This document shows, piece by piece, positions 1 through 64,000 of a stretch of 64,000 bases of DNA (position 1 is the first letter of the stretch; each line of letters starts with the position of its first letter). The translations under genes and the position numbers were made by a program. The notes beneath the pieces were generated by a model. It searched no databases and had not been told where the DNA came from. It saw nothing but the letters and a program-made list of their open reading frames with translations. The stretch comes from Rhizobacter sp. OV335 (GTDB lineage: Bacteria; Pseudomonadota; Gammaproteobacteria; Burkholderiales; Burkholderiaceae_C), in NCBI RefSeq assembly GCF_900142965.1, contig NZ_FRCQ01000023.1, positions 33,777 to 97,776 on the forward strand. The letters run 5' to 3'.

Positions 1-1
1 T

Positions 2-100
2 GCAGTCATCAACTCGCAACCGGGGGCGAGCGTCGATCCTGATGCGCCGATGCCGATGTGGGGCTGGGGCGAGGTCAAGGGGCCGTATGCGGGTGGATGA
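2..100 (+). CDS. C-terminal end of an unidentified protein (partial)
   Basis: Only the last 32 codons lie in the window. They read as ordinary G/C-ended coding sequence ending in GPYAGG and a TGA at 98-100. The family cannot be recognised from this tail. Its stop overlaps the ATG of the next gene in an ATGA, so the two are probably translationally coupled. A large protein followed by a coupled small acidic protein is the usual layout of polymorphic toxin or type VI effector/immunity pairs. That reading rests on context alone. Confidence 0.5.
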   Translation, partial: AVINSQPGASVDPDAPMPMWGWGEVKGPYAGG

Positions 101-740
101 GCGGCACACGTCGACCCGTCAGCGCGAGCGCAAGAACCGCAGTGACTTCCTTCGTTCACATTGATCTGCCGATCTTCATCGGAAGCGACGTGGCCTGCGG
201 CTACTTCGGATGTGACGTCGAGGTCGAACGCTTGCCGCAGAAGGACGAGTCATTTCCCTGGCCGAAGCCCTGGCTCATTGCATTCCGAGAGCTGTTCGAA
301 AGGCAATCGACCCAGGTCTGGGGCAAAGCTGCCTGGGACTGGCCGCCTTCGGAGATCCACTTCACGTTGTACGGGCTGGTGTGCGCTGATTGGGACGAGG
401 CGCGTGCGCTTGTCCAGCACATCGAGCGTGTCTCGGGCTCCCTGTTCAACGGGCATGATCGATGGTGGAGCGCCGAGTGCGGGATCTCTGAGCGAGAACA
501 AGTGCCGCGGCTCGACAAGCCGATCGAAGGAGACGACGCAGCCATCTTCGAGGTGTCGGTGAACGGGCGGGCCGTCGGCATTGAGTCGGTCGAGCACTTG
601 GGATGTTGGCTCCATGAGCTTGATGTGCAGAAGGAATTCGAACTCTGGACTACCGCAGCCGCTTCCCGACGCTTCAAAGCTACCCGGCCCTCATGGCTCT
701 CGAGGCAGTCGAGCGATTCCCCTTGGCCGCCGCCGCGTAG
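97..740 (+). pseudogene. Hypothetical protein, possible immunity protein, with an apparent frameshift near 645
   Basis: The start is the ATG at 97, inside the ATGA shared with the upstream gene. The frame codes plausibly for about 180 residues, rich in Trp and acidic residues (for example WGKAAWDWPPSEIHF). After about position 645 it turns into low-quality Ser/Arg/Pro sequence and would run to 906, across the 3' end of the opposite gene. The -1 frame from 645 instead reads LDYRSRFPTLQSYPALMALE, then a short tail, and stops at 738-740, 17 nt before the convergent gene. One missing base near 643-646 would restore one protein of about 214 residues. This may be a true mutation or a sequencing error. 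A role as immunity protein to the upstream gene is inferred from position. GTG 142 is an alternative start. Confidence 0.5.
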
Positions 741-757
741 CCCCCATCCGTTCCCCA

Positions 758-1582
758 CTACGCAGAGAGTTGTGCTTTCAAGTACTGGACAAACGACGTA
801 CACGACAGGAGGAAGAACTTTGCGTCCGCCGGCGTCAGTTCTGGCACCTCCAGCATGGCGTGGCGAATGCCCTGCTCATCGCTGGTGTAGGCATACAACT
901 TCATGAAGCCATCTTTCAAGGCCGTGTGCAGACGACCACTTCGTTCCAGAGCCTTGAGCGCGTCCGGCAGCGTCGCCTTTGGATTTTCTGCAACGATGCG
1001 CGCAATGCTCTCGATGGCAGAAACCGATTCTTTGATCGAATTTCTGTAATCGGGATTCTCGCGATCAGCCAATAACTCCAAAGCGCGTTGCAAGTGCGCA
1101 GTGACGCCCGAGAACCGGCCATCGGAGAGCGCACCCTCTAGCAGCTGAACCTCTTGCTCGTTCGTCACATCGACAACAAATCCAGAAATTATTCGATAAC
1201 CCGCCAACTCGCGATCGAGCACCTCATTGAGGTGCTTCTCCAGTCGTGGGAAAGAACGCGGGAACGTTTGAACAACATATTCGATGAAGTCATATATCTG
1301 GTTCCACGTAGAGGCGAAGAATTTTTTCCGGATCTGCGCCAAGATTTCTGAGCTTGTCTCAGGGCGCGTGTCCATCGGCTTCTTGTAGAAGTCGAACCAC
1401 AACCCCCGGGAAAAGGCATTAATTCCAGGCACGCCATGATTCGCCCACATGAAGCGTTCACTCCCCCATACATTCAAGTCAAAGACATTCCAAATGGAAT
1501 TGCGAAGTTCCTCATTCATGCTTGAAACCTGAAACGTCTCAGATGGCGAGACAATCCCTTTGCGTTCGCTAAATGACTTCAT
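758..1582 (-). CDS. AbiJ-like abortive infection protein (AbiJ-NTD4 plus HEPN-like C-terminus)
   Basis: The 274-residue product opens with FSERKGI, followed by SMNEELRNSIWNVFD. This is the arrangement seen at the N-terminus of AbiJ-NTD4 family proteins. The last third contains AIESIARIVAENPKATLPDA, LHTALKDGFMKLYAYTSDE, GIRHAMLE and DAKFFLLSCTSFVQYL, as in the HEPN-type C-terminal region of the same family. Such proteins act in phage defence, probably as RNases triggered on infection. I chose the ATG at 1582 because the conserved domain begins there; an upstream ATG at 1669 in the same frame would add 29 residues of non-conserved sequence. Neither start has a clear ribosome site. The gene lies downstream of the MltR-like gene on the same strand. 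Third-position GC is lower than in core genes, consistent with transfer. Confidence 0.8.
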   Translation of the reverse strand: MKSFSERKGIVSPSETFQVSSMNEELRNSIWNVFDLNVWGSERFMWANHGVPGINAFSRGLWFDFYKKPMDTRPETSSEILAQIRKKFFASTWNQIYDFIEYVVQTFPRSFPRLEKHLNEVLDRELAGYRIISGFVVDVTNEQEVQLLEGALSDGRFSGVTAHLQRALELLADRENPDYRNSIKESVSAIESIARIVAENPKATLPDALKALERSGRLHTALKDGFMKLYAYTSDEQGIRHAMLEVPELTPADAKFFLLSCTSFVQYLKAQLSA

Positions 1583-1743
1583 AAAAATCCATCGGTAGGT
1601 GAACGTAACGATATTTTGCAGCATATGCCAGCGCGTGGAAATGGTGACATCACCTTGGTCCACGATCATCGGTCGCCAAAGCGTTGCACCAAATACATCC
1701 CCCCTAGGGCAGCCCGGGAACTAGAGAGCGATCGGGGTTCGAA

Positions 1744-2430
1744 TTACCCTTGATCTGAGGTATCGCGGGAGGACCCGCTAGAGGAGGGGCTCGCTCCACC
1801 ATCACGAGGAATCTCTCCAACAACTGCACGCATACGTACACTCGGCTTTATCGTGGTAGCCGCGTCAGCTGCGTACGATAGACCCGCCACGACAACGCAA
1901 ATATGAAAATGAATGAGGGATCGCGGCCCTAAGACTTTCACCAACTGCTCGGGACCACCACTTAGCTTATATTTTTCACGAACAGGAGCGAAATCTTTTG
2001 ATTTCAGCATGACATTCCACATTCCGGCACTTATGTCGAGGTTTAGGCCAAAGAGATGGTCAATCCTATCCTTTATGTTTGGAGTACTAAAGGTAATCGG
2101 GTTGCGAAGGTGGGCGAATTCATTCCGAAGCTTCCGAAATGCATCGAGTTTCAACTTCGTCTCATCGCTGACCAAGCCGAGGCGCCATGCCAAAAGCGTC
2201 TTGGCCGAAAACGTTCCCACTGGAGCGCTTACTCCGAAAAGTTCGTCGCCCTTATCTGTTTTCGTCGACGGCAAGCAGCGTGCCTTGAGCAGCCGGGTCA
2301 ATTCCTCCTCCATCCAAGCGACACCCAGCACGACACTTCCACGATCACTCTCTATTGCTAGTTGCTTCGCAACGTCCGCAACTAGGTTCAGATCGATCCC
2401 GGCTGGATCTGCCTTTTGCAGTTTGCCCAT
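1744..2430 (-). CDS. MltR-like / HEPN-type four-helix protein
   Basis: The 228-residue product has a central region resembling the MltR (mannitol operon repressor) fold: GVAWMEEELTRLL, then FSAKTLLAWRLGLVS, then LDAFRKLRNEFAHLRNPITF. The R-N-x-F-A-H segment corresponds to the HEPN-like RxxxxH motif. MltR-type proteins are often found in mobile or defence loci rather than next to mtl genes, and no mannitol gene is present here. The ATG at 2430 has a good ribosome site (GAGGAAGG about 6 nt upstream), so I prefer it to the upstream 2499 start. The C-terminal 45 residues are not conserved in character and end in a Ser-rich tail. It precedes the AbiJ-like gene on the same strand, so a two-gene defence operon is likely. 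Confidence 0.7.
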   Translation of the reverse strand: MGKLQKADPAGIDLNLVADVAKQLAIESDRGSVVLGVAWMEEELTRLLKARCLPSTKTDKGDELFGVSAPVGTFSAKTLLAWRLGLVSDETKLKLDAFRKLRNEFAHLRNPITFSTPNIKDRIDHLFGLNLDISAGMWNVMLKSKDFAPVREKYKLSGGPEQLVKVLGPRSLIHFHICVVVAGLSYAADAATTIKPSVRMRAVVGEIPRDGGASPSSSGSSRDTSDQG

Positions 2431-2540
2431 AGCTCGCCTTCCTCGTTGAAGTCGACTGTACGCTCGCGAACAGCTCAAGCCTCGAATGACGGTCGACAAG
2501 TGACGCCGGGCGGCTGGCGTTCTTGCCTACATCAGTTTTC

Positions 2541-2682
2541 ACTGAGGGCACTGAGGACAGACGTCCAAATCTGGCGCTAGCCCGCATGAATGCAAGGTTT
2601 GCGTGTCCTCAGTGCAACTGAGGACAACAGACTTTCGACTGAGGACAGCTGGAAGCGCAGTTCGTTGACTTTCACTGGGGAC
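2541..2682. repeat. Cluster of ACTGAGGAC repeats, direct and inverted
   Basis: Copies of ACTGAGGAC or one-base variants occur at 2541-2549 (ACTGAGGGC), 2550-2558, 2605-2613 (inverted), 2617-2625, 2638-2646 and 2674-2682 (ACTGGGGAC). The first two are in tandem. The third and fourth form a perfect 9-bp palindrome around a 3-base gca loop. Three copies (2541, 2638 and 2674) are preceded by TTTC or TTTCG. A flanking inverted repeat, CGTTGAC 2663-2669 and GTCAACG 2692-2698, surrounds the last copy. Such arrays can be regulator sites, replication iterons or the internal repeats at insertion-sequence ends (IS21-type elements have these). No transposase is adjacent, so the identity is open. Confidence 0.7.
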
Positions 2683-2873
2683 TCTTGCTCCGTCAACGGT
2701 CGGTGTTCTGTGCCATCCACGGCGCGAAAGGAGCTGCGCCCCCGCCCTGCTGCGACCGGTCGCGGATGTGCATCTATTCAAGCGCGTAAGTCTCACGCTG
2801 TTGTTGCGCGGTGAGTCCGAGGGGCGCAGGTACCTCGATTTCTCGGATGGCTGAAAGAGTCCACACCAATGAA

Positions 2874-2906
2874 CAAGGAGCCGATTCTCCCGAAGTCGGC
2901 TCCTTG
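2874..2906. terminator. Stem-loop, 11-bp perfect stem
   Basis: CAAGGAGCCGA at 2874-2884 pairs perfectly with TCGGCTCCTTG at 2896-2906 around an 11-base loop. There is no T-run on either side, so intrinsic termination is uncertain. It lies about 180 bp downstream of the capsid fragment on the minus strand and may be that unit's old terminator. Confidence 0.45.
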
Positions 2907-3087
2907 CGTTGATAGTTGCGCACCTCACAGCATGCGTGGCGTCCCTGGTGCGCGCTTCTGAGGGCTGCTTCCGGGCAACGTCTCAGAGGGTGTCAGCCAT
3001 GGTCTCTGGAGCTTGCGGCCCTCGCCCCCGAGGACCGCACAGGCGCTGGGCTATGGCCAACTTCTCGCCCGCCGCCTGTGTGCCTGC

Positions 3088-3375
3088 TTACTTGCCCGAG
3101 TTCTTGTACAGCCCGCGGTAGTCGGTCACGCCGACGCCGAAATCGAGGCGGCACTTGTGCCCGATGGCGTCACGCTCGAATTCGCTGTTCTCTTCGAGGT
3201 ACGGACGCGGCTCGCCGGCCAGGTAGGCGCGCACGATGGTGTCGTGCTGGTTCGGGTCCGCTGCGAGATACCAGGCCGTCTCGGACACCTCGTCCAGGCG
3301 CGGATCGGAGACGAGCACCAGGCGACGAATCCATTCCGGGTTGCCGGTGTTGTTGGCCATCGCCGCGTTGACCAA
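3088..3375 (-). pseudogene. C-terminal fragment of a Mu gpT-like phage major capsid protein
   Basis: The 95-residue frame matches the C-terminus of Mu-type major head subunit (gpT) proteins: NPEWIRRLVLVSDPRLD, AWYLAADPNQHDTI, AYLAGEPRPYLEE, and the ending CRLDFGVGVTDYRGLYKN. Intact proteins of this family are about 300 residues, so roughly two thirds is missing. An in-frame TAG stands directly upstream (3378-3376), and the frame can begin only at a TTG (3375) or the internal ATG at 3360. No other phage structural genes are near. It is best read as a relic of a Mu-like prophage. Confidence 0.75.
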
Positions 3376-3420
3376 CTAAAACGCGGCTGTGGATCGAAGC
3401 GTCTCAAAACGCACACGCCC

Positions 3421-3840
3421 TCAAGCAAACTTCGATCTCTTCCGCTTGCCTGAGCGTCGTGGTTCAAGACGCTGCTGCTCGTAGCGAACCTGCACCCAGT
3501 CACCCAGCCGGGTTGCCTCATCGCTCAAGAGCAGCAAAGAGGTGATCCCTAGACGCCGCAGCGCCCCTTGTCGAACCGAATCAAGCAGCGGCGGCGCGTC
3601 GTCCTCGCGGCTGTAGCCATCCCGTTCCAGCACGCACATCACTGCGCGCACGCCGTCGGTCACGTCGATGACCTTCTCGATCAGCTGATTCAACGGTCGA
3701 GCTTCGATCTGCAGGTGATCGGTCTTCGGGTCGGTCCAGCGGAAGGGCTGGAACAGGGGCGCATTCTGCTCATCGTCCTCGGTAGCAGGGCCGTCGTCAG
3801 GATCGAGAAGACGGCGGGACTTCGATCTGTTGCCAGGCAT
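3421..3840 (-). CDS. Hypothetical small charged protein
   Basis: The 139-residue product is not recognised. It has an acidic, Pro-rich N-terminal third, a central region (PLNQLIEKVIDVTDGVRAVM and LLDSVRQGALRRLGITSLLL) predicted to be helical, and a basic tail (RRSGKRKRSKF). The ATG at 3840 is supported by AAAGGGA about 7 nt upstream; the frame extends to 3876 without need. It is divergent from the XRE regulator at 3935, and the palindrome at 3890-3923 lies between them. Shared control by that regulator is therefore likely. Confidence 0.6.
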   Translation of the reverse strand: MPGNRSKSRRLLDPDDGPATEDDEQNAPLFQPFRWTDPKTDHLQIEARPLNQLIEKVIDVTDGVRAVMCVLERDGYSREDDAPPLLDSVRQGALRRLGITSLLLLSDEATRLGDWVQVRYEQQRLEPRRSGKRKRSKFA

Positions 3841-3889
3841 CTGCACTTCCCTTTCGTCAGAGGACCCTCTGCGCAAGCGCCAGAGTCAC

Positions 3890-3923
3890 AAATCCCGAAA
3901 TGGGATATTCTAAATCGGGATTT
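3890..3923. promoter_or_regulatory. Palindromic operator between 3840 and 3935 genes
   Basis: AAATCCCGA at 3890-3898 and TCGGGATTT at 3915-3923 form a perfect 9-bp inverted repeat. Inside it ATCCC-gaaat-GGGAT adds a second small palindrome. It ends 11 nt before the GTG of the XRE-type regulator and sits in the divergent promoter region. This is the typical place for a self-regulated operator. Its use by this regulator is inferred. Confidence 0.55.
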
Positions 3924-3934
3924 AACGTCTGCGC

Positions 3935-4168
3935 GTGATTCGTGCCGCGCCTTCCTCCTCCGCCTACGAAAGCCTTCGCCGCTTGCTCACACAAGCGCGC
4001 CTGGACGCCGAGTTGACTCAGGCAGAGGTCGCAACCCGCCTCAAGCGCCCGCAGTCCTTCGTGTCGAAGTACGAGAGCGGAGAACGGCAGCTGGACGTGA
4101 TCGAGTTCCTGGCGATCTGCAAGGCGATCGGCGTCGAGCCCACGCCGATCATCGAATCGTTGGCATAG
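3935..4168 (+). CDS. XRE-family helix-turn-helix regulator
   Basis: A 77-residue single-domain DNA-binding protein. Residues about 14-68 form an XRE/Cro-C1 helix-turn-helix ([46 protein letters not shown]). No other domain is present. The start is GTG at 3935; no good ribosome site precedes it and no internal Met is available. It follows a perfect palindrome by 11 nt and is followed after 16 nt by the histidine phosphatase, probably co-transcribed. It probably controls itself and the divergent gene. A role as antitoxin-like regulator is possible but unsupported. Confidence 0.85.
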
Positions 4169-4184
4169 CCCGAAACGGCCACGC

Positions 4185-4808
4185 ATGACTTCCATCTTCC
4201 TGATCCGCCACGCCGCCTACAACGAAGGCCAAGTCGACAACGCCGGCCCACGCGTCGACCTCGGGCTTTCAGACGAGGGGAAGCGGCAAGCCCAAGCGCT
4301 CGCCGACCGACTCCGCCGGAGCAAGGAAATCAAGCCCGACGCCTTCTACGCCAGCACCCTGCCGAGGGCCCGCCAAACCGCGGCTCTGTTGACCCCAGCG
4401 CTTGGCCTGCCCGCCGTGCTGCAAGAAGACCTGGAAGAATGGCGAAGCGGCGATGGGCACATGGACGAATCCGAATTCGCAGCCACCTGGCAAGGCCTGA
4501 TCGACCGCGATCGGCCGTTCCATCGCTTCGTCGAGGGTTGCGAAACCGCCATCGAGTTCAGTACCCGCGTGCAATCGGCGCTGCATGCCATCGTCAAGAA
4601 GCACTTGGGGCAAACCGTCGTGCTCGTCGTCCATGGCGGTGTGATCCAGGTGGCCTTCCAGCACTTCTTCGGCTATGGGGACGCCACGTTCCGCCGCGCC
4701 TACCCTGCGGCCGGCTACACCTCCATCACCCAGTGGAACCTGCCGGTGAACACCAGCAAGTGGGTCCTCGAATCGTCGAACGACACGCATCACCTGAAGG
4801 GCGCCTGA
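4185..4808 (+). CDS. Histidine phosphatase family protein (phosphoglycerate mutase-like)
   Basis: A 207-residue branch-1 histidine phosphatase. FLIRHAAYNEG carries the RH motif with catalytic His9. YASTLPRARQTA supplies the second phosphate-binding Arg region. VVLVVHGGVIQ carries the second catalytic His at about residue 150. The LSDEGKRQAQ segment is typical. Cytosolic, substrate unknown; relatives hydrolyse small phosphoesters. It lies 16 nt after the XRE gene and is probably translated from the same message. Codon use is closer to core genes than that of genes further left. Confidence 0.85.
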   Translation: MTSIFLIRHAAYNEGQVDNAGPRVDLGLSDEGKRQAQALADRLRRSKEIKPDAFYASTLPRARQTAALLTPALGLPAVLQEDLEEWRSGDGHMDESEFAATWQGLIDRDRPFHRFVEGCETAIEFSTRVQSALHAIVKKHLGQTVVLVVHGGVIQVAFQHFFGYGDATFRRAYPAAGYTSITQWNLPVNTSKWVLESSNDTHHLKGA

Positions 4809-4936
4809 GAAGCTGACCGGCCTGTCCCGCCGGAAGAGCCGGTGGCCTGGATCGGCTCGCCGTCATCGTGCGCTTCAGAAGGCATGCATGTACCGGATCG
4901 TCAACAATCAGGGCACACCACCTGATGGAGATTCGC

Positions 4937-5959
4937 ATGGAACATCGCAGACTCGGCTCGAGCGGCTTCAAGGTCCCCGTTCTCAGCCTCGGCACCGGCA
5001 CCTTCGGCGGCGGCGGCGAGTTCTTCGGCGCCTGGGGCAAGACCGATGCCGACGGCGCACGCCGCCTGCTCGACATCTGCCTCGAAGCCGGCCTCAACAT
5101 GTTCGACAGCGCCGACGTGTACTCCGCCGGCGCGGCCGAGAGCGTGCTCGGCCAGGCCATCGCCGGCCGGCGCGACAAGCTCATCCTCTCGACCAAGGCC
5201 ACCTTCCGCCTCGGCAGCGGGCCGAACGACATCGGCTCGTCGCGCCACCATCTGCTCGATGCGGTGCACGCCTCGCTGAAGCGGCTCGGCACCGACTACA
5301 TCGATCTGTTCCAGCTGCACGGCTTCGACGCGCAGACGCCGGTCGAAGAGACGCTGCGCACGCTCGACGACCTGGTGCGCGCCGGCAAGATCCGCTACAT
5401 CGGCGTGTCGAACTTCTCCGGCTGGCACCTGATGAAGTCGCTGGCCGCGTCGGAGCGGCTGGGCATCTCGCGCTACGTCGCGCACCAGGCCTACTACTCG
5501 CTGATCGGCCGCGATTACGAATGGGAGCTGATGCCGCTGGCGCTCGACCAGGGCGTCGGCGCGGTCGTCTGGAGCCCGCTCGGCTGGGGCCGCCTCACCG
5601 GCAAGATCCGCCGCGGCACCGGGCTGCCGGCACAGAGCCGCCTGCACAAGACCGCCGAGTTCGGCCCGCCGGTGCCCGACGAGCAGCTGTTCCGCGTGAT
5701 GGACGCGATCGACGCCGTCGCGAAGGAGACCGGCAAGAGCGTGCCGCAGATCGCGCTGAACTGGCTGCTGCAGCGCCCCACGGTCGCGAACGTGATCATC
5801 GGCGCGCGCGACGAGGCCCAGCTGCGCGACAACCTCGGCGCGATCGGCTGGTCGCTCAGCCCCGCGCAGATGAAGCAGCTCGACGAGGCCAGCGCGGTGA
5901 CGAGGCCGTACCCGTACTGGCATCAGCAGAGCTTCGAACGCAACCCGCCGCCGGTGTGA
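4937..5959 (+). CDS. Aldo/keto reductase
   Basis: A 340-residue NADP-dependent aldo/keto reductase with a TIM-barrel fold. It starts MEHRRLGSSGFKVP. It has the catalytic Asp/Tyr segment DSADVYSAGAAESVLG (Tyr62), the Lys segment LSTKATF, the His segment DLFQLHGFD, and the nicotinamide-site GVSNFSGW. NVIIGARDEAQLRDNL near the end is the cofactor phosphate-binding loop. ATG 4937 is chosen because GGAG lies 7 nt upstream; an in-frame ATG at 4925 and longer starts are less likely. The substrate is unknown. It resembles YajO/voltage-gated-channel-beta-like members. The stop is four bases from the convergent stop of the next gene. Confidence 0.9.
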   Translation: MEHRRLGSSGFKVPVLSLGTGTFGGGGEFFGAWGKTDADGARRLLDICLEAGLNMFDSADVYSAGAAESVLGQAIAGRRDKLILSTKATFRLGSGPNDIGSSRHHLLDAVHASLKRLGTDYIDLFQLHGFDAQTPVEETLRTLDDLVRAGKIRYIGVSNFSGWHLMKSLAASERLGISRYVAHQAYYSLIGRDYEWELMPLALDQGVGAVVWSPLGWGRLTGKIRRGTGLPAQSRLHKTAEFGPPVPDEQLFRVMDAIDAVAKETGKSVPQIALNWLLQRPTVANVIIGARDEAQLRDNLGAIGWSLSPAQMKQLDEASAVTRPYPYWHQQSFERNPPPV

Positions 5960-5963
5960 CGGC

Positions 5964-7118
5964 TCAGGCCGGCGTCACGGCGCCGGCCTCGACGTCTTCG
6001 TCAGCCGAGCCGGTGCGCGCCGGCCCCTCCCAGCGCGCCGGCTCGGGTGACCACCCGAGGGCGTGAGGCTGGTGCATCAGCGCGGCCACCGAGCTGCCCA
6101 GCTCGATGCCGAGCACCTCGCGCGCCGCCCCGGCGCCGGCATCGCCCTGGCTCACGGCCAGCGCGAAGCGTTCGAACAACGGCCAGTCGCGCGACAACTG
6201 CCGCACCAGGATGCGCGCCAGCTCGTACGACAGCAGGTTGCCGTCATCGGGCCGGTGGAACGAACGACCTGACCAGAACTGCTGAACCTCCGCTTCGCCC
6301 CAGAAGCGCTCGTGCATGCGCTGCAGCTCGTGCGGCGTGTAGATCAGCCGCGGCGTGCCGGTCAGGCGGTGCTCGGTGTTGACGGCCAGGCCTTCATCCA
6401 GCCAGGTCGGCAGGTGCAGGTGCGCGAGCGCGCTGTGCGTCATCTCGTGGGCGATCACCGGCTCGATCGCCGTCAGGTCGGCCCGCTTGACGAGGAAGTG
6501 CGGGCATCCCGCGTGCACGAACATCCCGCCGCTGAACGCGAAGACCTCGCCATCCGCGGGTTGGTCGGGGTAGTAGCACGCGACGTAGGCGTAGTAGTCC
6601 TCGTCGTGGTCCATCACCAGCACGATGCTGCGCTGCTGCGCGGCCTGGCCGGCCAGCCGTCCGAGCACGCGCGAGACACGTTCGCGCGTGCGGGCCACGT
6701 AGGCGGCCGTGGCCAGCACGACGCGGTTCTCCAGCGACGACAGCACCCAGGCCTGTTCGGTCTCGTACAGCCGGAAGTGATCGCCGAAGGCATCGCGCAG
6801 GTGCAGCAGCCAGGCCCGTTGTGCTTGTTCGGTGGCGCGTTGCCGCTCGGATTCATCAGCGATGCCGTCGATCCACGCGTGAGCGGCGCGCCAGTCCATG
6901 AACGGCAGGCCATCGACGAGGCCCATGTGCTCCTGCAGTGCGAACGGCGGCACGTCGGGTGCATCCAGCCGCAGCGGAGCGGCCTCGGTGCGCATGCCGG
7001 GCAACTCTTGTGACGCGGCGTGTGTCGGGTGCGTGCGCCTGACCCGTTCGGCCCGGAACCAGAAGACGGCGACCAGGGCGGTGAGCGCGAGCAGCGAGAG
7101 GACGATCGGCAATGTCAT
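5964..7118 (-). CDS. Membrane-anchored HExxH metalloprotease-like protein (peptidase MA-like)
   Basis: The product has one N-terminal membrane segment (LPIVLSLLALTALVAVFWF) followed by a large, probably periplasmic, domain. VIAHEMTHSALAHLHLPTWLDEGLA contains a zinc site: His224 and His228 in HEMTH, and Glu242 in the DEGLA segment. This is the gluzincin arrangement of DUF1570/peptidase MA-like proteins. Length is 384 residues from ATG 7118; an upstream in-frame ATG at 7181 would add 21 residues and leave only 24 nt to the divergent gene. Neither start has a good ribosome site. The last 20 residues are acidic and non-conserved. No substrate can be named. Confidence 0.75.
   Translation of the reverse strand: MTLPIVLSLLALTALVAVFWFRAERVRRTHPTHAASQELPGMRTEAAPLRLDAPDVPPFALQEHMGLVDGLPFMDWRAAHAWIDGIADESERQRATEQAQRAWLLHLRDAFGDHFRLYETEQAWVLSSLENRVVLATAAYVARTRERVSRVLGRLAGQAAQQRSIVLVMDHDEDYYAYVACYYPDQPADGEVFAFSGGMFVHAGCPHFLVKRADLTAIEPVIAHEMTHSALAHLHLPTWLDEGLAVNTEHRLTGTPRLIYTPHELQRMHERFWGEAEVQQFWSGRSFHRPDDGNLLSYELARILVRQLSRDWPLFERFALAVSQGDAGAGAAREVLGIELGSSVAALMHQPHALGWSPEPARWEGPARTGSADEDVEAGAVTPA
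5966..5989. terminator. GC-rich hairpin between convergent genes
   Basis: AGGCCGGCG at 5966-5974 pairs with CGCCGGCCT at 5981-5989 across a 6-base loop. It lies just after the aldo/keto reductase stop and inside the last codons of the convergent protease gene. It has no T-run. It could terminate both transcripts, but its position inside a coding end makes this only a candidate. Confidence 0.35.
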
Positions 7119-7205
7119 GGGGCGCGATTGGAACAGCGCGACGATCGCTTTGGCAAATGAGAAACTGCTCGACTGCGACATCTGCTACCCAACGAGGATC
7201 CAGCC

Positions 7206-8123
7206 ATGACTGCGCGATACCAGGGCGTGTTCCCGGTGGTGCCCACCACCTTCACCGACAGCGGCGAACTCGACCTGCCGAGCCAGAAGCGCTGCGTCGA
7301 TTTCATGATCGATGCCGGCTCGACCGGGTTGTGCATCCTCGCCAACTTCTCCGAGCAGTTCGTCATCGCCGATGCCGAGCGCGAGCTGCTGACGACCACC
7401 ATCCTCGAACACGTGGCCGGCCGCGTGCCGGTGATCGTGACGACCACGCACTTCAGCACGCGGCTGTGCATCGAGCGCAGCCTGCGGGCGCAGCAGCAGG
7501 GCGCGGCGATGGTGATGGCGATGCCGCCGTACCACGGCGCGACGCTGCGCGTGCCGGAGGGGCAGTCGATTGAGTTCTTCTCGCGCCTGTCCGAGGCGCT
7601 GACGATTCCGATCATGGTGCAGGACGCGCCCGTCAGCGGCACCACGCTGAGCGCGGCCACGCTGGCGCGGATCGCGCGCGAGACCGCGAACGTGCGCTAC
7701 TTCAAGATCGAGGTGCCGCAGGCGGCCGCGAAGCTGCGCGACCTGATCGCGCTGGGCGGCGATGCGATCGAGGGCCCGTGGGACGGCGAGGAAGCGATCA
7801 CGCTGCTGGCCGACCTCGATGCCGGCGCCACCGGTGCAATGACCGGCGGCGGCTTCCCGGACGGCATCCGGCAGATCGTCGATGCCTTCGCGGCGGGCGA
7901 TCGCGAGGGCGCGGTCGCGGCCTATGCGAAGTGGCTGCCGCTGATCAACTTCGAGAACCGCCAGGGCGGCTTCCTGAGCGCGAAGGCGCTGATGAAGGAA
8001 GGCGGCGTCATCGCGTGCGATGCGCCGCGGCATCCGTATCCGCCGATGCACCCGGCCACGCGCGCCGGGTTGCTCGATGCGGCGCGGCGGCTGGATCCGC
8101 TGGTGCTGCGCTGGAGCAAGTGA
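7206..8123 (+). CDS. araD: L-2-keto-3-deoxyarabonate dehydratase (DapA superfamily)
   Basis: A 305-residue class I aldolase/dehydratase of the DHDPS superfamily. The sequence agrees closely, from memory, with the Azospirillum brasilense L-KDA dehydratase: GVFPVVPTTF, GLCILANFSEQF, MAMPPYHGATLRVPE, DAIEGPWDGEEAITLLADL, GATGAMTGGGFPDGI, and the end RRLDPLVLRW. Lys167 in YFKIE is the expected Schiff-base lysine, and the Tyr in PPYHG the partner. It converts L-2-keto-3-deoxyarabonate to alpha-ketoglutarate semialdehyde in non-phosphorylative arabinose breakdown. No other arabinose gene is in the window. The symbol araD is shared with the unrelated ribulose-phosphate epimerase. Its stop directly abuts the convergent stop of the next gene. 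Confidence 0.85.
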   Translation: MTARYQGVFPVVPTTFTDSGELDLPSQKRCVDFMIDAGSTGLCILANFSEQFVIADAERELLTTTILEHVAGRVPVIVTTTHFSTRLCIERSLRAQQQGAAMVMAMPPYHGATLRVPEGQSIEFFSRLSEALTIPIMVQDAPVSGTTLSAATLARIARETANVRYFKIEVPQAAAKLRDLIALGGDAIEGPWDGEEAITLLADLDAGATGAMTGGGFPDGIRQIVDAFAAGDREGAVAAYAKWLPLINFENRQGGFLSAKALMKEGGVIACDAPRHPYPPMHPATRAGLLDAARRLDPLVLRWSK

Positions 8124-10802
8124 TCAGTTGGGCCACATCCGTGTGGTCCAGTCGCTGAAGGTCTTCAGCCGCTGCGCCTCGGCGCCATGGTTGCGCGCCG
8201 AGATCACGCTCCAGCTGGTGTACTGCTCGGTCGTCCAGTCGACCCAGCCGCCCACCAGGTGCGGCTGCCCCTTGCTGTTCAGCGGCAGCGGCGTGCGCTT
8301 CGCATCCAGGCAGAACCGGAAACCCGACTTGACTTCCGACTCGGTGCCGAACATCGCATTCGGATCGCAACGCCGCCACTGCTCGTAGGTGGTGTTCGCA
8401 TACAGCGTGTTGTAGGCCGAGATCGTGCTGTTGATGAACATCAGGTGCAGCCCCGGCGTCACCGCGTCGAGCTGGCGGAAGCGCGTCTTCTCGTAGTCGT
8501 CCGGCCCGCGGTCGACCACCTCACCGACACCCAGCTTGTGGTTCGCGAGATCGGCCTTGCTCTGCAGCCCCTTGTTCTTGAACAGGTTGTTCGGGTCGGT
8601 CGGGTCCGGCACGTTGAACGGCAGGTTGGTGTTGGCCAGTTGCGCGAGCTTGGTGCGCACCTGGAAGTAGCGCGCCAGGTGCATCGCCGACACCGCGGCC
8701 GGTGCCTTGGCCGTCACCAGGTCGTCGACCACCGCGGTCGTGAAGCCCATGTGGTACGGCCAGTCCATCGGCCCTTCGGACGCGCCCGGCCAGCCCGGGT
8801 TCACCGTCATCTGCAGCTGGTACCACTGGTTCGTGCGGTAGAACGACACCAGCCGCGGCTCCCACGAGAAGTAGTTCTCTCGGCCGTTCACCGGCACGTA
8901 CAGGATGTGCGGCGCCATGTAGAACACGCTGGGCCAGCTGAACGGCCAGCCACGCTTCTCGCCGACACCCACCCACTGCCCGCTCGCATTGCGCGAGCCG
9001 TGCAGCACGTCCTGCGGCCCTTCGAGGCCGTAGGTGTGGGCCAGCTCCCATTGCTTGACGCCCATCCAGCGGATCACGCCGAACAGCGCACGTTCGATGA
9101 AGGCTTCCTTCGTGAAGGCCGCCGGCAGGTTGGCCGCGCTCGCGGTCTGCGCCGACATCAGTGCCTGCAGCTTCTTGCCGCCGATCTCGCCGCCATACGG
9201 GTTGGCTGGATCGCCGGAAACGCGCGAGCCGCGACCGCCGCCGGCGAAGTCGATGGTCTTGCCGCCGACGTCGCCCAGCCAGGCCTGCGCGCGCTCGCGC
9301 AGCTCGGGCGTCAGGTGGCTCCAGTCGCCGTACTGGCCGTTCGGGTTCTTGTTGGCCTTCAGGAAGTCGCTGATGCGCTTCACGACCTTGATCGGGTTCG
9401 AGCCGTCGTCGCCCTTGGTTTCGAACAGGCCTTGCGTCTGCCCGGCCTCGGGCGCCCAGATGTCGAGCGGGCTCTCGATCGGCAGCCACGCGCTCCAGTC
9501 CGGGAACTGCAGCGGTACCGGCATCTCGCGGGTGTTCAGCAGCTTGCCCGGGCTCGGGTCCATCGCGGCATCGAGTTCGGGCTGCGTCACCGCGGCGGTG
9601 CTGTTCGCGGGCTTGCCGGTGAACACGTTGACGAAGGACTTCGCATCCGGCAGCACCGCATCGAGGCCCGCGCCTGCTGCCCACTCGGCGATCGGCTTGC
9701 TGTCGAGGCCGGGGCCGGGCTGGTACGGCGGATTCCACGGCGTGGCTTGGGCGACGTGCGGCACCTTGTCGTAGAGCGCCGCGCGCAGGTACGCGGCGAT
9801 CTGCCGTCCCTGGGTCTCGCTCAGCCCATGGAAGCGCGAGCGCTGCACGATCGAGTTGTTCGAGAAGTTGAAGTACTGCAGGTCGCGGCCATCGCTCGCG
9901 TGGCACGACGAACAGGCGGCGCGGATCTTCAGGTTGACGATCGGCGACTTCACCAGCAGGTTGGTGCCGCTCCACAGCGCCTGGCCGGCGGTCGAGTCGG
10001 CCGATGCGGTGCGGCCGGCCGTCTTCTCGGCGCCGATGTCGGCCCACTGCCTGGTCATCGCCAGCAGGTTCTTGCCGCTGTCGTCCTGCAGTTGCAGGTC
10101 GAGGATGCGGTAGCCGTTGGAGCTGCCATCGGTGCCGTTGAAGCGGAACTCGATGCGGTTCCCGCCGGAGGCCACCAGCCGCCCGCGCGTGGTGGCATCG
10201 AGCGGCACGCTGAAGCGGATCGTCAGCAGCCCGCCGTTGACGCCGCCGTGCGAGCGCTCGACGTCGGGCAGCGTGATGGCGGCGTCGCTGATGTCGATCC
10301 ACGGCGCGGCGCTGCCGTTGCGCGCACCGACGATGCGCAGGCTGCCGGCGATCTTCGTCGCCGGCTTCGAAAGGGCTTGGTACTCGGGCGAGTTGTAGAA
10401 GCCGCAGCGGTGGCATTGCACTGCCAGGCGGGTGGCCTGCGCGGCCGCGGTGGCGTCGAGCGTCAGGTCGATGGCGACGATGGTCGGGGCGTCCGGGGCG
10501 CCGGCGCCGAGCACTTCGATCGGCAGCGCGAGCGCGGCGGCGGATGGCGCGGGCGCGGGGGCGGGGGCCGGTGCTGGCGCAGGCGATGGGGCCGGTGCCG
10601 GTGCGGGCGGTGGGGAAGGTGCGGGAGATGGCGCAGGCGCCGGAGCCGGGGCAGGAGAAGGTGCGGGCGCAGGGGCCGGCGGATTGGCACCGCTGTTCGG
10701 TGCCGGCGCGGCCTCATCGTCCTTCGCGCCGCCGCATGCCGCCAGCGCCACGCAGGCTGCCAGCATCGCGAGCCTGCTCTTCGTGATCAACCGCTTCTCC
10801 AT
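8124..10802 (-). CDS. Large lipoprotein with Pro-Ala tether and a cytochrome c haem motif
   Basis: An 892-residue exported protein. It has a type II signal peptide with lipobox LAAC (Cys23). Residues about 33-92 are an almost pure Pro-Ala/Pro-Ser linker, long enough to span periplasm or cell surface. A CxxCH haem site, CSSCH, is at 297-301, followed by ASDGRDLQYFNF. A separate Cys pair (CHRCGFYNS) lies near residue 130. The C-terminal 400 residues are rich in aromatic residues and resemble no family I can name. The ATG at 10802 has AGGGG about 6 nt upstream. A periplasmic or surface electron-transfer or oxidase role is plausible, but the substrate is unknown. Confidence 0.75.
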   Translation of the reverse strand: MEKRLITKSRLAMLAACVALAACGGAKDDEAAPAPNSGANPPAPAPAPSPAPAPAPAPSPAPSPPPAPAPAPSPAPAPAPAPAPAPSAAALALPIEVLGAGAPDAPTIVAIDLTLDATAAAQATRLAVQCHRCGFYNSPEYQALSKPATKIAGSLRIVGARNGSAAPWIDISDAAITLPDVERSHGGVNGGLLTIRFSVPLDATTRGRLVASGGNRIEFRFNGTDGSSNGYRILDLQLQDDSGKNLLAMTRQWADIGAEKTAGRTASADSTAGQALWSGTNLLVKSPIVNLKIRAACSSCHASDGRDLQYFNFSNNSIVQRSRFHGLSETQGRQIAAYLRAALYDKVPHVAQATPWNPPYQPGPGLDSKPIAEWAAGAGLDAVLPDAKSFVNVFTGKPANSTAAVTQPELDAAMDPSPGKLLNTREMPVPLQFPDWSAWLPIESPLDIWAPEAGQTQGLFETKGDDGSNPIKVVKRISDFLKANKNPNGQYGDWSHLTPELRERAQAWLGDVGGKTIDFAGGGRGSRVSGDPANPYGGEIGGKKLQALMSAQTASAANLPAAFTKEAFIERALFGVIRWMGVKQWELAHTYGLEGPQDVLHGSRNASGQWVGVGEKRGWPFSWPSVFYMAPHILYVPVNGRENYFSWEPRLVSFYRTNQWYQLQMTVNPGWPGASEGPMDWPYHMGFTTAVVDDLVTAKAPAAVSAMHLARYFQVRTKLAQLANTNLPFNVPDPTDPNNLFKNKGLQSKADLANHKLGVGEVVDRGPDDYEKTRFRQLDAVTPGLHLMFINSTISAYNTLYANTTYEQWRRCDPNAMFGTESEVKSGFRFCLDAKRTPLPLNSKGQPHLVGGWVDWTTEQYTSWSVISARNHGAEAQRLKTFSDWTTRMWPN

Positions 10803-11033
10803 CTACTGCCCCTGTGTCGAATTGTTCGCGCCAGCGCGGTGACACAAGGCATGCAGGAAACGCACCGTGCGGCGATCAAGGTGAAACCGGTTCCATCGTT
10901 CGAATCTCGACGTTTTTCGCCAGGTTTCCTCTGCGCGAAGTCGATGGATCCGATCCGCAGACGCGATGTCGTCGACGCGCCCTGTCGAAGGTGTGTGGAA
11001 CCGTTACCAGCCCCCTCCCGCCCCGGCACCAAC

Positions 11034-11058
11034 CCTTCGACAGGCTCAGGGCGAACGG
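11034..11058 (-). repeat. Dispersed repeat, copy 1
   Basis: A 25-bp copy of the widespread betaproteobacterial repeat containing CCTTCGACAGGCTCAGG and ending GCGAACGG. A closely similar copy (23 of 25 bases) lies in the opposite orientation at 16970-16994. A partial copy (CCTGTCGAAGG) is at 10981-10991. The copy sits between the lacI-type gene end (11069) and the lipoprotein gene start. Confidence 0.65.
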
Positions 11059-11068
11059 ATTCTTCCGT

Positions 11069-12193
11069 TCAGCGCTTCAACTGCCGCGTCGACTCGCGTG
11101 TCACCAGCAACGGCGGCGGCAGCTCGCCCTCCGGCGCTTCCCCACGCAGCATCGCCAGCACCGCGATCGCACCGAGCTCGCCGAGCTGGTAGATCGGCTG
11201 GCGGATCGTCGTCAGCGGCGGGATCGAATACTGCGAGCCCGGCAGGTCGTCGAAGCCGACCAGGGCCACGTCGTCCGGGATGCGCAGGTTGCGCCGGTAC
11301 AGCCCGAGCGCCGCGCCATACGCCGTCTGGTCGTTGGCCGCGAAGATCGCGCTGAAGTCGATGCGCGATTCGATCAAGTGGCTCACCGCCTTCAGCCCGC
11401 TGGCCTCGTTGAAATCGCCCTGCACCACCAGCGTCGGGTCATACGCGATGCCGGCCTCCTTCAGCGCGCGGCGGTAACCCTCCTTGCGCTCGCGGGCATC
11501 GGCATGGTCGCGCGGGCCGAGGATGTGCACGATGCGCCGGTGGCCGAGCTCGATCAGGTGCCGCGTCGCCATGCGCGCGGCCTCGACGTTCGCGAAGTTC
11601 AGGCTGTACAGGCCAGGGCCCGACAGCTGGCGCCCGGTCACCACCGTCGGCACGCGCCGCGCCACCTGCATCAGCATCTCGTCGGGCAGCCGGCCGGTGA
11701 ACATGATCATGCCGTCGACACGGCGCGACAGCAGCAGGTCGACGCACTTCTTCTCGTCGGCGGCCGTCCAGTGGCCGCTCGCGAACAGCGGCATGTAGCC
11801 GGCCGCGCCCAGCACCGCCTCGATGCCGCGCAGGCCTTCGCCGTAGTACGGGCTGTCGATCGACTGCGTGACGACGCCGATGCTCAGCGTGCGCCCGCCG
11901 GCCAGCCCGCGCGCCACCGGGTTCGGCATGAAGCCCAGCGTGGCGATCGCGGCATCGACCGCCTGCTGCTTGGTGGGGCTCACCTTCGCGCTGCCGTTCA
12001 GGATGCGCGAGACGGTGCTCGACGACACGCCCGCCAGGTCGGCCACCATCTGCAGCGTCACCGACGTGTCGGTCACGGTGACCGCCGCGGCCGGCACGCG
12101 CTTGCGCACGGCCTTGGCGCCGCTGCGCGGCGTGAGCTTCGGCGCAGGCTTCGGGGTGGTCTTGCGGGGGACCTTCTTGGAGATCGCCTTCAT
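11069..12193 (-). CDS. LacI-family transcriptional regulator
   Basis: A 374-residue LacI/PurR-type regulator with a Lys/Pro-rich N-terminal extension of about 44 residues, before the helix-turn-helix at 47-67 (LQMVADLAGVSSSTVSRILNG). The periplasmic-binding-like sensor domain follows (GVVTQSIDSPYYGEGLRGIE, IGHRRIVHILGP-like HRRIVHILG, AIFAANDQTAYGA, VALVGFDD). The ATG at 12193 is chosen, although the frame is open to 12343. It is divergent from atzF with about 170 bp between them. This is the usual layout for a local regulator of the ureide-hydrolysis genes. The ligand is unknown; an allophanate or biuret pathway intermediate or a sugar are both possible. Confidence 0.9.
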   Translation of the reverse strand: MKAISKKVPRKTTPKPAPKLTPRSGAKAVRKRVPAAAVTVTDTSVTLQMVADLAGVSSSTVSRILNGSAKVSPTKQQAVDAAIATLGFMPNPVARGLAGGRTLSIGVVTQSIDSPYYGEGLRGIEAVLGAAGYMPLFASGHWTAADEKKCVDLLLSRRVDGMIMFTGRLPDEMLMQVARRVPTVVTGRQLSGPGLYSLNFANVEAARMATRHLIELGHRRIVHILGPRDHADARERKEGYRRALKEAGIAYDPTLVVQGDFNEASGLKAVSHLIESRIDFSAIFAANDQTAYGAALGLYRRNLRIPDDVALVGFDDLPGSQYSIPPLTTIRQPIYQLGELGAIAVLAMLRGEAPEGELPPPLLVTRESTRQLKR

Positions 12194-12320
12194 GCGTGGC
12201 CGTGCTGCTGTGGGGGAATCGAAAAGTGTACGTTCGTGCATCGATCCCGCGCCGCTTTGAAACACCCCCGAAGGAGCGTATCGGCACCCACGCAACATGA
12301 GGGAAAACCATGGCTCGCAA

Positions 12321-12332
12321 CTTGCATACAAG
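12321..12332. promoter_or_regulatory. CTTGCATACAAG palindrome upstream of atzF (candidate GntR operator)
   Basis: CTTG-CATA-CAAG lies 31 nt before the atzF start. It matches the CTTGTATACAAG type of site often bound by FCD-subfamily GntR regulators. A related site, CTTGTATACATG, lies before the leftward import operon at 29413-29424. The GntR gene at the end of the atzF operon is the obvious candidate to bind both. Binding is inferred. Confidence 0.5.
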
Positions 12333-12362
12333 ATCGCATTCACGATTCAGGAGCCCGACCCC

Positions 12363-14192
12363 ATGCCCCTCGAGCCACGGACCTTGCGTGAACTGCAGCA
12401 GGCGCTGCGCGAAGGCACCCTGACGGTGCGCCGCCTGATGGAGCGCGTGCTGCATGAGCGTGCACGGCACGCGGCCTCGGCCTGGATCGCCGCGCGGACC
12501 GACGCCGAGTTGCTGGCCGAAGCCGATGCCTGCGATGCCCGCGCGCGCGGCGAAGGCGCGGCGCCGTGGGAGCGACTGCCGCTGTTCGGCCTGCCGTTCG
12601 CGGTGAAGGACAACATCGACGTGGCCGGGCTGCCGACCACGGCCGCCTGCCCGGGCTTCGCGACCGGCCCGGCCGCGCGCCACGCGACCGCGGTGCAGCG
12701 GCTGGTCGATGCCGGCGCCATTCCCGTCGGCAAGACCAACCTCGACCAGTTCGCGACCGGCCTGGTCGGCACGCGCTCGCCGTACGGCGCGGTGCCGAAC
12801 CCGTTCGATGCGGCGCATGTGAGTGGCGGTTCCAGTTCGGGCTCGGCCTATGTGGTCGCGACCGGCCAGGTGCCGTTCGCGCTCGGCACCGACACAGCGG
12901 GTTCTGGCCGGGTGCCGGCCGGCTTCTGCCACATCAGCGGGCTGAAGCCGACCAAGGGCTGGCTGCCGTCGACCGGCGTGGTGCCGGCCTGCCGCAGCCT
13001 CGACTGCATCTCGGTGTTCGCATTGACCCCGGAAGACGCCTGGGCGGTCGCGAGCCAGGCCGCCGGGCCCGATCCGCAGGATCCGTTCAGCCGCACGGCG
13101 CTGCCGCCGCGGCTGCGGCTGGATGCGCTGCAGGACCTGGTGGTCGGCATGCCCGACCCGCTGGAGTTCTTCGGCGACACCCAGGCCCGCGACGCCTTCG
13201 ACGCCGCGCTGCAGCACCTGCGCGCGCGCGGCTGCAAGCTGGTGCCGGTGCCGTTCGAGCCGCTCGCGCGCGTCGCTGCGCTGCTGTACCAGGGGCCGTG
13301 GGTGGCCGAGCGCTATGCCGCGGTCGGTGCCTTCCTCGACAGCCATCCGCCCGGCGCCGACCCCACCGTCGCGGCGATCGTGCGCAGCGGCCGCGCGCCG
13401 GCCGCTCACGAGCTGTTCGACGCGCAGTACACGCTGGCCGCGGCGCAGCGGCAAGCCGCCGCGATGTGGGCGCAGGTGGCGGTGCTGGTGGTGCCGAGCG
13501 CGCCGACCCACCCGACGCAGGCCGCGCTGCAGGCCGATCCGTTCGAGCCGAACCGGCGGCTCGGCCACTACACCAACTTCGTCAACCTGCTCGACATGGC
13601 CGCGCATGCACTGCCCGGCCCGATGCGCGCTGACGGGCTGCCGGCCGGCGTGACGCTGATCGGGCCGGCGTTCAGCGATTTCGCGCTGGCCGGGCTCGCG
13701 GCCACGCTGGCGCGCGTGTTCGAACCGACCGCCGGCGTGATGCGCCAGCCGATCGGCGCCGCGCCGGTGCTCGCCGCGAGCGCACCGGCGCAGCCGCTGC
13801 GGATGGTCGTCGTCGGCGCGCACATGAGCGGGCTGGCGCTGAACTGGCAGCTGACCGAACGCGCCGGCCGGCTGCTGCGGCGCACGCACACCGCGCCGGC
13901 CTATCGCCTCTATTCGCTGACCGGCCACGCACCGACGCGACCCGCGCTGGTGCATGTGGGCCCCGAGGCGGGTCGCGCGGTCGACGTGGAGGTGTGGGAG
14001 ATCGACGCGGCGCACGGCGGCAGCTTCCTGCAGATGGTCGGCCCGCCGCTCGCGCTCGGCACGGTGGAGTTGTCCGACGGCACGCAGGAGCGCGGCTTCG
14101 TCTGCGAGCCGCGTGGCGTGGCAGCAGGCGGCAGCGCGTTCGACATCACGGCCTACGGCGGCTGGCGCGGCTTCCTCGCTTCGCTGGGTTGA
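12363..14192 (+). CDS. atzF: Allophanate hydrolase AtzF
   Basis: A 609-residue amidase-signature enzyme that hydrolyses allophanate to ammonia and CO2. The Ser-cisSer-Lys triad is intact: Lys82 in AVKDNID, Ser157 in SGGSSSGSAY, and Ser181 in TDTAGSGRVPA, with the usual 24-residue spacing. Residues about 450-609 form the extra C-terminal domain typical of AtzF (VVVGAHMSGLALNWQLTERA, AYRLYSL, GTVELSDGTQERGFVCEP, DITAYGGWRGFL), which distinguishes it from generic amidases. The ATG at 12363 has AGGAG at 12349. It is first in a five-gene operon with atzG, atzE, atzH and gntR. No urea carboxylase is present, so allophanate must come from biuret or carboxybiuret rather than urea. Confidence 0.92.
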   Translation: MPLEPRTLRELQQALREGTLTVRRLMERVLHERARHAASAWIAARTDAELLAEADACDARARGEGAAPWERLPLFGLPFAVKDNIDVAGLPTTAACPGFATGPAARHATAVQRLVDAGAIPVGKTNLDQFATGLVGTRSPYGAVPNPFDAAHVSGGSSSGSAYVVATGQVPFALGTDTAGSGRVPAGFCHISGLKPTKGWLPSTGVVPACRSLDCISVFALTPEDAWAVASQAAGPDPQDPFSRTALPPRLRLDALQDLVVGMPDPLEFFGDTQARDAFDAALQHLRARGCKLVPVPFEPLARVAALLYQGPWVAERYAAVGAFLDSHPPGADPTVAAIVRSGRAPAAHELFDAQYTLAAAQRQAAAMWAQVAVLVVPSAPTHPTQAALQADPFEPNRRLGHYTNFVNLLDMAAHALPGPMRADGLPAGVTLIGPAFSDFALAGLAATLARVFEPTAGVMRQPIGAAPVLAASAPAQPLRMVVVGAHMSGLALNWQLTERAGRLLRRTHTAPAYRLYSLTGHAPTRPALVHVGPEAGRAVDVEVWEIDAAHGGSFLQMVGPPLALGTVELSDGTQERGFVCEPRGVAAGGSAFDITAYGGWRGFLASLG

Positions 14193-14233
14193 GCACGGTC
14201 CTTGCAGCACTCCCGCGCAAGGAGGTCTCCGCC

Positions 14234-14452
14234 ATGACCGACACCGCGCCATCCGACATCCTCGATTTCGTGCGCGCCAGCGCCCGGCTGCTGGAGCTGC
14301 CGCTCGACGAGGCGCAACTCGCGCGCGTCGCGACGCACCTGGCCCGCACGCGCACGATGGTGGCGCCGCTGCGCCTGCTGCCGCTGGGCGCCGAGCTGGA
14401 GCCGGCCGAGATCTACTGCCCGGCGCCGTTTCCGGCCGAGGATCCGGCATGA
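14234..14452 (+). CDS. atzG: AtzG-like small subunit (DUF4089)
   Basis: A 72-residue protein of the DUF4089/AtzG type (LDFVRASARLLELPLDEAQL, RVATHLARTRTMVAPL, and the acidic end AEIYCPAPFP). AtzG binds the amidase AtzE and completes its active complex, sitting at the dimer interface. GGAGG at 14221 precedes ATG 14234 by 8 nt. The stop TGA overlaps the atzE ATG as ATGA, so the two subunits are translationally coupled. The oxalurate protein HpxX belongs to the same small family, so the function is assigned from the neighbours. Confidence 0.85.
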   Translation: MTDTAPSDILDFVRASARLLELPLDEAQLARVATHLARTRTMVAPLRLLPLGAELEPAEIYCPAPFPAEDPA

Positions 14453-15867
14453 CCGCGCGGCATTCGGTGCATGCAGGGGGCATGAGCACCGGCATGTCCA
14501 TCGTGCGCGCGGTGCGCAGCGGCGAGATGCTGGCCGAAGAGGCGCTCGAGCACTGCATCGCCCGCATCGAGGTCTGCGACGCGCGCGTCAACGCCTTCAC
14601 CGACGGCACCTTCGAGCGCGCGGTGCGCGAGGCGCGCGCGGTCGATGCGCAGCGCGCCCGCGGCGAGGTGCTGCCGGCGCTGGCCGGGCTGCCGTATGCG
14701 GTGAAGAACCTGTTCGACATCGAGGGCCTGACGACGCGTGCCGGCAGCAAGGTCCGCCAGGGCGAACCGCCGGCCACGGCCGACGCCGCACTGGTCGAGC
14801 GCCTGCGCGCGGCCGGCGCGGTGCTGGTCGGCGCGCTGAACATGGACGAGTTCGCGTACGGCTTCACCACCGAGAACAGCCACTACGGCCCGAGCCGCAA
14901 CCCGCGCGACCTCGCGCGCACGGCCGGCGGATCGTCCGGCGGCTGCGGCGCCGCGGTCGCGGCCGGCCAGGTGCCGGTGACGCTCGGCTCCGACACCAAC
15001 GGCTCGATCCGCGTGCCGTCGTCGCTGTGCGGCGTGTGGGGGCTGAAGCCGACCTTCGGGCGCTTGTCGCGGCGCGGCAGCTTCCCGTTCGTCGCGAGCC
15101 TCGACCACCTGGGACCGTTCGCCCGCAGCGTCGAGGACCTGGCCGCCACCTACGACGCGATGCAGGGCCCCGACGCGGCGGACCCCGGCTGCCATGCCGA
15201 ACGCGTGCAGCCGGCGCTGCAGCAGATCGGCCACCCGCTGACCGGCCTGCGCATCGGCGTGCTGGACGGCTACTTCGACGAGCACGCCGGGCCGGCGGCG
15301 CAGCGGGCGGTCGCGATCGCGGCCGAGGTGCTGCATGCGACCCGCCGCGTGCAATGGCCCGATGCCGCGCTCGCGCGCGCCGCCGCCTTCGTGACCAGCG
15401 CGGCCGAGGGCGGCGCGCTGCACCTGCCGACGCTGCGCGAGCGCGCGGCCGACTACGAGCCGCTGTCGGTCGACCGCTTCATCGCCGGCGCGCTGCAGCC
15501 GGCCGAGTGGTACGTGCGGGCGCAGCGCTTCCGGCGCCTGTACCGCGAGCGCGTCAACGCGCTGTTCGCCGACTGGGACGTGCTGCTCGCGCCGGCGACG
15601 CCGGTGCAGGCCACGCTGCTCGGTGCCGAGAGCTTCGACCTGAATGGCGTCGCGATGCCGACGCGCCCGTCGATGGGCCTGCTGACGCAGCCGGTGTCGT
15701 TCGCCGGCTGCCCGGTGGTGGCGGCGCCGCTGTGGCCGGACGGCCTGCTGAAGCTGCCGATCGGCGTGCAGGTGATCGCCGCGCCGTGGCGCGAGGACCT
15801 GGCGCTGCGCGTGGCGCGCTCGCTGGAGGCGAGCGGCGCGGCGGTGTCGCCGGTCGCCGGGATCTGA
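14449..15867 (+). CDS. atzE: 1-carboxybiuret hydrolase subunit AtzE (amidase)
   Basis: A 472-residue amidase-signature enzyme. The triad is Lys86 (YAVKNLFD), Ser162 ([11 protein letters not shown]) and Ser186 ([10 protein letters not shown]). [20 protein letters not shown] and the C-terminal [12 protein letters not shown] are typical of the AtzE/HpxY group. Known AtzE with AtzG deaminates 1-carboxybiuret to 1,3-dicarboxyurea. The start is fixed by the ATGA overlap with atzG; the frame is open far upstream but only because of atzF/atzG shadow sequence. HpxY (oxalurate) is the main alternative. The presence of atzF in the same operon and biuH nearby favours the biuret route. Confidence 0.88.
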
Positions 15868-15880
15868 GGCCTGCACCCGC

Positions 15881-16255
15881 ATGGAGATCAACCGCCCCGA
15901 TGTGCTGGCCGTGCTGACCGCGGCCTTCGAGCGCTACGAGCGCGCGCTGGTCGGCAACGACGTCGCGGTGCTCGACGAGCTGTTCTGGGACAGCCCGCAC
16001 ACGCTGCGCTACGGCGTCGGCGAGAACCTGTACGGCATCGCCGCGATCCGTGCCTTCCGCTCGGCGCGGCCGGCGACCGGCCTCGCGCGCAGCGTGCTGC
16101 GCACGCAGGTCACGACCTACGGCGAGGATTTCGCGACCACCCACATCGAGTTCCAGCGCGAGGGCGGCACGCGGCCCGGCCGGCAGACGCAGACCTGGAT
16201 GCGCACCCCTGACGGCTGGCGTGTCGTATCGGCCCATGTAAGCTTGATGGGATGA
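15881..16255 (+). CDS. atzH: AtzH-like protein (DUF3225, SnoaL-type fold)
   Basis: A 124-residue DUF3225 protein ([70 protein letters not shown]). AtzH from the cyanuric acid pathway converts 1,3-dicarboxyurea to allophanate, preventing a dead-end. The HpxZ proteins of oxalurate breakdown are homologues. It follows atzE by 13 nt, and its TGA overlaps the gntR ATG as ATGA. Its position between atzE and the regulator, with atzF upstream, supports AtzH over HpxZ. Confidence 0.85.
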
Positions 16256-16965
16256 AACCGCTGGCCACGAAGACCGCCCCGCGCGCCAACCCCCGCGAAC
16301 TGACCCGCGCCGAAGGCGCCTACCGCCGCATCAAGGCGGCGATCTTCGACTTCGTGCTGCTGCCCGGCGACGGCTTCACCGAGAGCGACATGGCCGAGCG
16401 GCTCGAGATGTCGCGCACGCCGGTGCGCGAGGCGCTGTTCCGGCTCGAGCTCGAAGGCTATGTGCAGGTGGCCTTCCGCAGCGGCTGGAGCGTGTCGCCG
16501 TTCGATTTCCGCAAGCTGGAGGAGCTGTACGACCTGCGGGTGGTGCTGGAGGCCACCGCGGTCGACCGGCTGTGCGCAGCCGAGCCGATGCCCGACCTGG
16601 GGCTGCTGAAGGCGACCTGGCTGGTGCCCGAGAAGGAGCGCAAGGCCGACACTGCCGAAGTCGCGGCGCTCGACGAGGCCTTCCATGCGACGCTGGTGTC
16701 GGCCGCCGGCAACCTGGAGATGGCGCGCGTGCATGCCGACGTGACCGATGGCATCCGCATCGTGCGCCGGCTCGATTTCACGCAGCCGCCGCGCATCAGC
16801 GCGACCTACGACGAGCACGCGAAGATCCTGAAGGCCATCCTGGCGCGGCGCGCCGACGCGGCCAAGCTGATGCTGCGCACCCACATCGAGGCGAGCAAGG
16901 CCGAGGTGCGCAAGATCACGCTGCACAAGCTGCACAGCGCGCGGCCGGTGGCCGGAGAACTGTGA
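16252..16965 (+). CDS. GntR-family (FCD) transcriptional regulator
   Basis: A 237-residue regulator with an N-terminal winged helix (residues about 20-85: [50 protein letters not shown]) and an FCD ligand domain ([46 protein letters not shown], and a final [10 protein letters not shown]). FCD regulators bind small carboxylates, often through a metal. It is the last gene of the atzF operon, joined by an ATGA overlap. Candidate sites are the related palindromes at 12321-12332 and 29413-29424. Confidence 0.92.
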
Positions 16966-16969
16966 AACG

Positions 16970-16994
16970 CCGTTCGGACTGAGCCTGTCGAAGG
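16970..16994 (+). repeat. Dispersed repeat, copy 2 (inverted relative to 11034-11058)
   Basis: A 25-bp copy beginning CCGTTCGGACTGAGCC and ending TGTCGAAGG. Its reverse complement matches the copy at 11034-11058 in 23 of 25 positions. It starts five bases after the gntR stop. The two copies therefore bracket the lacI-atzFGEH-gntR module almost exactly. Confidence 0.65.
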
Positions 16995-17061
16995 CCCCGT
17001 CACCCACTGCCGTTATGCTTGTCGGCCCCAAAACCCACGCCCACGAAGCGAAGGTGTGCCC

Positions 17062-17928
17062 ATGTGGCTGAAAACGTTGCGGAGCCTGCTGCTCTGTATC
17101 CCGCTGCTGGCGGCGGCCGCGCCTCCGGCCGCCCCGCTGGCCACGCTGACCATCGTCGACGGCGAGGCCGTGCTGATCCGTGAGGCCGCCCGCTTCGCGC
17201 CGGCCGAAGGCGTGCGCCTGCTGCGCGAAGACATCGTCGAGACCGGCACCCAGGGCCGCCTGCTGCGCATCGAGTTCCCCGACGGCCTGATCGCCGACCT
17301 CGGCCCCGCGACCCGGGTGCAGATCGCCCCCAGGCTCGCCGGCCGCGCGCCCGGCCGCTTCTACCTGCTGCAGGGCTGGGTCAAGGTGACGGCGCCAGCC
17401 TCGGCGGCCGGCCCGGTCTTCAACAGCCTGCTGTTCGATGCGACCGCCGTCGCGCAGCGCGCCGTCGTGTCGGTGCAGGCGCAGGATGCCTACGTCTTCG
17501 CCGAGGCCGGCGAGGTCGCCCTCGTCGAGCTGCTCGACGGCCGGCCGCTCGGCAACCTCGCGCTGAAGGGCGAGCAGTTCATGACCCGCGCCGGCGCCCC
17601 GAAGGCCACCGTGGCAGCGCGCCCGAACGCGGCCTTCATCCAGCGCGTGCCGAAGGATTTCCTCGACACGCTGCCGTCGCGGCTGGAGCGCTTCAAGAAC
17701 CGCGAGGTCGAGCCAGCGCGACTCTCGGGCATCGCCTACGACGACGTGGCGGCCTGGATCGATGCCGAGGCCGGCCTGCGGGCGGGGTTCGTGCCGCGCT
17801 GGAAGGGCGAGGCCCGCAACCCGGATTTCCGGCGTGGCCTGGTCGGCACGCTGCGCGCCCACCCGGAGTGGGACCGCACGCTGTTCCCGGAAAAGTACCT
17901 GCCCAAGAAGGTCGAAGCCCGGCCATGA
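17062..17928 (+). CDS. FecR-domain periplasmic protein
   Basis: A 288-residue exported protein. It has an N-terminal signal peptide (LRSLLLCIPLLAAAAPPAA) and a FecR-like beta domain at about residues 30-140 (LTIVDGEAVLIREAARFAPA, LREDIVETGTQGRLLRIEFP, GLIADLGPATRVQI, FYLLQGWVKVTAP). The C-terminal half, including FKNREVEPARLSGIAYDDVA and a helical end, is not recognised. The ATG at 17062 has GAAGG about 7 nt upstream and is preferred to GTG 17056. FecR domains outside iron uptake are common in Burkholderiales periplasmic proteins placed next to sensors. It is followed by a haem receptor and a Ser/Thr kinase on the same strand, suggesting a three-gene signalling unit. Confidence 0.75.
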   Translation: MWLKTLRSLLLCIPLLAAAAPPAAPLATLTIVDGEAVLIREAARFAPAEGVRLLREDIVETGTQGRLLRIEFPDGLIADLGPATRVQIAPRLAGRAPGRFYLLQGWVKVTAPASAAGPVFNSLLFDATAVAQRAVVSVQAQDAYVFAEAGEVALVELLDGRPLGNLALKGEQFMTRAGAPKATVAARPNAAFIQRVPKDFLDTLPSRLERFKNREVEPARLSGIAYDDVAAWIDAEAGLRAGFVPRWKGEARNPDFRRGLVGTLRAHPEWDRTLFPEKYLPKKVEARP

Positions 17929-18007
17929 CGCCGGCGCATGCGTCCGCGCTGTTGCGTCCGTTTCTGCATCCCGTTCGTAAGTCCCGGCACCACCCCCAAG
18001 AGGCCCC

Positions 18008-18877
18008 ATGAAGCTGCTGCTCAAATTCAACCTGGTGTTCCTGATCGTGTTCGCGCTCGGCCTGGGCGCCGCCGGGTACATCGCCCGCGCGCTGCTGCAG
18101 CAGAACGCCCACGACGAAGTGCTGGACCGCGCGCGGCTGCTGATGGAGAACGCGCTGGCGGTCAGCTCCTACACCGCGACGCAGATCGCGCCGCTGCTGG
18201 AGACGCAGATGAAGTACACCTTCCTGCCGCAGTCGGTGCCCGCCTACTCGTCGACCGAGGTGCTGAACACGCTGCGCAAGGACCACCCGGAGTACGCCTA
18301 CAAGCCGGCGATGCTGAACCCGACCAACCCGCGCGACCGCGCGCAGGACTGGGAAGAAGACGTGATCCAGCAGTTCCGCCAGAACCCGGAGCGCAGCGAG
18401 TTCGTCGGCCAGCGCGTGACGCCCACGGGCCCGGTCACCTACATCGCGCGGCCGATCAAGCTGTCGAACCCGGTGTGCCTGCGCTGCCACAGCACGGTCG
18501 ACGCGGCCCCGAAACCGATGGTCGACAAGTACGGCCCGGCCAACGGCTTCGGCTGGACCATGACCGAGGTGCTGGGCGCGCAGATCGTGTCGGTGCCGAT
18601 GTCGGTGCCGCTGGAGCGCGCCGACCGCGCGTTCCGCGTCGTGATGGCGCTGCTGGCCGGCGTGTTCCTGCTGATCGTGCTGGCGCTGAACCTGATGCTG
18701 TGGCAGCTGGTGCTCCGGCCGGTGAGCCGGCTGTCGACGCTGTCGGACCGGGTCAGCCTGGGCGAGCTCGACGCGCCGGAGTTCAACACGAAATCGCGTG
18801 ACGAAATCGGCGTTCTGGCCGAATCCTTCGCCCGCATGCGCAAGAGCCTGGTGCATGCCTTGAAGCTCCTGGAGTGA
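18008..18877 (+). CDS. Tll0287-like haem-binding receptor with HAMP domain
   Basis: A 289-residue membrane receptor. Membrane segments are at about 7-28 and 215-240. The periplasmic region between them is a Tll0287-like (DUF3365) domain: ARLLMENALAVSSYTATQIA, LNTLRKDHPEYAYKPAMLNP, TYIARPIKLSNPVCLRCHST. The c-type haem motif CLRCH is at residues 157-161, and NGFGWTMTEVLGAQIVSVPM closes the domain. A HAMP domain follows (LVLRPVSRLSTLSDRVSLGE) and the protein ends there, so it has no output domain of its own. The kinase gene starts 16 nt later and may supply the output. Ligand or redox sensing by the haem is inferred from family knowledge. Confidence 0.85.
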   Translation: MKLLLKFNLVFLIVFALGLGAAGYIARALLQQNAHDEVLDRARLLMENALAVSSYTATQIAPLLETQMKYTFLPQSVPAYSSTEVLNTLRKDHPEYAYKPAMLNPTNPRDRAQDWEEDVIQQFRQNPERSEFVGQRVTPTGPVTYIARPIKLSNPVCLRCHSTVDAAPKPMVDKYGPANGFGWTMTEVLGAQIVSVPMSVPLERADRAFRVVMALLAGVFLLIVLALNLMLWQLVLRPVSRLSTLSDRVSLGELDAPEFNTKSRDEIGVLAESFARMRKSLVHALKLLE

Positions 18878-18893
18878 AATACCTCGCGCGACC

Positions 18894-20285
18894 ATGAAGC
18901 ACCCTGAGCAACTCGGCAAGTACCCGATCACCGGCGTGATCGGCGAAGGTGCCATGGGCGTGGTGTACAAGGCGTTCGACCCGGTCATCCAGCGGCCGGT
19001 GGCGATCAAGACGATCCGCAAGCACCTGGTGGGCGAGGACCTGTCGGGCTCGTCCACCGCCGAGCGCTTCCGCAACGAGGCGCAGGCGGTCGGGCGCATG
19101 TCGCACCCGAACATCGTGCCGATCTACGAGTACGGCGAAGACGACGACACCGCGTTCATCGCGATGGAATACGTCGAGGGCCGCACGCTGTCGAAGATCC
19201 TGGCCGCGACCCCGCGCCTGCCCGAGGTCGACATCCTGAAGCTGATGGACCAGCTGCTCGATGCGCTGGACTGCGCGCACCGCCACGGCGTGTGGCACCG
19301 GGACATCAAGCCGGCCAACCTGATGGTCACCGCGACCGGGCAGCTGAAGGTGACCGACTTCGGCATCGCCCGCATCGAGTCGCAGGTGCTGACGCAGATC
19401 ACCTCGACCATCGGCACGCCCGGCTACATGGCGCCGGAGCAGTACCTCGGCGAGAACGTGGACCACCGTGTCGACGTGTTCGCGGCCGGCGTGCTGCTGT
19501 ACGGCATGCTCGTCGGGCAGGCGCCGTTCCGCGGTTCGCCCGAGACGGCGATGTACAAGGTGCTGAACGACGAGCCCACCGCGCCGAGCAAGATCGACAT
19601 CGCGCCGCGGCCGCCGTTCTACGACAGCATCGTCGCGAGCGCGATGGCGAAGAAGCCGCAGGCGCGCTTCGCGAGCGCGGCGCTGTTCCGCCAGGCGCTC
19701 GCGAAGCGCGTGCTGCCGACGGACGACGATGAATCGGAAACGACCGTGATCATGGCCCCGCGCGCGGCCGGGCCGGCGTCGGCTGATCCGCACGCGCCGA
19801 CGACGCCGCTGTCGGCCGGGTCGGGCCGCACCACCACGCCGCTGACCGGCTGGGATCCGCAGACGCTGGCGCGCGTCGAACTCGCGCTGGCCTCGTTCGT
19901 CGGGCCGGTGGCGAAGGTGCTGGTGCGCAACGCGGCGCGTTTCAGCACCGACCTGCCGGGCCTGGCGGCCAAGGTCTGCGAGCACCTGGGCAGCGATGCC
20001 GACCGGGCGCGCTTCACCGCGAAGCTGGGCGCGACCGGCACGCAGGCGATGTCGCACCCGGTGAACCCGTCGCTGCCGACCGGGCACCATGCGCTGACCG
20101 ACGAGGTGGTCACGCAGTCGCGCAAGGTGTTGACGGCCCACCTAGGGCCGATCGCGGGGGTGCTGGTGAAGAAGGCGCAAGCCAAGGCGCAATCGCACGA
20201 GCAGTTCATCGCGCTGCTGGCGGAGAACGCGGCGGCGGGGAAAGAGCGCGAGAAGTTGATCGAGGCGCTGCGGCGCGGGGCGTAG
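18894..20285 (+). CDS. Serine/threonine protein kinase (Hanks type)
   Basis: A 463-residue kinase with a complete catalytic domain at about 9-275. It has a Gly-rich loop (GEGAMGVVYKA), Lys39 (VAIK), catalytic Asp137 (HRDIKPANL), DFG Asp155 (VTDFGIAR) and an activation segment (GTPGYMAPEQYLG). Residues about 330-463 form two similar helical halves (LARVELALASFVGPVAKVLV and a later LGPIAGVLVKKAQAKAQSHE), like the C-terminal domain of kinases and FHA proteins in this group. No membrane segment or PASTA repeat is present, so it should be cytosolic and act with the membrane receptor encoded just upstream. All key catalytic residues are present. Confidence 0.92.
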   Translation: MKHPEQLGKYPITGVIGEGAMGVVYKAFDPVIQRPVAIKTIRKHLVGEDLSGSSTAERFRNEAQAVGRMSHPNIVPIYEYGEDDDTAFIAMEYVEGRTLSKILAATPRLPEVDILKLMDQLLDALDCAHRHGVWHRDIKPANLMVTATGQLKVTDFGIARIESQVLTQITSTIGTPGYMAPEQYLGENVDHRVDVFAAGVLLYGMLVGQAPFRGSPETAMYKVLNDEPTAPSKIDIAPRPPFYDSIVASAMAKKPQARFASAALFRQALAKRVLPTDDDESETTVIMAPRAAGPASADPHAPTTPLSAGSGRTTTPLTGWDPQTLARVELALASFVGPVAKVLVRNAARFSTDLPGLAAKVCEHLGSDADRARFTAKLGATGTQAMSHPVNPSLPTGHHALTDEVVTQSRKVLTAHLGPIAGVLVKKAQAKAQSHEQFIALLAENAAAGKEREKLIEALRRGA

Positions 20286-20305
20286 GCGCGCCGGGCTCTG
20301 GCGGG

Positions 20306-20702
20306 TTTCGCCCTGTCGGGCGAGTCACTTTCATTTGAGCCCAAATGAAAGTAACCAAAGCAAAGGGCTTCAATACAACACCATACGGTTCGTTCTGTCC
20401 CGCTGCGGACAACATGGCCGCTTGGGCTGAAGCTCCACCTTGATTGGGATTGTTGGCCGTTCTTCTCCACCCAGCTCGCTGCGCATCGCCCGCATGACAC
20501 GGCCGGTGCGAGACGATGCGAAGCGAGCGAGTCAAGTGGAGAGGGAGAGCAACAATCCCGATCAAGGGCCGATACACAGCGGCGTGTCCGTGTTGTCCGC
20601 AGCGGGACAGAACGAACCGCATGGTGTTGTATTCAAGCGCCTTTGCTTTGGTTACTTTCATTTGGCAAGGCAAATGAAAGTGACTCGCCCGACCGGGCGA
20701 AA
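20306..20702. repeat. Large imperfect palindrome (about 400 bp) with nested hairpins
   Basis: The left arm (about 20306-20455) and right arm (about 20550-20702) are inverted copies with many long identical runs, for example GGTTCGTTCTGTCCCGCTGC and its complement. The outer part of each arm contains its own hairpin: ACTTTCATTTG 20327-20337 with CAAATGAAAGT 20342-20352, and ACTTTCATTTG 20654-20664 with CAAATGAAAGT 20671-20681. The centre is about 95 bp and only weakly symmetrical. It has no transposase gene. The form is that of a MITE or a composite of two REP-like units in opposite orientation. The right arm supplies the last codons and stop of the TrtA-like gene. Confidence 0.75.
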
Positions 20703-21361
20703 TCGAGCGCAGCCCTCACAGCCCGCAGCGACGCCGTCCACCCGACGATCCCACCTTGCGCACGGATCATCGCCAGCGTCGCCGCCTTGAACTGCGGGAA
20801 GTACGAGCCGGTCGCCTCCTCGACCAGCAGGCATTCGTAGCCGCGGTCGTTGGCCTCGCGCATCGTCGTCTGCACGCACACCTCGGTCGTCACGCCGCCG
20901 AAGATCAGCCGCGTGATCTGCTGGTCCTGCAGAACCTCGGCCAGCCGCGTGCCGTAGAACGCGCCCTTGCCCGGCTTCGCGATCACCACGTCGCCGGGCT
21001 GGGGCATCAGCTCGGGCACGAAGCCGGCCCCCGGCTCGCCCTCGATCAGGATGCGCCCCATCGGCCCCGGGTCGCCGATGCGCAGGCTCGGCTTGCCGCG
21101 CAGCCGCTTGGCCGGCGGGCAGTCCGACAGATCCGGCCGGTGGCACTCCTGCGTGTGCACCACCAGCACGCCGATCGCGCGGCACAGCGCGACCAGCTCG
21201 GCCGCCGCCGGCACCACCGGCGCCAGCAGCGACACGTCGTTGCCGAGCGCCGCGCCGAAGCCGCCCGGTTCGATGAAATCGCGCTGCATGTCGATCATCA
21301 CCAGCGCGGTGTGCGCCGGCTCGAACTCGAACGGGCCCGGCAGGGCATCGACCTGGATCAT
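20633..21361 (-). CDS. trtA: Isochorismatase-fold cysteine hydrolase, candidate triuret hydrolase
   Basis: A 242-residue cysteine hydrolase. The triad is Asp24 (VMIDMQRDF), Lys129 ([12 protein letters not shown]) and Cys162 ([20 protein letters not shown]), with the cis-peptide loop GGVTTE. It is a paralogue of the biuret hydrolase in the same operon but differs around the active site ([11 protein letters not shown]). From memory, the nucleophile of Herbaspirillum triuret hydrolase TrtA is also Cys162. Triuret hydrolysis would give carboxybiuret, the substrate of AtzE. RutB-like or other ureide hydrolase activity is the alternative. The ATG overlaps the upstream ATPase stop as TGATG. The last 22 residues and stop are encoded by a repeat arm, so the native C-terminus is probably replaced. 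Confidence 0.7.
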
Positions 21362-22938
21362 CAATGGCTCCCGCCCATGAAGCCGCCGAGGACGTGACGG
21401 TCCGCCTGCAAGGCGTCGGCCTCGTGCACGATGCGCCCCTCGCTCATCACCGCGATGCGGTCCGACAGCGCGAGCAGCTCGTCCAGGTCCTCGCTGATCA
21501 GCAGCACCGCGCCGCCGCGGTTGCGCACGTCCATCAGCCGCTGGTGGATCTCGGCGACCGCCGCAAAGTCGAGCCCGAACACCGGGTTCGAGACGATCAG
21601 CACCTCGGCGTCGTCGCTCAGCTCGCGCGCCAGCACCGCGCGCTGCACGTTGCCGCCGCTCAGCGAACGGATCGGCGCCAGCTCGCCGCGCGTCTTGACG
21701 CCGAACTCGGCAATCAAACGGCGTGCGCGCTCGCGCAGCGCCGACGCGCGCAGCCAGCCGCCGCGCGCCGCGGGAGCGCGGTCGAAGGCGCGCAGGCCGA
21801 TGTTGTCCGAGACGCTCAGCTCGCCGACGCAGGCGTTGCGCAGCGGCTCTTCCGGCAGGCTGCGCACCTTCAGGCGCTGGTTCTGCGCGCGCGTCGCGGC
21901 GAAGCGCTCGCGCTGCTCGCCGTGGCCGACCCACACCTCGCCCGACACGCGCCGGCGCTGGCCGACCAGCGCCTCGGCGAACTCGCGCTGTCCATTGCCC
22001 GAGACGCCGGCCACGCCGACGATCTCGCCCGCATGCACGCTCAGGCTCAGCCCATTGACCGCTGCCTGCCCGCGGTCGCCGTCGACCGTCAGCGACTCGA
22101 TCGTCAACCGCGCCGCGCCGCGTTCCTGCACGGCGCGCTGCGGCGGCGCGAACTCGCGCTTCGCTTCGGCGGCCGTGTCGTCCGCCGCGCCGATCATCTC
22201 CGCTGCCAGCTGCCGCGGATCGGTCTCGGCCACGCGGTGCGCCGCCACCAGCCGCCCGCGGCGCAGCACGCTGACGTCGTCCGCATACGCAGTGACCTCG
22301 CGGAACTTGTGCGTGATCAGCACGATGCTGCAATCGCCCGCATGCGCGCGGTCGCGCAGCAGGCCCAGCACTTCGTCGGCCTCCTGCGGCGTCAGCACCG
22401 AGGTCGGTTCGTCGAGGATCAGCAGCCGCGGCCTCAGCAACAGCTGCTTCAGGATTTCGAGCTTCTGCTTCTGCCCGGCCGACAGCTGCTGCGGCGTCGC
22501 ATCGAGGTCGAGCTTGAACGGCGTGGTCTCGAGGAACGCGGTGAGTTCCTCGCGCACCCGAGGCCAGTGGATGACGGCCGGCAGCCGGCCACGCGCGAGC
22601 AGCAGGTTCTCGGCCACCGTCATGCCGGGCACCACGGTGAAGTGCTGGTAGACCATGCCGATACCGAGCTCGCGCGCGACCACCGGCGACGCGATGTCGC
22701 GCTCGCGGCCGTCGATCAGCACGCTGCCTTCTTCGGCGCGCTGCCAGCCGACGACGCACTTCACCAGCGTGCTCTTGCCGGCGCCGTTCTCGCCGAGCAG
22801 CGCATGCACGGTGCCGGGCCGCACCGCGAGCGACACGCCGTCCAGCGCGGTGAAGGCGCCGAAGCGCTTGGTGAGTTGATACGTGTCGAGCGCCAGCGCA
22901 CCGGTCGCCCGCGGCACCGGGTCCATCGGCGCGGTCAT
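21361..22938 (-). CDS. ABC importer ATPase, double NBD (BMP/nucleoside-type, NupA/YufO-like)
   Basis: A 525-residue protein with two nucleotide-binding domains in tandem. The first has Walker [10 protein letters not shown], signature [11 protein letters not shown] and Walker [12 protein letters not shown]. The second, degenerate half has [10 protein letters not shown], signature LSGGNVQRA and [12 protein letters not shown], where the Walker B Glu is replaced. This arrangement is typical of the ATPase partner of BMP-family importers. Its natural partners are the BMP protein and two permeases at the head of the same operon (26165-29317), five genes away. The start is fixed by an ATGA overlap with the upstream ATPase. 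Confidence 0.9.
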
Positions 22939-23708
22939 GCCTTCATCTCCCGCCGAAAGACTTCCAGCGTGTGCGCCTTCACGCGCACGAAGCGCTCGTC
23001 CGACACCGCCTCCGGCAGCCGCGGCCGCGGCATGTCGAAGGGCACGAACTCGGCGATGCGCGTCGGCCGGCGCGTCAGCAGCAGGATGTGGTCGGCCAGG
23101 AACACCGCGTCTTCCAGGTCGTGCGAGACGATCACCATCGTCACGCCGGTCGCGAGGTGCGCCTCCTGCAGTTTTTCGCGGATGAACAGCGTCATCTCGA
23201 AATCGAGCGCCGAGAACGGCTCGTCGAGGAACATCACCTCCGGCCGCGGCGCCAGCGCCCGCATGATGCACACCGTCTGCATCTGCCCGCCCGACAGCTC
23301 GTACGGGTAGCGCTTCAGGTCGAAGCGGATCTCGAACAGCTTCACCAGTTCGTCGACCCGCTCGCGCACCTGCGCTTCCTTCATGCCCTTGCGGCGCAGC
23401 GGGTAGGCGATGTTGTCCCAGGCGCTGATCCACGGGAACAGCGCATCGCGGTAGTTCTGGAACACGTAGCCGATGTTGGTCTGCTTCAGCGTCTTGCCGT
23501 CGAACAGGATCTCGCCGGCGTCCGGCGGGATCAGCCCGGCGATCATGTTCATCAGCGTGGACTTGCCGCAGCCGTTGGGTCCGAAGATCGACACGATCTC
23601 GCCGCGCGGCAGGTCGAGGTTGAAGTCGGTGTACAGCGGCGCGCCGGCGAACGACTTGCTCAGCCCACGGATCGTCACGTGCGGCAGGTGGAGCACCGGG
23701 CCGCTCAT
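22935..23708 (-). CDS. ABC transporter ATPase (nitrate/sulfonate/taurine type)
   Basis: A 257-residue ATPase with Walker [10 protein letters not shown], signature ELSGGQMQT, Walker [13 protein letters not shown] and switch His in [15 protein letters not shown]. Members of this SsuB/TauB group energise importers with an NMT1-type binding protein, matching the two genes upstream. The start overlaps the permease stop and the stop overlaps the next start (ATGA in both cases). Substrate probably biuret or a related ureide. Confidence 0.9.
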
Positions 23709-24475
23709 GCCTTGCCGCTCCAGTGGATCAGCTTCTTCTCGACCAGCAGGAACGCGAGGTTCAGCAGGTAGCCGAGCGCGCCGGTGATCAGGATCGAGGT
23801 GTACATGTCCTTCACGTTGAAGACCTGCTGCGCATCGATGATGCGGTGGCCGAGGCCGGTCTCGGAGCCGATGAACATCTCGGCGACGATGACGATCACC
23901 AGCGCCATCGACACCGCGCTGCGCAGCCCGACGAAGGTCTGCGCGAGGCTCTCCATCAGCATCACGTCCTTGAACACATGCCAGCGCGACACGCCCATGA
24001 TCTGCGCCGCCATCACCCGCGTCTTCTTCGCGTTCATCACGCCGTACGCGCTGTTGAACAGCACGATCAGCATCGCGCCGAAGCTCGCGATCGCGATCTT
24101 GTTGATGTCGGTGATGCCGAAGATCAGCATGAACAGCGGGATCAGCGCCGAGCTCGGCGTCGAGCGGAAGAAGTCGATCACGAACTCGACGCTGCGGTAC
24201 GCGAGCTCGGAGCTGCCGAGCAGCACGCCCAGCGGCACGCCGATCAGCACCGCGATGCCGAAGGCGGCCAGCGTGCGCCAGAGCGTGGACAGCAGGTCCG
24301 GCAGGATCGCGCCGCTCGTCACCGCACCCCACAGGTAGGCGAGCGTCTCGCCGGGCGGCGGCAGCAGCACCGGCTTGATCCACTTGGCCGAGATCACCAG
24401 CTCCCACAGGCCGAACAGCAGCAGCGGGCCGATCAGCGGCAGCAGCCTTCGGTCCATCAGTCGCGAGACGTTCAT
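23705..24475 (-). CDS. ABC transporter permease (SsuC/TauC type)
   Basis: A 256-residue inner-membrane permease with about six membrane segments (LIGPLLLFGLWELVISAKW, LAAFGIAVLIGVPLGVLLG, LIPLFMLIFGITDINKIAIA, VSMALVIVIVAEMFIGSE, ILITGALGYLLNLAFLLVEK). The EAA loop region is MAAQIMGVSRWHVFKDVMLM. It belongs with the binding protein 17 nt upstream and the ATPase overlapping its 3' end by ATGA. ATG 24475 is the only sensible start, since the open frame further upstream lies antisense in character within the binding-protein gene. Confidence 0.9.
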   Translation of the reverse strand: MNVSRLMDRRLLPLIGPLLLFGLWELVISAKWIKPVLLPPPGETLAYLWGAVTSGAILPDLLSTLWRTLAAFGIAVLIGVPLGVLLGSSELAYRSVEFVIDFFRSTPSSALIPLFMLIFGITDINKIAIASFGAMLIVLFNSAYGVMNAKKTRVMAAQIMGVSRWHVFKDVMLMESLAQTFVGLRSAVSMALVIVIVAEMFIGSETGLGHRIIDAQQVFNVKDMYTSILITGALGYLLNLAFLLVEKKLIHWSGKA

Positions 24476-24492
24476 GGCGCGGCCTCCGGGGG

Positions 24493-25461
24493 TCAGGCGG
24501 TGTAGAGCAGCGGCTTCACCGGCACCGCGCGCGAGAAGATCTTGCGCTCGGTGAACACGTCGAAGAACTTCTGGAAGGCCTCGATGTCGCTCGGCTTGAA
24601 CTCGTTGTAGAGCGTGAAGCCCGACAGCGGCACCTCCTTCACCAGCGACGCGTCGATCGACGTGAAGCCGTCGAGGTGGTTGCGCGACTCCTCGGGGTTC
24701 TTGCGCACATGCTCCACCGCCTTCGCGTACGCGGCGATGTACTTCTTCGCGTCGGCCGGGCGCTCCTTCAGCAGCGTCGTGGTCACGCTGGCTGAGCCGC
24801 CGAACCACGGTGCATCGGCATCGCCGAGCACGTACTTGCTGATCACGCCGGTCTCGAGCACGCGCGTCAGGCCCTTCAGGCGGCCCGCGGTGCCGGTGGG
24901 CTCGAGCGTGTAGACCGCGTCGATCTGCCCGCCGACGAGGGCCGGTACGTGCTGGCCGACCGGCAGCTCGGTGACCTGCGGGCTCGCGACACCGTTCTTC
25001 TCGAGCATGATCTTCGCGAGCGTGACGTTCTGGATGCCGGGGCCGCTGGCGATCCGCTTGCCCTTCAGGTCGGCGAGCGACTTGATCGGGCTGTCCTTCG
25101 CGACGACGAACTCGTCGAGCACCAGCTTGTGGTTCGACGGGTTGCTGCAGATGATCTTGAAGAGGCCGGGCGAGGTGATCTCGGCCAGTGCCAGCACGGC
25201 CGACGCGGTGCCGTTGGCCGAGCCGTGGATGCGGCCGGAGATCATCGCCTCGGCGACCTGCTGGGCGCTGGAGAACTTGACGCCTTCGACATCGAGGCCG
25301 GCCTCCTTGAAGGTGCCGAGCTCGAGGCCAGCGTACAGCGGCAGGCCGCTCGCGATCGGCCAGTAGCCGATCAGGATCTTGTCGTCCGCGGCGCGGGCGA
25401 AGGAGGCCGCGCCGAGCGAGGCGGCAGCGAGGGTTTGCAGGGTGCGGCGGCGGGTGATCAT
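24493..25461 (-). CDS. NMT1/TauA-type periplasmic substrate-binding protein
   Basis: A 322-residue exported protein. The start [20 protein letters not shown] is a twin-arginine-like signal ending at FARAADD. The mature part is an NMT1/SsuA-type binding fold ([64 protein letters not shown] [11 protein letters not shown]). It is translated from an ATG overlapping the biuH stop (ATGA), with GGAG in the 3' end of biuH. Its tight coupling to biuH suggests that it captures the BiuH substrate, by inference biuret. Confidence 0.9.
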
Positions 25462-26168
25462 GGGGACTGCTCCTGGTGAATCTGGATCGCATCGATCAAT
25501 GCATTCGAATCGGCCACCGCGCCGAACACCCCGCCCTGCATCGTCACCATCTTCAGCGCCGCGAGGTGGTTGCCGAGGTCGGTCGCGGCGGTGCAGTCGG
25601 AGAGGATCAGGCACTCGTAGCCGCGGTCGTTCGCGTCGCGCATCGTGGTGTGCACGCAGACGTCGGTGGTGATGCCGGTCAGCACCAGGTTGCGGATGCC
25701 GCGGGTGCGCAGGATCAGCTCGAGGTCGGTCGCGTAGAACGAGCCCTTGCCGGGCTTGTCGATCACCGGTTCGCCGGGCAGCGGCGCGAGCTCGGGGATG
25801 ATTTCCCAGCCCGGTTCGCCGATCGTCAGGATGCGACCGCAGGGCCCGACATCGCCGATGCCGATGCCGTCGGTGCCGATCCGGCGCGAGCGCCAGCGCT
25901 TGTTGGCCGGCAGGTCGCTCAGGTCCGGGCGATGGCCTTCGCGGGTGTGGATCAGCAGGTGGCCGGCCTCGCGCATCGCGGCCATCAGGCGCTGCAGCGG
26001 CGCGATCGGCGCGCGCGTCAGGCCGATGTCGTAGCCCATCTTGTCGACATAGCCACCCTTGCCGCAGAAGTCGACCTGCATGTCGATCACGATCAGCGCG
26101 GTGTTGTCGGCGCGCAGGTCGCCGTCGAACGGCCAGCGGTAGGGATCAGCCTGCACGTAGCGGCTCAT
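25458..26168 (-). CDS. biuH: Biuret amidohydrolase BiuH
   Basis: A 236-residue isochorismatase-like cysteine hydrolase that converts biuret to allophanate and ammonia. The sequence matches the characterised Rhizobium leguminosarum enzyme through most of its length, as recalled: [98 protein letters not shown]. Catalytic Asp29, Lys138 and Cys171 align with Asp36, Lys142 and Cys175 of that enzyme. The Gln in MQGGVFG, equivalent to its substrate-binding Gln215, is also kept. The gene is coupled by ATGA overlaps to a BMP-type permease upstream and a binding protein downstream. Product allophanate would feed AtzF, encoded 11 kb away. Confidence 0.9.
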
Positions 26169-27088
26169 CGCGAGACTCCGAGCTCCGCCGGCGCGCCCTT
26201 GACCGTACGCGTCGGCGAGCAGGTCCACACCAGGATCGCGAGCGTCAGCACGTACGGCACCGCATTGAAGAGGTAGTAGCCGCTGCTGATGCCCACCGAC
26301 TGCAGCGCAGGCCCGAGCGCGCCGGCGCCGCCGAACAGCAGCGCGGCACCCAGGCAGCGCCACGGGCTCCAGCGCGCGAAGATCACCAGCGCCACCGCGA
26401 TCAGCCCCTGCCCGCTCGACAGCCCTTCGTTCCAGCTGCCGGGGTAGTGCAACGACAACGACGCACCGCCCAGCCCCGCGATGAAGCCGCCGACCACCGT
26501 GGCGGCGATGCGGATGCCGTTGACCGAGTAGCCGAGCGAGCGCGCCGCATCGCTCGAGTCGCCGGCCATGCGCAGCACCAGGCCCCAGCGCGTCGCCTTG
26601 AAGCCCCACGCGAGCAGCGCCGCGATCGCGACGCCGATCGGGAACAGCGCGTTGATCTGCAGCGCCGAGCGGATCTGCGCCGAACTGCTCCACTCGCCCA
26701 GCGCCAAGGCCGGGATCTGCGGCGCCTGCGGCTGGATCAGCGGCTTGCCGAGGTAGAACGCGAGCCCGCTGCCGAGCAGCATCAGCGCGATGCCGGTGGC
26801 GATGTCGTTGACGCGCGGCAGCGAGCACACCAGGCCGTGCAGCAGCGCGAGCGCCGCGCCCGACAGGCCGCCGACCAGCACGCCGACCCAGGCCGAGCCG
26901 CTGAGGTACGCGCCGCCGAAGCCGCTCATCGCCGAGAACACCAGCACGCCCTCGAGGCCGAGGTTGATGCGGCCGGCCTTCTCGGTGACGCATTCGCCGA
27001 GGCTGACCATCAGGAACGGCGTGCCGACACGGACCGCGCCGCCGAGCACGGCGATCAGCACGTTGAAGAAGAGTTCGGTGCTGGTCAT
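26165..27088 (-). CDS. ABC transporter permease, BMP/nucleoside type, second subunit
   Basis: A 307-residue permease of the NupC/YufQ kind. It carries the family segment [20 protein letters not shown] near the N-terminus, [20 protein letters not shown], and several hydrophobic segments to the end. It forms a pair with the permease upstream, whose stop overlaps this start (ATGA). The cognate ATPase is at 21361-22938 and the binding protein at 28178-29317. Confidence 0.88.
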
Positions 27089-28176
27089 GTGCTCACCTGT
27101 GCAGAGGCCGGCACGACGACCGGTGCCGCAGCCGGCGTCGCCCGCACGACGAACAGCTTGCCGCGCAGCGCCTCGCTCGCGAGGATCAGCAGGAACGCGA
27201 AACCCTGCAGCACCAGCACCGACGCATCGGGCAGGTCCATGCGCCGCTGCAGCAGGCTGCCGGCCGCGCCGAAGCCGCCGAACAACACCGCCACCGGCAT
27301 CACCACCCACGGGTTGTGGCGCGCGACGAAGGACACCAGGATGCCGCTGTAGCCGAGGCCGGCGATCAGTGCGGCGTTCGCGCTGGTGTGCACCGCCAGC
27401 ACCTCGATGCCGCCGGCGAGCCCGGCGCACGCGCCGCCGATCGCACAGGCGATGACGATCAGCCGCGTGCCCGGCAGGCCGACCAGCAGCGCGGCGCGCA
27501 GGTTGCCGCCGACCACGCGCGTCGCGAAGCCGGACGGCGTCTGGAACAGCCACAGGCCGAGCGCGATGCAGGCGACGATGCCGAAGGCCAGGCCCCAGTG
27601 GATGTCGCTGCCGCCGATGCCGCCGATCAGCAGCGCGTCGGCGATCGGCCGGGTCGACGGCTTGTTCAGGCTGGCCGGGTCGCGCAGCGGGCCTTCGACG
27701 AGGTGTTTGAAAAGGGCGATGGCGATGTACGCGAGCAGCAGGCTGCTGATCGTTTCGTTGACGCCGCGCCGCTGGCGCAGCACGCCGACCAGCGCGATCC
27801 AGCCCGCACCGGCCGCGCCGGCGGCGAGCAGCAGCAGCGCGCTGCCGAACGCATTGGCGGGCGGCGTGATGACGGAGGGCAAGGTCGCGCACGCGAGGCC
27901 GCCCAGCACCAGTGCGCCCTCGCCGCCGATCACGACCAGGCCGGCGCGCGCGGGGACCGCGACGCACAGCGCGGTGAGCATCAGTGGTGCCGCGCGCTGC
28001 AGCGAGTTCTGCCACGAGAACCAGTCGCCGAACGCGCCCTTGAACAGCAGCGTCCACGCGTCGACCGGGCTCTTGCCGCCGAACCACACGAAGGCACCGA
28101 ACAGCAGCAGCGCACCGCCCATCGCGAGCAGCGGCAGCGCGACCGATTCCAGCGTTTCGGCGTGGCGCGCGTTCAT
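27085..28176 (-). CDS. ABC transporter permease, BMP/nucleoside type, first subunit
   Basis: A 363-residue permease of the NupB/YufP kind, with about eight or more membrane segments ([97 protein letters not shown]). VVIGGEGAL and [11 protein letters not shown] are family hallmarks. ATG 28176 stands one base after the stop of the BMP gene, so an in-frame ATG at 28209 inside that gene is unlikely. Confidence 0.88.
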
Positions 28177-28177
28177 C

Positions 28178-29317
28178 TCAGGCGCCGGTCTTGCCGACGA
28201 CGCCTTCAACGAGGTAGTTCATTCCTTCGAGCGTGGCATCGGTCTGCTTGAACACCTTGCCCGCCTCGATGATCGTCTTGCCGGCGTTGTCCTTCAGCGG
28301 CCCCTTGAAGATGTCGAAGCTGCCCTTCAGCATCGCGGCCTTCACGTCGTCGGCCGCCTTCTTCGCCGGCGCCGACACCATCGCGCCGTATGGCGAGGGC
28401 TTCACGAAGCCTTCCTTCAACCCACCGCGCACGAAGTTCGGATGCGGCTTGCCGGTGCGCGCCGCGTCGATGATGGTCTTGTACGCGGTGATCCAGTTCC
28501 ACTCGGCGCCGGTGAGGTACGCGGCCGGCGCGAGCTTGGCCTGGCTCGCGTGGTAGCCGCAGACGAACTTGCCGCGCTTGGCGGCGGTCTCGACGATCAC
28601 CTTCGGCCCGTCGACGTGCATCGTGAACACGTCGACGCCCTGGTCGGCGAGGCTGTTGGTGGCCTCGGCCTCCTTGACCGGCATCGACCAGTCGCCGGTG
28701 AAGATCACCGTGGTCGTGATCGACGGGTCGACCGAGCGCGCGCCCATCGTGAACGCGTTGATGTTGCGCAGCACCTGCGGGATCGGCTTGGCCGCGATGA
28801 AGCCGAGCTTCTTGCTCTTGCTCATGTGGCCGGCGACGACGCCGTTCAGGTACTGGCATTCGTCGATGTAGCCGAAGAAGCTGCCGGTGTTCTTCGGGTG
28901 CTTGCCCTCGGTCCACATGCCGCCGCAATGCGCGAAGCGCACGTTCGGATTCTTGCCCGCCACCGCGAGCATGTGCGGGTCGAAGTAGCCGAACGAGGTG
29001 GGGAACAGCAGCGTCGCGCCGTCCTGCGAGATCATGCCCTGCATGGCCTTCTGCACGGCCGTGGTCTCGGGGACGTTCTCTTCCTCGACCGCCTTGATGC
29101 CGGGCAGCTTCTTGATCTCGGCCACCGCCTCGGCATGCGCCTGGTTGTAGCCGAAGTCGTCCTTCGGGCCGACGTAGATGAAGCCGACGGTGATCGGCGC
29201 CTGCGCGTTCGCGAGGCTGCCGAAGCCACCCAGCGCGAGCGCCGCGCCGGCGCCCTTCAGCACATCCCGCCGATGGAGTCCGGCCGCTGCACTCTCGTGC
29301 GTCATGTCATGCGTCAT
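28178..29317 (-). CDS. BMP-family periplasmic substrate-binding protein
   Basis: A 379-residue exported protein with a twin-arginine-type signal (HRRDVLKGAGAALALGGFGS, ending near LANAQA). The mature part is a BMP/PnrA-like binding domain (VGFIYVGPKDDFGYNQAHAE, LLFPTSFGYFDPHMLAVAG, HCGGMWTEGKHPKNTGSFFG, YLNGVVAGHMSKSKKLGF, QGVDVFTMHVDGPKVI). Similar proteins lie beside ureide and purine utilisation genes. ATG 29317 has AGGAG 7 nt upstream. It opens the nine-gene operon. Confidence 0.92.
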   Translation of the reverse strand: MTHDMTHESAAAGLHRRDVLKGAGAALALGGFGSLANAQAPITVGFIYVGPKDDFGYNQAHAEAVAEIKKLPGIKAVEEENVPETTAVQKAMQGMISQDGATLLFPTSFGYFDPHMLAVAGKNPNVRFAHCGGMWTEGKHPKNTGSFFGYIDECQYLNGVVAGHMSKSKKLGFIAAKPIPQVLRNINAFTMGARSVDPSITTTVIFTGDWSMPVKEAEATNSLADQGVDVFTMHVDGPKVIVETAAKRGKFVCGYHASQAKLAPAAYLTGAEWNWITAYKTIIDAARTGKPHPNFVRGGLKEGFVKPSPYGAMVSAPAKKAADDVKAAMLKGSFDIFKGPLKDNAGKTIIEAGKVFKQTDATLEGMNYLVEGVVGKTGA

Positions 29318-29397
29318 CTCTGCGCTCCTGTGCGTCACCGCGTGGGAGGGTTCGCAGGAGTCGTGCCCGTTCGCCAGTGCACGATCCCGATCGCCCC

Positions 29398-29427
29398 TGT
29401 TTAGAACACCTTCTTGTATACATGCAA
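29398..29427 (-). promoter_or_regulatory. Candidate promoter of the leftward importer/biuH operon
   Basis: On the minus strand TTGCAT (29427-29422) and TAAACA (29403-29398) are spaced by 18 bases, giving a plausible -35/-10 pair about 80 bp before the first ATG. The -35 overlaps the CTTGTATACATG palindrome. A repressor bound there would block the promoter. Assigned by eye only. Confidence 0.4.
29413..29424. promoter_or_regulatory. CTTGTATACATG palindrome (candidate GntR operator)
   Basis: CTTGTATACATG differs by one base from the perfect CTTGTATACAAG palindrome and closely matches the site before atzF (CTTGCATACAAG). It overlaps the candidate -35 element of the leftward operon. No other copy was seen at the other promoters I inspected. 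Together the two sites suggest co-regulation of the import operon and the atz operon. Confidence 0.55.
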
Positions 29428-29620
29428 CGGGCGTGCCAGCCGGAAGGCGTGGGGCAGAGCGGGGAGAGACGGTGGATGCGTACGGTGCGAGGATCCCAAA
29501 CGGGGGCGCGAGGCGGAGGCCGAGCGCCAAGCGCGGGCGGCGTGGCACCAAAAGCGACCAGCCTGAAAGCCCGGACCGCGGCCGGCCGATGGCCAGCTGC
29601 CAGTCCGCAGCGACAACCCG

Positions 29621-29901
29621 CTTCTGCCACTGGACGAGGCGACGATCCCGCGCTCGGTGCGCAAGATCGGCCGGCTGGCGTGGTGCACGAGGCCGCCACG
29701 CCATGCGGCATTGGCGCCGAGATCGCGGCGATCGTTGGAGAGAAGGTGTTCACGTCGCTGAAGGCGCCGGTCCGGCGCATCACCCAAGACGCACCGGCCG
29801 CAGCGTCTTGGGTGCTGGAGCAGGCGGGGGTGCCGCAGGCCAAGACGATCGTGCGGGCAGCGATCGAGCCGGTCGATGCGCAGATTGCGGATATCGCCTG
29901 A
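29621..29901 (+). pseudogene. C-terminal remnant of a 2-oxoacid/acetoin dehydrogenase E1 beta subunit
   Basis: LLPLDEATIPRSVRKIGRLA is read from 29621. After a shift near 29680-29683, VVHEAATPCGIGAEIAAIVG, EKVFTSLKAPVRRIT and a tail to a stop at 29901 follow. Together these match the transketolase-type C-terminal domain of E1 beta subunits. The N-terminal 200 residues are missing and the frame is broken, so the gene is dead. The 190 bp before it (29430-29620) shows no convincing gene. It is a relic of an older arrangement next to the import operon. Confidence 0.65.
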
Positions 29902-29939
29902 CCGTGGCGGTTGCTCTGCCGGTGGTCGCTCCGCGGGTG

Positions 29940-31031
29940 TCAGCTTGCCTTGCTTGGCGGATGCGCCTCACCAACGACTCCGACAAACATGGCCATCGCC
30001 CGGGCATGCATCTCGTTCGTTTGCTGCCGAAGCTCCTCGCTATCACCCTCTAACCCAAGCTCTTCCCGACACGCGGCCATGACCGACTGGATTTGCAGCA
30101 TGGCTTGGGCGTTTGACGTCAGCATTGACTCTTGGATCCTTCGAACCTTCGGCTGGAGTTCCTCCTGCGACTCGTCCACAATTTTTGTGCAGTCATCGAT
30201 GATGTGCGCCTGTACCTTCAACAGCCCCCTGAGTTCATTCGCGATACGTTGATCGTCGCCTTTGTATATGCGATTGTTGTCGAGTGCATCGACGATCTTC
30301 CAACGCTCCGCCACTGCGTTCCTGACGCGGTCCTGAGCCCACGCGATGCGTCCTTTGAGTCCCTGCAATGGTCGAACACTCGCGGCCACGTTTCCGAATA
30401 GCTCCATGAGCTGTGAATGCAGTTCGCGGATCTTGTACGCAGTCCCTGGTCCAGACAGAAGCCACGTCTTGTTGACCGCCACGGCAAGCTCTGAAAGCGT
30501 CTTCGTCACGTACTCCTCCTCGACGAGTAGATCCATCGTTGGCATAGAGCCGATCAGGCCTTGCATGCGAATGCATGCTTCGATCATCTCGGAGTACAGG
30601 TCGCGCCGAGCTTCCATGAGGCGTGCACGGGTCGCCTGCTCCTCGGAATGTTGACGCTCTGCAACTGCCTCTTCGCGTGAATGAACTCGGTCCAAAGTTG
30701 CCTGCTGCCTGCTGTGGTCGCGGCTTCGAATTCCCTCACGAGCGGCAGCCGCAAGTTCTTGCCGCATGCGTTTGTGAGCGAACCACAGAGAAATCGCGAC
30801 CCCGGAGAAAGTAAGCAAGCCGACGAGAAGCGCCACGCTCGCAGCGATGGCTCCCGCGAGAAGTACCGGATTCGCCAGCATGTATTGCCAGCCAAATTCG
30901 ACGTGCGCTTGCGGGGGCTTCTCGGCGACGACGGTCAGCGCCTTTGTCGATTGCGCGGAACCAATAGGCGACAGGATCTCGAGAGAAACCGATGCAGCAG
31001 GAACCGCAGCAGGTGAGGAAGCAGGAATCAT
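29940..31031 (-). CDS. Membrane protein with a long coiled coil, unknown function
   Basis: A 363-residue protein not recognised as any family. A single membrane segment lies at about 61-85 (PVLLAGAIAASVALLVGLLT, then FSGVAISLWFA). A strongly charged coiled coil follows (KRMRQELAAAAREGIRSRDH, SREEAVAERQHSEEQATRAR), and the rest is mostly helical up to the C-terminus. ATG 31031 is preceded by AGGGG about 8 nt away. Third-position GC is clearly lower than in neighbouring core genes, suggesting transfer. The layout (short N-terminus, one membrane span, cytosolic coiled coil) is seen in some phage-defence and envelope proteins, but nothing here proves that. Confidence 0.65.
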   Translation of the reverse strand: MIPASSPAAVPAASVSLEILSPIGSAQSTKALTVVAEKPPQAHVEFGWQYMLANPVLLAGAIAASVALLVGLLTFSGVAISLWFAHKRMRQELAAAAREGIRSRDHSRQQATLDRVHSREEAVAERQHSEEQATRARLMEARRDLYSEMIEACIRMQGLIGSMPTMDLLVEEEYVTKTLSELAVAVNKTWLLSGPGTAYKIRELHSQLMELFGNVAASVRPLQGLKGRIAWAQDRVRNAVAERWKIVDALDNNRIYKGDDQRIANELRGLLKVQAHIIDDCTKIVDESQEELQPKVRRIQESMLTSNAQAMLQIQSVMAACREELGLEGDSEELRQQTNEMHARAMAMFVGVVGEAHPPSKAS

Positions 31032-31074
31032 GAGTACGCCCCTACGGTACAACTACCGTCCATTTCGGAGATTG

Positions 31075-31398
31075 TCAGGGTGCCTTGTCGACCTCGTCGT
31101 GCGCGCCCAGGGTGCGGAAGTAGGCCACGCCCTTCTCGACGGTGAAGCTGGCCTTGCAGCGGTCATCGGCGGTCGCGTGCAACGTCCAGACGGGAACGTC
31201 CACAGAGGGATCCAGCGCCGAGCGGACGGTTTGGCCTTTCAGTGGATGGGCGTGCAAGCCCAGCGGAATCGGATTCTGCCGAGGCAACAGTGCAAGGCGT
31301 GCACAGACCTCGGCGAGCACAGCGGCATCGAGTTTCTTCAACTTGCGACGGAACAGCGCATTGTTGCAATCGATGCGCTCGATCAAGAAGCCAGCCAC
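31075..31398 (-). CDS. Small protein with RelE/ParE-like end, possible toxin
   Basis: A 107-residue protein. Residues about 68-104 (VPVWTLHATADDRCKASFTV, EKGVAYFRTLGAHDEVDK) resemble the last strands of RelE/ParE-superfamily toxins, where a sequence like FTVEDGVIYFLRIGHRDEVY is common. The N-terminal part (RRKLKKLDAAVLAEVCARL) fits the two-helix start of that fold. The partner gene ends 14 nt upstream. There is no recognisable antitoxin DNA-binding domain in the partner, so toxin-antitoxin function is only a suggestion. Confidence 0.5.
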   Translation of the reverse strand: MAGFLIERIDCNNALFRRKLKKLDAAVLAEVCARLALLPRQNPIPLGLHAHPLKGQTVRSALDPSVDVPVWTLHATADDRCKASFTVEKGVAYFRTLGAHDEVDKAP

Positions 31399-31412
31399 GG
31401 GGCGGCGGATGA

Positions 31413-31925
31413 TCAGAGTCGGGCGAACAGCTTGCGGACTTCTTCGGGTGTGCTGGCGGTCCAGCCTTCGTCGCGTGGTGCACGGTCGGCATCGTGCTCC
31501 ATCATCTCGGTCTTGAACGCCTGGATTTCCTCGAACAACTCCGCTGACGTTCTCAGCAGCACCTTGACGGCGTCCAGCGTCAAGGCGCAGTGGCCTTGAC
31601 GCACCATCGTCTGCACGCCGAGCAGCCCCGCACGCAGAACCTGCAGGCGATCAGCAAATCGATCCAGTGAGTCACACAGGTCGAAGTCAGCATCGATCAA
31701 CGATTCGCTCTTGTCATCGGTGACTCGGGAGCGAGCGCCTCGGAACCACACGGCATGTTGTGCCAGCCGTTTCGACGTCCTGTTGAAGTAGTGCGCCAAC
31801 AGGCGATCACCAAAAATGGGAACCTGCCTCAGCACCTTGACCGCCACAGCAACCGGACGATTCTCTCGCTCGACCTTGGCCAACTGGCTGGGAACCAGGG
31901 CCTTGAGTTCGATGGCGTAGGGCAT
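31413..31925 (-). CDS. Hypothetical protein paired with the RelE-like gene
   Basis: A 170-residue mostly helical protein that I do not recognise. MPYAIELKALVPSQLAKVER begins it and SLIDADFDLCDSLDRFADRL, GLLGVQTMVRQGHCALTLDA and TAELF-like SAELFEEIQAFKTEMMEHD follow. It ends with a short segment mentioning STPEEVRKLFARL. Either ATG 31949 or ATG 31925 could start it; neither has a clear ribosome site. It is 14 nt upstream of the RelE-like gene and so probably co-transcribed. Confidence 0.5.
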   Translation of the reverse strand: MPYAIELKALVPSQLAKVERENRPVAVAVKVLRQVPIFGDRLLAHYFNRTSKRLAQHAVWFRGARSRVTDDKSESLIDADFDLCDSLDRFADRLQVLRAGLLGVQTMVRQGHCALTLDAVKVLLRTSAELFEEIQAFKTEMMEHDADRAPRDEGWTASTPEEVRKLFARL

Positions 31926-32031
31926 GGTGGGATGGAGCAGGAACGTCATGAACTTTACCGGAGGCCAGGGTCTGGGGCGAGACCCTATTCCCCTGCTCTC
32001 CCGCAGGCAACGGCACGCATGTCCCTGCCGA

Positions 32032-33135
32032 TCAATTGGAACCTTTGATCAAGCGCCCGCTCGCCGACTGAATCGGCCGCGCGTTCATCGGGTACAGCCG
32101 CGAGAAGATGCCGATCTGCTCCGGCGAGATGCCCACCGGCTGCTTCATCACCATCCACAGCACGCCTTCGCTGCACGGCGGCGTCGTCAATGAGCCCATG
32201 TAGGTGTAGTAGCCGCGCTCGGATGGCAACAGCGCGTTCAGGTCGAGCGTCGCACGCGCGGCGACCTCGTCGCCCTTCTCGAGCGGCAGGTTGTTCCACA
32301 CCATCTGCACGAGCGGCTGCACGCTGCCGCGGTCCAGCAGCACCGCGACCACCGCAAGCTTGCCTTCGAGATCCTTGTGCACCAGGTGCGCGACCATGTC
32401 GAACTGGCGGCCGTTGATGCGCTCTTCGGACGGGCGATGGAAGTGGAACTGCACGAGCTCGAAGCGGCGCCCCATCACCTCGATCGAGTTGCCCGGCGCC
32501 ACGTTGACCTGCACTGTGTGGCCGTTGTCCAGCACCTTGAAGCTGCTGGGCTTGTAGTCGAATTGCACCGGATCGAGTTGCACCGAGATGCCATCGCGGA
32601 TGTCGATCGGGCTCTGGCGCTTGCCGGCCGAGCAGGCGCTGAACTCGGGCTTCAGCTTGCTCCAGTTCTCCGGCGCGCCGTCGCCGCTGTAGTCCCAGTG
32701 CGGCGATGCGCCGTGCGCGGCCACGGCCGAACGCGAAGGGCGCGCGGCGATCGCACGCGGCTCGGCCGGCTCGCGGGCGTCGAGCGCAGCGGCATTGCCA
32801 CCGCCGCCGCCCGCCTGCACCGCCGCCGAGCGCACCGGCGTGGTCGACGCCGCGCCCGGCCGGTTGGCCACGCGCACGATGTCGGGGTTGGCCTCGGCCT
32901 GCTGCGCACCGAGCTTCTCGGCCAGGCGCTGGCGCAGGCGGTCCATCGGATCCTCGAAGCCGCGTGCCTTCGCGGCCTTCGCGGTCGCCGGCTTGTCGGC
33001 ATCGGCATCCTTCATCGGCTTGACCGGCGAATTGCGCGGATCCGGCGCGTGGACGTCGGACGCCTGCGCCGCAGCGACGCACAGGCTCAGGCCGAGCAAT
33101 ACCGCAGCAATGCGGCCAGACAGGATGGTGGACAT
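32032..33135 (-). CDS. Periplasmic alpha-carbonic anhydrase
   Basis: A 367-residue exported enzyme for CO2 hydration. A signal peptide (IAAVLLGLSLCVAAAQASD) is followed by about 120 residues of low-complexity Ala/Pro/Arg-rich sequence, then the alpha-CA domain from HWDYSGDGAPENW. AGKRQSPIDIRDG, QFHFHRPSEE (His231 and His233) and AHLVHKD (His250) supply the three zinc ligands. The residue two before His250, normally a conserved Glu, is Val248. LGSLTTPPC-like MGSLTTPPCSEGVLW closes the active site. The usual length is about 230-250 residues; the extra length is the linker. The gene stands alone. Confidence 0.92.
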   Translation of the reverse strand: MSTILSGRIAAVLLGLSLCVAAAQASDVHAPDPRNSPVKPMKDADADKPATAKAAKARGFEDPMDRLRQRLAEKLGAQQAEANPDIVRVANRPGAASTTPVRSAAVQAGGGGGNAAALDAREPAEPRAIAARPSRSAVAAHGASPHWDYSGDGAPENWSKLKPEFSACSAGKRQSPIDIRDGISVQLDPVQFDYKPSSFKVLDNGHTVQVNVAPGNSIEVMGRRFELVQFHFHRPSEERINGRQFDMVAHLVHKDLEGKLAVVAVLLDRGSVQPLVQMVWNNLPLEKGDEVAARATLDLNALLPSERGYYTYMGSLTTPPCSEGVLWMVMKQPVGISPEQIGIFSRLYPMNARPIQSASGRLIKGSN

Positions 33136-33193
33136 GATGGAAACGCTCCCGGCACGCCCCGGAAACTCGGGGCGCCTCAGGCGATATCGACCC

Positions 33194-34420
33194 TCAGGCC
33201 GCCGGCTTGAGCTTGATGACGACGCGCGGCTTGACCCAGATCCAAGCGCAGACGCCGATGCTCATCATCAGCAACGACGCGATCGCGAGCCAGAGCGTGG
33301 AATGCATCACCAACGGCGCGATCACACCGGCCACCAGCCCGTTGGCCAGGCTGCCGATGCAGGCCTGGAACGACGACGCCATGCCGCGCCGCTCAGGCAC
33401 CAGGTCGAGCGTCATCAGCGTGACCACCGGCACCATCAGCGCCCAGCCGAACGCGAAGATGCCGATCGGCAGCAGCGCCCACCAGGCCTGCGGCACGAGC
33501 AGCAGGTTCAGCGCGAGGTTGACGACCGACACCACCAGCATGATCACGAAGCCGTGTCGGATCTGGTGGTGCGGCTTGATCTTGCCGGCCAGCCGCCCCG
33601 AGAACCAGGCGCCGCCCATGATCCCGCCGATCGTGATCAGGAAGAACCAGAAGAACTGGCCGGGCTGCAGGTGCAGGTGGTCGCCGAGGAAGACCGGCGC
33701 CGACAGCACGTACAGGAACATGCCGTTGAACGGAATGCCGCTGGCGAGCGCCAGCATCAGGAAGCGCGGGTTCGAGCCCAGCTGCCGGTAGCCGCGCATC
33801 AGGTGGCGCACGTTGAACGGCTGCCTCTGCGACGCATGCAGCGTCTCGGGCAACAGCCGCCAGTTGCCGATCCACAGCGCGATGCCGACGGCCGTGAGGA
33901 ACCAGAAGATCGCGTGCCAGCCGACATGCACGAACAGGAAGCCGCCGACCATCGGCGCGATGGCCGGCGCGATGCCGAAGTAGATGGTGACCTGCGACAT
34001 CACGCGCTGCGCATCGGCCGGCGGGAACATGTCGCGGATCACCGCCCTCGAGACGACGATGCCGGCACCGGCCGACATGCCCTGCAGCGCGCGGAAGAAC
34101 ACCAGCGCGCCGATGTGCTGCGACAGCGCGCAGCCGGCCGACGCGAGCGTGAACACCGCGATGCCCCACAGCACCACCGGGCGGCGCCCGAGGCTGTCGG
34201 ACAGCGCACCGTGGAACAGGTTCATCACCGCGAAGCCGAACAGGTAGGCCGACAGCGTCTGCTGCATCTCGACCGGTGTCGCGCCGATCGACTGCGCGAT
34301 GCCGGTGAAGGCCGGCAGGTAGGTGTCGATCGAGAAGGGGCCGAGCATGCCGAGGCATGCGAGCAGCGCGGCCAGCGCCCAGCGCGGTGCGCGCCAGAGG
34401 TGTTGTGCGTCGGGATTCAT
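33194..34420 (-). CDS. MFS drug resistance transporter, Bcr/CflA type
   Basis: A 408-residue permease with 12 predicted membrane segments. It has the DHA1-12 signature region (GALSDSLGRRPVVLWGIAVF) in the loop between helices 2 and 3, and SIDTYLPAF in the first helix, typical of Bcr/CflA proteins. ATG 34420 is chosen over 34462 because the first helix begins about ten residues later. Exports hydrophobic drugs or small metabolites; the substrate is not known. Confidence 0.9.
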   Translation of the reverse strand: MNPDAQHLWRAPRWALAALLACLGMLGPFSIDTYLPAFTGIAQSIGATPVEMQQTLSAYLFGFAVMNLFHGALSDSLGRRPVVLWGIAVFTLASAGCALSQHIGALVFFRALQGMSAGAGIVVSRAVIRDMFPPADAQRVMSQVTIYFGIAPAIAPMVGGFLFVHVGWHAIFWFLTAVGIALWIGNWRLLPETLHASQRQPFNVRHLMRGYRQLGSNPRFLMLALASGIPFNGMFLYVLSAPVFLGDHLHLQPGQFFWFFLITIGGIMGGAWFSGRLAGKIKPHHQIRHGFVIMLVVSVVNLALNLLLVPQAWWALLPIGIFAFGWALMVPVVTLMTLDLVPERRGMASSFQACIGSLANGLVAGVIAPLVMHSTLWLAIASLLMMSIGVCAWIWVKPRVVIKLKPAA

Positions 34421-34505
34421 GCGGAGCGTCGAGTGTAGCGGGCGGTCCGCGGCCCCGTGCACGTGCGGGGTCGACCTGCGACGGCGCTTGCGTCACACTC
34501 AGCCC

Positions 34506-35657
34506 ATGAGCTCCTCGACGGACCGCGTTCCTCTGGTCCAGGTGCGCGATCTGCTGCACGTGGGCGAGCCGCTGCCGTTCCGGATCCTCGACACGCATGA
34601 GCGGCTGTTGCTGAACGCCGGGCAGGTGCTGCTCGATGAACGCCAGCTCGACGAACTGCACGAACGAGGCGCCTGGGCGGAGCGGGCCCTGGTGGAGGCG
34701 GCCCGCCAGGCGCAGTCTGCCGCGGCCAAGAAGGCCCAGGCCGTTGCCGCCTTGTCGATCTTCGACCGCTGGGAGCGCCTGATGCTCCATTTCGACCAGG
34801 TGCCGCGTGCGCTCCAGCGCCGCGAAGCGCAAGGCACGGCGGTGACGAGCTTCTTCGTTGCGCTGCAGGCGCTGGTCGACCGGGATCCGGACGTGGCGCT
34901 GTTCGAATGCATGCGACAGGAAGAGCGCCGCTTTGCGCTCTACCCGTTCCGCCATGCCGTCCGGGTGGCGGCGCTGGCGCTTCTGACGGCCCGCCAGCTC
35001 GGGTGGGCGCCCGAGCGATGCACCTCGCTCGGCTGTGCCGCGCTGACGATGAACCTGTCGATGTTCGACCTGCAGGCCACGCTGGCCGCGCAGGACACGC
35101 CACCGACCCGCAAGCAGCTGGAGCAGATCCGCGCGCACCCAGAAGCCTCGGTCGCGATGCTGCAGGCGGTCGGCGTCGACGACGAAACCTGGCTGGCGAC
35201 CGTGCTGGGCCACCACGAACGCCTGGGCGGTGCCGGCTACCCGCACGGGCACGAACCCACCCCGGAAGCGCGTGTGCTGCGCGCGGCCGACGTCTACATG
35301 GCCAAGATCAGCGCGCGCGAAAAGCGCCCGGCGATGACGCCGCAGATGGCGACGCGCCAGCTGTTCCAGCAAAGCGCCGGCGATGAACTGGCGATGGCGA
35401 TGATCAAGACCGTCGGCGTCCACCCGCCCGGCAGCCTGGTGCGGCTCCATTCGGGCGAGGTGGGCGTCGTGATCCGCCGGGCGGTCACCGGGCCGCACCC
35501 GCTTGTCGCGACGCTGAGCGACAAGAACGGCAAGCCGGTCGGCGAGACCCATCGGCGCGATTCGTCCCAGGTGGGCTTCGCGATCGAAGGCGCCCCCGAG
35601 AACGCGGCCGCGTTCCCGCGCATCCCGCCCGAGCGGGTGTATGGCTTGATGACCTGA
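34506..35657 (+). CDS. Degenerate HD-GYP domain protein
   Basis: A 383-residue protein. An N-terminal module (LVQVRDLLHVGEPLPFRILD, LLLNAGQVLLDERQLDELHE) is followed by an HD-GYP-like domain at about 150-300. The GYP part is kept (GHHERLGGAGYPHG) as is RAHPEASVAML, but the first region reads YPFRHAVRVAALALLTARQ, and where active enzymes have LLHDIGK this protein has AALTMNLSMF. The metal-binding HD pair is therefore missing. A c-di-GMP phosphodiesterase role is unlikely; binding or scaffolding is possible. The final segment (LVRLHSGEVGVVIRR) is the usual HD-GYP C-terminal beta extension. ATG 34506 is chosen as the first Met after the opposite-strand gene. Confidence 0.8.
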   Translation: MSSSTDRVPLVQVRDLLHVGEPLPFRILDTHERLLLNAGQVLLDERQLDELHERGAWAERALVEAARQAQSAAAKKAQAVAALSIFDRWERLMLHFDQVPRALQRREAQGTAVTSFFVALQALVDRDPDVALFECMRQEERRFALYPFRHAVRVAALALLTARQLGWAPERCTSLGCAALTMNLSMFDLQATLAAQDTPPTRKQLEQIRAHPEASVAMLQAVGVDDETWLATVLGHHERLGGAGYPHGHEPTPEARVLRAADVYMAKISAREKRPAMTPQMATRQLFQQSAGDELAMAMIKTVGVHPPGSLVRLHSGEVGVVIRRAVTGPHPLVATLSDKNGKPVGETHRRDSSQVGFAIEGAPENAAAFPRIPPERVYGLMT

Positions 35658-35672
35658 TGGTCAGTGGATAGT

Positions 35673-36016
35673 GTGAAGCGGACCGATAGGCCGGATTCTG
35701 TGCGTCCCCCGATTCTTGCGAACCGTTGAACGTGACCGCCATTCCTCTGGGCCGGGCATCGCTGCCCGGCTCGGTGCTACCTACCCGCACACTCCTCGGG
35801 CCGAATCAACGTGTGCCTATTTGGTATTGCTGCGCGTAGAGATTGCCCGTTTCACCCGCCACGCCCGCCTTGCGACCGATGCGGCGACTCGTCTCTGTTG
35901 CTCTGATCCTCACCTCGCGGTGGACAGCCGTTGGCTGCTACGCTGCCCTGTGCAGTCCGGACCTTCCTCCAGTGCGCCCTTTCGGGCCTTGCACCAGCGG
36001 CGGTCTGGTCCGCTTC
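35673..36016 (-). ncRNA. rnpB: RNase P RNA (rnpB)
   Basis: The minus strand begins GAAGCGGACCAGACCGCC and ends CAGAATCCGGCCTATCGG followed by TCCGCTTCAC. The two ends pair to form helix P1-P2. The conserved region near the 5' end, GAGGAAGGTCCGGACTGC, and the AGAGACGAGTCG segment are as expected for bacterial type A RNase P RNA. The length of about 344 nt is normal. It is the catalytic RNA that matures tRNA 5' ends. Its 5' end is about 10 nt after the stop of the NYN-LOTUS gene on the same strand, so its promoter must lie within that gene or it is read through from it. Confidence 0.92.
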
Positions 36017-36025
36017 ACCGGCGCA

Positions 36026-36865
36026 TTATCCCCTGCTCTTCGAGAGCCGCTTGTCGCGCAGCACGACCTGGCTGCCGCGGCGGTCGAGTTCGAACAGCTG
36101 CGTCGCCTCGATCAGGTCGATCAGCTTGCGGTAGCCGTAGTTGCGCGGGTCGAACGAGGCCTGGTTGCCGATCTGCTGGCCGACCGCGCCGAGCGCCGAC
36201 CAGCCGTCTTCGCCGGCCGCCGATTCGGCGGCGTTGCGCAGCAGCGAGACCAGCCGCGCATCCTGCTTCAGCGCCGCGGTGTCCTGGCGCAGCGCCGCGG
36301 CCGGCTCGGCCACCGGCGCGGGCTCCGGAGCCGCCTTGGCGCCGCCGCGGGTCTTGCGCCCGGCCGCCGGCTTGGCCTTGGCCGGCTTGGGTGCGCTGTC
36401 GGCCTCAGCCACCTCGACCGCCTGCCCCAGGTTCTCGAGGTACAGGAAGCGCGAGCAGGCATTGACGAAGGGCATCGGCGTCTTCTTCGCGCCGAAGCCG
36501 TAGACCAGCGCGCCCTTGGCCTTCAGGTGCATCACGAGCGGCGTGAAGTCGCTGTCGGACGAGACGATGCCGAACGCATCGGGCTGGTCGGTGTAGAGCA
36601 GGTCCATCGCCTCGATGACCATGCCCATGTCGGTCGCGTTCTTGCCCTTGCTGTAGTCGAACTGCTGCACCGGGCGGATTGCGTACTCGTGCAGCACCGC
36701 CTCCCAGCCCTTCAGCCCGTCCTTCTTCCAGTTGCCATAGGCGCGGCGGATGTTCGCGACGCCGACCTTGGCCAGCTCCGCGAGGATCACGTCGATCTTG
36801 CTGGCCGGCGAGTTGTCGGCATCGATCAGCAGCGCGATGCGGGCGGGCTTGTCGAGCAGGGTCAT
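36026..36865 (-). CDS. NYN-domain RNase-like protein with OST-HTH/LOTUS domain
   Basis: A 279-residue protein. The N-terminal NYN (PIN-like, DUF88) domain spans about 8-145: [10 protein letters not shown] with the first Asp pair, [18 protein letters not shown], and [20 protein letters not shown] with the conserved Asp cluster. A Pro/Ala/Lys-rich linker leads to an OST-HTH/LOTUS domain ([39 protein letters not shown]). Acidic active-site residues are intact, so RNase activity is plausible. The start overlaps the pyrC stop as ATGA, and rnpB follows directly. Confidence 0.9.
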
Positions 36866-37902
36866 GCGGTCTCCAGTTTCCAGCCGATCGTCTCGCCGCC
36901 GCGCAGCGGTTTCAGCTGGGCCTCGCCGAACGGCAGGGCTTCGGGGAGTGTCCATGTTTCGCGGCGCAGCGTCACGCGGCCGGCGTTGCGCGGCAGGCCG
37001 TAGAAATCGGCGCCGTTGAAACTCGCGAAGGCCTCCAGCTTGTCGAGCGCGCCGGCCGCCTCGAAGGCCTCGGCATACAGCTCCATCGCCGACAGCGCGG
37101 TGTAGCAGCCCGCGCCGCACACCGACTGCTCCTTCAGGTGCGACGCGTGCGGCGCGCTGTCGGTGCCGAGGAAGAACTTCGTGCTGCCCGAGGTGGCGGC
37201 CTGTACCAGCGCCTGGCGGTGCACTTCGCGCTTGAGCACCGGCAGGCAGTAGTAGTGCGGCCGCAAGCCGCCCTGGAAGATAGCGTTGCGGTTGTAGAGC
37301 AGGTGGTGGGCGGTGACGGTGGCGGCGGTGTGCGCATCGGCCTGCGCCACGTACTGCGCCGCCTCGCGCGTGGTGATGTGCTCGAACACCACCTTCAGTT
37401 CGGGGAAGTCGCGGCGCAGCGGCTGCATCACGGTGTCGATGAAGACGGCTTCGCGGTCGAACACGTCGACCGCCGGGTCGGTGACCTCGCCGTGCACCAG
37501 CAGCAGCAGGCCTTCGCGCTGCATCGCCTCGAGCGTGGCGTAGGTCTTGCGCAGGTCGGTGACGCCGGCGTCGCTGTTGGTGGTGGCACCGGCCGGGTAG
37601 AGCTTGACGGCGACGACGCCGGCATCTTTCGCGCGGCGGATCTCGTCGGGCGGCAGCTTGTCGGTCAGGTACAGCGTCATCAGCGGCTCGAAGGCCGAGC
37701 CTTCGGGGCGCGCCGCGAGGATGCGTTCGCGGTAGGCCACGGCCTGCGCCGCGGTGGTGACCGGCGGGCGCAGGTTGGGCATCACGATCGCGCGGGCGAA
37801 CTGGCGCGCGGTGTCGGGCAGCACCGCGGCGAGCGCGGCACCGTCACGCAGGTGCAGGTGCCAGTCGTCGGGCGTGGTGAGGGTGAGTGAATCGGTCGTC
37901 AT
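36862..37902 (-). CDS. pyrC: Dihydroorotase
   Basis: A 346-residue type II (PyrC) dihydroorotase of pyrimidine biosynthesis, converting carbamoyl-aspartate to dihydroorotate. The [10 protein letters not shown] motif carries the first two metal-binding His, [16 protein letters not shown] carries the Lys that is carboxylated to bridge the zincs, and LVHGEV and FEHITT give further ligands. [10 protein letters not shown] supplies the catalytic Asp. Full-length compared with E. coli PyrC (348 residues). It is coupled to the NYN gene by ATGA. Confidence 0.95.
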
Positions 37903-37941
37903 GCGCCGATTTTCGCACCCGCGCCATCAGCTCAGATCACC

Positions 37942-38676
37942 TCAGTGTTGCAGGATCTTCGACAGGAATTCCTTCGCGCGCGGAGTGCGCTCTTCGGGCT
38001 TGCCGAAGAAGCTGTCCTTGGTGCAGTCCTCGACGATCTTGCCGGCGTCCATGAAGATCACGCGGTTGCTGACCTTCTTCGCGAAGCCCATCTCGTGCGT
38101 GACGCACATCATCGTCATGCCTTCGTTGGCCAGCTGCACCATCACGTCGAGCACCTCGCCGACCATCTCGGGGTCGAGCGCCGAGGTCGGCTCGTCGAAC
38201 AGCATCACGATCGGGTCCATGCTGAGCGCGCGGGCGATCGCGACGCGCTGCTGCTGGCCGCCCGACAGCTGCCCGGGGAACTTGTCCTTGTGCCCGCTCA
38301 GGCCGACGCGGTCGAGCATCTTCATGCCGCGCACCTTGGCTTCTTCGGGCTTGCGGTTCAGCACCTTGATCTGCGCCAGCGTCAGGTTCTCGGTGACGGT
38401 CAGGTGCGGGAACAGCTCGAAGTGCTGGAACACCATGCCGACGCGGCTGCGCAGCTTCGGCAGGTTGGTCTTCGGGTCGGAGATCGAGATGCCGTCGACG
38501 ACGATGTCGCCCTTCTGGATCGGCTCCAGCGCGTTCACCGTCTTGATCAGCGTCGACTTGCCCGAACCCGACGGGCCGCACACCACGACCACCTCGCCCT
38601 TGGCGATGCTGGTCGTGCAATCGGTCAGCACCTGGAACGCGCCGTACCACTTCGAAACGTTGTTGATCTTGATCAT
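37942..38676 (-). CDS. gltL: Glutamate/aspartate ABC importer ATPase
   Basis: A 244-residue polar amino acid transporter ATPase. Walker A is GPSGSGKST, the signature is [15 protein letters not shown], Walker B is [12 protein letters not shown], and [12 protein letters not shown] carries the switch His. It closes the gltIJKL operon and is a close relative of GltL/AatP. Confidence 0.92.
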
Positions 38677-38695
38677 GGGAAGTCCCCCCGGGGGT

Positions 38696-39367
38696 TCAGC
38701 GGATGATGGCGATCTTCTTCTGCAGTCGACGAACCAGCATCGACAGGCTGAAGCAGATCACGAAGTAGACGACGGCGGCAGCGATCGTTGTCTCGACGGG
38801 CCGGTTGAAATTCTTGCCGGCGACCTCGAAGCCCTTGTACAGGTCGTACGCACCAATGGCATACACCAGTGAAGTGTCCTGGAACAGGATGATCGTCTGC
38901 GTCAGCAGCACCGGCAGCATGTTGCGGAAGGCCTGCGGCAACACGATCAATTGCATGGTCTGGCGGTAAGTCATCCCCACCGCGTAGCCCGCATACACCT
39001 GCCCTCGCGCCACGCTCTGGATGCCCGCGCGCATGATCTCCGAGTAATAGGCCGCCTCGAACACCGTGAAGGTGATGATGGCCGACAACTCGGCGCCCAG
39101 CGGCCGGCCGATCAGCAGCGGGATCAGCAGGAAGAACCACAGGATCACCATCACCAGCGGGATCGAGCGCAGCGTGTTGACGTAGAACGCCGCCGGCATC
39201 ACCAGCCACTTCTTGCCCGACAGCCGCATCAGCGCGATCAGCGTGCCCAGCGCAATGCCGCCGATCATCGCGATCAGCGTCAGCTGGACCGAGAAGATGA
39301 GCCCCTTGGAGACGAACGCGGAGACGACATTCCAGTTGAGGAACGTGAAATCGAGATTGAGGTTCAT
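38696..39367 (-). CDS. gltK: Glutamate/aspartate ABC importer permease
   Basis: A 223-residue His/Glu/Gln-type permease with five predicted membrane segments and the EAA-like loop ([20 protein letters not shown]). The start overlaps the gltJ stop as ATGA. It pairs with GltJ to form the channel of the importer. Confidence 0.92.
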
Positions 39368-40122
39368 TTCCCGCCCCCCATCATGCCGGGGACCTTCACC
39401 CTGTTCTCGAGGAACAGCGCCAGGCGGTTGATGGAAAAGGCCGACACGAAATACAGGCCCGTCACCGCCAGGTAGATCTCAACGCCGCGAGACGTCTCCT
39501 CCTGCGCCTGCATCGCGAACATCGTCAGTTCGGTGATGCTCACGGCAAAGGCGACCGACGAGTTCTTGATGATGTTCATCGACTCGCTGGTCAGCGGCGG
39601 CACGATGATGCGAAAAGCCATGGGCAAGAGCACGTAGCGATACGTCTGGGGCAAGGTGAGACCCATCGCCAATCCCGCATAGCGCTGCCCCCTCGGTAGC
39701 GCGTTGATGCCGGCCTTCACCTGCTCCGCCACGCGTGCCGAGGTGAAGAACCCGAGCGCAAACACGACCAGCCAGATGCTCGGTATCGCGCGCAGGCTCA
39801 GGAACATCGTGGGAATCACGTGGTACCACATGAAGATCTGAACCAGCAACGGAACGTTGCGGAACAACTCGACCCAGGTTTCGCCGAAGTAGACGAGCGC
39901 CTTGTTGGGCACCGTGCGCAGGATGCCAACCAACGAGCCCACCAACAGAGCGACGATCAGGGCCAGCAAGGCCACCAAGAGCGTCCACCCCCATGCCGAC
40001 AACATCCACTGAAGGTAGGTCTGCCCTCCCCCCGTGTCTTGCAGGAATACCTGCCAGTCCCACTTGCCCAAGGTGTTGCTCCAATTCTTGTGAGGGGTCG
40101 CACCACGACTGCGCTGCCCCAA
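39364..40122 (-). CDS. gltJ: Glutamate/aspartate ABC importer permease
   Basis: A 252-residue permease of the same family (GWTLLVALLALIVALLVGSL, FRNVPLLVQIFMWYHVIP, AGINALPRGQRYAGLAMGL, PPLTSESMNIIKNSS). The N-terminal segment NTLGKWDWQVFLQDTGGGQT corresponds to the usual MNYxWDW start, so the true beginning may be a rare codon near there. The listed frame opens with TTG at 40122. Start confidence is low. Spacing to gltI is 111 nt. Confidence 0.85.
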   Translation of the reverse strand: MGQRSRGATPHKNWSNTLGKWDWQVFLQDTGGGQTYLQWMLSAWGWTLLVALLALIVALLVGSLVGILRTVPNKALVYFGETWVELFRNVPLLVQIFMWYHVIPTMFLSLRAIPSIWLVVFALGFFTSARVAEQVKAGINALPRGQRYAGLAMGLTLPQTYRYVLLPMAFRIIVPPLTSESMNIIKNSSVAFAVSITELTMFAMQAQEETSRGVEIYLAVTGLYFVSAFSINRLALFLENRVKVPGMMGGGK

Positions 40123-40233
40123 TGAAAAGCGCGACGCGGGTCACCCGGCGCCGCGCTGGGGGGACTGTAAGCAAGTGTCGCGCCCAGTGGCGTCAGGGCT
40201 TACCTCAGTCCCGGTCCATCGCAAGAACCCGCC

Positions 40234-41136
40234 TTACTTCTTGGCGTAGTCTTCCATCGGCTTGTCGTTCGGGGTCGCCCAGGCGGCCTTGGTGGCGTCC
40301 GACAGCGGCAGGCCGACCTTGGTGTTGCTCGGCGGGATCGGCTGGTTGAACCACTTGTCGTAGGTCTTCGCCAGGTCGCCCGACTTGATCTGCGCCACGA
40401 TGCTGTCGTCGACCGCCTTCTTGAAGGCCGGGTCGTCCTTGCGCAGCATGATCGCGATCGGCTCGACGCTGAGCACTTCGCCGACGATCTTGAACTCGGC
40501 CGGGTTCTTTGCGCGCGAGATGTTGCCGGCGAGGATCTGGCCGTCCATCACGAACGCATCGGCACGGCCCGATTCGAGCAGCAGGAAGCTGTCGGCGTGG
40601 TCCTTGCCGAACACTTCCTTGAAGTCGACGCCGGTGGCGCGCTCATGCTTGCGCAGCGTCTGCACCGAGGTCGTGCCGGTGGTGGTGGCGACCGTCTTGC
40701 CGGCCAGCTGGCCGATCGCGGTGATGCCCGAGTTGGCCTTCACCGCGATGCGCACTTCTTCCACGTAGGTGGTGAAGGCGAAGGCGACGTCCTTCTGGCG
40801 GGTGGCGTTGTTGGTGGTCGAACCGCACTCGATGTCGACGGTGCCGTTCTGCACCAGCGGAATGCGGTTCTGCGAGGTCACCGGCTGGTACTTGATGTCC
40901 AGCGCGGCCAGGCCCAGCTGCTTCTTGATGTCGGCCAGCACCTTCTGGCAGACGTCGTAGTGGAAGCCGGCGTACTTGCCGTCTCCGAGCGTGTAGGCCA
41001 GCGCACCGGACGACTCGCGCACGCCCATCGTGACGGTGCCGCTGTCCTTGATCTTCTTCAGCGTGTCGCTCTGCTGCGCCTGGGCAACGCCCGCGACGGC
41101 CAACAGGACGGCAACGCTCAGCCATGCCTTTTTCAT
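40234..41136 (-). CDS. gltI: Glutamate/aspartate periplasmic binding protein
   Basis: A 300-residue binding protein. It has a cleaved signal (KKAWLSVAVLLAVAGVAQAQ), then DTLKKIKDSGTVTMGVRESS, GFHYDVCQKVLADIKKQLG, VDIECGSTTNNATRQKDVAF and YDKWFNQPIPP, the hallmarks of GltI/AatJ. AAGGAG lies 5 nt before ATG 41136. It is first in the operon gltI-gltJ-gltK-gltL. Confidence 0.95.
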   Translation of the reverse strand: MKKAWLSVAVLLAVAGVAQAQQSDTLKKIKDSGTVTMGVRESSGALAYTLGDGKYAGFHYDVCQKVLADIKKQLGLAALDIKYQPVTSQNRIPLVQNGTVDIECGSTTNNATRQKDVAFAFTTYVEEVRIAVKANSGITAIGQLAGKTVATTTGTTSVQTLRKHERATGVDFKEVFGKDHADSFLLLESGRADAFVMDGQILAGNISRAKNPAEFKIVGEVLSVEPIAIMLRKDDPAFKKAVDDSIVAQIKSGDLAKTYDKWFNQPIPPSNTKVGLPLSDATKAAWATPNDKPMEDYAKK

Positions 41137-41245
41137 ACGATCTCCTTCAGGGTGGAAAAGAGGGGGTGGGGGGAACCCCCTACAACGAAATTCTAGGGAC
41201 ACGGGGCCTACGCACTTCCACGTAGACGAGAGGGCCGCGCGGGTT

Positions 41246-42199
41246 TCAGCCCGGCACCTGGTCCGACGGGTACTTCCAGAAGTCCCGCAGCAGGTAGTTC
41301 ATCGGCAGGTTCAGCGGCAGGTTCTTGGGCGGGATCGGCTTGTTGAACCAGCGATCGTAGATCGCATAGGCCTCGCGGCTGAGGATCAGGCGCTTCATTT
41401 CTTCGTCGCAGATCTTCTTGAACTCGGGATCGTCCTTGCGCATCATGATCGCGAGCGGCTCGATGGTCAGGAACTTGCCCACCACCTTCAGCTTGCCCGG
41501 GTCGGCACTCGACGAGATCAGGCCGTACAGCAGCACGTCGTCCATCACGAAACCGTCGGCCTCGCCGGCCAGCACCATCTGCATGGCCTTGGCATGTTCG
41601 GGCGCTTCGAGGATGGTGATGCGCAGCAGGCGTTCGCGGTTCGCGCGATCCACCTCTTTCAGCGGCGTCGTGCCCTTGGTCGACACCAGCTTCTTGCCCT
41701 CGAACATCGGCAGCTCGGCGATCGGGCTGTCGGCCAGCACCATGTAGCGCGCACCGGTGATGTAGTGCGGGATCGTGAAGGCCACCTTCTGGCGGCGCTC
41801 GGCGTTGTTGGTGGTCGAGCCGCACTCCAGGTCGGCCTTGCCGTCGACCACCATCTGGATGCGGTTGCCGGCGGTGACGAGCACGAACTCCGGCGCGATG
41901 GCCTTGATCTCGAGCCGCTTGCGCACGGCCTCGGCCAGCTTCAGGCACAGGTCGACTGCATAGCCCATCGGCTTCTTGTCGGCATCGAGGTACGAGAACG
42001 GCAGTGACGATTCGCGGTGCGCGATCAGGATCTTGCCGGTCTGCCTGATGCGGTCGAGCACTGGGCCGGTGGGCACCGCGGCCACCGGCGGCGCGGCCAT
42101 CGCCGGCAGCGTGGTGGACAGCGCGGCCAGCGTCGCCAGCACGACCACGGATGAACGCAGAAGAACGGAACACCGGCGCTTGCTGTGCTGAAACTTCAT
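41246..42199 (-). CDS. Second amino-acid ABC transporter binding protein (GltI-like)
   Basis: A 317-residue protein of the same family as GltI, with a longer signal (SVLLRSSVVVLATLAALSTT, ending near AMAAPP). ADLECGSTTNNAERRQKVAF and YDRWFNKPIPPKNLPLNLP are shared with GltI. It stands upstream of gltI on the same strand without its own permease or ATPase, so it may share GltJKL or act with a distant system. The substrate is probably an acidic amino acid or related compound. Confidence 0.88.
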   Translation of the reverse strand: MKFQHSKRRCSVLLRSSVVVLATLAALSTTLPAMAAPPVAAVPTGPVLDRIRQTGKILIAHRESSLPFSYLDADKKPMGYAVDLCLKLAEAVRKRLEIKAIAPEFVLVTAGNRIQMVVDGKADLECGSTTNNAERRQKVAFTIPHYITGARYMVLADSPIAELPMFEGKKLVSTKGTTPLKEVDRANRERLLRITILEAPEHAKAMQMVLAGEADGFVMDDVLLYGLISSSADPGKLKVVGKFLTIEPLAIMMRKDDPEFKKICDEEMKRLILSREAYAIYDRWFNKPIPPKNLPLNLPMNYLLRDFWKYPSDQVPG

Positions 42200-42473
42200 G
42201 GGTGGATTCTCGCAACCTTCGTGCCACGAACCCGTCGGGCGCCGTGGGGCAGATGGCGCCAGTGTGCCCGCTTGTCGGCATGAGGCCGGTCACGCAGGAA
42301 CAGGGGCAGCGGCGCATGGGAACAAGTTGGCGTTTGGGTGGCGATGGGCGCGGACTGTATGCGCCTGCCGGTTGGAAATCCAATGCGGATTCGCGGGCAA
42401 GCCATGCATCGAATGCATGTGGCGCGAGGGAAAACCCTCTGGCATCGGCGGTCGCCGACCGTCGTGCCCGGCG

Positions 42474-43394
42474 TCACCTCGGGGGTTTGAGGAAATCCCA
42501 GAGGGCGCGGGCGCTCGGCTTGGCGCCCTGGCGCGAGAGCTCGGGCAGCTCGCGGTACATGCGGACTTCCATCGTCAGCTCGAGCGTGCCGGGGGCCGAG
42601 GCGCGCACCAGCCGGCGGCTCTTCAGCTCCTTCTTCACCGAGCTGACCGGCAGGAAGGCGAGGCCGTGGCCTTCGAGCGCCATCGCCTTGAGGCCTTCGG
42701 CCATGTCGGTCTCGTAGATCGGATCGAGGTTCAGTGGCGCGGGCGAGAGCTTGACGATCTGCTCGACCAGGCGTCCGAGGTAGGCACCGCTGCCGTAGCT
42801 GAGGAAGGGCACGCGCTCGCCAGTGGCGCCGGGCAGGCGGAACAGCGGCTCGCCCTTCGGGTCGGCCTTGGCGTACACCGCCAGCATCTCGTGGCCGAGG
42901 CTCAGCATCTCGTAGCGCTCGGGGCTCAGCTGCAAGGGCTGCGACGGGTGGTGGTAGGCGATCAGCAGGTCGCAGCTGCCTTCGGTGAGCTGCATCACGG
43001 CGTCGTGCACGTTGAGCGCGATCAAGCGGCTCTTCAGCGCGCCGAAGCGCTTGCGCAGGTCCATCACCCAGTGCGGGAAGAAGGTGAACGCGAGCGAGTG
43101 CGGCACCGCGAACTCGATCATGTCCTGCGCGGCGACCTGGTGGCCGCGCATCATGTTGCGCGTGGTCTGCAGCGCGCCGAGGATGTCGAGCGCCTGCGCA
43201 TGGAAGGTCTCGCCGGCGGGCGTCAGGCGGGTCGGGTACGACGAGCGGTCGACCAGGTCCAGCCCGGCCCAGGCCTCCAGCGCCTGGATGCGGCGCGAGA
43301 ACGCCGGCTGCGTCACATGCCGCATCTGCGCCGAGCGCGAAAAACTCCGCGTCTCGGCCAGGCTCACGAAGTCTTCAAGCCACTTGGTTTCCAC
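42474..43394 (-). CDS. LysR-family regulator, HypT-like
   Basis: A 306-residue LysR-type regulator. METKWLEDFVSLAETRSFSR, followed by a helix-turn-helix to about 60 (MRHVTQPAFSRRIQALEAWA), is the start typical of HypT (YjiE), the hypochlorite-responsive regulator. The sensor half (LLIAYHHPSQPLQLSPERYE, GSGAYLGRLVEQI, MALEGHGLAFLPVSSVKKEL) resembles HypT as well. The neighbours are the second amino-acid binding protein downstream and a small exported protein upstream. Whether it senses oxidants or controls amino-acid uptake is not clear. Confidence 0.85.
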   Translation of the reverse strand: METKWLEDFVSLAETRSFSRSAQMRHVTQPAFSRRIQALEAWAGLDLVDRSSYPTRLTPAGETFHAQALDILGALQTTRNMMRGHQVAAQDMIEFAVPHSLAFTFFPHWVMDLRKRFGALKSRLIALNVHDAVMQLTEGSCDLLIAYHHPSQPLQLSPERYEMLSLGHEMLAVYAKADPKGEPLFRLPGATGERVPFLSYGSGAYLGRLVEQIVKLSPAPLNLDPIYETDMAEGLKAMALEGHGLAFLPVSSVKKELKSRRLVRASAPGTLELTMEVRMYRELPELSRQGAKPSARALWDFLKPPR

Positions 43395-43440
43395 GGCCGG
43401 CAGTGTAACGAGGGGGCGTCACGCGTCCAGTCGCGCGGGC

Positions 43441-43959
43441 TCAATGGGAGCGGCTGAGGGTGACGTCCAACTCGTGGACCAGGTCGTTCACCAGCTGCAC
43501 CGTCGCCAGCTTCGGATCCGATGCCGCGCCGGCCGTCTGCGCCACCACGTCGGCATTCCACGTGGCGCCCGAGGAGGCGCTGACGCCGGACACCCGGAAC
43601 ACCACGCGGCTGGCCAGGCTGCCGCAGTTCTGGCCGCCGTTCAGCGGCGTCAGCGTGACGAACTGCTGGCTCGCCGGCGTCACGCCGTTGCTCAGCATCA
43701 TCGGCCCGAGGTCGCTCATCAGGCGCTCGCGCAGCGCCCCCATCACCGCCGCCACATGCTCGCCGCCGGCGGCCGAGCAGGTGTCGAACGCAAAGCTGTC
43801 GTTGTCGATCCACACCACCTTGGCGTCGGGCAGACGCAAGCTGGCCTGGGACACCGCGTCGGGCGTCGCCGCCTTCGCCGGCATCGCCATCGTCGAGATC
43901 ACGCCGGCAAACGCCAGCATCGCAAACAGAACCGTCGTCTGAGTTTTCTGAGCAGTCAT
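43441..43959 (-). CDS. Small exported protein of unknown function
   Basis: A 172-residue protein with a signal peptide (TVLFAMLAFAGVISTMAMPA, ending near AKAATP). The mature part has two Cys (FDTCSAAGG and GGQNCGSLA) that could form a disulfide. I do not recognise the family. ATG 43959 is preceded by AGAGGA 8 nt upstream. It is probably periplasmic and is adjacent to the LysR gene. Confidence 0.75.
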   Translation of the reverse strand: MTAQKTQTTVLFAMLAFAGVISTMAMPAKAATPDAVSQASLRLPDAKVVWIDNDSFAFDTCSAAGGEHVAAVMGALRERLMSDLGPMMLSNGVTPASQQFVTLTPLNGGQNCGSLASRVVFRVSGVSASSGATWNADVVAQTAGAASDPKLATVQLVNDLVHELDVTLSRSH

Positions 43960-44136
43960 CGCATCCGTCCTCTGTGGGTGAATCGGTGACGCGACTCTAG
44001 AAGTGCAACAAGATGTGTGCTCGTCGGCTCCGTAACGATTGTTCACAATTGACCCAGACTTCACGCTCGTTTTTCACGAAACGCCCCGGAACCTTCGCGA
44101 CTGTCCTACAGCCGCTCCGGCGGGGCTGGAACGATG

Positions 44137-45960
44137 TCACGCCAGCGCGTCTTCGGTGCTGCTCTGCTGCAGGCGCCACATGTCGGCATAGCGGCCGTCG
44201 AGTGCCAACAAATGCGCATGCGTGCCGCGCTCGACGATGCGGCCCTGCTCCATCACCAGGATCTGGTGCGCATCGACGACGGTCGACAGCCGGTGCGCGA
44301 TGACCAGCGCCGTCTTGTTGCGCGCGACGCCCTGCAGCTCGGCCTGGATGGCGCGTTCGTTGGCCGAGTCGAGCGCCGAGGTGGCCTCGTCGAAGATCAT
44401 GATCGGCGGGTCCTTCAGCAGCGTGCGCGCGATCGCGACGCGCTGCTTCTCGCCGCCGGAGAGTTTCAGCCCGCGCTCGCCGACCGTCGTCTCGTAGCCC
44501 TTCGGCGTCGACACGATGAAGTCGTGGATGCGGGCCGCGCGCGCCGCGCCCTCGACCTCGGCCTGCGTCGCACCCGGCCGGCCGTAGGCGATGTTGTAGG
44601 CCACGCTGTCGTTGAACAGCACCGTGTCCTGCGGCACGATGCCGATGCGCTGGCGCACGCTGCTTTGCGTGACCGAGCGCAGGTCCTGCCCGTCGATCGT
44701 GATCACGCCGCCCTGCACGTCGTAGAAGCGGTACAGCAGCCGCGCGAGCGTGCTCTTGCCCGAGCCCGACGGGCCGACCACCGCCACCGTCTTGCCGGCC
44801 GGGATCTCGAAACTCACGTCGTGCAGGATCTGCCGGTCCGGCTCGTACGAGAAGTCGACGTGGTCGAAGCGCAGCTGCCCGTGCGGCACCTGCAGCGGCA
44901 ACGCGCCCGGCGTGTCGGCGATCTCGCGCTCGCGCTCGAGCAGCGCGAACATCTTGTCGAGGTCGGTCAGGCTCTGCTTGATCTCGCGGTAGATCACGCC
45001 GAGGAAGTTCAGCGGGATGTAGAGCTGGATCATGAAGGCGTTGATCATCACCAGGTCGCCGAGCGTCATGTGGCCGGCCACCACGCCCTGCGTCGCGCGC
45101 CACAGCATCGCGACCAGCCCCGCGGCGATGATCAGCTGCTGGCCGGTGTTCAGCATCGACAGCGTGGCCTGCGATTTCAGCGCGACGCGGCGCAGCCGCT
45201 CCAGGCTCTCGTCGTAGCGGCGCGCCTCGAAGTCCTCGTTGTTGAAGTACTTGACGGTCTCGTAGTTCAGCAGCGAGTCGATCGCGCGCGAATGCGCGGT
45301 CGAATCGAGCTCGTTCATCTGCTTGCGGAACTGCGTGCGCCAGTTGGTGAACACGACCGTGAAGCTGATGTACACCGCCAGCGCCGCCAGCGTGATCCAT
45401 GCGAACCAGGCGTCGAACTTGACGGCCAGCAGCGTCAGCACGAGCACCATCTCGACCAGCGTCGGCACGATGCTGTAGATCGAGTACGAGATCAGCGAAT
45501 GCACCGCGCGCGTGCCGCGCTCGATGTCGCGCGTCATGCCGCCGGTCTGGCGCTCCAGGTGGAAGCGCAGGCTCAGCGCATGCAGGTGGCGGAACACGTT
45601 CAGCGAGATGCTGCGAGCGGTGCCCTCGGTGGCCTTCGCGAAGATCAGCTCGCGCAGCTCGGTGAACAGCGAGGTCGACAGCCGCAGCAGCCCGTAGGCG
45701 GCCAGCAGCCCGATCGGCACCACCAGCACCGCCTGGATGTCGCCGGGCTTGATCGACAGGCTGTCGACCAGTTGCTTCAGCAGCAGCGGCACGCCGACGT
45801 TGGCCAGCTTGGCGGCGATCATGAAGCCGAGCGCGATTCCGACCCGCCAGCGGTAGCGCCACAGGTAGGGCAGCAGCTTGCCCAGCGTGGCCGCATCGGA
45901 GCGCGGTGCGGCAGGCGTCACGGCATCGGGGGGTGGCAAGGGAGTCGAGAGGGATCGCAT
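44137..45960 (-). CDS. ABC exporter, Atm1/HMT type (permease-ATPase fusion)
   Basis: A 607-residue half-transporter. Six membrane helices are at about 30-330 (PYLWRYRWRVGIALGFMIAA at the start; LGDLVMINAFMIQLYIPLNF near the end). The ATPase follows: Walker [11 protein letters not shown]-loop IVPQDTVLFN, signature LKLSGGEKQRVAIARTLL, Walker B IMIFDEATSALD, and AHRLSTVVDA. TARSISLNVFRHLHALSLRF and the QTGGMTRDIERGTR motif are Atm1-type, implying export of glutathione-linked Fe-S precursors or metals. It is divergent from yciA with 43 bp between starts. Confidence 0.92.
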   Translation of the reverse strand: MRSLSTPLPPPDAVTPAAPRSDAATLGKLLPYLWRYRWRVGIALGFMIAAKLANVGVPLLLKQLVDSLSIKPGDIQAVLVVPIGLLAAYGLLRLSTSLFTELRELIFAKATEGTARSISLNVFRHLHALSLRFHLERQTGGMTRDIERGTRAVHSLISYSIYSIVPTLVEMVLVLTLLAVKFDAWFAWITLAALAVYISFTVVFTNWRTQFRKQMNELDSTAHSRAIDSLLNYETVKYFNNEDFEARRYDESLERLRRVALKSQATLSMLNTGQQLIIAAGLVAMLWRATQGVVAGHMTLGDLVMINAFMIQLYIPLNFLGVIYREIKQSLTDLDKMFALLEREREIADTPGALPLQVPHGQLRFDHVDFSYEPDRQILHDVSFEIPAGKTVAVVGPSGSGKSTLARLLYRFYDVQGGVITIDGQDLRSVTQSSVRQRIGIVPQDTVLFNDSVAYNIAYGRPGATQAEVEGAARAARIHDFIVSTPKGYETTVGERGLKLSGGEKQRVAIARTLLKDPPIMIFDEATSALDSANERAIQAELQGVARNKTALVIAHRLSTVVDAHQILVMEQGRIVERGTHAHLLALDGRYADMWRLQQSSTEDALA

Positions 45961-46003
45961 CGTGGAAGAATCGTGGGGTTGAACCCAGGTGAAGGCGCCC
46001 AGT

Positions 46004-46426
46004 ATGAATACAAGCCAGCCGCAGCATGACCCCGCATTGGCGGTCACGCTGCCGAAAGACCTCGATCTGGTGCTGCGCGTGATGCCGATGCCGGCCGATT
46101 CGAACAGCAACGGCGACATCTTCGGCGGCTGGATCATGGCCCAGGTCGACCTCGCCGGCTCGGTGCTGCCGGCGCGCGTCGCGAAGGGCCGCGTCGTGAC
46201 GGTCGCCGTCAACGAGTTCGTGTTCAAGCAGGCGGTGTCGATCGGCGACCTGCTGAGCTTCTACGCCCGGGTCGATCGCATCGGGCGCACCTCGATCACG
46301 GTGCACGTCGAGGTCTATGCCGAGCGCAATCCGGCCGACCTGAAGGTCGTGAAGGTCACCGAGGCGAACCTGACCTATGTCGCGATCGACCGCGACGGGC
46401 AGCCGCGGGTGATTCCGAGGGACTGA
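46004..46426 (+). CDS. yciA: Acyl-CoA thioesterase, YciA type (hotdog fold)
   Basis: A 140-residue hotdog thioesterase. LRVMPMPADSNSNGDIFGGW carries the catalytic Asp/Asn region of YciA proteins, and VTVAVNEFVFKQAVSIGDLL is the next hallmark. VHVEVYAERN and VTEANLTYVAIDRDG finish the domain. ATG 46004 has GAAGG about 9 nt upstream. It hydrolyses acyl-CoAs of varied length. It is followed after 5 nt by the ornithine cyclodeaminase-family gene. Confidence 0.92.
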   Translation: MNTSQPQHDPALAVTLPKDLDLVLRVMPMPADSNSNGDIFGGWIMAQVDLAGSVLPARVAKGRVVTVAVNEFVFKQAVSIGDLLSFYARVDRIGRTSITVHVEVYAERNPADLKVVKVTEANLTYVAIDRDGQPRVIPRD

Positions 46427-46431
46427 CCGCG

Positions 46432-47343
46432 ATGCGCCAGATCGACGCGGCGCAGACGGCCGCCCTGCTGCCGTGGCGGCCGCTGGCCGATGCGGTGATG
46501 CGCGCGGCGATCGAGCGCGATGAAGGCCGGCTGCAGGCGCCGGTGCGCAGCAGCTTCGCGCTGTCGGGCGACGACAGGCTGCTGCTGATGCCAGCCAGCG
46601 ATCAGCACTACGCCAGCGTCAAGCTGGTGACGGTGAACCACGGCAACCCGGCGCTCGGGCGCGAGCGCGTGCAGGGCGAGGTGCTGCTGATGGACCGCGC
46701 GACCGGCGAGCGCCTCGCGATGTTCGATGGCGTCACCGTGACGGCGCGGCGCACCGCGGCGGTGTCGCTGGCCGCGGCCTTGGCGTTGAAGGTGCCGGCC
46801 GGCGAACGCTTGCTGATCGTCGGTGCGGGCGCGCAGGCGCTGGCGCATGGGCTGGCTTTCGATGCGGTGCTGGCGCCGGCGTGGATCGGCGTGGCGGCGC
46901 GTTCGCGGGTGTCGGCCGACGGCTTGGTGGCGGCGCTCGCGGCGCAAGGGGTGACGGCGCATCCGGTCGACGACATCGGCGCCGAGATCGGCCGCTGCGG
47001 CTTGATCGTCACCGCGACGACGAGCCGGTCGGCGGTGATCCCCGATGCGTTGCGGCCCGGCGCGCGGGTGTTCGCGGTCGGCGCGTTCACGCCGGCGATG
47101 TGCGAGCTGCCGGCGGCGCTGGTGCGGCGGGCCGCGCTGGTGGTCGACGACCTCGACGGGGCGAAGGAAGAGGCGGGGGACCTGATCCAGGCGGGCGTCG
47201 ATTGGTCGAAGGTGCGCGGGTTGGCGCAGGCCGCGGAACTCGCCGGGGCCGGCGATGCGCCGGTGGTGTTCAAGAGCGTCGGCAGCGCGGCGTGGGATCT
47301 TGCCGCGGCGCGGTTTGCGTGGGACCGGCTGAGCGCCTGCTGA
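46432..47343 (+). CDS. Ornithine cyclodeaminase/mu-crystallin family reductase
   Basis: A 303-residue member of the OCD/mu-crystallin family. RSSFALSGDDRLLLMPASD, YASVKLVTVNHGNPALGRE, TARRTAAVSLAAALAL and the Rossmann region RLLIVGAGAQALAHG are its hallmarks. Members reduce cyclic imines such as 1-pyrroline-2-carboxylate (LhpI) or make proline from ornithine. Lack of the deaminase-specific features and the short length favour a ketimine reductase. It is 5 nt after yciA and convergent with the SDR gene (3-base gap). Confidence 0.85.
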   Translation: MRQIDAAQTAALLPWRPLADAVMRAAIERDEGRLQAPVRSSFALSGDDRLLLMPASDQHYASVKLVTVNHGNPALGRERVQGEVLLMDRATGERLAMFDGVTVTARRTAAVSLAAALALKVPAGERLLIVGAGAQALAHGLAFDAVLAPAWIGVAARSRVSADGLVAALAAQGVTAHPVDDIGAEIGRCGLIVTATTSRSAVIPDALRPGARVFAVGAFTPAMCELPAALVRRAALVVDDLDGAKEEAGDLIQAGVDWSKVRGLAQAAELAGAGDAPVVFKSVGSAAWDLAAARFAWDRLSAC

Positions 47344-47346
47344 GCG

Positions 47347-48192
47347 TCAATCCACGAAGAAGTCCGGCACGAACTCCGTCGTCCCCGGCGTCACGCTGTA
47401 CTTCTCCAGGTCGGTGACCCCATGCCGCGCCAGCAACTCGTCGTCGATGAAGAAGTTGCCGGTGGTCTGCCGCGCATCGCTGGTCAGCACCAGGTACGCC
47501 GCATCGGCCAGGATCTCCGGCGTGCGGCAGCGTGCGATGTCGGCGCCCGGGATCATCTGCAGCGCCGCCGTCGCGATCGCGGTGCGCGGCCACAGGCTGT
47601 TGACGCCGACGCCCAGCGGCCGGAACTCGCCCGCGTGCCCCAGCGTGCATTCGCTCATGCCGTACTTGGCCATCGTGTACGCGACGTGCGGGCTGAACCA
47701 GCGCTCGCGCATCGACAGCGGCGGCGACATGTTCAGCACGTGCGGGTTGCGCCCGGCCTGCGCGGCCTTCGCCAGGTGCGGCAGGCAGGCCTGCGTCACC
47801 AGGTAGGTGCCGCGCACATTGACGCCGAACATCAGGTCGAAGCGCTTCATCGGCGTGGCCGTCGTCGGCGTCAGGCTGATCGCGCTCGCGTTGTTGATCA
47901 GGATGTCGATGCCACCGAAGCGCGCCACCGCCTGCTCCACCGCCGCCAGCACGCTGGCTTCGTCGCGGATGTCGGTCTGCACCGGCAGCGCCTGGCCACC
48001 GGCAGCCTCGATCTCGGCGGCGGCCGAATGGATGGTGCCCGGCAGCTTCGGGTTGGCCTCGGTCGTCTTGGCCGCGATCACGATGCGCGCGCCATCGGCC
48101 GCGGCGCGCTTCGCGATCGCGAGGCCGATGCCGCGCGACGCGCCGGTGATGAACAAGGTCTTGCCCGCCAAGGTCTGGTTGTTCTGGCTCAT
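47347..48192 (-). CDS. Short-chain dehydrogenase (HSDL2-like)
   Basis: A 281-residue NAD(P)-dependent oxidoreductase. GKTLFITGASRGIGLAIAKR contains the nucleotide-binding TGASRGIG motif, INNASAI the structural NNAS, and HVAYTMAKYGMSE the catalytic YxxxK. SLWPRTAIATAA and the C-terminal FFIDDELLARHGV are typical of HSDL2-like proteins in lipid metabolism. The start overlaps the SGNH gene stop as ATGA. It ends the beta-oxidation operon. Confidence 0.92.
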   Translation of the reverse strand: MSQNNQTLAGKTLFITGASRGIGLAIAKRAAADGARIVIAAKTTEANPKLPGTIHSAAAEIEAAGGQALPVQTDIRDEASVLAAVEQAVARFGGIDILINNASAISLTPTTATPMKRFDLMFGVNVRGTYLVTQACLPHLAKAAQAGRNPHVLNMSPPLSMRERWFSPHVAYTMAKYGMSECTLGHAGEFRPLGVGVNSLWPRTAIATAALQMIPGADIARCRTPEILADAAYLVLTSDARQTTGNFFIDDELLARHGVTDLEKYSVTPGTTEFVPDFFVD

Positions 48193-48953
48193 GGGGTCTG
48201 TCTCCGCGTGGGGGTGGTGGCCGGCAGGCGCGGTGCGAGCTCGGTCGCGATCATGCCGGCCAGTTGTTCGGCCCACAGCGCATACACCGCCGGGCCGGGA
48301 TGGAAGCCGTCGTCGGCCATCAGGATGCTGTCGGACATGCGCTCGTTCTCGAACGGCACCGGCAGCCACCAGCGGTCGGGCCAGCGCTTGATCCAGTCGG
48401 CCAGCGCCCGGTTGTAGCGCCGCGCGTCGTTGCCGAGCACCCAGCGCAGCGGGTTCGGCAGCAGCGGGAACGAATGGATGGGCGGCACGCCGCTGTGCAC
48501 GACCTGGCGCACGCCGGCCCGCCGGATCGCGACGCCGTCGAGCTCGTCGAGCTGGGCCAGCCAGCGCCGCACCGGCACCTGCGAGATGACGTCGTTGACG
48601 CCGAGCGCGGTGACCATCACGTCGGCCGGGTGCAGCGTGGCGGTTTCGAGCGCGATCAGCGCGTCGCGCGTGGTGTCGCCGGTGTGCGCGACCAGCTGCC
48701 ACACGACCGCACCGCCCAGCCGCTGCGACAAGGCCTCGCTGAGCCGGCCGGCCAGCGCCTGGCCCTGCGTCGGCGCGCCGACGCCGGCCGCCGACGAATC
48801 GCCGACGATCAGCACGCGCATGCGCACGCGGCCGGTGCCGGCCACGCCTTCGCGCGAGCCTTCAGCCTCGGGCAGGCGCAGCGCGAGGCGCCGCACGCGG
48901 GCGCCCTGCCACAGCAGCAACGGCGACAGCAGCACCTTGGCCGCGGTGAGCAT
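48189..48953 (-). CDS. SGNH/GDSL hydrolase
   Basis: A 254-residue esterase-like protein. VLIVGDSSAAGVGA is block I with the nucleophilic Ser, ALGVNDVIS is block III with Asn, and DGFHPGPAVYALWA is block V with the Asp/His pair. The N-terminus (AKVLLSPLLLWQGARVRRLA) may be a membrane anchor or uncleaved signal. Likely a lipid or acyl esterase, in keeping with the fatty acid operon. Confidence 0.9.
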   Translation of the reverse strand: MLTAAKVLLSPLLLWQGARVRRLALRLPEAEGSREGVAGTGRVRMRVLIVGDSSAAGVGAPTQGQALAGRLSEALSQRLGGAVVWQLVAHTGDTTRDALIALETATLHPADVMVTALGVNDVISQVPVRRWLAQLDELDGVAIRRAGVRQVVHSGVPPIHSFPLLPNPLRWVLGNDARRYNRALADWIKRWPDRWWLPVPFENERMSDSILMADDGFHPGPAVYALWAEQLAGMIATELAPRLPATTPTRRQTP

Positions 48954-48967
48954 CGACCGGGCCGTCT

Positions 48968-49732
48968 TCAGCTGAACTGCGAGAAATCGGGCTTGCGCTT
49001 CTGGAAGAACGCGCTGAAGGCCTCGCGCGCCTCGGGGCTGGTCAGGCGCTCGGCGAAGATCGCCGCCTCGGCCTCGATGGCCTGCAGCGTGGCCTCGCTG
49101 CCGGCGCGGCGCAGCAGCTTCTTGGTGTCGCGCACGGCGCCCGGCGGCAGCGCGTTGAAGCGCTCGGCGATGCGGCGCGCGTGCGGCGCGACCTCGGCGG
49201 TCGGCAGCACCGCGTTGGCGAGGCCCAGTTCGACGGCCTCGGCACCGGTGAACGGCTCGCCGAGCAGGATCTTCTCGGCCGCCTTCACGCGGCCCACCAA
49301 TTGCGGCACCACCAGGCTGGACGCGAACTCCGGCACCAGGCCGAGGCTCACGAACGGCATCGCGAGGCGCGCCTCGTCGGCCACGTAGACCAGGTCGCAG
49401 TGCAGCAGCATCGTGGTGCCGATGCCGATCGCGGCACCGGTGACGGCGGCCACCACCGGCTTCTCGCAGCCGTTCAGCGCCTGCATGAACTGGAACACCG
49501 GCGAGTCCTGGCCGCTCGGCGGGCGCTTCATGAAATCCTCGAGGTCGTTGCCCGAGGTGAAGATGCCCGGCTGGCCGGTGATCAGCACCGCGCGCACCGT
49601 GCCGTCGGCCTGTGCGGCCTTCAGGCCGTCGGCCATCGCCTGGTACATGTCGATGGTGATCGCGTTCTTCTTCTCGGGGCGCGCGATCTCGATCGTGAAT
49701 ACGCCGTTGAGAACGGCGGTCTTGATGCTCAT
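48968..49732 (-). CDS. Enoyl-CoA hydratase/isomerase
   Basis: A 254-residue crotonase. ITGQPGIFTSGNDLEDFM carries the first oxyanion element, and AAVTGAAIGIGTTMLLHCDL the second. The FVSLGLVPEFASSLVVPQLV helix holds a single acidic residue (Glu in VPEFAS), as in hydratase/isomerase relatives. It hydrates or isomerises enoyl-CoAs in fatty acid breakdown. The ATG overlaps the hydrolase stop upstream as ATGA. Confidence 0.92.
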   Translation of the reverse strand: MSIKTAVLNGVFTIEIARPEKKNAITIDMYQAMADGLKAAQADGTVRAVLITGQPGIFTSGNDLEDFMKRPPSGQDSPVFQFMQALNGCEKPVVAAVTGAAIGIGTTMLLHCDLVYVADEARLAMPFVSLGLVPEFASSLVVPQLVGRVKAAEKILLGEPFTGAEAVELGLANAVLPTAEVAPHARRIAERFNALPPGAVRDTKKLLRRAGSEATLQAIEAEAAIFAERLTSPEAREAFSAFFQKRKPDFSQFS

Positions 49733-50613
49733 GTCGTCTCCTTCGTCGTGTGCAGTGAAGCAGGACCGAAGCCCTGCAGCAAGGCCGTCATGCGCGGCCA
49801 GAGTGTCGCCTGGAACTGCTCGCGGAACAGCCCGAAATGCCCGATGCGCTGCGCCTGCACGTCGGCCGGCGCGATGCGCTCGATGCGGCGCAGTGCGTTC
49901 GGGTAGCAGTCGACCAGCACGCGGGTGCCGCGCTCGGTCATCAACTCGTCGTCGGTGATCGACAGCGCGACCAGCGGGAAGCGCGCCGCCTCGAACTGCT
50001 CGCGCACCGCCGTGCCCTCGGCCCCGACGTGGTAGCGCGGGTGCAGGCACCAGCGCCGCCATTGCAGCATCACGCCCTTCGGCAGGTCACCGACCTTGCG
50101 CAGCCGCTTGCCGGGGAAGTAGCCGAACAGCGCGGTCGCGACCGGTACCAGCAGGTACCAGAAGTACAGGATCATGCGGCGCAGCGGCGGCGCGTTGTCG
50201 CGCCAGTAGCCGCTGCCGGCCGCCACCGAGATCAGGCCGTCGACCCGCGCGTGGTTGCGCAGCAGGCCGGGCAGCTGCGCACCCAGGCTGTGGCCGACGA
50301 GGTACAGCGGCAGGCCGGGCGCGGCCTCGCGCAGCGCGTCGATCGCGCTGTCGTAGTCGCGGGCCCAGCTGAACAGGTCGGCCTTCAGGCCGCGCAGCGA
50401 CGGTGTCATGCGCGACTCGCCCATGCCGCGGTAGTCGAAGGTCGCGACCGCGTAGCCCTGCCCGGCCAGCCATTGCGCGAACGGCTGGTAGTAGTCCTGC
50501 CGCACGCCCATCGCACCGCCGATCAGCACCGCGGCTTTCGCGGTGCCGGTCGACGGGTACAGGCGCAGCGACAGGCGGCTGCCGTCGTCGGCCGTGAGTT
50601 GCCTCGTCTCCAT
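49729..50613 (-). CDS. Alpha/beta hydrolase
   Basis: A 294-residue serine hydrolase. VAVATFDYRGMGES-like YAVATFDYRGMGESRM and LYLVGHSLGAQLPGL carry the HG-type loop and nucleophile (GHSLG). ALSITDDELMTERGT includes the likely Asp, and QRIGHFGLFREQFQ the His. ATG 50613 follows AGGAGG by about 5 nt. The substrate is not known; its place suggests an acyl or lactone ester in fatty acid metabolism. Confidence 0.88.
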   Translation of the reverse strand: METRQLTADDGSRLSLRLYPSTGTAKAAVLIGGAMGVRQDYYQPFAQWLAGQGYAVATFDYRGMGESRMTPSLRGLKADLFSWARDYDSAIDALREAAPGLPLYLVGHSLGAQLPGLLRNHARVDGLISVAAGSGYWRDNAPPLRRMILYFWYLLVPVATALFGYFPGKRLRKVGDLPKGVMLQWRRWCLHPRYHVGAEGTAVREQFEAARFPLVALSITDDELMTERGTRVLVDCYPNALRRIERIAPADVQAQRIGHFGLFREQFQATLWPRMTALLQGFGPASLHTTKETT

Positions 50614-50671
50614 GCTCACCTCCTGGCGGTGAAAACAAAGCCCGCTCTGCGGCGGGCTTGTCCGAGAGAGA

Positions 50672-51868
50672 TCAGACGCGTTCGAAGATGCCGGCGGCGC
50701 CTTGGCCGGTGCCCACGCACATCGTCACCATCCCGTACTTCAGGTTGTGGCGGCGCAGCGCGTGGATCACCGTCGCGGCGCGGATCGCACCGGTGGCACC
50801 CAGCGGATGGCCCAGCGCGATCGCGCCGCCCATCGGGTTCACCTTGGCCGGGTCCAGGCCGACGCTGTTGATCACCGCCAGCGATTGCGCGGCGAACGCC
50901 TCGTTCAGCTCGATCCAGTCCATGTCCTTCAGGCTCAGGCCGGCATAGCGCAGCGCGGCCGGGATCGCCTCGATCGGGCCGATCCCCATGATCTCCGGCG
51001 GCACGCCGCGCGCGGCGAAGCTGACGAAGCGGGCCAGCGGCTTCAGGTCGTACTGCTTGACGGCCTTTTCGCTCGCGAGGATCAGCGCACCCGCGCCATC
51101 GCTCGTCTGCGAGCTGTTGCCGGCCGTCACGCTGCCCTTGGCGGCGAACACCGCCTTCAGCTTCGCCAGGCCTTCCGGCGAGGTGTCGGGGCGCGGGCCT
51201 TCGTCGAGGCTCACGGTGCGGGTCTTCACGCCCTGTTCGCCGGTCAGCAGATCCGGGAAGCGCTCGACGATCTCGATCGGCGTGATCTCGTCGGTGAACT
51301 CACCGGCCTTCTGCGCCTTCAGCGCGCGCATGTGCGATTCGTACGCGAACGCGTCCTGCGCCTCGCGGCTGACCTTCCATTGCGCGGCGACCTTCTCGGC
51401 CGTCAGGCCCATGCCGTAGGCGATGCCGACGTTCTCGTCCTTCGCGAACACCTGCGGGTTGAACGACGGCTTGTTGCCGCCCATCGGCACCAGGCTCATC
51501 GACTCGGCACCGCCGGCGATCAGCACGTCGGCCTCGCCGACGCGGATGCGGTCGGCCGCCATCTGGATCGCCGTGACGCCCGACGCGCAGAAGCGGTTCA
51601 CCGTCACGCCGCCCACCGGGTGCGCAAAGGCCAGCGCGACCGCGATGCGGGCCATGTTCATGCCCTGCTCGCCCTCGGGGAACGAGCAGCCGATGATGGC
51701 GTCCTCGATGGCCTTCGGGTCCAGCGTCGGCACCTGGGCCATCGCGCTGCGGATCGCGGTGACCAGCAGGTCGTCCGGGCGGGTGTTCTTGAAGTAGCCC
51801 CGGCCCGAGCGGCCGATCGGGGTGCGGGTGGCGGCGACGATGTACGCGTCTTGCACTTGCTTGCTCAT
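50672..51868 (-). CDS. Acetyl-CoA acyltransferase (thiolase)
   Basis: A 398-residue thiolase. NRFCASGVTAIQMAADRI holds the acylated Cys, ELNEAFAAQSLAVIN the Asn/His region, GGAIALGHPLGATGA the catalytic His and CVGTGQGAAGIFE the second Cys. It cleaves 3-ketoacyl-CoA, the last step of beta-oxidation. GGAG lies 8 nt before ATG 51868. It is 14 nt after the FadB-like gene, forming the FadBA pair in this operon. Confidence 0.93.
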   Translation of the reverse strand: MSKQVQDAYIVAATRTPIGRSGRGYFKNTRPDDLLVTAIRSAMAQVPTLDPKAIEDAIIGCSFPEGEQGMNMARIAVALAFAHPVGGVTVNRFCASGVTAIQMAADRIRVGEADVLIAGGAESMSLVPMGGNKPSFNPQVFAKDENVGIAYGMGLTAEKVAAQWKVSREAQDAFAYESHMRALKAQKAGEFTDEITPIEIVERFPDLLTGEQGVKTRTVSLDEGPRPDTSPEGLAKLKAVFAAKGSVTAGNSSQTSDGAGALILASEKAVKQYDLKPLARFVSFAARGVPPEIMGIGPIEAIPAALRYAGLSLKDMDWIELNEAFAAQSLAVINSVGLDPAKVNPMGGAIALGHPLGATGAIRAATVIHALRRHNLKYGMVTMCVGTGQGAAGIFERV

Positions 51869-51882
51869 GTTCTTTGCTCCGT

Positions 51883-54267
51883 TCAGTTGCGCACCGGCTT
51901 GCCGGTCTGCAGCATGCCCATGATCCGTTCCTGGCTCTTCGGGTGCTCCAGCAGCCCGCAGAAGTGCTTGCGCTCCAGCGCCATCAGGTACTCCTCGCTG
52001 ACCAGCGAGCCGGCATCGACATCGCCGCCGCACACCACGTCGGCGATCAGCGCCGAGATGTGGAAATCGTGCGCGCTGATGAAGCCGCCGTCGCGCATGT
52101 TGACGAGCTGCGCCTTGATGGTCGCGATGGCGTTGCGGCCGGCCACCGGGAACAGCGTCTTCGCCGGCGCGCGGTAGCCGCTCTCGAACATCGCTTTCGC
52201 CTGCTGGATCGCGACGAACAGCAGCTCGTCCTTGTTCGGAACGATCACGTCGCTCCACAACAGGTAGCCGAGCTTGCGGCTCTCGATCGCGCTGGTGCCG
52301 ACCTTGGCCATCGCGGCGTTCGTGAAGCCGTCGGTCAGGAACTTCAGGATGTCGGCGTTCGCGTTCGCGGCACTCGCCATCTCGGCCGCGCGGCGCGCGA
52401 TGTACGCGAGACCGCCGCCACCCGGGATCAGGCCGACGCCCACTTCGACCAAGCCCATGTAGCTTTCCATTGCCGCGACGCGCCTGGCCGAGTACACCGA
52501 CAGCTCGCAGCCTCCGCCCAGCGCGATGCCGCGGATCGCCGAGACGACCGGCACCTGCGCGTAGCGGATGCGCAGCATCGCGTCCTGCAGCTTCTTCTCT
52601 TCCGGGGCGATGCCCTTGGCGCCGCTCTTCATGAAGACCGGCATCAGCGCCTCGAGGTTGGCACCGGCCGAGAACACGTCATCGGGCGACCAGATCACCA
52701 GCCCCTTGTACTTGGCCTCGGCGATCTCCACCGCCTTCAGCAGGCCTTCGGTGACGGTCGGGCTGATCAGGTGCAGCTTCGCGGTGATGCTGGCGATCAA
52801 CACCTCGCCGTCGAGCGACCAGACGCGCACTTCGTCGTTCTTGAACTCCTGCGTGCCGGCCTTCAGCGGATCGGTCGCGCCCGAGCCCAGCACCGCCTCG
52901 GGGAAATGCTGGCGCGCATACACCGGCAGCGTGCTGCGCGGGATGTACTTGTTCAGCGCCGCGCTCCACGAGCCTTCAGCGGTGTGCACACCTTCGCGCC
53001 CGTCGAACACCCAGGCCGGCAGCGGCGCCTTGCTCAGCGCCTTGCCGGCGTCGATGTCGGCCTTGACCCACTCGGCGACCTGCTTCCAGCCGGCGGCCTG
53101 CCACAGCTCGAACGGGCCTTGCTGCATGCCGAAGCCCCAGCGCATCGCGAAGTCGACCTCGCGCGCCGAATCGGCGATGTCGGCCAGGTGCACCGCGACG
53201 TAGTGGAAGCTGTCGCGCAGAATCGCCCACAGGAACTGCGCCTGCGGGTTGGTCGATTCGCGCAGCAGCTTCAGCCGCTCCGGCGCGGCCTTCTTCAGCA
53301 TGCGCGCGACGATCTCGTCGGCCTTGCCGCCGGCGGGCACGTAGTCGGCCTTGGCGGGGTCGAGCCGCAGGATGTCCTTGCCGACCTTCTTGTAGAAGCC
53401 GGCGCCGCTCTTCTGGCCGAGCGCGCCCTGCTCGATCAGCTTGGCCAGCACCGGCGGCGTCGCGTAGCTGGGGAAGAACGGGTCATCGGCGAGGTTGTCC
53501 TGCAGCGTCTTCACGACGTGCGCCATCGTGTCGAGGCCGACCACGTCCGCGGTGCGGAAGGTGCCCGAGCTCGCCCGGCCCATCTTCTTGCCGGTCAGGT
53601 CGTCGACGACGTCATACGTCAGGCCGAAGTTCTCGGCTTCCTTGATCGTCGCCAGCATCCCGGCGATGCCGACGCGGTTGGCGATGAAGTTCGGCGTGTC
53701 CTTCGCGCGCACGACGCCCTTGCCGACCGCGGTGGTCACGAAGGTCTCGAGCTGGTCGAGGATCTCCGGTCGCGTCGTCGGGGTCGGGATCAGCTCCACC
53801 AGGTACATGTACCGCGGCGGGTTGAAGAAGTGGATGCCGCAGAAGCGCGGCTTGATCTCTTCGGGCAGCACCTCGGACAGCTTGGTGATCGACAGGCCCG
53901 AGGTGTTGCTCGCGACGATCGCGTGGGGCGCGATGAACGGCGCGATCTTCTTGTACAGGTCGAGCTTCCAGTCCATGCGCTCGGCGATGGCCTCGATGAT
54001 CAGGTCGCAGTCTTTCAGCAGCTCGCTGTGCTCTTCGTAGTTGGCGTGCTGGATCAGCGCGGCGTCTTCCGGGATGCCCAGCGGCGACGGCTTCAGCTTC
54101 TTCAGGCCTTCGACGGCCTTCGTGACGATGCCGTTTTTCGGACCTTCCTTGGCGGGCAGGTCGAACAGCACGACCGGCACCTTGACGTTGACCAGGTGGG
54201 CGGCGATCTGCGCGCCCATCACGCCGGCGCCGAGGACGGCGACCTTGCGGACGTTGAAGCGACTCAT
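51883..54267 (-). CDS. 3-hydroxyacyl-CoA dehydrogenase/enoyl-CoA hydratase fusion (FadN/FadB-like)
   Basis: A 794-residue bifunctional enzyme. The dehydrogenase comes first (VAVLGAGVMGAQIAAHLVNV, DLIIEAIAERMDWK, FCGIHFFNPPRYMYLVEL), and the hydratase/crotonase domain is C-terminal (residues about 480-690: IWSPDDVFSAGANLEALM, IRGIALGGGCELSVYSARR, GLVEVGVGLIPGGGG). This order is opposite to E. coli FadB and matches the FadN-like type common in Burkholderiales. AAGGAG precedes ATG 54267. It works with the thiolase downstream and the acyl-CoA dehydrogenase upstream. Confidence 0.93.
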   Translation of the reverse strand: MSRFNVRKVAVLGAGVMGAQIAAHLVNVKVPVVLFDLPAKEGPKNGIVTKAVEGLKKLKPSPLGIPEDAALIQHANYEEHSELLKDCDLIIEAIAERMDWKLDLYKKIAPFIAPHAIVASNTSGLSITKLSEVLPEEIKPRFCGIHFFNPPRYMYLVELIPTPTTRPEILDQLETFVTTAVGKGVVRAKDTPNFIANRVGIAGMLATIKEAENFGLTYDVVDDLTGKKMGRASSGTFRTADVVGLDTMAHVVKTLQDNLADDPFFPSYATPPVLAKLIEQGALGQKSGAGFYKKVGKDILRLDPAKADYVPAGGKADEIVARMLKKAAPERLKLLRESTNPQAQFLWAILRDSFHYVAVHLADIADSAREVDFAMRWGFGMQQGPFELWQAAGWKQVAEWVKADIDAGKALSKAPLPAWVFDGREGVHTAEGSWSAALNKYIPRSTLPVYARQHFPEAVLGSGATDPLKAGTQEFKNDEVRVWSLDGEVLIASITAKLHLISPTVTEGLLKAVEIAEAKYKGLVIWSPDDVFSAGANLEALMPVFMKSGAKGIAPEEKKLQDAMLRIRYAQVPVVSAIRGIALGGGCELSVYSARRVAAMESYMGLVEVGVGLIPGGGGLAYIARRAAEMASAANANADILKFLTDGFTNAAMAKVGTSAIESRKLGYLLWSDVIVPNKDELLFVAIQQAKAMFESGYRAPAKTLFPVAGRNAIATIKAQLVNMRDGGFISAHDFHISALIADVVCGGDVDAGSLVSEEYLMALERKHFCGLLEHPKSQERIMGMLQTGKPVRN

Positions 54268-54298
54268 GTTTCTTCTCCTTTGCGTAGTGTGAACAGGC

Positions 54299-54742
54299 TT
54301 ACTCGACCCGGATCCAGGTCTGGGTGCGCCCGAACAGCGGCGCGCCGACATAGCCTCGAACTTCCAACTTCTTGCCGCCCTCGACCGGCTTCAGGCGCAG
54401 CTTGTAGGTCTTGCCGTTGGCCGGGTCGAGGATGGTGCCCCCGTCCCACAGGCCGTCGGTGTCGGCGCTCTTCTTCGCGCCGCGGATGATCGGCAGGCCG
54501 ACCAGCGGCTGGCCCTTGCGGTCGTCGTTGCATTCGTCGCAGACCGCGTCCTGCTTCGCGTCGGGGTCCAGCAGCTTCTCGAGCTTGCCGCTGATCACGC
54601 CGTCGGTGTCGACGATGCGCACCAGCGAGCGCTCTTTCTTCGTGCTGTCGTCGATCGTCTTCCACAGGCCCGCGGGCGTGCTCTGCGCGTAAGCGCTCGA
54701 CAGGGTCAGCGTGGCGGCCAGCGCCAGCAGCAGTCTCTTCAT
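54299..54742 (-). CDS. DUF2147 exported protein
   Basis: A 147-residue protein with a signal peptide (RLLLALAATLTLSSAYAQ). TPAGLWKTIDDSTKKERSLV, GKLEKLLDP, CDECNDDRKGQPLVGLPII, WDGGTILDPANGKTYKLRL and GYVGAPLFGRTQTWIRVE are the DUF2147 hallmarks. Probably periplasmic, with a lipocalin-like beta barrel that may bind lipids. It is embedded in the beta-oxidation operon between acyl-CoA dehydrogenase and FadB-like genes. AGGAG lies about 9 nt before the ATG. Confidence 0.9.
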   Translation of the reverse strand: MKRLLLALAATLTLSSAYAQSTPAGLWKTIDDSTKKERSLVRIVDTDGVISGKLEKLLDPDAKQDAVCDECNDDRKGQPLVGLPIIRGAKKSADTDGLWDGGTILDPANGKTYKLRLKPVEGGKKLEVRGYVGAPLFGRTQTWIRVE

Positions 54743-54795
54743 CGCGTTGTCTCTCCTGATTGTTTTTTGATTCGATGGCGGTGGAACGCGAGGCC

Positions 54796-56586
54796 TCAGA
54801 ACAGCGCCTCGTCCATTTCCATCAGCGGCTTCAGGCCCGAGCGCGCCGTGCGGATCAACGACGCCGTCTCGGGCAGCAGCTTCGCGAAGTAGAAGCGCGC
54901 GGTCGCGATCTTGGCCTTGTAGAACGGATCGCCGCCGTCGACCTTCTCGAGCGCGACCTTCGCCATGCGGGCCCAGAAGTACGCGAACACCAGGTGGCCG
55001 GCCACGCGCAGGTAGTCGACCGCCGCGGCGCCCACTTCGTCGGCGTTGCCGAAGGCCTTCATGCCCAGCTCGGTGGTCAGCTTCGTGACCTTGTCGCCCA
55101 GCTCGGCCAGCGGGTTCACGAACTCCTGCATCGCCTCGTTCGTGCCTTCTTCCTCGACGAACTCCTGCACCAGCTTGCCGAACTTCTTCAGCTTGGCGCC
55201 GTTGTCGCTGAGGATCTTGCGGCCCAGCAGGTCCAGCGACTGGATCGTGTTGGTGCCCTCGTAGATCATGTTGATGCGGGCATCGCGCACGTACTGCTCC
55301 ATGCCCCATTCCTTGATGTAGCCGTGGCCGCCGAACACCTGCATGCAGTGCGAGGTCGCGATCCAGCCGTTGTCGGTGATGAAGGCCTTGATGATCGGCG
55401 TGATCAGCGCGACCAGGTCGCCGCAATCCTTGCGCACGTCCTCGTCGTCGGACGACAGCTCCTTGTCGAGCTGCAGCGTGGTCCACATCGCGAGCGCGCG
55501 GCCGCCTTCGGCATAGGCGCGGGCGGTCAGCAGCATCTTGCGCACGTCGGGGTGCACGATGATCGCGTCGGCCGGCTTGTCGGGGTTCTTCGGGCCCGAC
55601 AGCGCGCGCATCTGGATGCGGTCCTTCGCGTAGGCCACGGCGTTCTGGTAGGCCACCTCGGTCAGTCCCAGCGACTGCATGCCGACGCCCAGGCGGGCCG
55701 CGTTCATCATCACGAACATCGCGGCGAGGCCCTTGTTGGGCAGGCCGACCAGCGTGCCGACGGCGCCTTCGAGCACCATCTGCGCGGTCGCGTTGCCGTG
55801 GATGCCCATCTTGTGCTCGAGGCCGCCGCACCAGATGCCGTTGCGCGAACCGATCGAGCCGTCGGCATTGACGTTGAACTTCGGCACCGCGAACAGCGAG
55901 ATGCCCTTCGAGCCGGCCGGCGCTTCCGGCAGGCGCGCCAGCACCAGGTGGATGATGTTCTCGGCCATGTCGTGCTCGCCGGCCGAGATGAAGATCTTGT
56001 TGCCGGTCAGCTTGTAGGTGCCATCCGCTTGCGGCTCTGCCTTCGTGCGCAGCAGGCCGAGGTCGGTGCCGCAATGCGGCTCGGTCAGGCACATCGTGCC
56101 GGTCCACACGCCGCTGGTCAGCTTCGGCAGGTACAGCGCCTTCTGCGCGTCGGTGCCGTGCGCATGCAGCGCCTCGTAGGCGCCGTGCGACAGGCCGGGG
56201 TACATGGTCCAGGCCTGGTTGGCCGAGTTCAGCATCTCGTAGAAGCACTGGTTCACGACGTGCGGCAGGCCCTGGCCGCCAAAGGCCGGGTCGCAGCTCA
56301 GCGCCGGCCAGCCGCCTTCGACGTACTGCGCATAGGCTTCCTTGAAGCCCTTCGGCGCGGTGACCTCGTGCGTGGTCTTGTCGAGCGTGCAGCCCTCTTC
56401 GTCGCCGCTCTGGTTCAGCGGGAACACCACCTGCGATGCGAACTTGCCGCCCTCTTCGAGCACGGCATTGATCGTGTCGAGGTCGATGTCGGCATGCGCC
56501 GGCAAGGCCTTCAGTTCGTCGACCACGTTCAGCACTTCGCTCATCAGGAACTGCATGTCACGCAACGGAGGGGTGTACTGAGCCAT
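54796..56586 (-). CDS. Acyl-CoA dehydrogenase with C-terminal extension
   Basis: A 596-residue flavoenzyme of the long FadE-related group. TGTMCLTEPHCGTDLGLLRT is the FAD/substrate loop, YKLTGNKIFISAGEHDM and FGGHGYIKEWGMEQYVRDAR are further hallmarks, and IYEGTNTIQSLDL contains the catalytic Glu. The C-terminal 150 residues make up the extra domain of this group. AGGAG precedes the ATG. It performs the first step of beta-oxidation with electron-transfer flavoprotein as acceptor. Confidence 0.93.
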   Translation of the reverse strand: MAQYTPPLRDMQFLMSEVLNVVDELKALPAHADIDLDTINAVLEEGGKFASQVVFPLNQSGDEEGCTLDKTTHEVTAPKGFKEAYAQYVEGGWPALSCDPAFGGQGLPHVVNQCFYEMLNSANQAWTMYPGLSHGAYEALHAHGTDAQKALYLPKLTSGVWTGTMCLTEPHCGTDLGLLRTKAEPQADGTYKLTGNKIFISAGEHDMAENIIHLVLARLPEAPAGSKGISLFAVPKFNVNADGSIGSRNGIWCGGLEHKMGIHGNATAQMVLEGAVGTLVGLPNKGLAAMFVMMNAARLGVGMQSLGLTEVAYQNAVAYAKDRIQMRALSGPKNPDKPADAIIVHPDVRKMLLTARAYAEGGRALAMWTTLQLDKELSSDDEDVRKDCGDLVALITPIIKAFITDNGWIATSHCMQVFGGHGYIKEWGMEQYVRDARINMIYEGTNTIQSLDLLGRKILSDNGAKLKKFGKLVQEFVEEEGTNEAMQEFVNPLAELGDKVTKLTTELGMKAFGNADEVGAAAVDYLRVAGHLVFAYFWARMAKVALEKVDGGDPFYKAKIATARFYFAKLLPETASLIRTARSGLKPLMEMDEALF

Positions 56587-56631
56587 CGGAAAAACTCCTG
56601 GGAAATGAATGAGAACTCGAGAAATCGGGAT

Positions 56632-57342
56632 TCAGCGGCGCGCGGCGCGCACCGGCTTGTCGGGGGAGGCGGCCGCATCGACCGCGTAGTAGCTGACGAC
56701 GCGCTCGAAGGCATGGCGCGCGCGGTCGAGCGCGCCGGGGATGCGCAGGAAACGGGCGTCGTGGTGCAGCGCGAGGATCAGGCCGTGGATCTCGAACAGC
56801 ATCTGCAGCGGGTCGGTGTCGGTGCGCAGCTGGCCTTCGTCGATCGCGATGCGGATCGCCTTCTCCAGCGCGGTGTGCCAGGCCTGCACCATGGTCGCGA
56901 GCGCATCGCGCACGGGGCCCGGCCGGTCGTCGAACTCGACCGCGCCGCTGATGTAGATGCAACCCGAGTCCAGCTCGATCGACACCCGCTTGACCCAGCG
57001 CTCGAACAGCGCGCGCAAGCGGGGCAAACCCCTGGCCTCGCGCACGGCAGGGAAAAACACTTCTTCCTCGAACTTGGCGTGATACTCGCGGATCACGGAG
57101 ATCTGCAGTTCCTCGCGGGAACCGAAGTGCGCGAAGACGCCGGACTTGCTCATCTGCGTGACCTCGGCCAGCGCCCCGATCGACAGGCCTTCCAGCCCCA
57201 TCGACGACGCCAGGCCGAGCGCGGCTTCGAGAATCGTCGCCCGCGTCTGCTGGCCCTTCTGCAGGGTCTTCGAGACATCGCGGGACGCGCGACCGGTGAC
57301 GGGCGCTGCAGTGTTCACGGGTGTATCGGTTGTGTCGCTCAC
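56632..57342 (-). CDS. TetR-family regulator of the fatty acid operon
   Basis: A 236-residue regulator. The helix-turn-helix spans about 34-80 (RATILEAALGLASSMGLEGL, IGALAEVTQMSKSGVFAHFG). The rest is a helical ligand domain (LRALFERWVKRVSIELDSGC, FEIHGLILALHHDARFLR). It reads from a GTG at 57342; an ATG at 57349 is out of frame. The palindrome at 57354-57377 is directly upstream. It is first in the operon with acyl-CoA dehydrogenase 45 nt downstream and probably represses it until acyl-CoA binds, as in PsrA/FadR-type TetR regulators. Confidence 0.9.
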   Translation of the reverse strand: MSDTTDTPVNTAAPVTGRASRDVSKTLQKGQQTRATILEAALGLASSMGLEGLSIGALAEVTQMSKSGVFAHFGSREELQISVIREYHAKFEEEVFFPAVREARGLPRLRALFERWVKRVSIELDSGCIYISGAVEFDDRPGPVRDALATMVQAWHTALEKAIRIAIDEGQLRTDTDPLQMLFEIHGLILALHHDARFLRIPGALDRARHAFERVVSYYAVDAAASPDKPVRAARR

Positions 57343-57353
57343 GGTGCATCCAC

Positions 57354-57377
57354 AAAATCGAACGGTCGTTCTATTTT
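57354..57377. promoter_or_regulatory. TetR-type operator
   Basis: AAAATCGAACG and CGTTCTATTTT flank a central GT, an inverted repeat with one mismatch in 11. The GAACG-GT-CGTTC core resembles sites of TetR-type fatty acid regulators. It begins 12 nt before the TetR gene's GTG. Binding by this regulator is inferred. Confidence 0.6.
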
Positions 57378-57618
57378 GCAGGTTCCGCGCAGATCACGCG
57401 CTGCTATTTCGAGCAAGCCGTCTGTTTCTGTAGGGTTTAGTGCCTAGAAAGCGACGGCACTGCCGGCCGCCAAGGGTTAACCCGGGCCATGGGTTATCGC
57501 CGCTTCCGGTGATCCGCGTGTGACAACGTGCGCTTGTGGCGCCAACACACTGCAGTATTCGCGCCACGGTTGAGCGAAATGCAGTGAATGGATTACGCTC
57601 CGAGGAAGGAGATCATCC

Positions 57619-58176
57619 GTGGAAGTGCTCCAGCTCGATGTGTCCGGCCGGCCTCAGTCGTGGATTTCAGCGAAGGAGGCAGCCATCATCTACGCCAGCG
57701 ACGGCGTCGCGTGGACGCTGGGTGATGCGTTTTACGTGCTGCGCGGCGGCATGCAGCGGCGCACGGGCCTGCAATCGCGCATCGAGGTGCACCCGATCAT
57801 CGCGGTGCGCGGGGCGATCCCGAGCCGGGCCTGGCGCCAGACGCCGGCGCTGTCGAACCCCAAGCTGTTCGCGCGCGACCGGCAGGTGTGCGCCTACTGC
57901 GCCGGGCGTTTCCACATGGATGACCTGACCCGCGAGCACATCATCCCGACCTCGCGCGGCGGGGTCGACAGCTGGATGAACTGCATCACCGCCTGCCGGG
58001 CCTGCAACGGCCACAAGGGCAACCGGATGCCGGAAGAAGCGCACATGTCGCTGATGTACCTGCCCTACGTGCCGAGCCTGCACGAGGACATGATCCTGCG
58101 CGGCCGGCGCATACTCGCGGACCAGATGGAGTTCCTGCTGGCGAGCGTGCCCCGGCACAGCCGCCTGCGGATCTGA
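57619..58176 (+). CDS. HNH endonuclease family protein
   Basis: A 185-residue protein. The HNH domain is C-terminal (VCAYCAGRFHMDDLTREHII, PTSRGGVDSWMNCITACRAC, NGHKGNRMPEEAHM), with two Cys pairs for zinc and the His-Asn-His set. The N-terminal 80 residues (EVLQLDVSGRPQSWISAKEA, GDAFYVLRGGMQR) resemble other stand-alone McrA-like HNH proteins of proteobacteria. Start GTG 57619 has AAGGAG about 7 nt upstream. A DNA nicking or repair role is probable but unknown. Confidence 0.88.
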   Translation: MEVLQLDVSGRPQSWISAKEAAIIYASDGVAWTLGDAFYVLRGGMQRRTGLQSRIEVHPIIAVRGAIPSRAWRQTPALSNPKLFARDRQVCAYCAGRFHMDDLTREHIIPTSRGGVDSWMNCITACRACNGHKGNRMPEEAHMSLMYLPYVPSLHEDMILRGRRILADQMEFLLASVPRHSRLRI

Positions 58177-58258
58177 CTTCCGCTTTCTTTACATCGCCGC
58201 CGCGGAACTCACCGCACGGCCGACTCGTCCATGCAGATGAGTAACGAGGAGTGACCCC

Positions 58259-58759
58259 ATGAACAAGCTTTTGATCGCCGTGGCCGTTGCCGCCACCTTG
58301 AGTGCCTGCGCCACCAGCAGCCCCGATGTCGTGTCGCGCAATGAAGCGCAGCGCCTGTCGCAGATCCAGGACGCCACGGTGCTGTCGGTGCGGTCGGTCG
58401 TGATCGACGGCTCGCAATCCGGTGCCGGGGCGGTGACGGGCGGCGTGGTCGGCGGCATCGCCGGTGCGTCGGTCGGCGGGCACCGTGAAGCGGTGGCCGT
58501 CGGCGTGCTGGCCGCGGTGGCCGGCGCGGTGGTCGGCAACGCGATCGAGCGTGCCGGCACCCGCGAAGAAGCGCTCGAGATCCTGGTGCAGCTGCGCAAC
58601 GGCGAACGCCGCTCGATAGTGCAGGCCAAGGGCAAGGAGACGCTGACGCCGGGCGAACCGGTGATCCTGGTGTCGACGAACGGCAAGACGCGCGTGATGC
58701 GCGCCCCGGCCGTCACGCAGCCGGCACCGGTGCCGGCCGCCCCGTCAACGCAAGGCTGA
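58259..58759 (+). CDS. Glycine-zipper outer membrane lipoprotein (SlyB/PcP-like)
   Basis: A 166-residue lipoprotein with a type II signal (KLLIAVAVAATLSACATSS; lipobox LSAC). A glycine-zipper pair follows (AGAVTGGVVGGIAGASVGGH, VAAVAGAVVGNAIERAG), typical of SlyB-like 17-kDa antigens. A C-terminal domain (EILVQLRNGERRSIVQAKGK) follows, with a Pro/Ala tail. GAGGAG precedes the ATG. Located in the outer membrane. Confidence 0.88.
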   Translation: MNKLLIAVAVAATLSACATSSPDVVSRNEAQRLSQIQDATVLSVRSVVIDGSQSGAGAVTGGVVGGIAGASVGGHREAVAVGVLAAVAGAVVGNAIERAGTREEALEILVQLRNGERRSIVQAKGKETLTPGEPVILVSTNGKTRVMRAPAVTQPAPVPAAPSTQG

Positions 58760-58773
58760 TGCGCTGAACCGGC

Positions 58774-60375
58774 TCATCCGCCGCGCAGGCGGGTGAGCAG
58801 GCCGGCGGTCGAGCCGTCGAGCCCCGTGGTGTCGCCCGAGGCGAGCCGCGGCAGCAGTTCGTTGCACAGCGCCTTGCCGAGCTCGACGCCCCACTGGTCG
58901 AAGCTGTTGATGCGCCACAGCGCGCCGCTGACGAACACCCGGTGCTCGAACAGCGCGATCAGCGCGCCCAGGCTGCGCGGCGTCAGCTCGTCGAGCAGCA
59001 GCGTCGTGCTAGGCCGGTTGCCGGGGAAGGTGCGGTGCTTCGCGAGCGTCAGCGCATCGAGCGTGGCCGAGGCCGTCGGCGCCTTCTCCTTCATTGCCTG
59101 CTCGGTCGTCTTGCCCACCATCAAGGCCTGCGCCTGCGCGAGGCCGTTGGCCAGCAGCTTGGTGTGCAGGTCGCTCAGCGAATGCGTCGGCCGCTTGACG
59201 AGCAGGAACTCGACCGGGATCACGTCGGTGCCCTGGTGCAGCATCTGGAAGTAGGCGTGCTGCCCGTTCGTGCCGGGTTCGCCCCAGACGACCGGGCTGG
59301 TGCCGAACGGCAGCGCTTCACCGTCGATGTCGACGCGCTTGCCGTTGCTCTCCATCTCCAATTGCTGCAGGTAGGCCGGCAGCCGCTTCAGGCCCTGGTG
59401 GTACGGCGCCATGCTGCGGCTGGTGAAGCGGTGGAAGTTGCGGTACCAGACGTCGATCAGGCCTTGCAGCACCGGCAGGTTCTTCTCGAGCGGCGCCTGC
59501 GCGAAGTGAACGTCCATCGCGTGCGCGCCGGCCAGCAGGCCGCGGAAGTTGTCGGCGCCGATGGCCAGCGCGATCGGCAGCCCGATCGCCGACCACAGCG
59601 AGTAGCGCCCACCCACCCAGTCCCAGAAGCCGAAGGTGGTGGTGATGCCGAACTCGGCCGCCGCCTTCACGTTGGTGGTGGTCGCGACGAAGTGCTTGTG
59701 GATCTCTTCGCCGCCCTGCGCCAGGAACCAGGCCTTCGCGGCATGCGCGTTGGCCATCGTCTCCTGCGTCGTGAAGGTCTTGCTCGCGATGATGAAGAGC
59801 GTTTCCTGCGGCTTCAGCCGGCGCAGCACCGGTGCGATGTCGTGGCCGTCGACGTTCGACACGAAGTGGAACGTGATGCCGGGGTGCACGAAGGTGTCGA
59901 GCGCCGGCACCACCATCTGCGGGCCGAGGTCGGAGCCGCCGATGCCGATGTTGACGACATGCCGGATGCCGCTGGCCGCGGTGTCGCGCACCGTCTCGGC
60001 GTAGCCGAGCATCGCGTCGAGCACCGCATGCACCTCGTGGCCGAACGGCGATGCGCCTTCGGGGGCGCGCAAGGCCACGTGCTGCACCGCCCGCCCCTCG
60101 GTGACGTTGACCGGGTCGCCGCGCAGCATCGCATCGCGCTGCGACTCGATGCCGCATTCGCGCGCCAGGTCGACGAGGAACTTCAGCGTCGCGGTGTCGA
60201 TGCGGTTCTTCGACAGGTCGGCGAAGATCTCCGGCGCCTCGACGCTCAGCGACGCGAAACGGTTCGCATCGCGCGCGAACGCCTCGCGGATGTCGAAGTC
60301 ACGGCCATGCGCCTCGAAGTGCCCGGCCAGCGCGGCCCAGGCCGAGGTGCGGTCGCAGCGCGGGAAGCCGCTCAC
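58774..60375 (-). CDS. pgi: Glucose-6-phosphate isomerase
   Basis: A 533-residue enzyme interconverting glucose-6-P and fructose-6-[81 protein letters not shown] and [20 protein letters not shown] are the classic PGI signatures. Coupled to tal by an ATGA overlap. Full length. Confidence 0.96.
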
Positions 60376-61322
60376 TTCAGGCCCTCGATCAGCTTGTCGA
60401 GCTTGCCGGCATCGACCGCGAAGGCGCGGATGCCTTCGGCCAGCTTCTCGGTGGCCATCGCGTCGTCGTTCAGCGCGAAGCGGAAGCTCTGCTCGTTGAA
60501 GGTGGCCGCATGCAGGCTCGCGCCCTTCGCGTTGGCCGGGTCGAGCTGGCGGGTGATCGGCGCTTCGCTCGCCTGCATCTGCGCGAGCAGTTCGGGGCTG
60601 ATCGTCAGCAGGTCGCAGCCCGCGAGCGCGGTGATCTGGCCGACGTTGCGGAAGCTCGCGCCCATCACCTCGGTGGCGATGCCGAACTTCTTGAAGTAGT
60701 TGTAGATCTGGGCCACCGACTTAACGCCCGGGTCGTTGGGGCCGGCGTTCGCCGCCTCGTCCCACTGGCTGCCGGCCGATTTCTTGTACCAGTCGTAGAT
60801 GCGCCCGACGAAGGGCGAGATCAGCTTGACGCCCGCATCGCCACAGGCCACCGCCTGGCAGAACGAGAACAGCAGCGTCAGGTTGCAGTTGATGCCGTCG
60901 CGCTGCAGGATGCGGGCGGCCTGGATGCCTTCCCAGGTGGACGCGAGCTTGATCAGCACCCGCTCGCGGCCGATGCCCGCGGCTTCGTACAGCTCGATGA
61001 TGCGGCGCGCCCGCGCGACGCTGCAGGCGGTGTCGAAGCTCAGTCGCGCATCGACCTCGGTCGACACCCGGCCCGGCACCACCTTCAGGATCTCCTGGCC
61101 GAAGCGCACCAGCACCTGGTCGACGATGCCCTCGAGCGGCAGGCTCTTGTGCCGGGCCACCGTCTCGCTGAGCAGCGGCGCGTAGTCGGCGTGCTGCACC
61201 GCCTTCAGGATCAGCGACGGGTTGGTCGTCGCATCCTTCGGCGCGAATTGCGCCAGTTGCTTGAAGTTGCCCGTGTCGGCGACAACGGCGGTGTACTGCT
61301 TGAGCTGGTCGATTTGATTCAT
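60372..61322 (-). CDS. tal: Transaldolase
   Basis: A 316-residue enzyme of the non-oxidative pentose phosphate pathway. [30 protein letters not shown] with Schiff-base Lys125, [29 protein letters not shown] and [12 protein letters not shown] are TalB-type signatures. It is divergent from zwf across a 240-bp region that holds the HexR-type site. Confidence 0.96.
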
Positions 61323-61507
61323 GGCAAGACGCTGTTGAGCACAGGAAGGAAATTAGAACCCGGCGCGCGTGACACGCACGCACGCCGACGACGGTTTGTT
61401 TTCAGAACGTAACCCGAAGTTCCACCGGCCGCATGATGCACCTTCAGGCGCCCCTCGTGCGGGGCGGGTTTCGTTGACGCTGCCCGGAAACTTGGGCATC
61501 ATCCCGG

Positions 61508-61522
61508 TGAAACTAAATTACA
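61508..61522. promoter_or_regulatory. HexR-type operator upstream of zwf
   Basis: TGAAACTAAATTACA lies 40 nt before the zwf ATG and matches closely the HexR consensus TGTAATTAAATTACA (three mismatches, all in the left half). HexR is encoded two genes along. 2-Keto-3-deoxy-6-phosphogluconate normally releases it. Its use here is inferred. Confidence 0.65.
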
Positions 61523-61562
61523 TCGTCGACCGCCTGCGTCGACTTCACCACTGAGGCAAGGC

Positions 61563-63008
61563 ATGTCTTTCGATCTCGTTTTCTTCGGCGGCACGGGCGA
61601 CCTGACGTGGCGCAAGCTGATGCCGGCCCTGTTCCAGGCCTTCCGCCACGGCAAGCTGCCGGCCGGTGGCCGCATCCTGGCGGTGGCCCGCGACGAGCAA
61701 AGCGACGACAAGTACCGCGCCTGGCTGAAGGAGCGCTTTCAAGAGGTCGAAGGTGCCAAGCGCCCGACCGATGAAGAGTTCGCCCGTTTCGCCGACATGC
61801 TGCACTACCGCCGCATGGACCTCTCGCAGCCCGAGCACTACGCCGGGCTCAAGAAGTGGATCGAGGAGCGCAATGCCGACACGGCGGTGCTGTACCTCGC
61901 CACCAGCCCGCACCTCTTTCCGCAGATCTGCGAACAGCTCGGCGTCGCCGGGCTGAACACGCCGCGCATCCGCGTCGTGCTTGAAAAACCGTTGGGCCAC
62001 GACCTGCAGAGCGCGCAGGAGATCAACCGCGTGGTGCGTTCGGTGTTCAGCGAGACGCAGGCCTTCCGGATCGACCACTACCTCGGCAAGCCGTCGGTGC
62101 AGAACCTGATGGCGCTGCGCTTCGGCAATGCGCTGTTCGAGCCGCTGTGGCGCCGTGAGAGCATCGCCAACATCCAGATCACGCTGGCCGAGGCCATCGG
62201 GGTCGGCACGCGTGGCGATTTCTACGACCGCACCGGCGCGCTGCGCGACATGGTGCAGAACCACGCGCTGCAGCTGCTGACGATGATCGCGATGGAGCCG
62301 CCGTCGCGCAACGACGCCGATGCGATCCGCGACGAGAAGCTGAAGGTGCTGCGCTCGCTGAAGCCGTTCACCGAAGAGAGCGTCGGCCGCGACGTGGTGC
62401 GCGGCCAGTACCGCGCCGGCACGGCCGGCGGGCAGCCGGTGGTCGGCTACCTGCAGGAGATCAAGGTGCCCGCGGGCAGCCAGTGCGAAACCTTCGTTGC
62501 ATTGCGCACCGAGGTGCAGAACTGGCGCTGGGCCGGCGTGCCCTTCTACCTGCGCACCGGCAAGCGGCTGGCCGCGCGCGACGCGCAGATCGTCGTCAAT
62601 TTCCGCCCGACGCCGCACAGCATCTTCCCCGGCCACAACCAGCCGAACAAGCTGGTGATCAACCTGCAGCCGGAGGACGGCCTCGAGCTGCACCTGCTGG
62701 CCGCCAAGGGGGCCGGGCAGCAGGAGCAGCTGGCGCCGGTGTCGCTGGACCTCGACTTCGACAAGGCCTTCGCCGAGAACCGCGTGGGCGCCTACGAGCG
62801 GCTGCTGCTCGACGCGATCGCCGGCCGGCTGAACCTGTTCGTGCGCAGCGACGAGCAGGAGCAGGCGTGGCGCTGGGTCGAGCCGATCCTCGACGCCTGG
62901 GGCAAGGACAGCACCGGCCCGCGCCCCTATGCGGCGGGCACCTGGGGCCCGGCGGCCGCGAGCGCGCTGGTCGCGCGCGACGGCTTCGCGTGGTCCGAAG
63001 AACAGTAA
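61563..63008 (+). CDS. zwf: Glucose-6-phosphate 1-dehydrogenase
   Basis: A 481-residue enzyme that oxidises glucose-6-P with NAD(P). LVFFGGTGDLTWRKLMPALF is the cofactor fold, EKPLGHDLQSAQEIN follows, and FRIDHYLGKPSVQNLMALRF is the active-site signature with His172. The C-terminal half (TLAEAIGVGTRGDFYDRTGA, VPFYLRTGKRLA) is complete. The catalytic-fold GGTGDL and usual alternatives (GATGDL) differ by one residue. It is followed by hexR after 12 nt. Confidence 0.96.
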   Translation: MSFDLVFFGGTGDLTWRKLMPALFQAFRHGKLPAGGRILAVARDEQSDDKYRAWLKERFQEVEGAKRPTDEEFARFADMLHYRRMDLSQPEHYAGLKKWIEERNADTAVLYLATSPHLFPQICEQLGVAGLNTPRIRVVLEKPLGHDLQSAQEINRVVRSVFSETQAFRIDHYLGKPSVQNLMALRFGNALFEPLWRRESIANIQITLAEAIGVGTRGDFYDRTGALRDMVQNHALQLLTMIAMEPPSRNDADAIRDEKLKVLRSLKPFTEESVGRDVVRGQYRAGTAGGQPVVGYLQEIKVPAGSQCETFVALRTEVQNWRWAGVPFYLRTGKRLAARDAQIVVNFRPTPHSIFPGHNQPNKLVINLQPEDGLELHLLAAKGAGQQEQLAPVSLDLDFDKAFAENRVGAYERLLLDAIAGRLNLFVRSDEQEQAWRWVEPILDAWGKDSTGPRPYAAGTWGPAAASALVARDGFAWSEEQ

Positions 63009-63020
63009 CTGGATCTCCCC

Positions 63021-63890
63021 ATGCTGGACCGCATCCGCGCCTCGATTCCGGCGCTTCCCCCTGCGGAACAGCGCGTGGCGAAGCTGGTGCTGGCCGACGC
63101 ACGCAGCTTCGCGAGCCTGCCGGTCACTGAGCTGGCCGACCGGGCGCACGTCAGCAAGCCGACGGTGGTGCGCTTCTGCCGCAGCGTCGGCTATGACGGG
63201 CTGGCCGACTTCAAGCGCAAGCTGGCCGGCAGCGTCAACGAAGGCGTGCCTTTCGTGCACCGCGCGGTCGATGAAGACGACAAGCCGGGCGACATCGTCG
63301 TGAAGGTGATCGACAACGCGGTCAGCGCGCTGCTGAAGTACCGCAACGACGCTGCCAGCCTGGCGTTCGACCGCGCGATCACGGTGCTGACCGAGGCCGG
63401 CCGCGGTGGGCGGCGCATCGAGTTCTATGGTGTCGGCAATTCAGGCATCGTCGCGCAGGACGCCCAGCACAAGTTCTTCCGGCTGGGCGTCAATGCGCTG
63501 GCCATCAGCGACGGCCATGTGCAGGTGATGAGCGCGACGATGCTGCAGCCGGGCGATTGCGTCGTGATCATCTCGAACTCCGGTCGCAGCCGCGACCTGA
63601 TCGACGTGGCCGACATCGCGCGCAAGAAGGGGGCGACGACGATCGTGATCACCGCGAGCGGCTCGCCGCTGGCGCAGATCGGGCAATCGGGCAGCAACCA
63701 GATCCTGCTGGCGGCCGATCACCCGGAGGACTACGACCGCTACAGCCCGATGGTGTCGCGGCTGCTGCACCTGATCGTGATCGACATCCTGACCACCGGC
63801 GTGGCGCTTCGGCTGGGGAGCGAGTTGCGGCCGATGCTGCAGGAGATCAAGCGGAATCTGCGGGCGAAGAGGTACGCGCAGGCCGAGTAG
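63021..63890 (+). CDS. hexR: HexR transcriptional regulator (RpiR family)
   Basis: A 289-residue regulator. The RpiR-type helix-turn-helix is at residues 1-77 (LPPAEQRVAKLVLADARSFA, LADRAHVSKPTVVRFCRSVG), and a SIS sugar-phosphate domain is at about 120-260 (IEFYGVGNSGIVAQDAQHKF, VVIISNSGRSRDLIDVADIA). It controls the hexose/Entner-Doudoroff genes through the site before zwf. 12 nt from zwf, same operon. Confidence 0.95.
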   Translation: MLDRIRASIPALPPAEQRVAKLVLADARSFASLPVTELADRAHVSKPTVVRFCRSVGYDGLADFKRKLAGSVNEGVPFVHRAVDEDDKPGDIVVKVIDNAVSALLKYRNDAASLAFDRAITVLTEAGRGGRRIEFYGVGNSGIVAQDAQHKFFRLGVNALAISDGHVQVMSATMLQPGDCVVIISNSGRSRDLIDVADIARKKGATTIVITASGSPLAQIGQSGSNQILLAADHPEDYDRYSPMVSRLLHLIVIDILTTGVALRLGSELRPMLQEIKRNLRAKRYAQAE

Positions 63891-63948
63891 GCTTCTTTGG
63901 GTGCGGCAAAGGCGCGGGTGGGGAGGCTGTGGCTCGCCGGCCGGTGCG

Positions 63949-63975
63949 GTCTTCGCCCCCCCTGGGGGCGAAGAC
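63949..63975. terminator. Stem-loop downstream of hexR, 12-bp perfect stem
   Basis: GTCTTCGCCCCC at 63949-63960 pairs fully with GGGGGCGAAGAC at 63964-63975 around a 3-base loop. It is 58 nt after the hexR stop. No T-run follows in the right direction, as is common for strong GC-rich hairpins in this order. It is the best terminator candidate in the window. Confidence 0.65.
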
Positions 63976-64000
63976 TTCCCTCCGCTGACTGGTTTCATGG

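Follow-up and report, generated by a model that had tools for sequence, protein, structure and literature searches.

The stretch of DNA analyzed here, called the window, comprises 64,000 nt of contig NZ_FRCQ01000023.1 from Rhizobacter sp. OV335. It encodes BiuH, a TrtA-like hydrolase, AtzF, AtzG, AtzE, AtzH, two ABC importers, and a GntR regulator. The initial annotation described positions 11034 to 29430 as a complete biuret and probable triuret uptake-and-degradation locus. The enzymes it named were all present and intact, but the atzF half and the trtA/biuH half are convergent, and three unrelated genes (17056-20285) lie between them. The Pfam domains agreed with the two importers and the GntR and LacI genes that it listed. 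No Rfam family scored above its gathering score between positions 8000 and 33000. The features are as follows.

11069..12193, minus strand: lacI-type regulator, divergent from atzF (Pfam LacI and periplasmic-binding domains)
12321..12332, unstranded: palindrome CTTGCATACAAG, putative GntR operator 5' of atzF (1 mismatch to CTTGTATACAAG)
12363..14192, plus strand: atzF, allophanate hydrolase (NCBIfam TIGR02713; PDB 4GYR)
14234..14452, plus strand: atzG, AtzE partner subunit (PDB 6C62_C, AtzG)
14449..15867, plus strand: atzE, predicted 1-carboxybiuret hydrolase (PDB 6C62; TIGR02715)
15881..16255, plus strand: atzH, predicted decarboxylating enzyme of the DUF3225/AtzH family, with Arg66 (PF11533; PDB 6BJT; residues)
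16252..16965, plus strand: GntR/FCD regulator, proposed for the locus (Pfam GntR and FCD)
20633..21361, minus strand: trtA, predicted triuret hydrolase (PDB 6XIX; key residues)
21361..22938, minus strand: ATPase of the Bmp-type ABC importer (Pfam ABC_tran, two stretches)
22935..23708, minus strand: ssuB-like ATPase of the second importer (Pfam ABC_tran)
23705..24475, minus strand: ssuC-like permease (Pfam BPD_transp_1)
24493..25461, minus strand: ssuA/NMT1-like binding protein (Pfam NMT1; NCBIfam SsuA_fam below cut-off)
25458..26168, minus strand: biuH, biuret hydrolase (NCBIfam NF050097 equivalog; PDB 6AZO)
26165..27088, minus strand: permease 2 of the Bmp-type importer (Pfam BPD_transp_2)
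27085..28176, minus strand: permease 1 of the Bmp-type importer (Pfam BPD_transp_2)
28178..29317, minus strand: bmpA, binding protein (Pfam Bmp; PDB 6PI5, 219.7 bits)
29413..29424, unstranded: palindrome CTTGTATACATG, putative GntR operator 5' of bmpA (1 mismatch)

The two hydrolases match BiuH and TrtA

BiuH scored above the cut-off of its NCBIfam equivalog NF050097 (414.8 versus 370 bits), and its best PDB match was 6AZO (381.7 bits). The triad annotated for it, Asp29, Lys138, and Cys171, was verified, with an Asp preceding the Cys in a TDVC motif. The second isochorismatase-fold hydrolase had been noted for its Cys162, which is indeed present, and the top PDB match of this protein was TrtA 6XIX (E 1.3e-90, 306.6 bits), compared to 208.8 bits for the best BiuH (6XJM), 197.5 bits for 6AZO, and 100.3 bits for RutB. 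It is 64% identical to Herbaspirillum TrtA and retains 14 of 14 TrtA positions: the triad D24, K129, and C162 together with F29, F35, N41, E72, K132, A134, T158, E160, Y187, Q202, and I205. It is also TrtA-like at all six positions that were mutated from TrtA to the BiuH consensus in PMC7948467. TrtA-BiuH-AtzF operons have already been published. From its close similarity to the characterized enzyme we infer that the second hydrolase is the triuret hydrolase TrtA, which would act on triuret and hardly on biuret. In its C-terminal tail, the trtA reading frame enters an inverted repeat.

Specificity within the isochorismatase fold is hard to infer from sequence, and excerpts of PMC9800807 give identities of up to 65% between guanylurea hydrolases and other family members. 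The two enzymes could thus act on other ureides, such as guanylurea or ureidoacrylate, making the locus a general ureide scavenger. We consider this highly improbable given the BiuH equivalog score, the TrtA-like state of the six mutated positions, and the low RutB scores (about 100 bits). A grouping of the hydrolases with RutB had been set beforehand as the outcome that would count against the annotation, and the comparison with characterized enzymes went the other way by a wide score margin.

AtzF and the AtzG-AtzE-AtzH group

The products of atzF, atzG, atzE, and atzH were all found intact by NCBIfam, PDB matches, and key residues, as had been annotated. AtzF scored 715.1 bits against the TIGR02713 equivalog (cut-off 511) and 535 bits against PDB 4GYR, and contains amidase (PF01425) and AH_C (PF21986) domains with the amidase Lys and Ser motifs. 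AtzG matched AtzG chain 6C62_C with an E value of 1.1e-10. AtzE scored 688 bits against TIGR02715 and, in the PDB search, 654 bits against Pseudomonas ADP AtzE (6C62) versus 227 bits for the best GatA. The atzG gene overlaps the start of atzE by 4 bases, and 13 bases separate atzE from atzH. As an AtzE-family amidase with an adjacent AtzG, the pair is predicted to have carboxybiuret hydrolase activity. AtzH scored 200.7 bits against PF11533, matched PDB 6BJT (AtzH), and keeps Tyr22, Arg46, Arg63, Arg66, and Arg73; its gene is the sole AtzH-family gene detected in this genome. Membership in the DUF3225/AtzH family, Tyr22 and Arg46, and linkage to AtzE point to 1,3-dicarboxyurea decarboxylase as its predicted activity.

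In the HpxXYZ oxalurate route, a terminal ureide is removed and decarboxylation follows, as for AtzGEH. AtzGEH might be an oxalurate module that merely lies beside an ordinary triuret/biuret operon, and some scores lean that way. The NCBIfam equivalog names AtzH as HpxZ (201.4 versus a cut-off of 135), AtzG resembles HpxX weakly (21.1, missing the cut-off of 70), and the PDB chain nearest to AtzH is the uncharacterized 2RCD (169 bits), ahead of strain ADP AtzH (155.5 bits). The HpxZ label alone is not decisive, since the Atz and Hpx proteins are homologous, and it would not discriminate if AtzH proteins of the ADP type pass that model too. Pfam detected no HpxW (oxamate hydrolase) domain in the 20 open reading frames between 11069 and 31599; in place of HpxW, the locus carries AtzF and TrtA/BiuH. 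The 654-bit match of AtzE to ADP AtzE, the co-occurrence of these genes with TrtA, the palindrome shared with the TrtA half, and the presence of AtzD in two TrtA-free loci (all described below) make an oxalurate module quite unlikely.

Co-occurrence and gene order in relatives

In a sample of 150 genomes of the family, TrtA was found in 41, AtzE in 41, and both in 32, and an AtzH-family gene was present in all 41 genomes with TrtA versus 10 of the 109 others; these genomes are kin and not independent, although cleaner as a sample than the sets of loci. The TrtA and AtzE genes lie within 18.3 kb on one contig in 27 of the 32 genomes and on separate contigs of drafts in the other 5. Among 11 genomes of the genus (this one included), 10 have both TrtA and AtzH and one has neither. 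Conversely, AtzE occurs in nine family genomes that lack TrtA, one of them with AtzD and eight with neither. Four of these eight (G419, G475, G491, and G534) are at least 99% complete, so AtzGEH there must use another substrate or source.

Loci were taken from an order sample of 399 genomes, 58 with a hit at 1e-40, which was not used for co-occurrence statistics. A class sample, in which the AtzH family exceeded its cut-off in 6 of 369 genomes, served solely to find outgroups. One set of loci comprises the 80 top-scoring of at least 534 candidates and is nonrandom. Some contigs recur in more than one set (e.g., L051/L084, L113/L192, L123/L176, and L099/L165), which means that counts of loci are not independent. 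One collinear run, AtzF-SsuACB-(AtzG)-AtzE-AtzH-BmpA-P1-P2-BiuH-BmpATP-TrtA-GntR, was found in L150, L151, L154, L156, L157, L172, L174, and L177. TrtA loci were of three kinds: those with AtzE and AtzH, those in which a divergent relative of AtzH occupies the expected place of TrtB, and those with neither. Neither AtzE nor an AtzH-family gene occurred in the fetched stretch of 35 of the first 113 TrtA loci, some of which are cut by a contig end and others not. L166 was scored as AtzE free only because its partial AtzE falls under the 400-bit threshold. AtzG was followed by single-sequence hits only and is not counted across loci; an iterated AtzG HMM grew from 79 to 355 hits, which we took to mean that the profile had drifted into overlapping reading frames.

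Arg66 distinguishes AtzE-linked AtzH from TrtB-type proteins

AtzH and the TrtB-type proteins form one family with common Tyr22, Arg46, Arg63, Arg73, Gln106, and Gln108; the name TrtB for the AtzH-like gene of Herbaspirillum is itself taken from its position. Arg66 of the AtzH pocket was present in 80 of 82 AtzE-linked AtzH proteins, compared to 0 of 42 TrtB-type proteins. L112 and L115 have AtzE but Val66, and L155 has Arg66 in a genome with no AtzE hit at 1e-90. In G171 (L012), L109, and L116, an AtzH-clade protein stands at a TrtA locus whose fetched stretch showed no AtzE (in the G171 genome, none at 1e-90), and in all three Arg66 is changed to Leu and Leu53 to Gln or His, as in most TrtB-type proteins. 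In the accessible text of PMC6219798, Arg66Ala and Arg66Lys are not among the five AtzH variants reported as impaired, so this residue could be a marker without being essential.

These shared residues, and the persistence of an AtzH-clade protein at the three AtzE-free loci, would also fit an AtzH that converts carboxybiuret directly to biuret as TrtB does, with BiuH completing the route and AtzEG acting on another substrate. This we consider unlikely: the three proteins have changed at both Arg66 and Leu53, whereas the AtzH of the window retains both, and AtzE would lack a clear reason to accompany TrtA in 32 of 41 genomes. The window AtzH also clustered with AtzE-linked proteins and, in grouping and in having Arg66, differs from what defines the TrtB type. 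The TrtB-type proteins fell into four clades rather than a single supported one. Trees were built with FastTree (local supports) after removal of identical sequences and of rows shorter than 95 (AtzH) or 330 (AtzE) residues; the AtzH tree was midpoint rooted and the AtzE tree GatA rooted, and several inner nodes of both had support below 0.5.

A palindrome precedes both halves

The palindrome CTTGTATACAAG precedes both halves in the window and stands before atzF or bmpA in many relatives. With up to 1 mismatch, it occurs only twice in the 64 kb, at 12321 and 29413. The 3.63 Mb of locus sequence, which includes the window, contained 74 such sites, versus 1.5 expected (the mean of two first-order shuffles), and 69 of the 74 lie before AtzF or BmpA. 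At up to 1 mismatch, a site was found before 32 of 80 AtzF genes, 32 of 110 BmpA genes, and 2 of 1,088 copies of 11 other genes. The GntR gene is present in many TrtA loci, and the palindrome is absent from 35 of 85 loci carrying it. The GntR protein probably controls both halves through CTTGTATACAAG before atzF and bmpA.

The LacI gene had also been placed within the pathway, which the relatives did not bear out. Among the fetched loci, a strong match beside atzF occurred only in the window and the genus relatives G510 and G907, with a weak match in L083; the stretches of other genus genomes end short of the far side of atzF. L181, whose stretch extends past atzF, has none. The LacI-type regulator therefore probably lies outside the pathway.

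A predicted triuret and biuret pathway

The weakest link in the annotated pathway is the membership of AtzGEH; co-occurrence, gene order, the shared promoter palindrome, and residue covariation all favored it, and AtzGEH probably handles the first product of triuret, carboxybiuret. We estimate a probability of about 0.78 that the locus encodes a pathway for the nitrogen of triuret and biuret, with AtzG-AtzE-AtzH in place of the decarboxylase TrtB and with GntR governing both halves. The closed pathway without cyanuric acid hydrolase that had been annotated is the best reading; its enzymes were identified, and a genome search for AtzD (PF09663) gave 0 hits here, while matching four of 13 genomes (G474, G893, G904, and G909).

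We infer each reaction in this organism, with transport and regulation, as follows. Judging by family and position, the substrates would enter the cell through the two ABC importers. TrtA would convert triuret to carboxybiuret and ammonia, AtzEG would convert carboxybiuret to 1,3-dicarboxyurea with release of a second ammonia, AtzH would decarboxylate this, yielding allophanate, from which AtzF would set free the remaining two ammonias. BiuH would act both on imported biuret and on the biuret that arises by spontaneous decarboxylation of carboxybiuret, so that the TrtA and BiuH branches would join at allophanate. GntR, encoded 3' of atzH, would act on both halves through the palindrome. We found no report in the searchable literature that ties AtzG-AtzE-AtzH to triuret. 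The AtzGEH route would add a second enzymatic branch to the triuret route, with Arg66 and the operator as testable handles, and give a natural home to AtzGEH, whose role beyond the cyanuric acid operon is left open in the accessible part of PMC6219798.

Relation to known systems and to the ADP operon

The Herbaspirillum TrtA-TrtB-BiuH-AtzF operon (PMC7948467; L068 and L069) shares with the window TrtA, BiuH, AtzF, the Bmp-type and Ssu-type importers, and GntR, and AtzD is absent from its fetched stretches as it is from the window. Its AtzH-family gene is divergent and lacks Arg66, and AtzE is absent from the stretch, whereas the window has AtzG-AtzE-AtzH and a split, convergent layout. The atzDGEHF cyanuric acid operon of Pseudomonas sp. 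ADP (PMC6219798) shares AtzG, AtzE, AtzH, and AtzF. In the sections of the literature available on it, however, ADP makes carboxybiuret via AtzD and is reported to be unable to degrade biuret, whereas TrtA and BiuH are present in the window and AtzD is missing. Excerpts of PMC6219798 also describe betaproteobacterial atzF and atzGEH clusters (Rhizobacter, Leptothrix, Methylibium, Variovorax, and Rhodoferax) with ABC transporters and "amidase enzymes," which is the same cluster; that 2018 account predates the TrtA report and gives the substrate as "nitrogenous compounds."

L167 and L197, two loci that have AtzGEH but lack TrtA, both carry AtzD, the other producer of carboxybiuret. In the trees, AtzE and AtzH of strain ADP are nested within groups of relatives linked to TrtA; the clade around ADP AtzE is diverse, and most of its members are TrtA linked. 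This suggests that the pathway for cyanuric acid, a herbicide by-product, likely borrowed AtzGEH from triuret loci. The position of ADP AtzE contrasts with an idea cited in the accessible text of PMC12625717, that AtzEG evolved from GatCA owing to s-triazine herbicides. We lean slightly toward a broader reading, in which AtzG-AtzE-AtzH would be the native Burkholderiales triuret cassette for carboxybiuret, interchangeable with TrtB; AtzE and the Arg66 of its AtzH-family partner would be lost or gained together, and this would set the partner to a dicarboxylate versus a monocarboxylate substrate; one GntR regulon would unite the pathway via CTTGTATACAAG, also where the operon is split; and the ADP operon would be AtzD placed before an older cassette, with no recent herbicide-era evolution of AtzEG. 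Such a reading bears on the source of the textbook herbicide degradation operon. The bmpA product is itself related to a protein named "atrazine periplasmic binding protein" (6PI5; 219.7 bits in the PDB search).

The predicted triuret and biuret locus and its enzymes

The window genome (6.9 Mb, 72 contigs) carries the locus as two convergent halves with three genes between them:

12363-16965, + strand: atzF-atzG-atzE-atzH-gntR
17056-20285: three pathway-unrelated genes (one with no Pfam hit; Tll0287-HAMP; Ser/Thr protein kinase, by Pfam)
29317 down to 20633, - strand: bmpA-permease-permease-biuH-ssuA-ssuC-ssuB-bmpATPase-trtA

Several adjacent genes overlapped by four bases, an operon-like arrangement. 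Profile, PDB, and residue comparisons confirmed the anatomy described in the initial annotation, with the named enzymes and importers present, and its reading of a closed triuret/biuret pathway held as far as sequence can show. The proposed BiuH passed the curated equivalog cut-off for biuret hydrolase. The second isochorismatase-fold hydrolase fell under that cut-off (245.6 versus 370) and was indeed a match to triuret hydrolase (TrtA), with 64% identity to the Herbaspirillum enzyme. It was TrtA-like at 14 of 14 positions checked (six specificity and eight catalytic or binding), including all of positions 35, 41, 134, 160, 187, and 205, at which, according to the available text of PMC7948467, TrtA consensus residues were exchanged for those of BiuH. 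The TDVC motif of BiuH was replaced by TEVC at the corresponding place in TrtA. For AtzE, AtzG, AtzH, and AtzF, the best or near-best solved relatives were characterized Atz proteins or allophanate hydrolases, and BmpA, the first importer's binding protein, was closest to 6PI5, an "atrazine periplasmic binding protein."

The TrtA reading frame is 242 amino acids long; among the 120 homologues listed, most were approximately 215 to 230 and a few reached 246. At the end of trtA (window 20293-20715) there is an inverted repeat whose arms measure 56, 45, and 26 bases, and the final 20 or so TrtA residues are read from within it.

TrtA co-occurs with AtzE and AtzH

TrtA, BiuH, AtzF, and the importers are ordinary, known parts; the new parts are the proposed link of AtzGEH to triuret, a putative switch at Arg66 of AtzH, a putative operator in front of both halves, and where the module of Pseudomonas sp. 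ADP likely came from. According to the available text of PMC7948467, AtzEG of strain ADP hydrolyses carboxybiuret, the TrtA product, and AtzF-AtzGEH clusters, Rhizobacter included, are described in the accessible part of PMC6219798 with no substrate given. In the open-licence literature, covered mostly by titles and abstracts, we found no report that assigns AtzGEH to triuret and none of the palindromic operator described below.

We sampled 150 genomes from 141 genera of the family, scoring TrtA at 279 bits or more, AtzE at E values of 1e-90 or less, and the AtzH family above its cut-off. TrtA and AtzE were each present in 41 genomes and the AtzH family in 51, and an AtzH-family gene accompanied TrtA in 41 of 41 genomes versus 10 of the 109 without TrtA. 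AtzE and TrtA occurred together in 32 genomes, TrtA alone in 9, AtzE alone in 9, and neither in 100, giving a Fisher odds ratio of 39.5 with relatedness ignored. The two genes lay at most 18.3 kb apart on one contig in 27 of the 32 genomes and on separate draft contigs in the other 5. Matches of only BiuH-like strength were present in five family genomes (G429, G438, G455, G464, and G512), of which G438 alone had an AtzH-family gene. Both TrtA and AtzH were present in 10 of the 11 genus genomes, nine of which had them on a single contig with approximately 5 to 23 kb in between; the remaining genome (G906) had neither. Eight family loci formed a single collinear run, AtzF-SsuACB-(AtzG)-AtzE-AtzH-BmpA-P1-P2-BiuH-BmpATPase-TrtA-GntR, with AtzG detected in five.

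Kinds of TrtA locus

Two Herbaspirillum loci (L068 and L069) were ordered AtzF-SsuA-SsuC-SsuB-BmpA-P1-P2-BiuH-BmpATPase-TrtA-X-GntR, where X, the sole gene called between TrtA and GntR, encodes a divergent AtzH-family protein (110 to 113 bits). Because PMC7948467, in its available text, reports a decarboxylase gene, trtB, co-occurring with TrtA, X is very likely TrtB. When genes were scored within the fetched stretch, the first 113 TrtA loci (TrtA of at least 270 bits) comprised 36 with AtzE and AtzH, 2 with AtzE only, 40 in which AtzE was missing but the AtzH family was represented, and 35 with neither. Among all fetched loci, window included and some overlapping, the corresponding TrtA loci numbered 63 with both, 2 with AtzE only, and 48 with the AtzH family only. 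Two AtzE-AtzH loci without TrtA carried AtzD, the cyanuric acid hydrolase gene (L167 and L197). Neither TrtA nor AtzD was in the stretch for 6 AtzH-only loci and 20 AtzE-AtzH loci; of the latter, five were genus loci with TrtA elsewhere in the genome, four came from family genomes in which a different contig holds TrtA, three (L029, L033, and L038) had a more distant TrtA-like hydrolase, and eight were left without any such explanation.

The hydrolases of L019 to L039 formed a further TrtA-like class, with 52 to 59% identity to window TrtA and BiuH absent from the stretch; AtzE and AtzH were in the same stretch in L029, L033, and L038. Some near-complete genomes had AtzE and AtzH but neither TrtA nor AtzD (L159, L163, and L182, within AtzF-SsuACB-AtzE-AtzH-GntR runs; G419, G475, G491, and G534, the last with the two genes on separate contigs); there, AtzE and AtzH may serve another substrate or another source of carboxybiuret. 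In some TrtA-BiuH loci (L098, L108, L118, L131, L135, and the Nitrospira loci L106 and L139), AtzE and the AtzH family were both missing from the stretch; there, carboxybiuret would decarboxylate by itself or via some further enzyme. TrtA and an AtzD-like gene shared a locus in L090, L198, L095, L085, L141, L166, L012, L116, and L136, which thus have two possible carboxybiuret producers.

Arg66 distinguishes AtzE-linked AtzH

We aligned 136 AtzH-family sequences: 82 AtzE-linked, 42 TrtB-type (in four AtzE-free clades), 9 others, the window protein, and two PDB chains. Tyr22, Arg46, Arg63, Arg73, Gln106, and Gln108 (strain ADP numbering) were invariant in the AtzE-linked and TrtB-type groups. 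The column most divergent between them, chosen post hoc from approximately 124, was residue 66, which was Arg in 80 of the 82 AtzE-linked proteins and the window and in 0 of the 42 TrtB-type proteins. The available text of PMC6219798 lists Arg66 in an arginine-rich pocket around a docked dicarboxylate; Arg66Ala and Arg66Lys are absent from the variants reported there as impaired. An arginine there could pair with a second carboxylate, in keeping with 1,3-dicarboxyurea, which has two of them, as the substrate; carboxybiuret would not call for it.

Three TrtA loci of one clade within the AtzH clade (L012, L109, and L116) had no AtzE in the stretch and had lost Arg66, and their Leu53 was changed to Gln or His, as in most TrtB-type proteins; the paired change looks like one reversion. 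No AtzE match was found in G171, the genome of L012; for L109 and L116, whose AtzH genes are close to where the fetched stretch begins, the absence of AtzE holds for the stretch alone. For four other AtzH-clade loci that had Arg66 but no neighbouring AtzE (L186, L160, L158, and L179), AtzE was elsewhere in the genome, and a fifth with Arg66 (L072) was cut by a contig end. The exceptions were L112 and L115, AtzE-containing TrtA loci with Val66, and L155, which had Arg66 though G171 had no AtzE match. In L112 and L115 the AtzH-family protein is approximately 5 kb away.

Where the cyanuric acid operon may have come from

In a GatA-rooted AtzE tree of 88 rows, ADP AtzE was nested in a clade with 31 members (support, 1.0). 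Of these, 20, window included, had TrtA in the fetched stretch, and another five were genus loci whose TrtA lies elsewhere. The sister of ADP AtzE was L167 (support, 0.97), in which AtzD lies directly upstream of AtzG, and ADP was also paired with L167 in the AtzH tree (support, 0.928). Some internal nodes are weakly supported, and the reading is confined to this sample, for which the simplest history has AtzD joining a pre-existing triuret-type cassette.

A palindrome shared by both promoters

A near-perfect palindrome is common to both window promoters:

CTTGCATACAAG: 30 bases before atzF
CTTGTATACATG: 95 bases before bmpA

In the whole 64 kb, no other site came within one mismatch of CTTGTATACAAG. 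One more, at 20626 in the inverted repeat that follows trtA, deviates at two positions; when up to two mismatches are allowed, the expected number is 0.16. Allowing one mismatch at most, we counted 74 sites versus 1.5 expected in 3.63 Mb of locus sequence (window included), 35 of them before AtzF and 34 before BmpA. Such a site was upstream of AtzF in 32 of 80 cases and of BmpA in 32 of 110, versus 2 of 1,088 for 11 other genes. Both promoters carried it in the window, L055, L059, L149, L166, L172, L181, G510, and G907; where AtzF heads one long operon (L151, L154, and L157), the site was before AtzF and absent before BmpA. It was present in 50 of 85 loci with a GntR gene versus 12 of 55 without; for 4 of these 12, all from the genus, the GntR gene falls beyond the fetched region. 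We infer that GntR binds this putative operator, probably uniting the two halves in one regulon. Because 35 loci with a GntR gene had no palindrome, other lineages probably use another site.

An apparent mosaic locus in the window sublineage

The window SsuACB genes sit between biuH and the Bmp ATPase gene. Outside the genus, the closest relatives of this importer (SsuA, 534 to 567 bits) belonged to TrtB-type loci with SsuACB at the same place, one of which (L134) is on a contig that ends before the TrtB-type gene position; other genus members had a different SsuACB copy, beside AtzG, with SsuA at approximately 350 to 420 bits. Because of this match and the different copy kept by other genus members, the window sublineage seems to be a mosaic that combines importer genes of a TrtB-type locus with an AtzGEH cassette.
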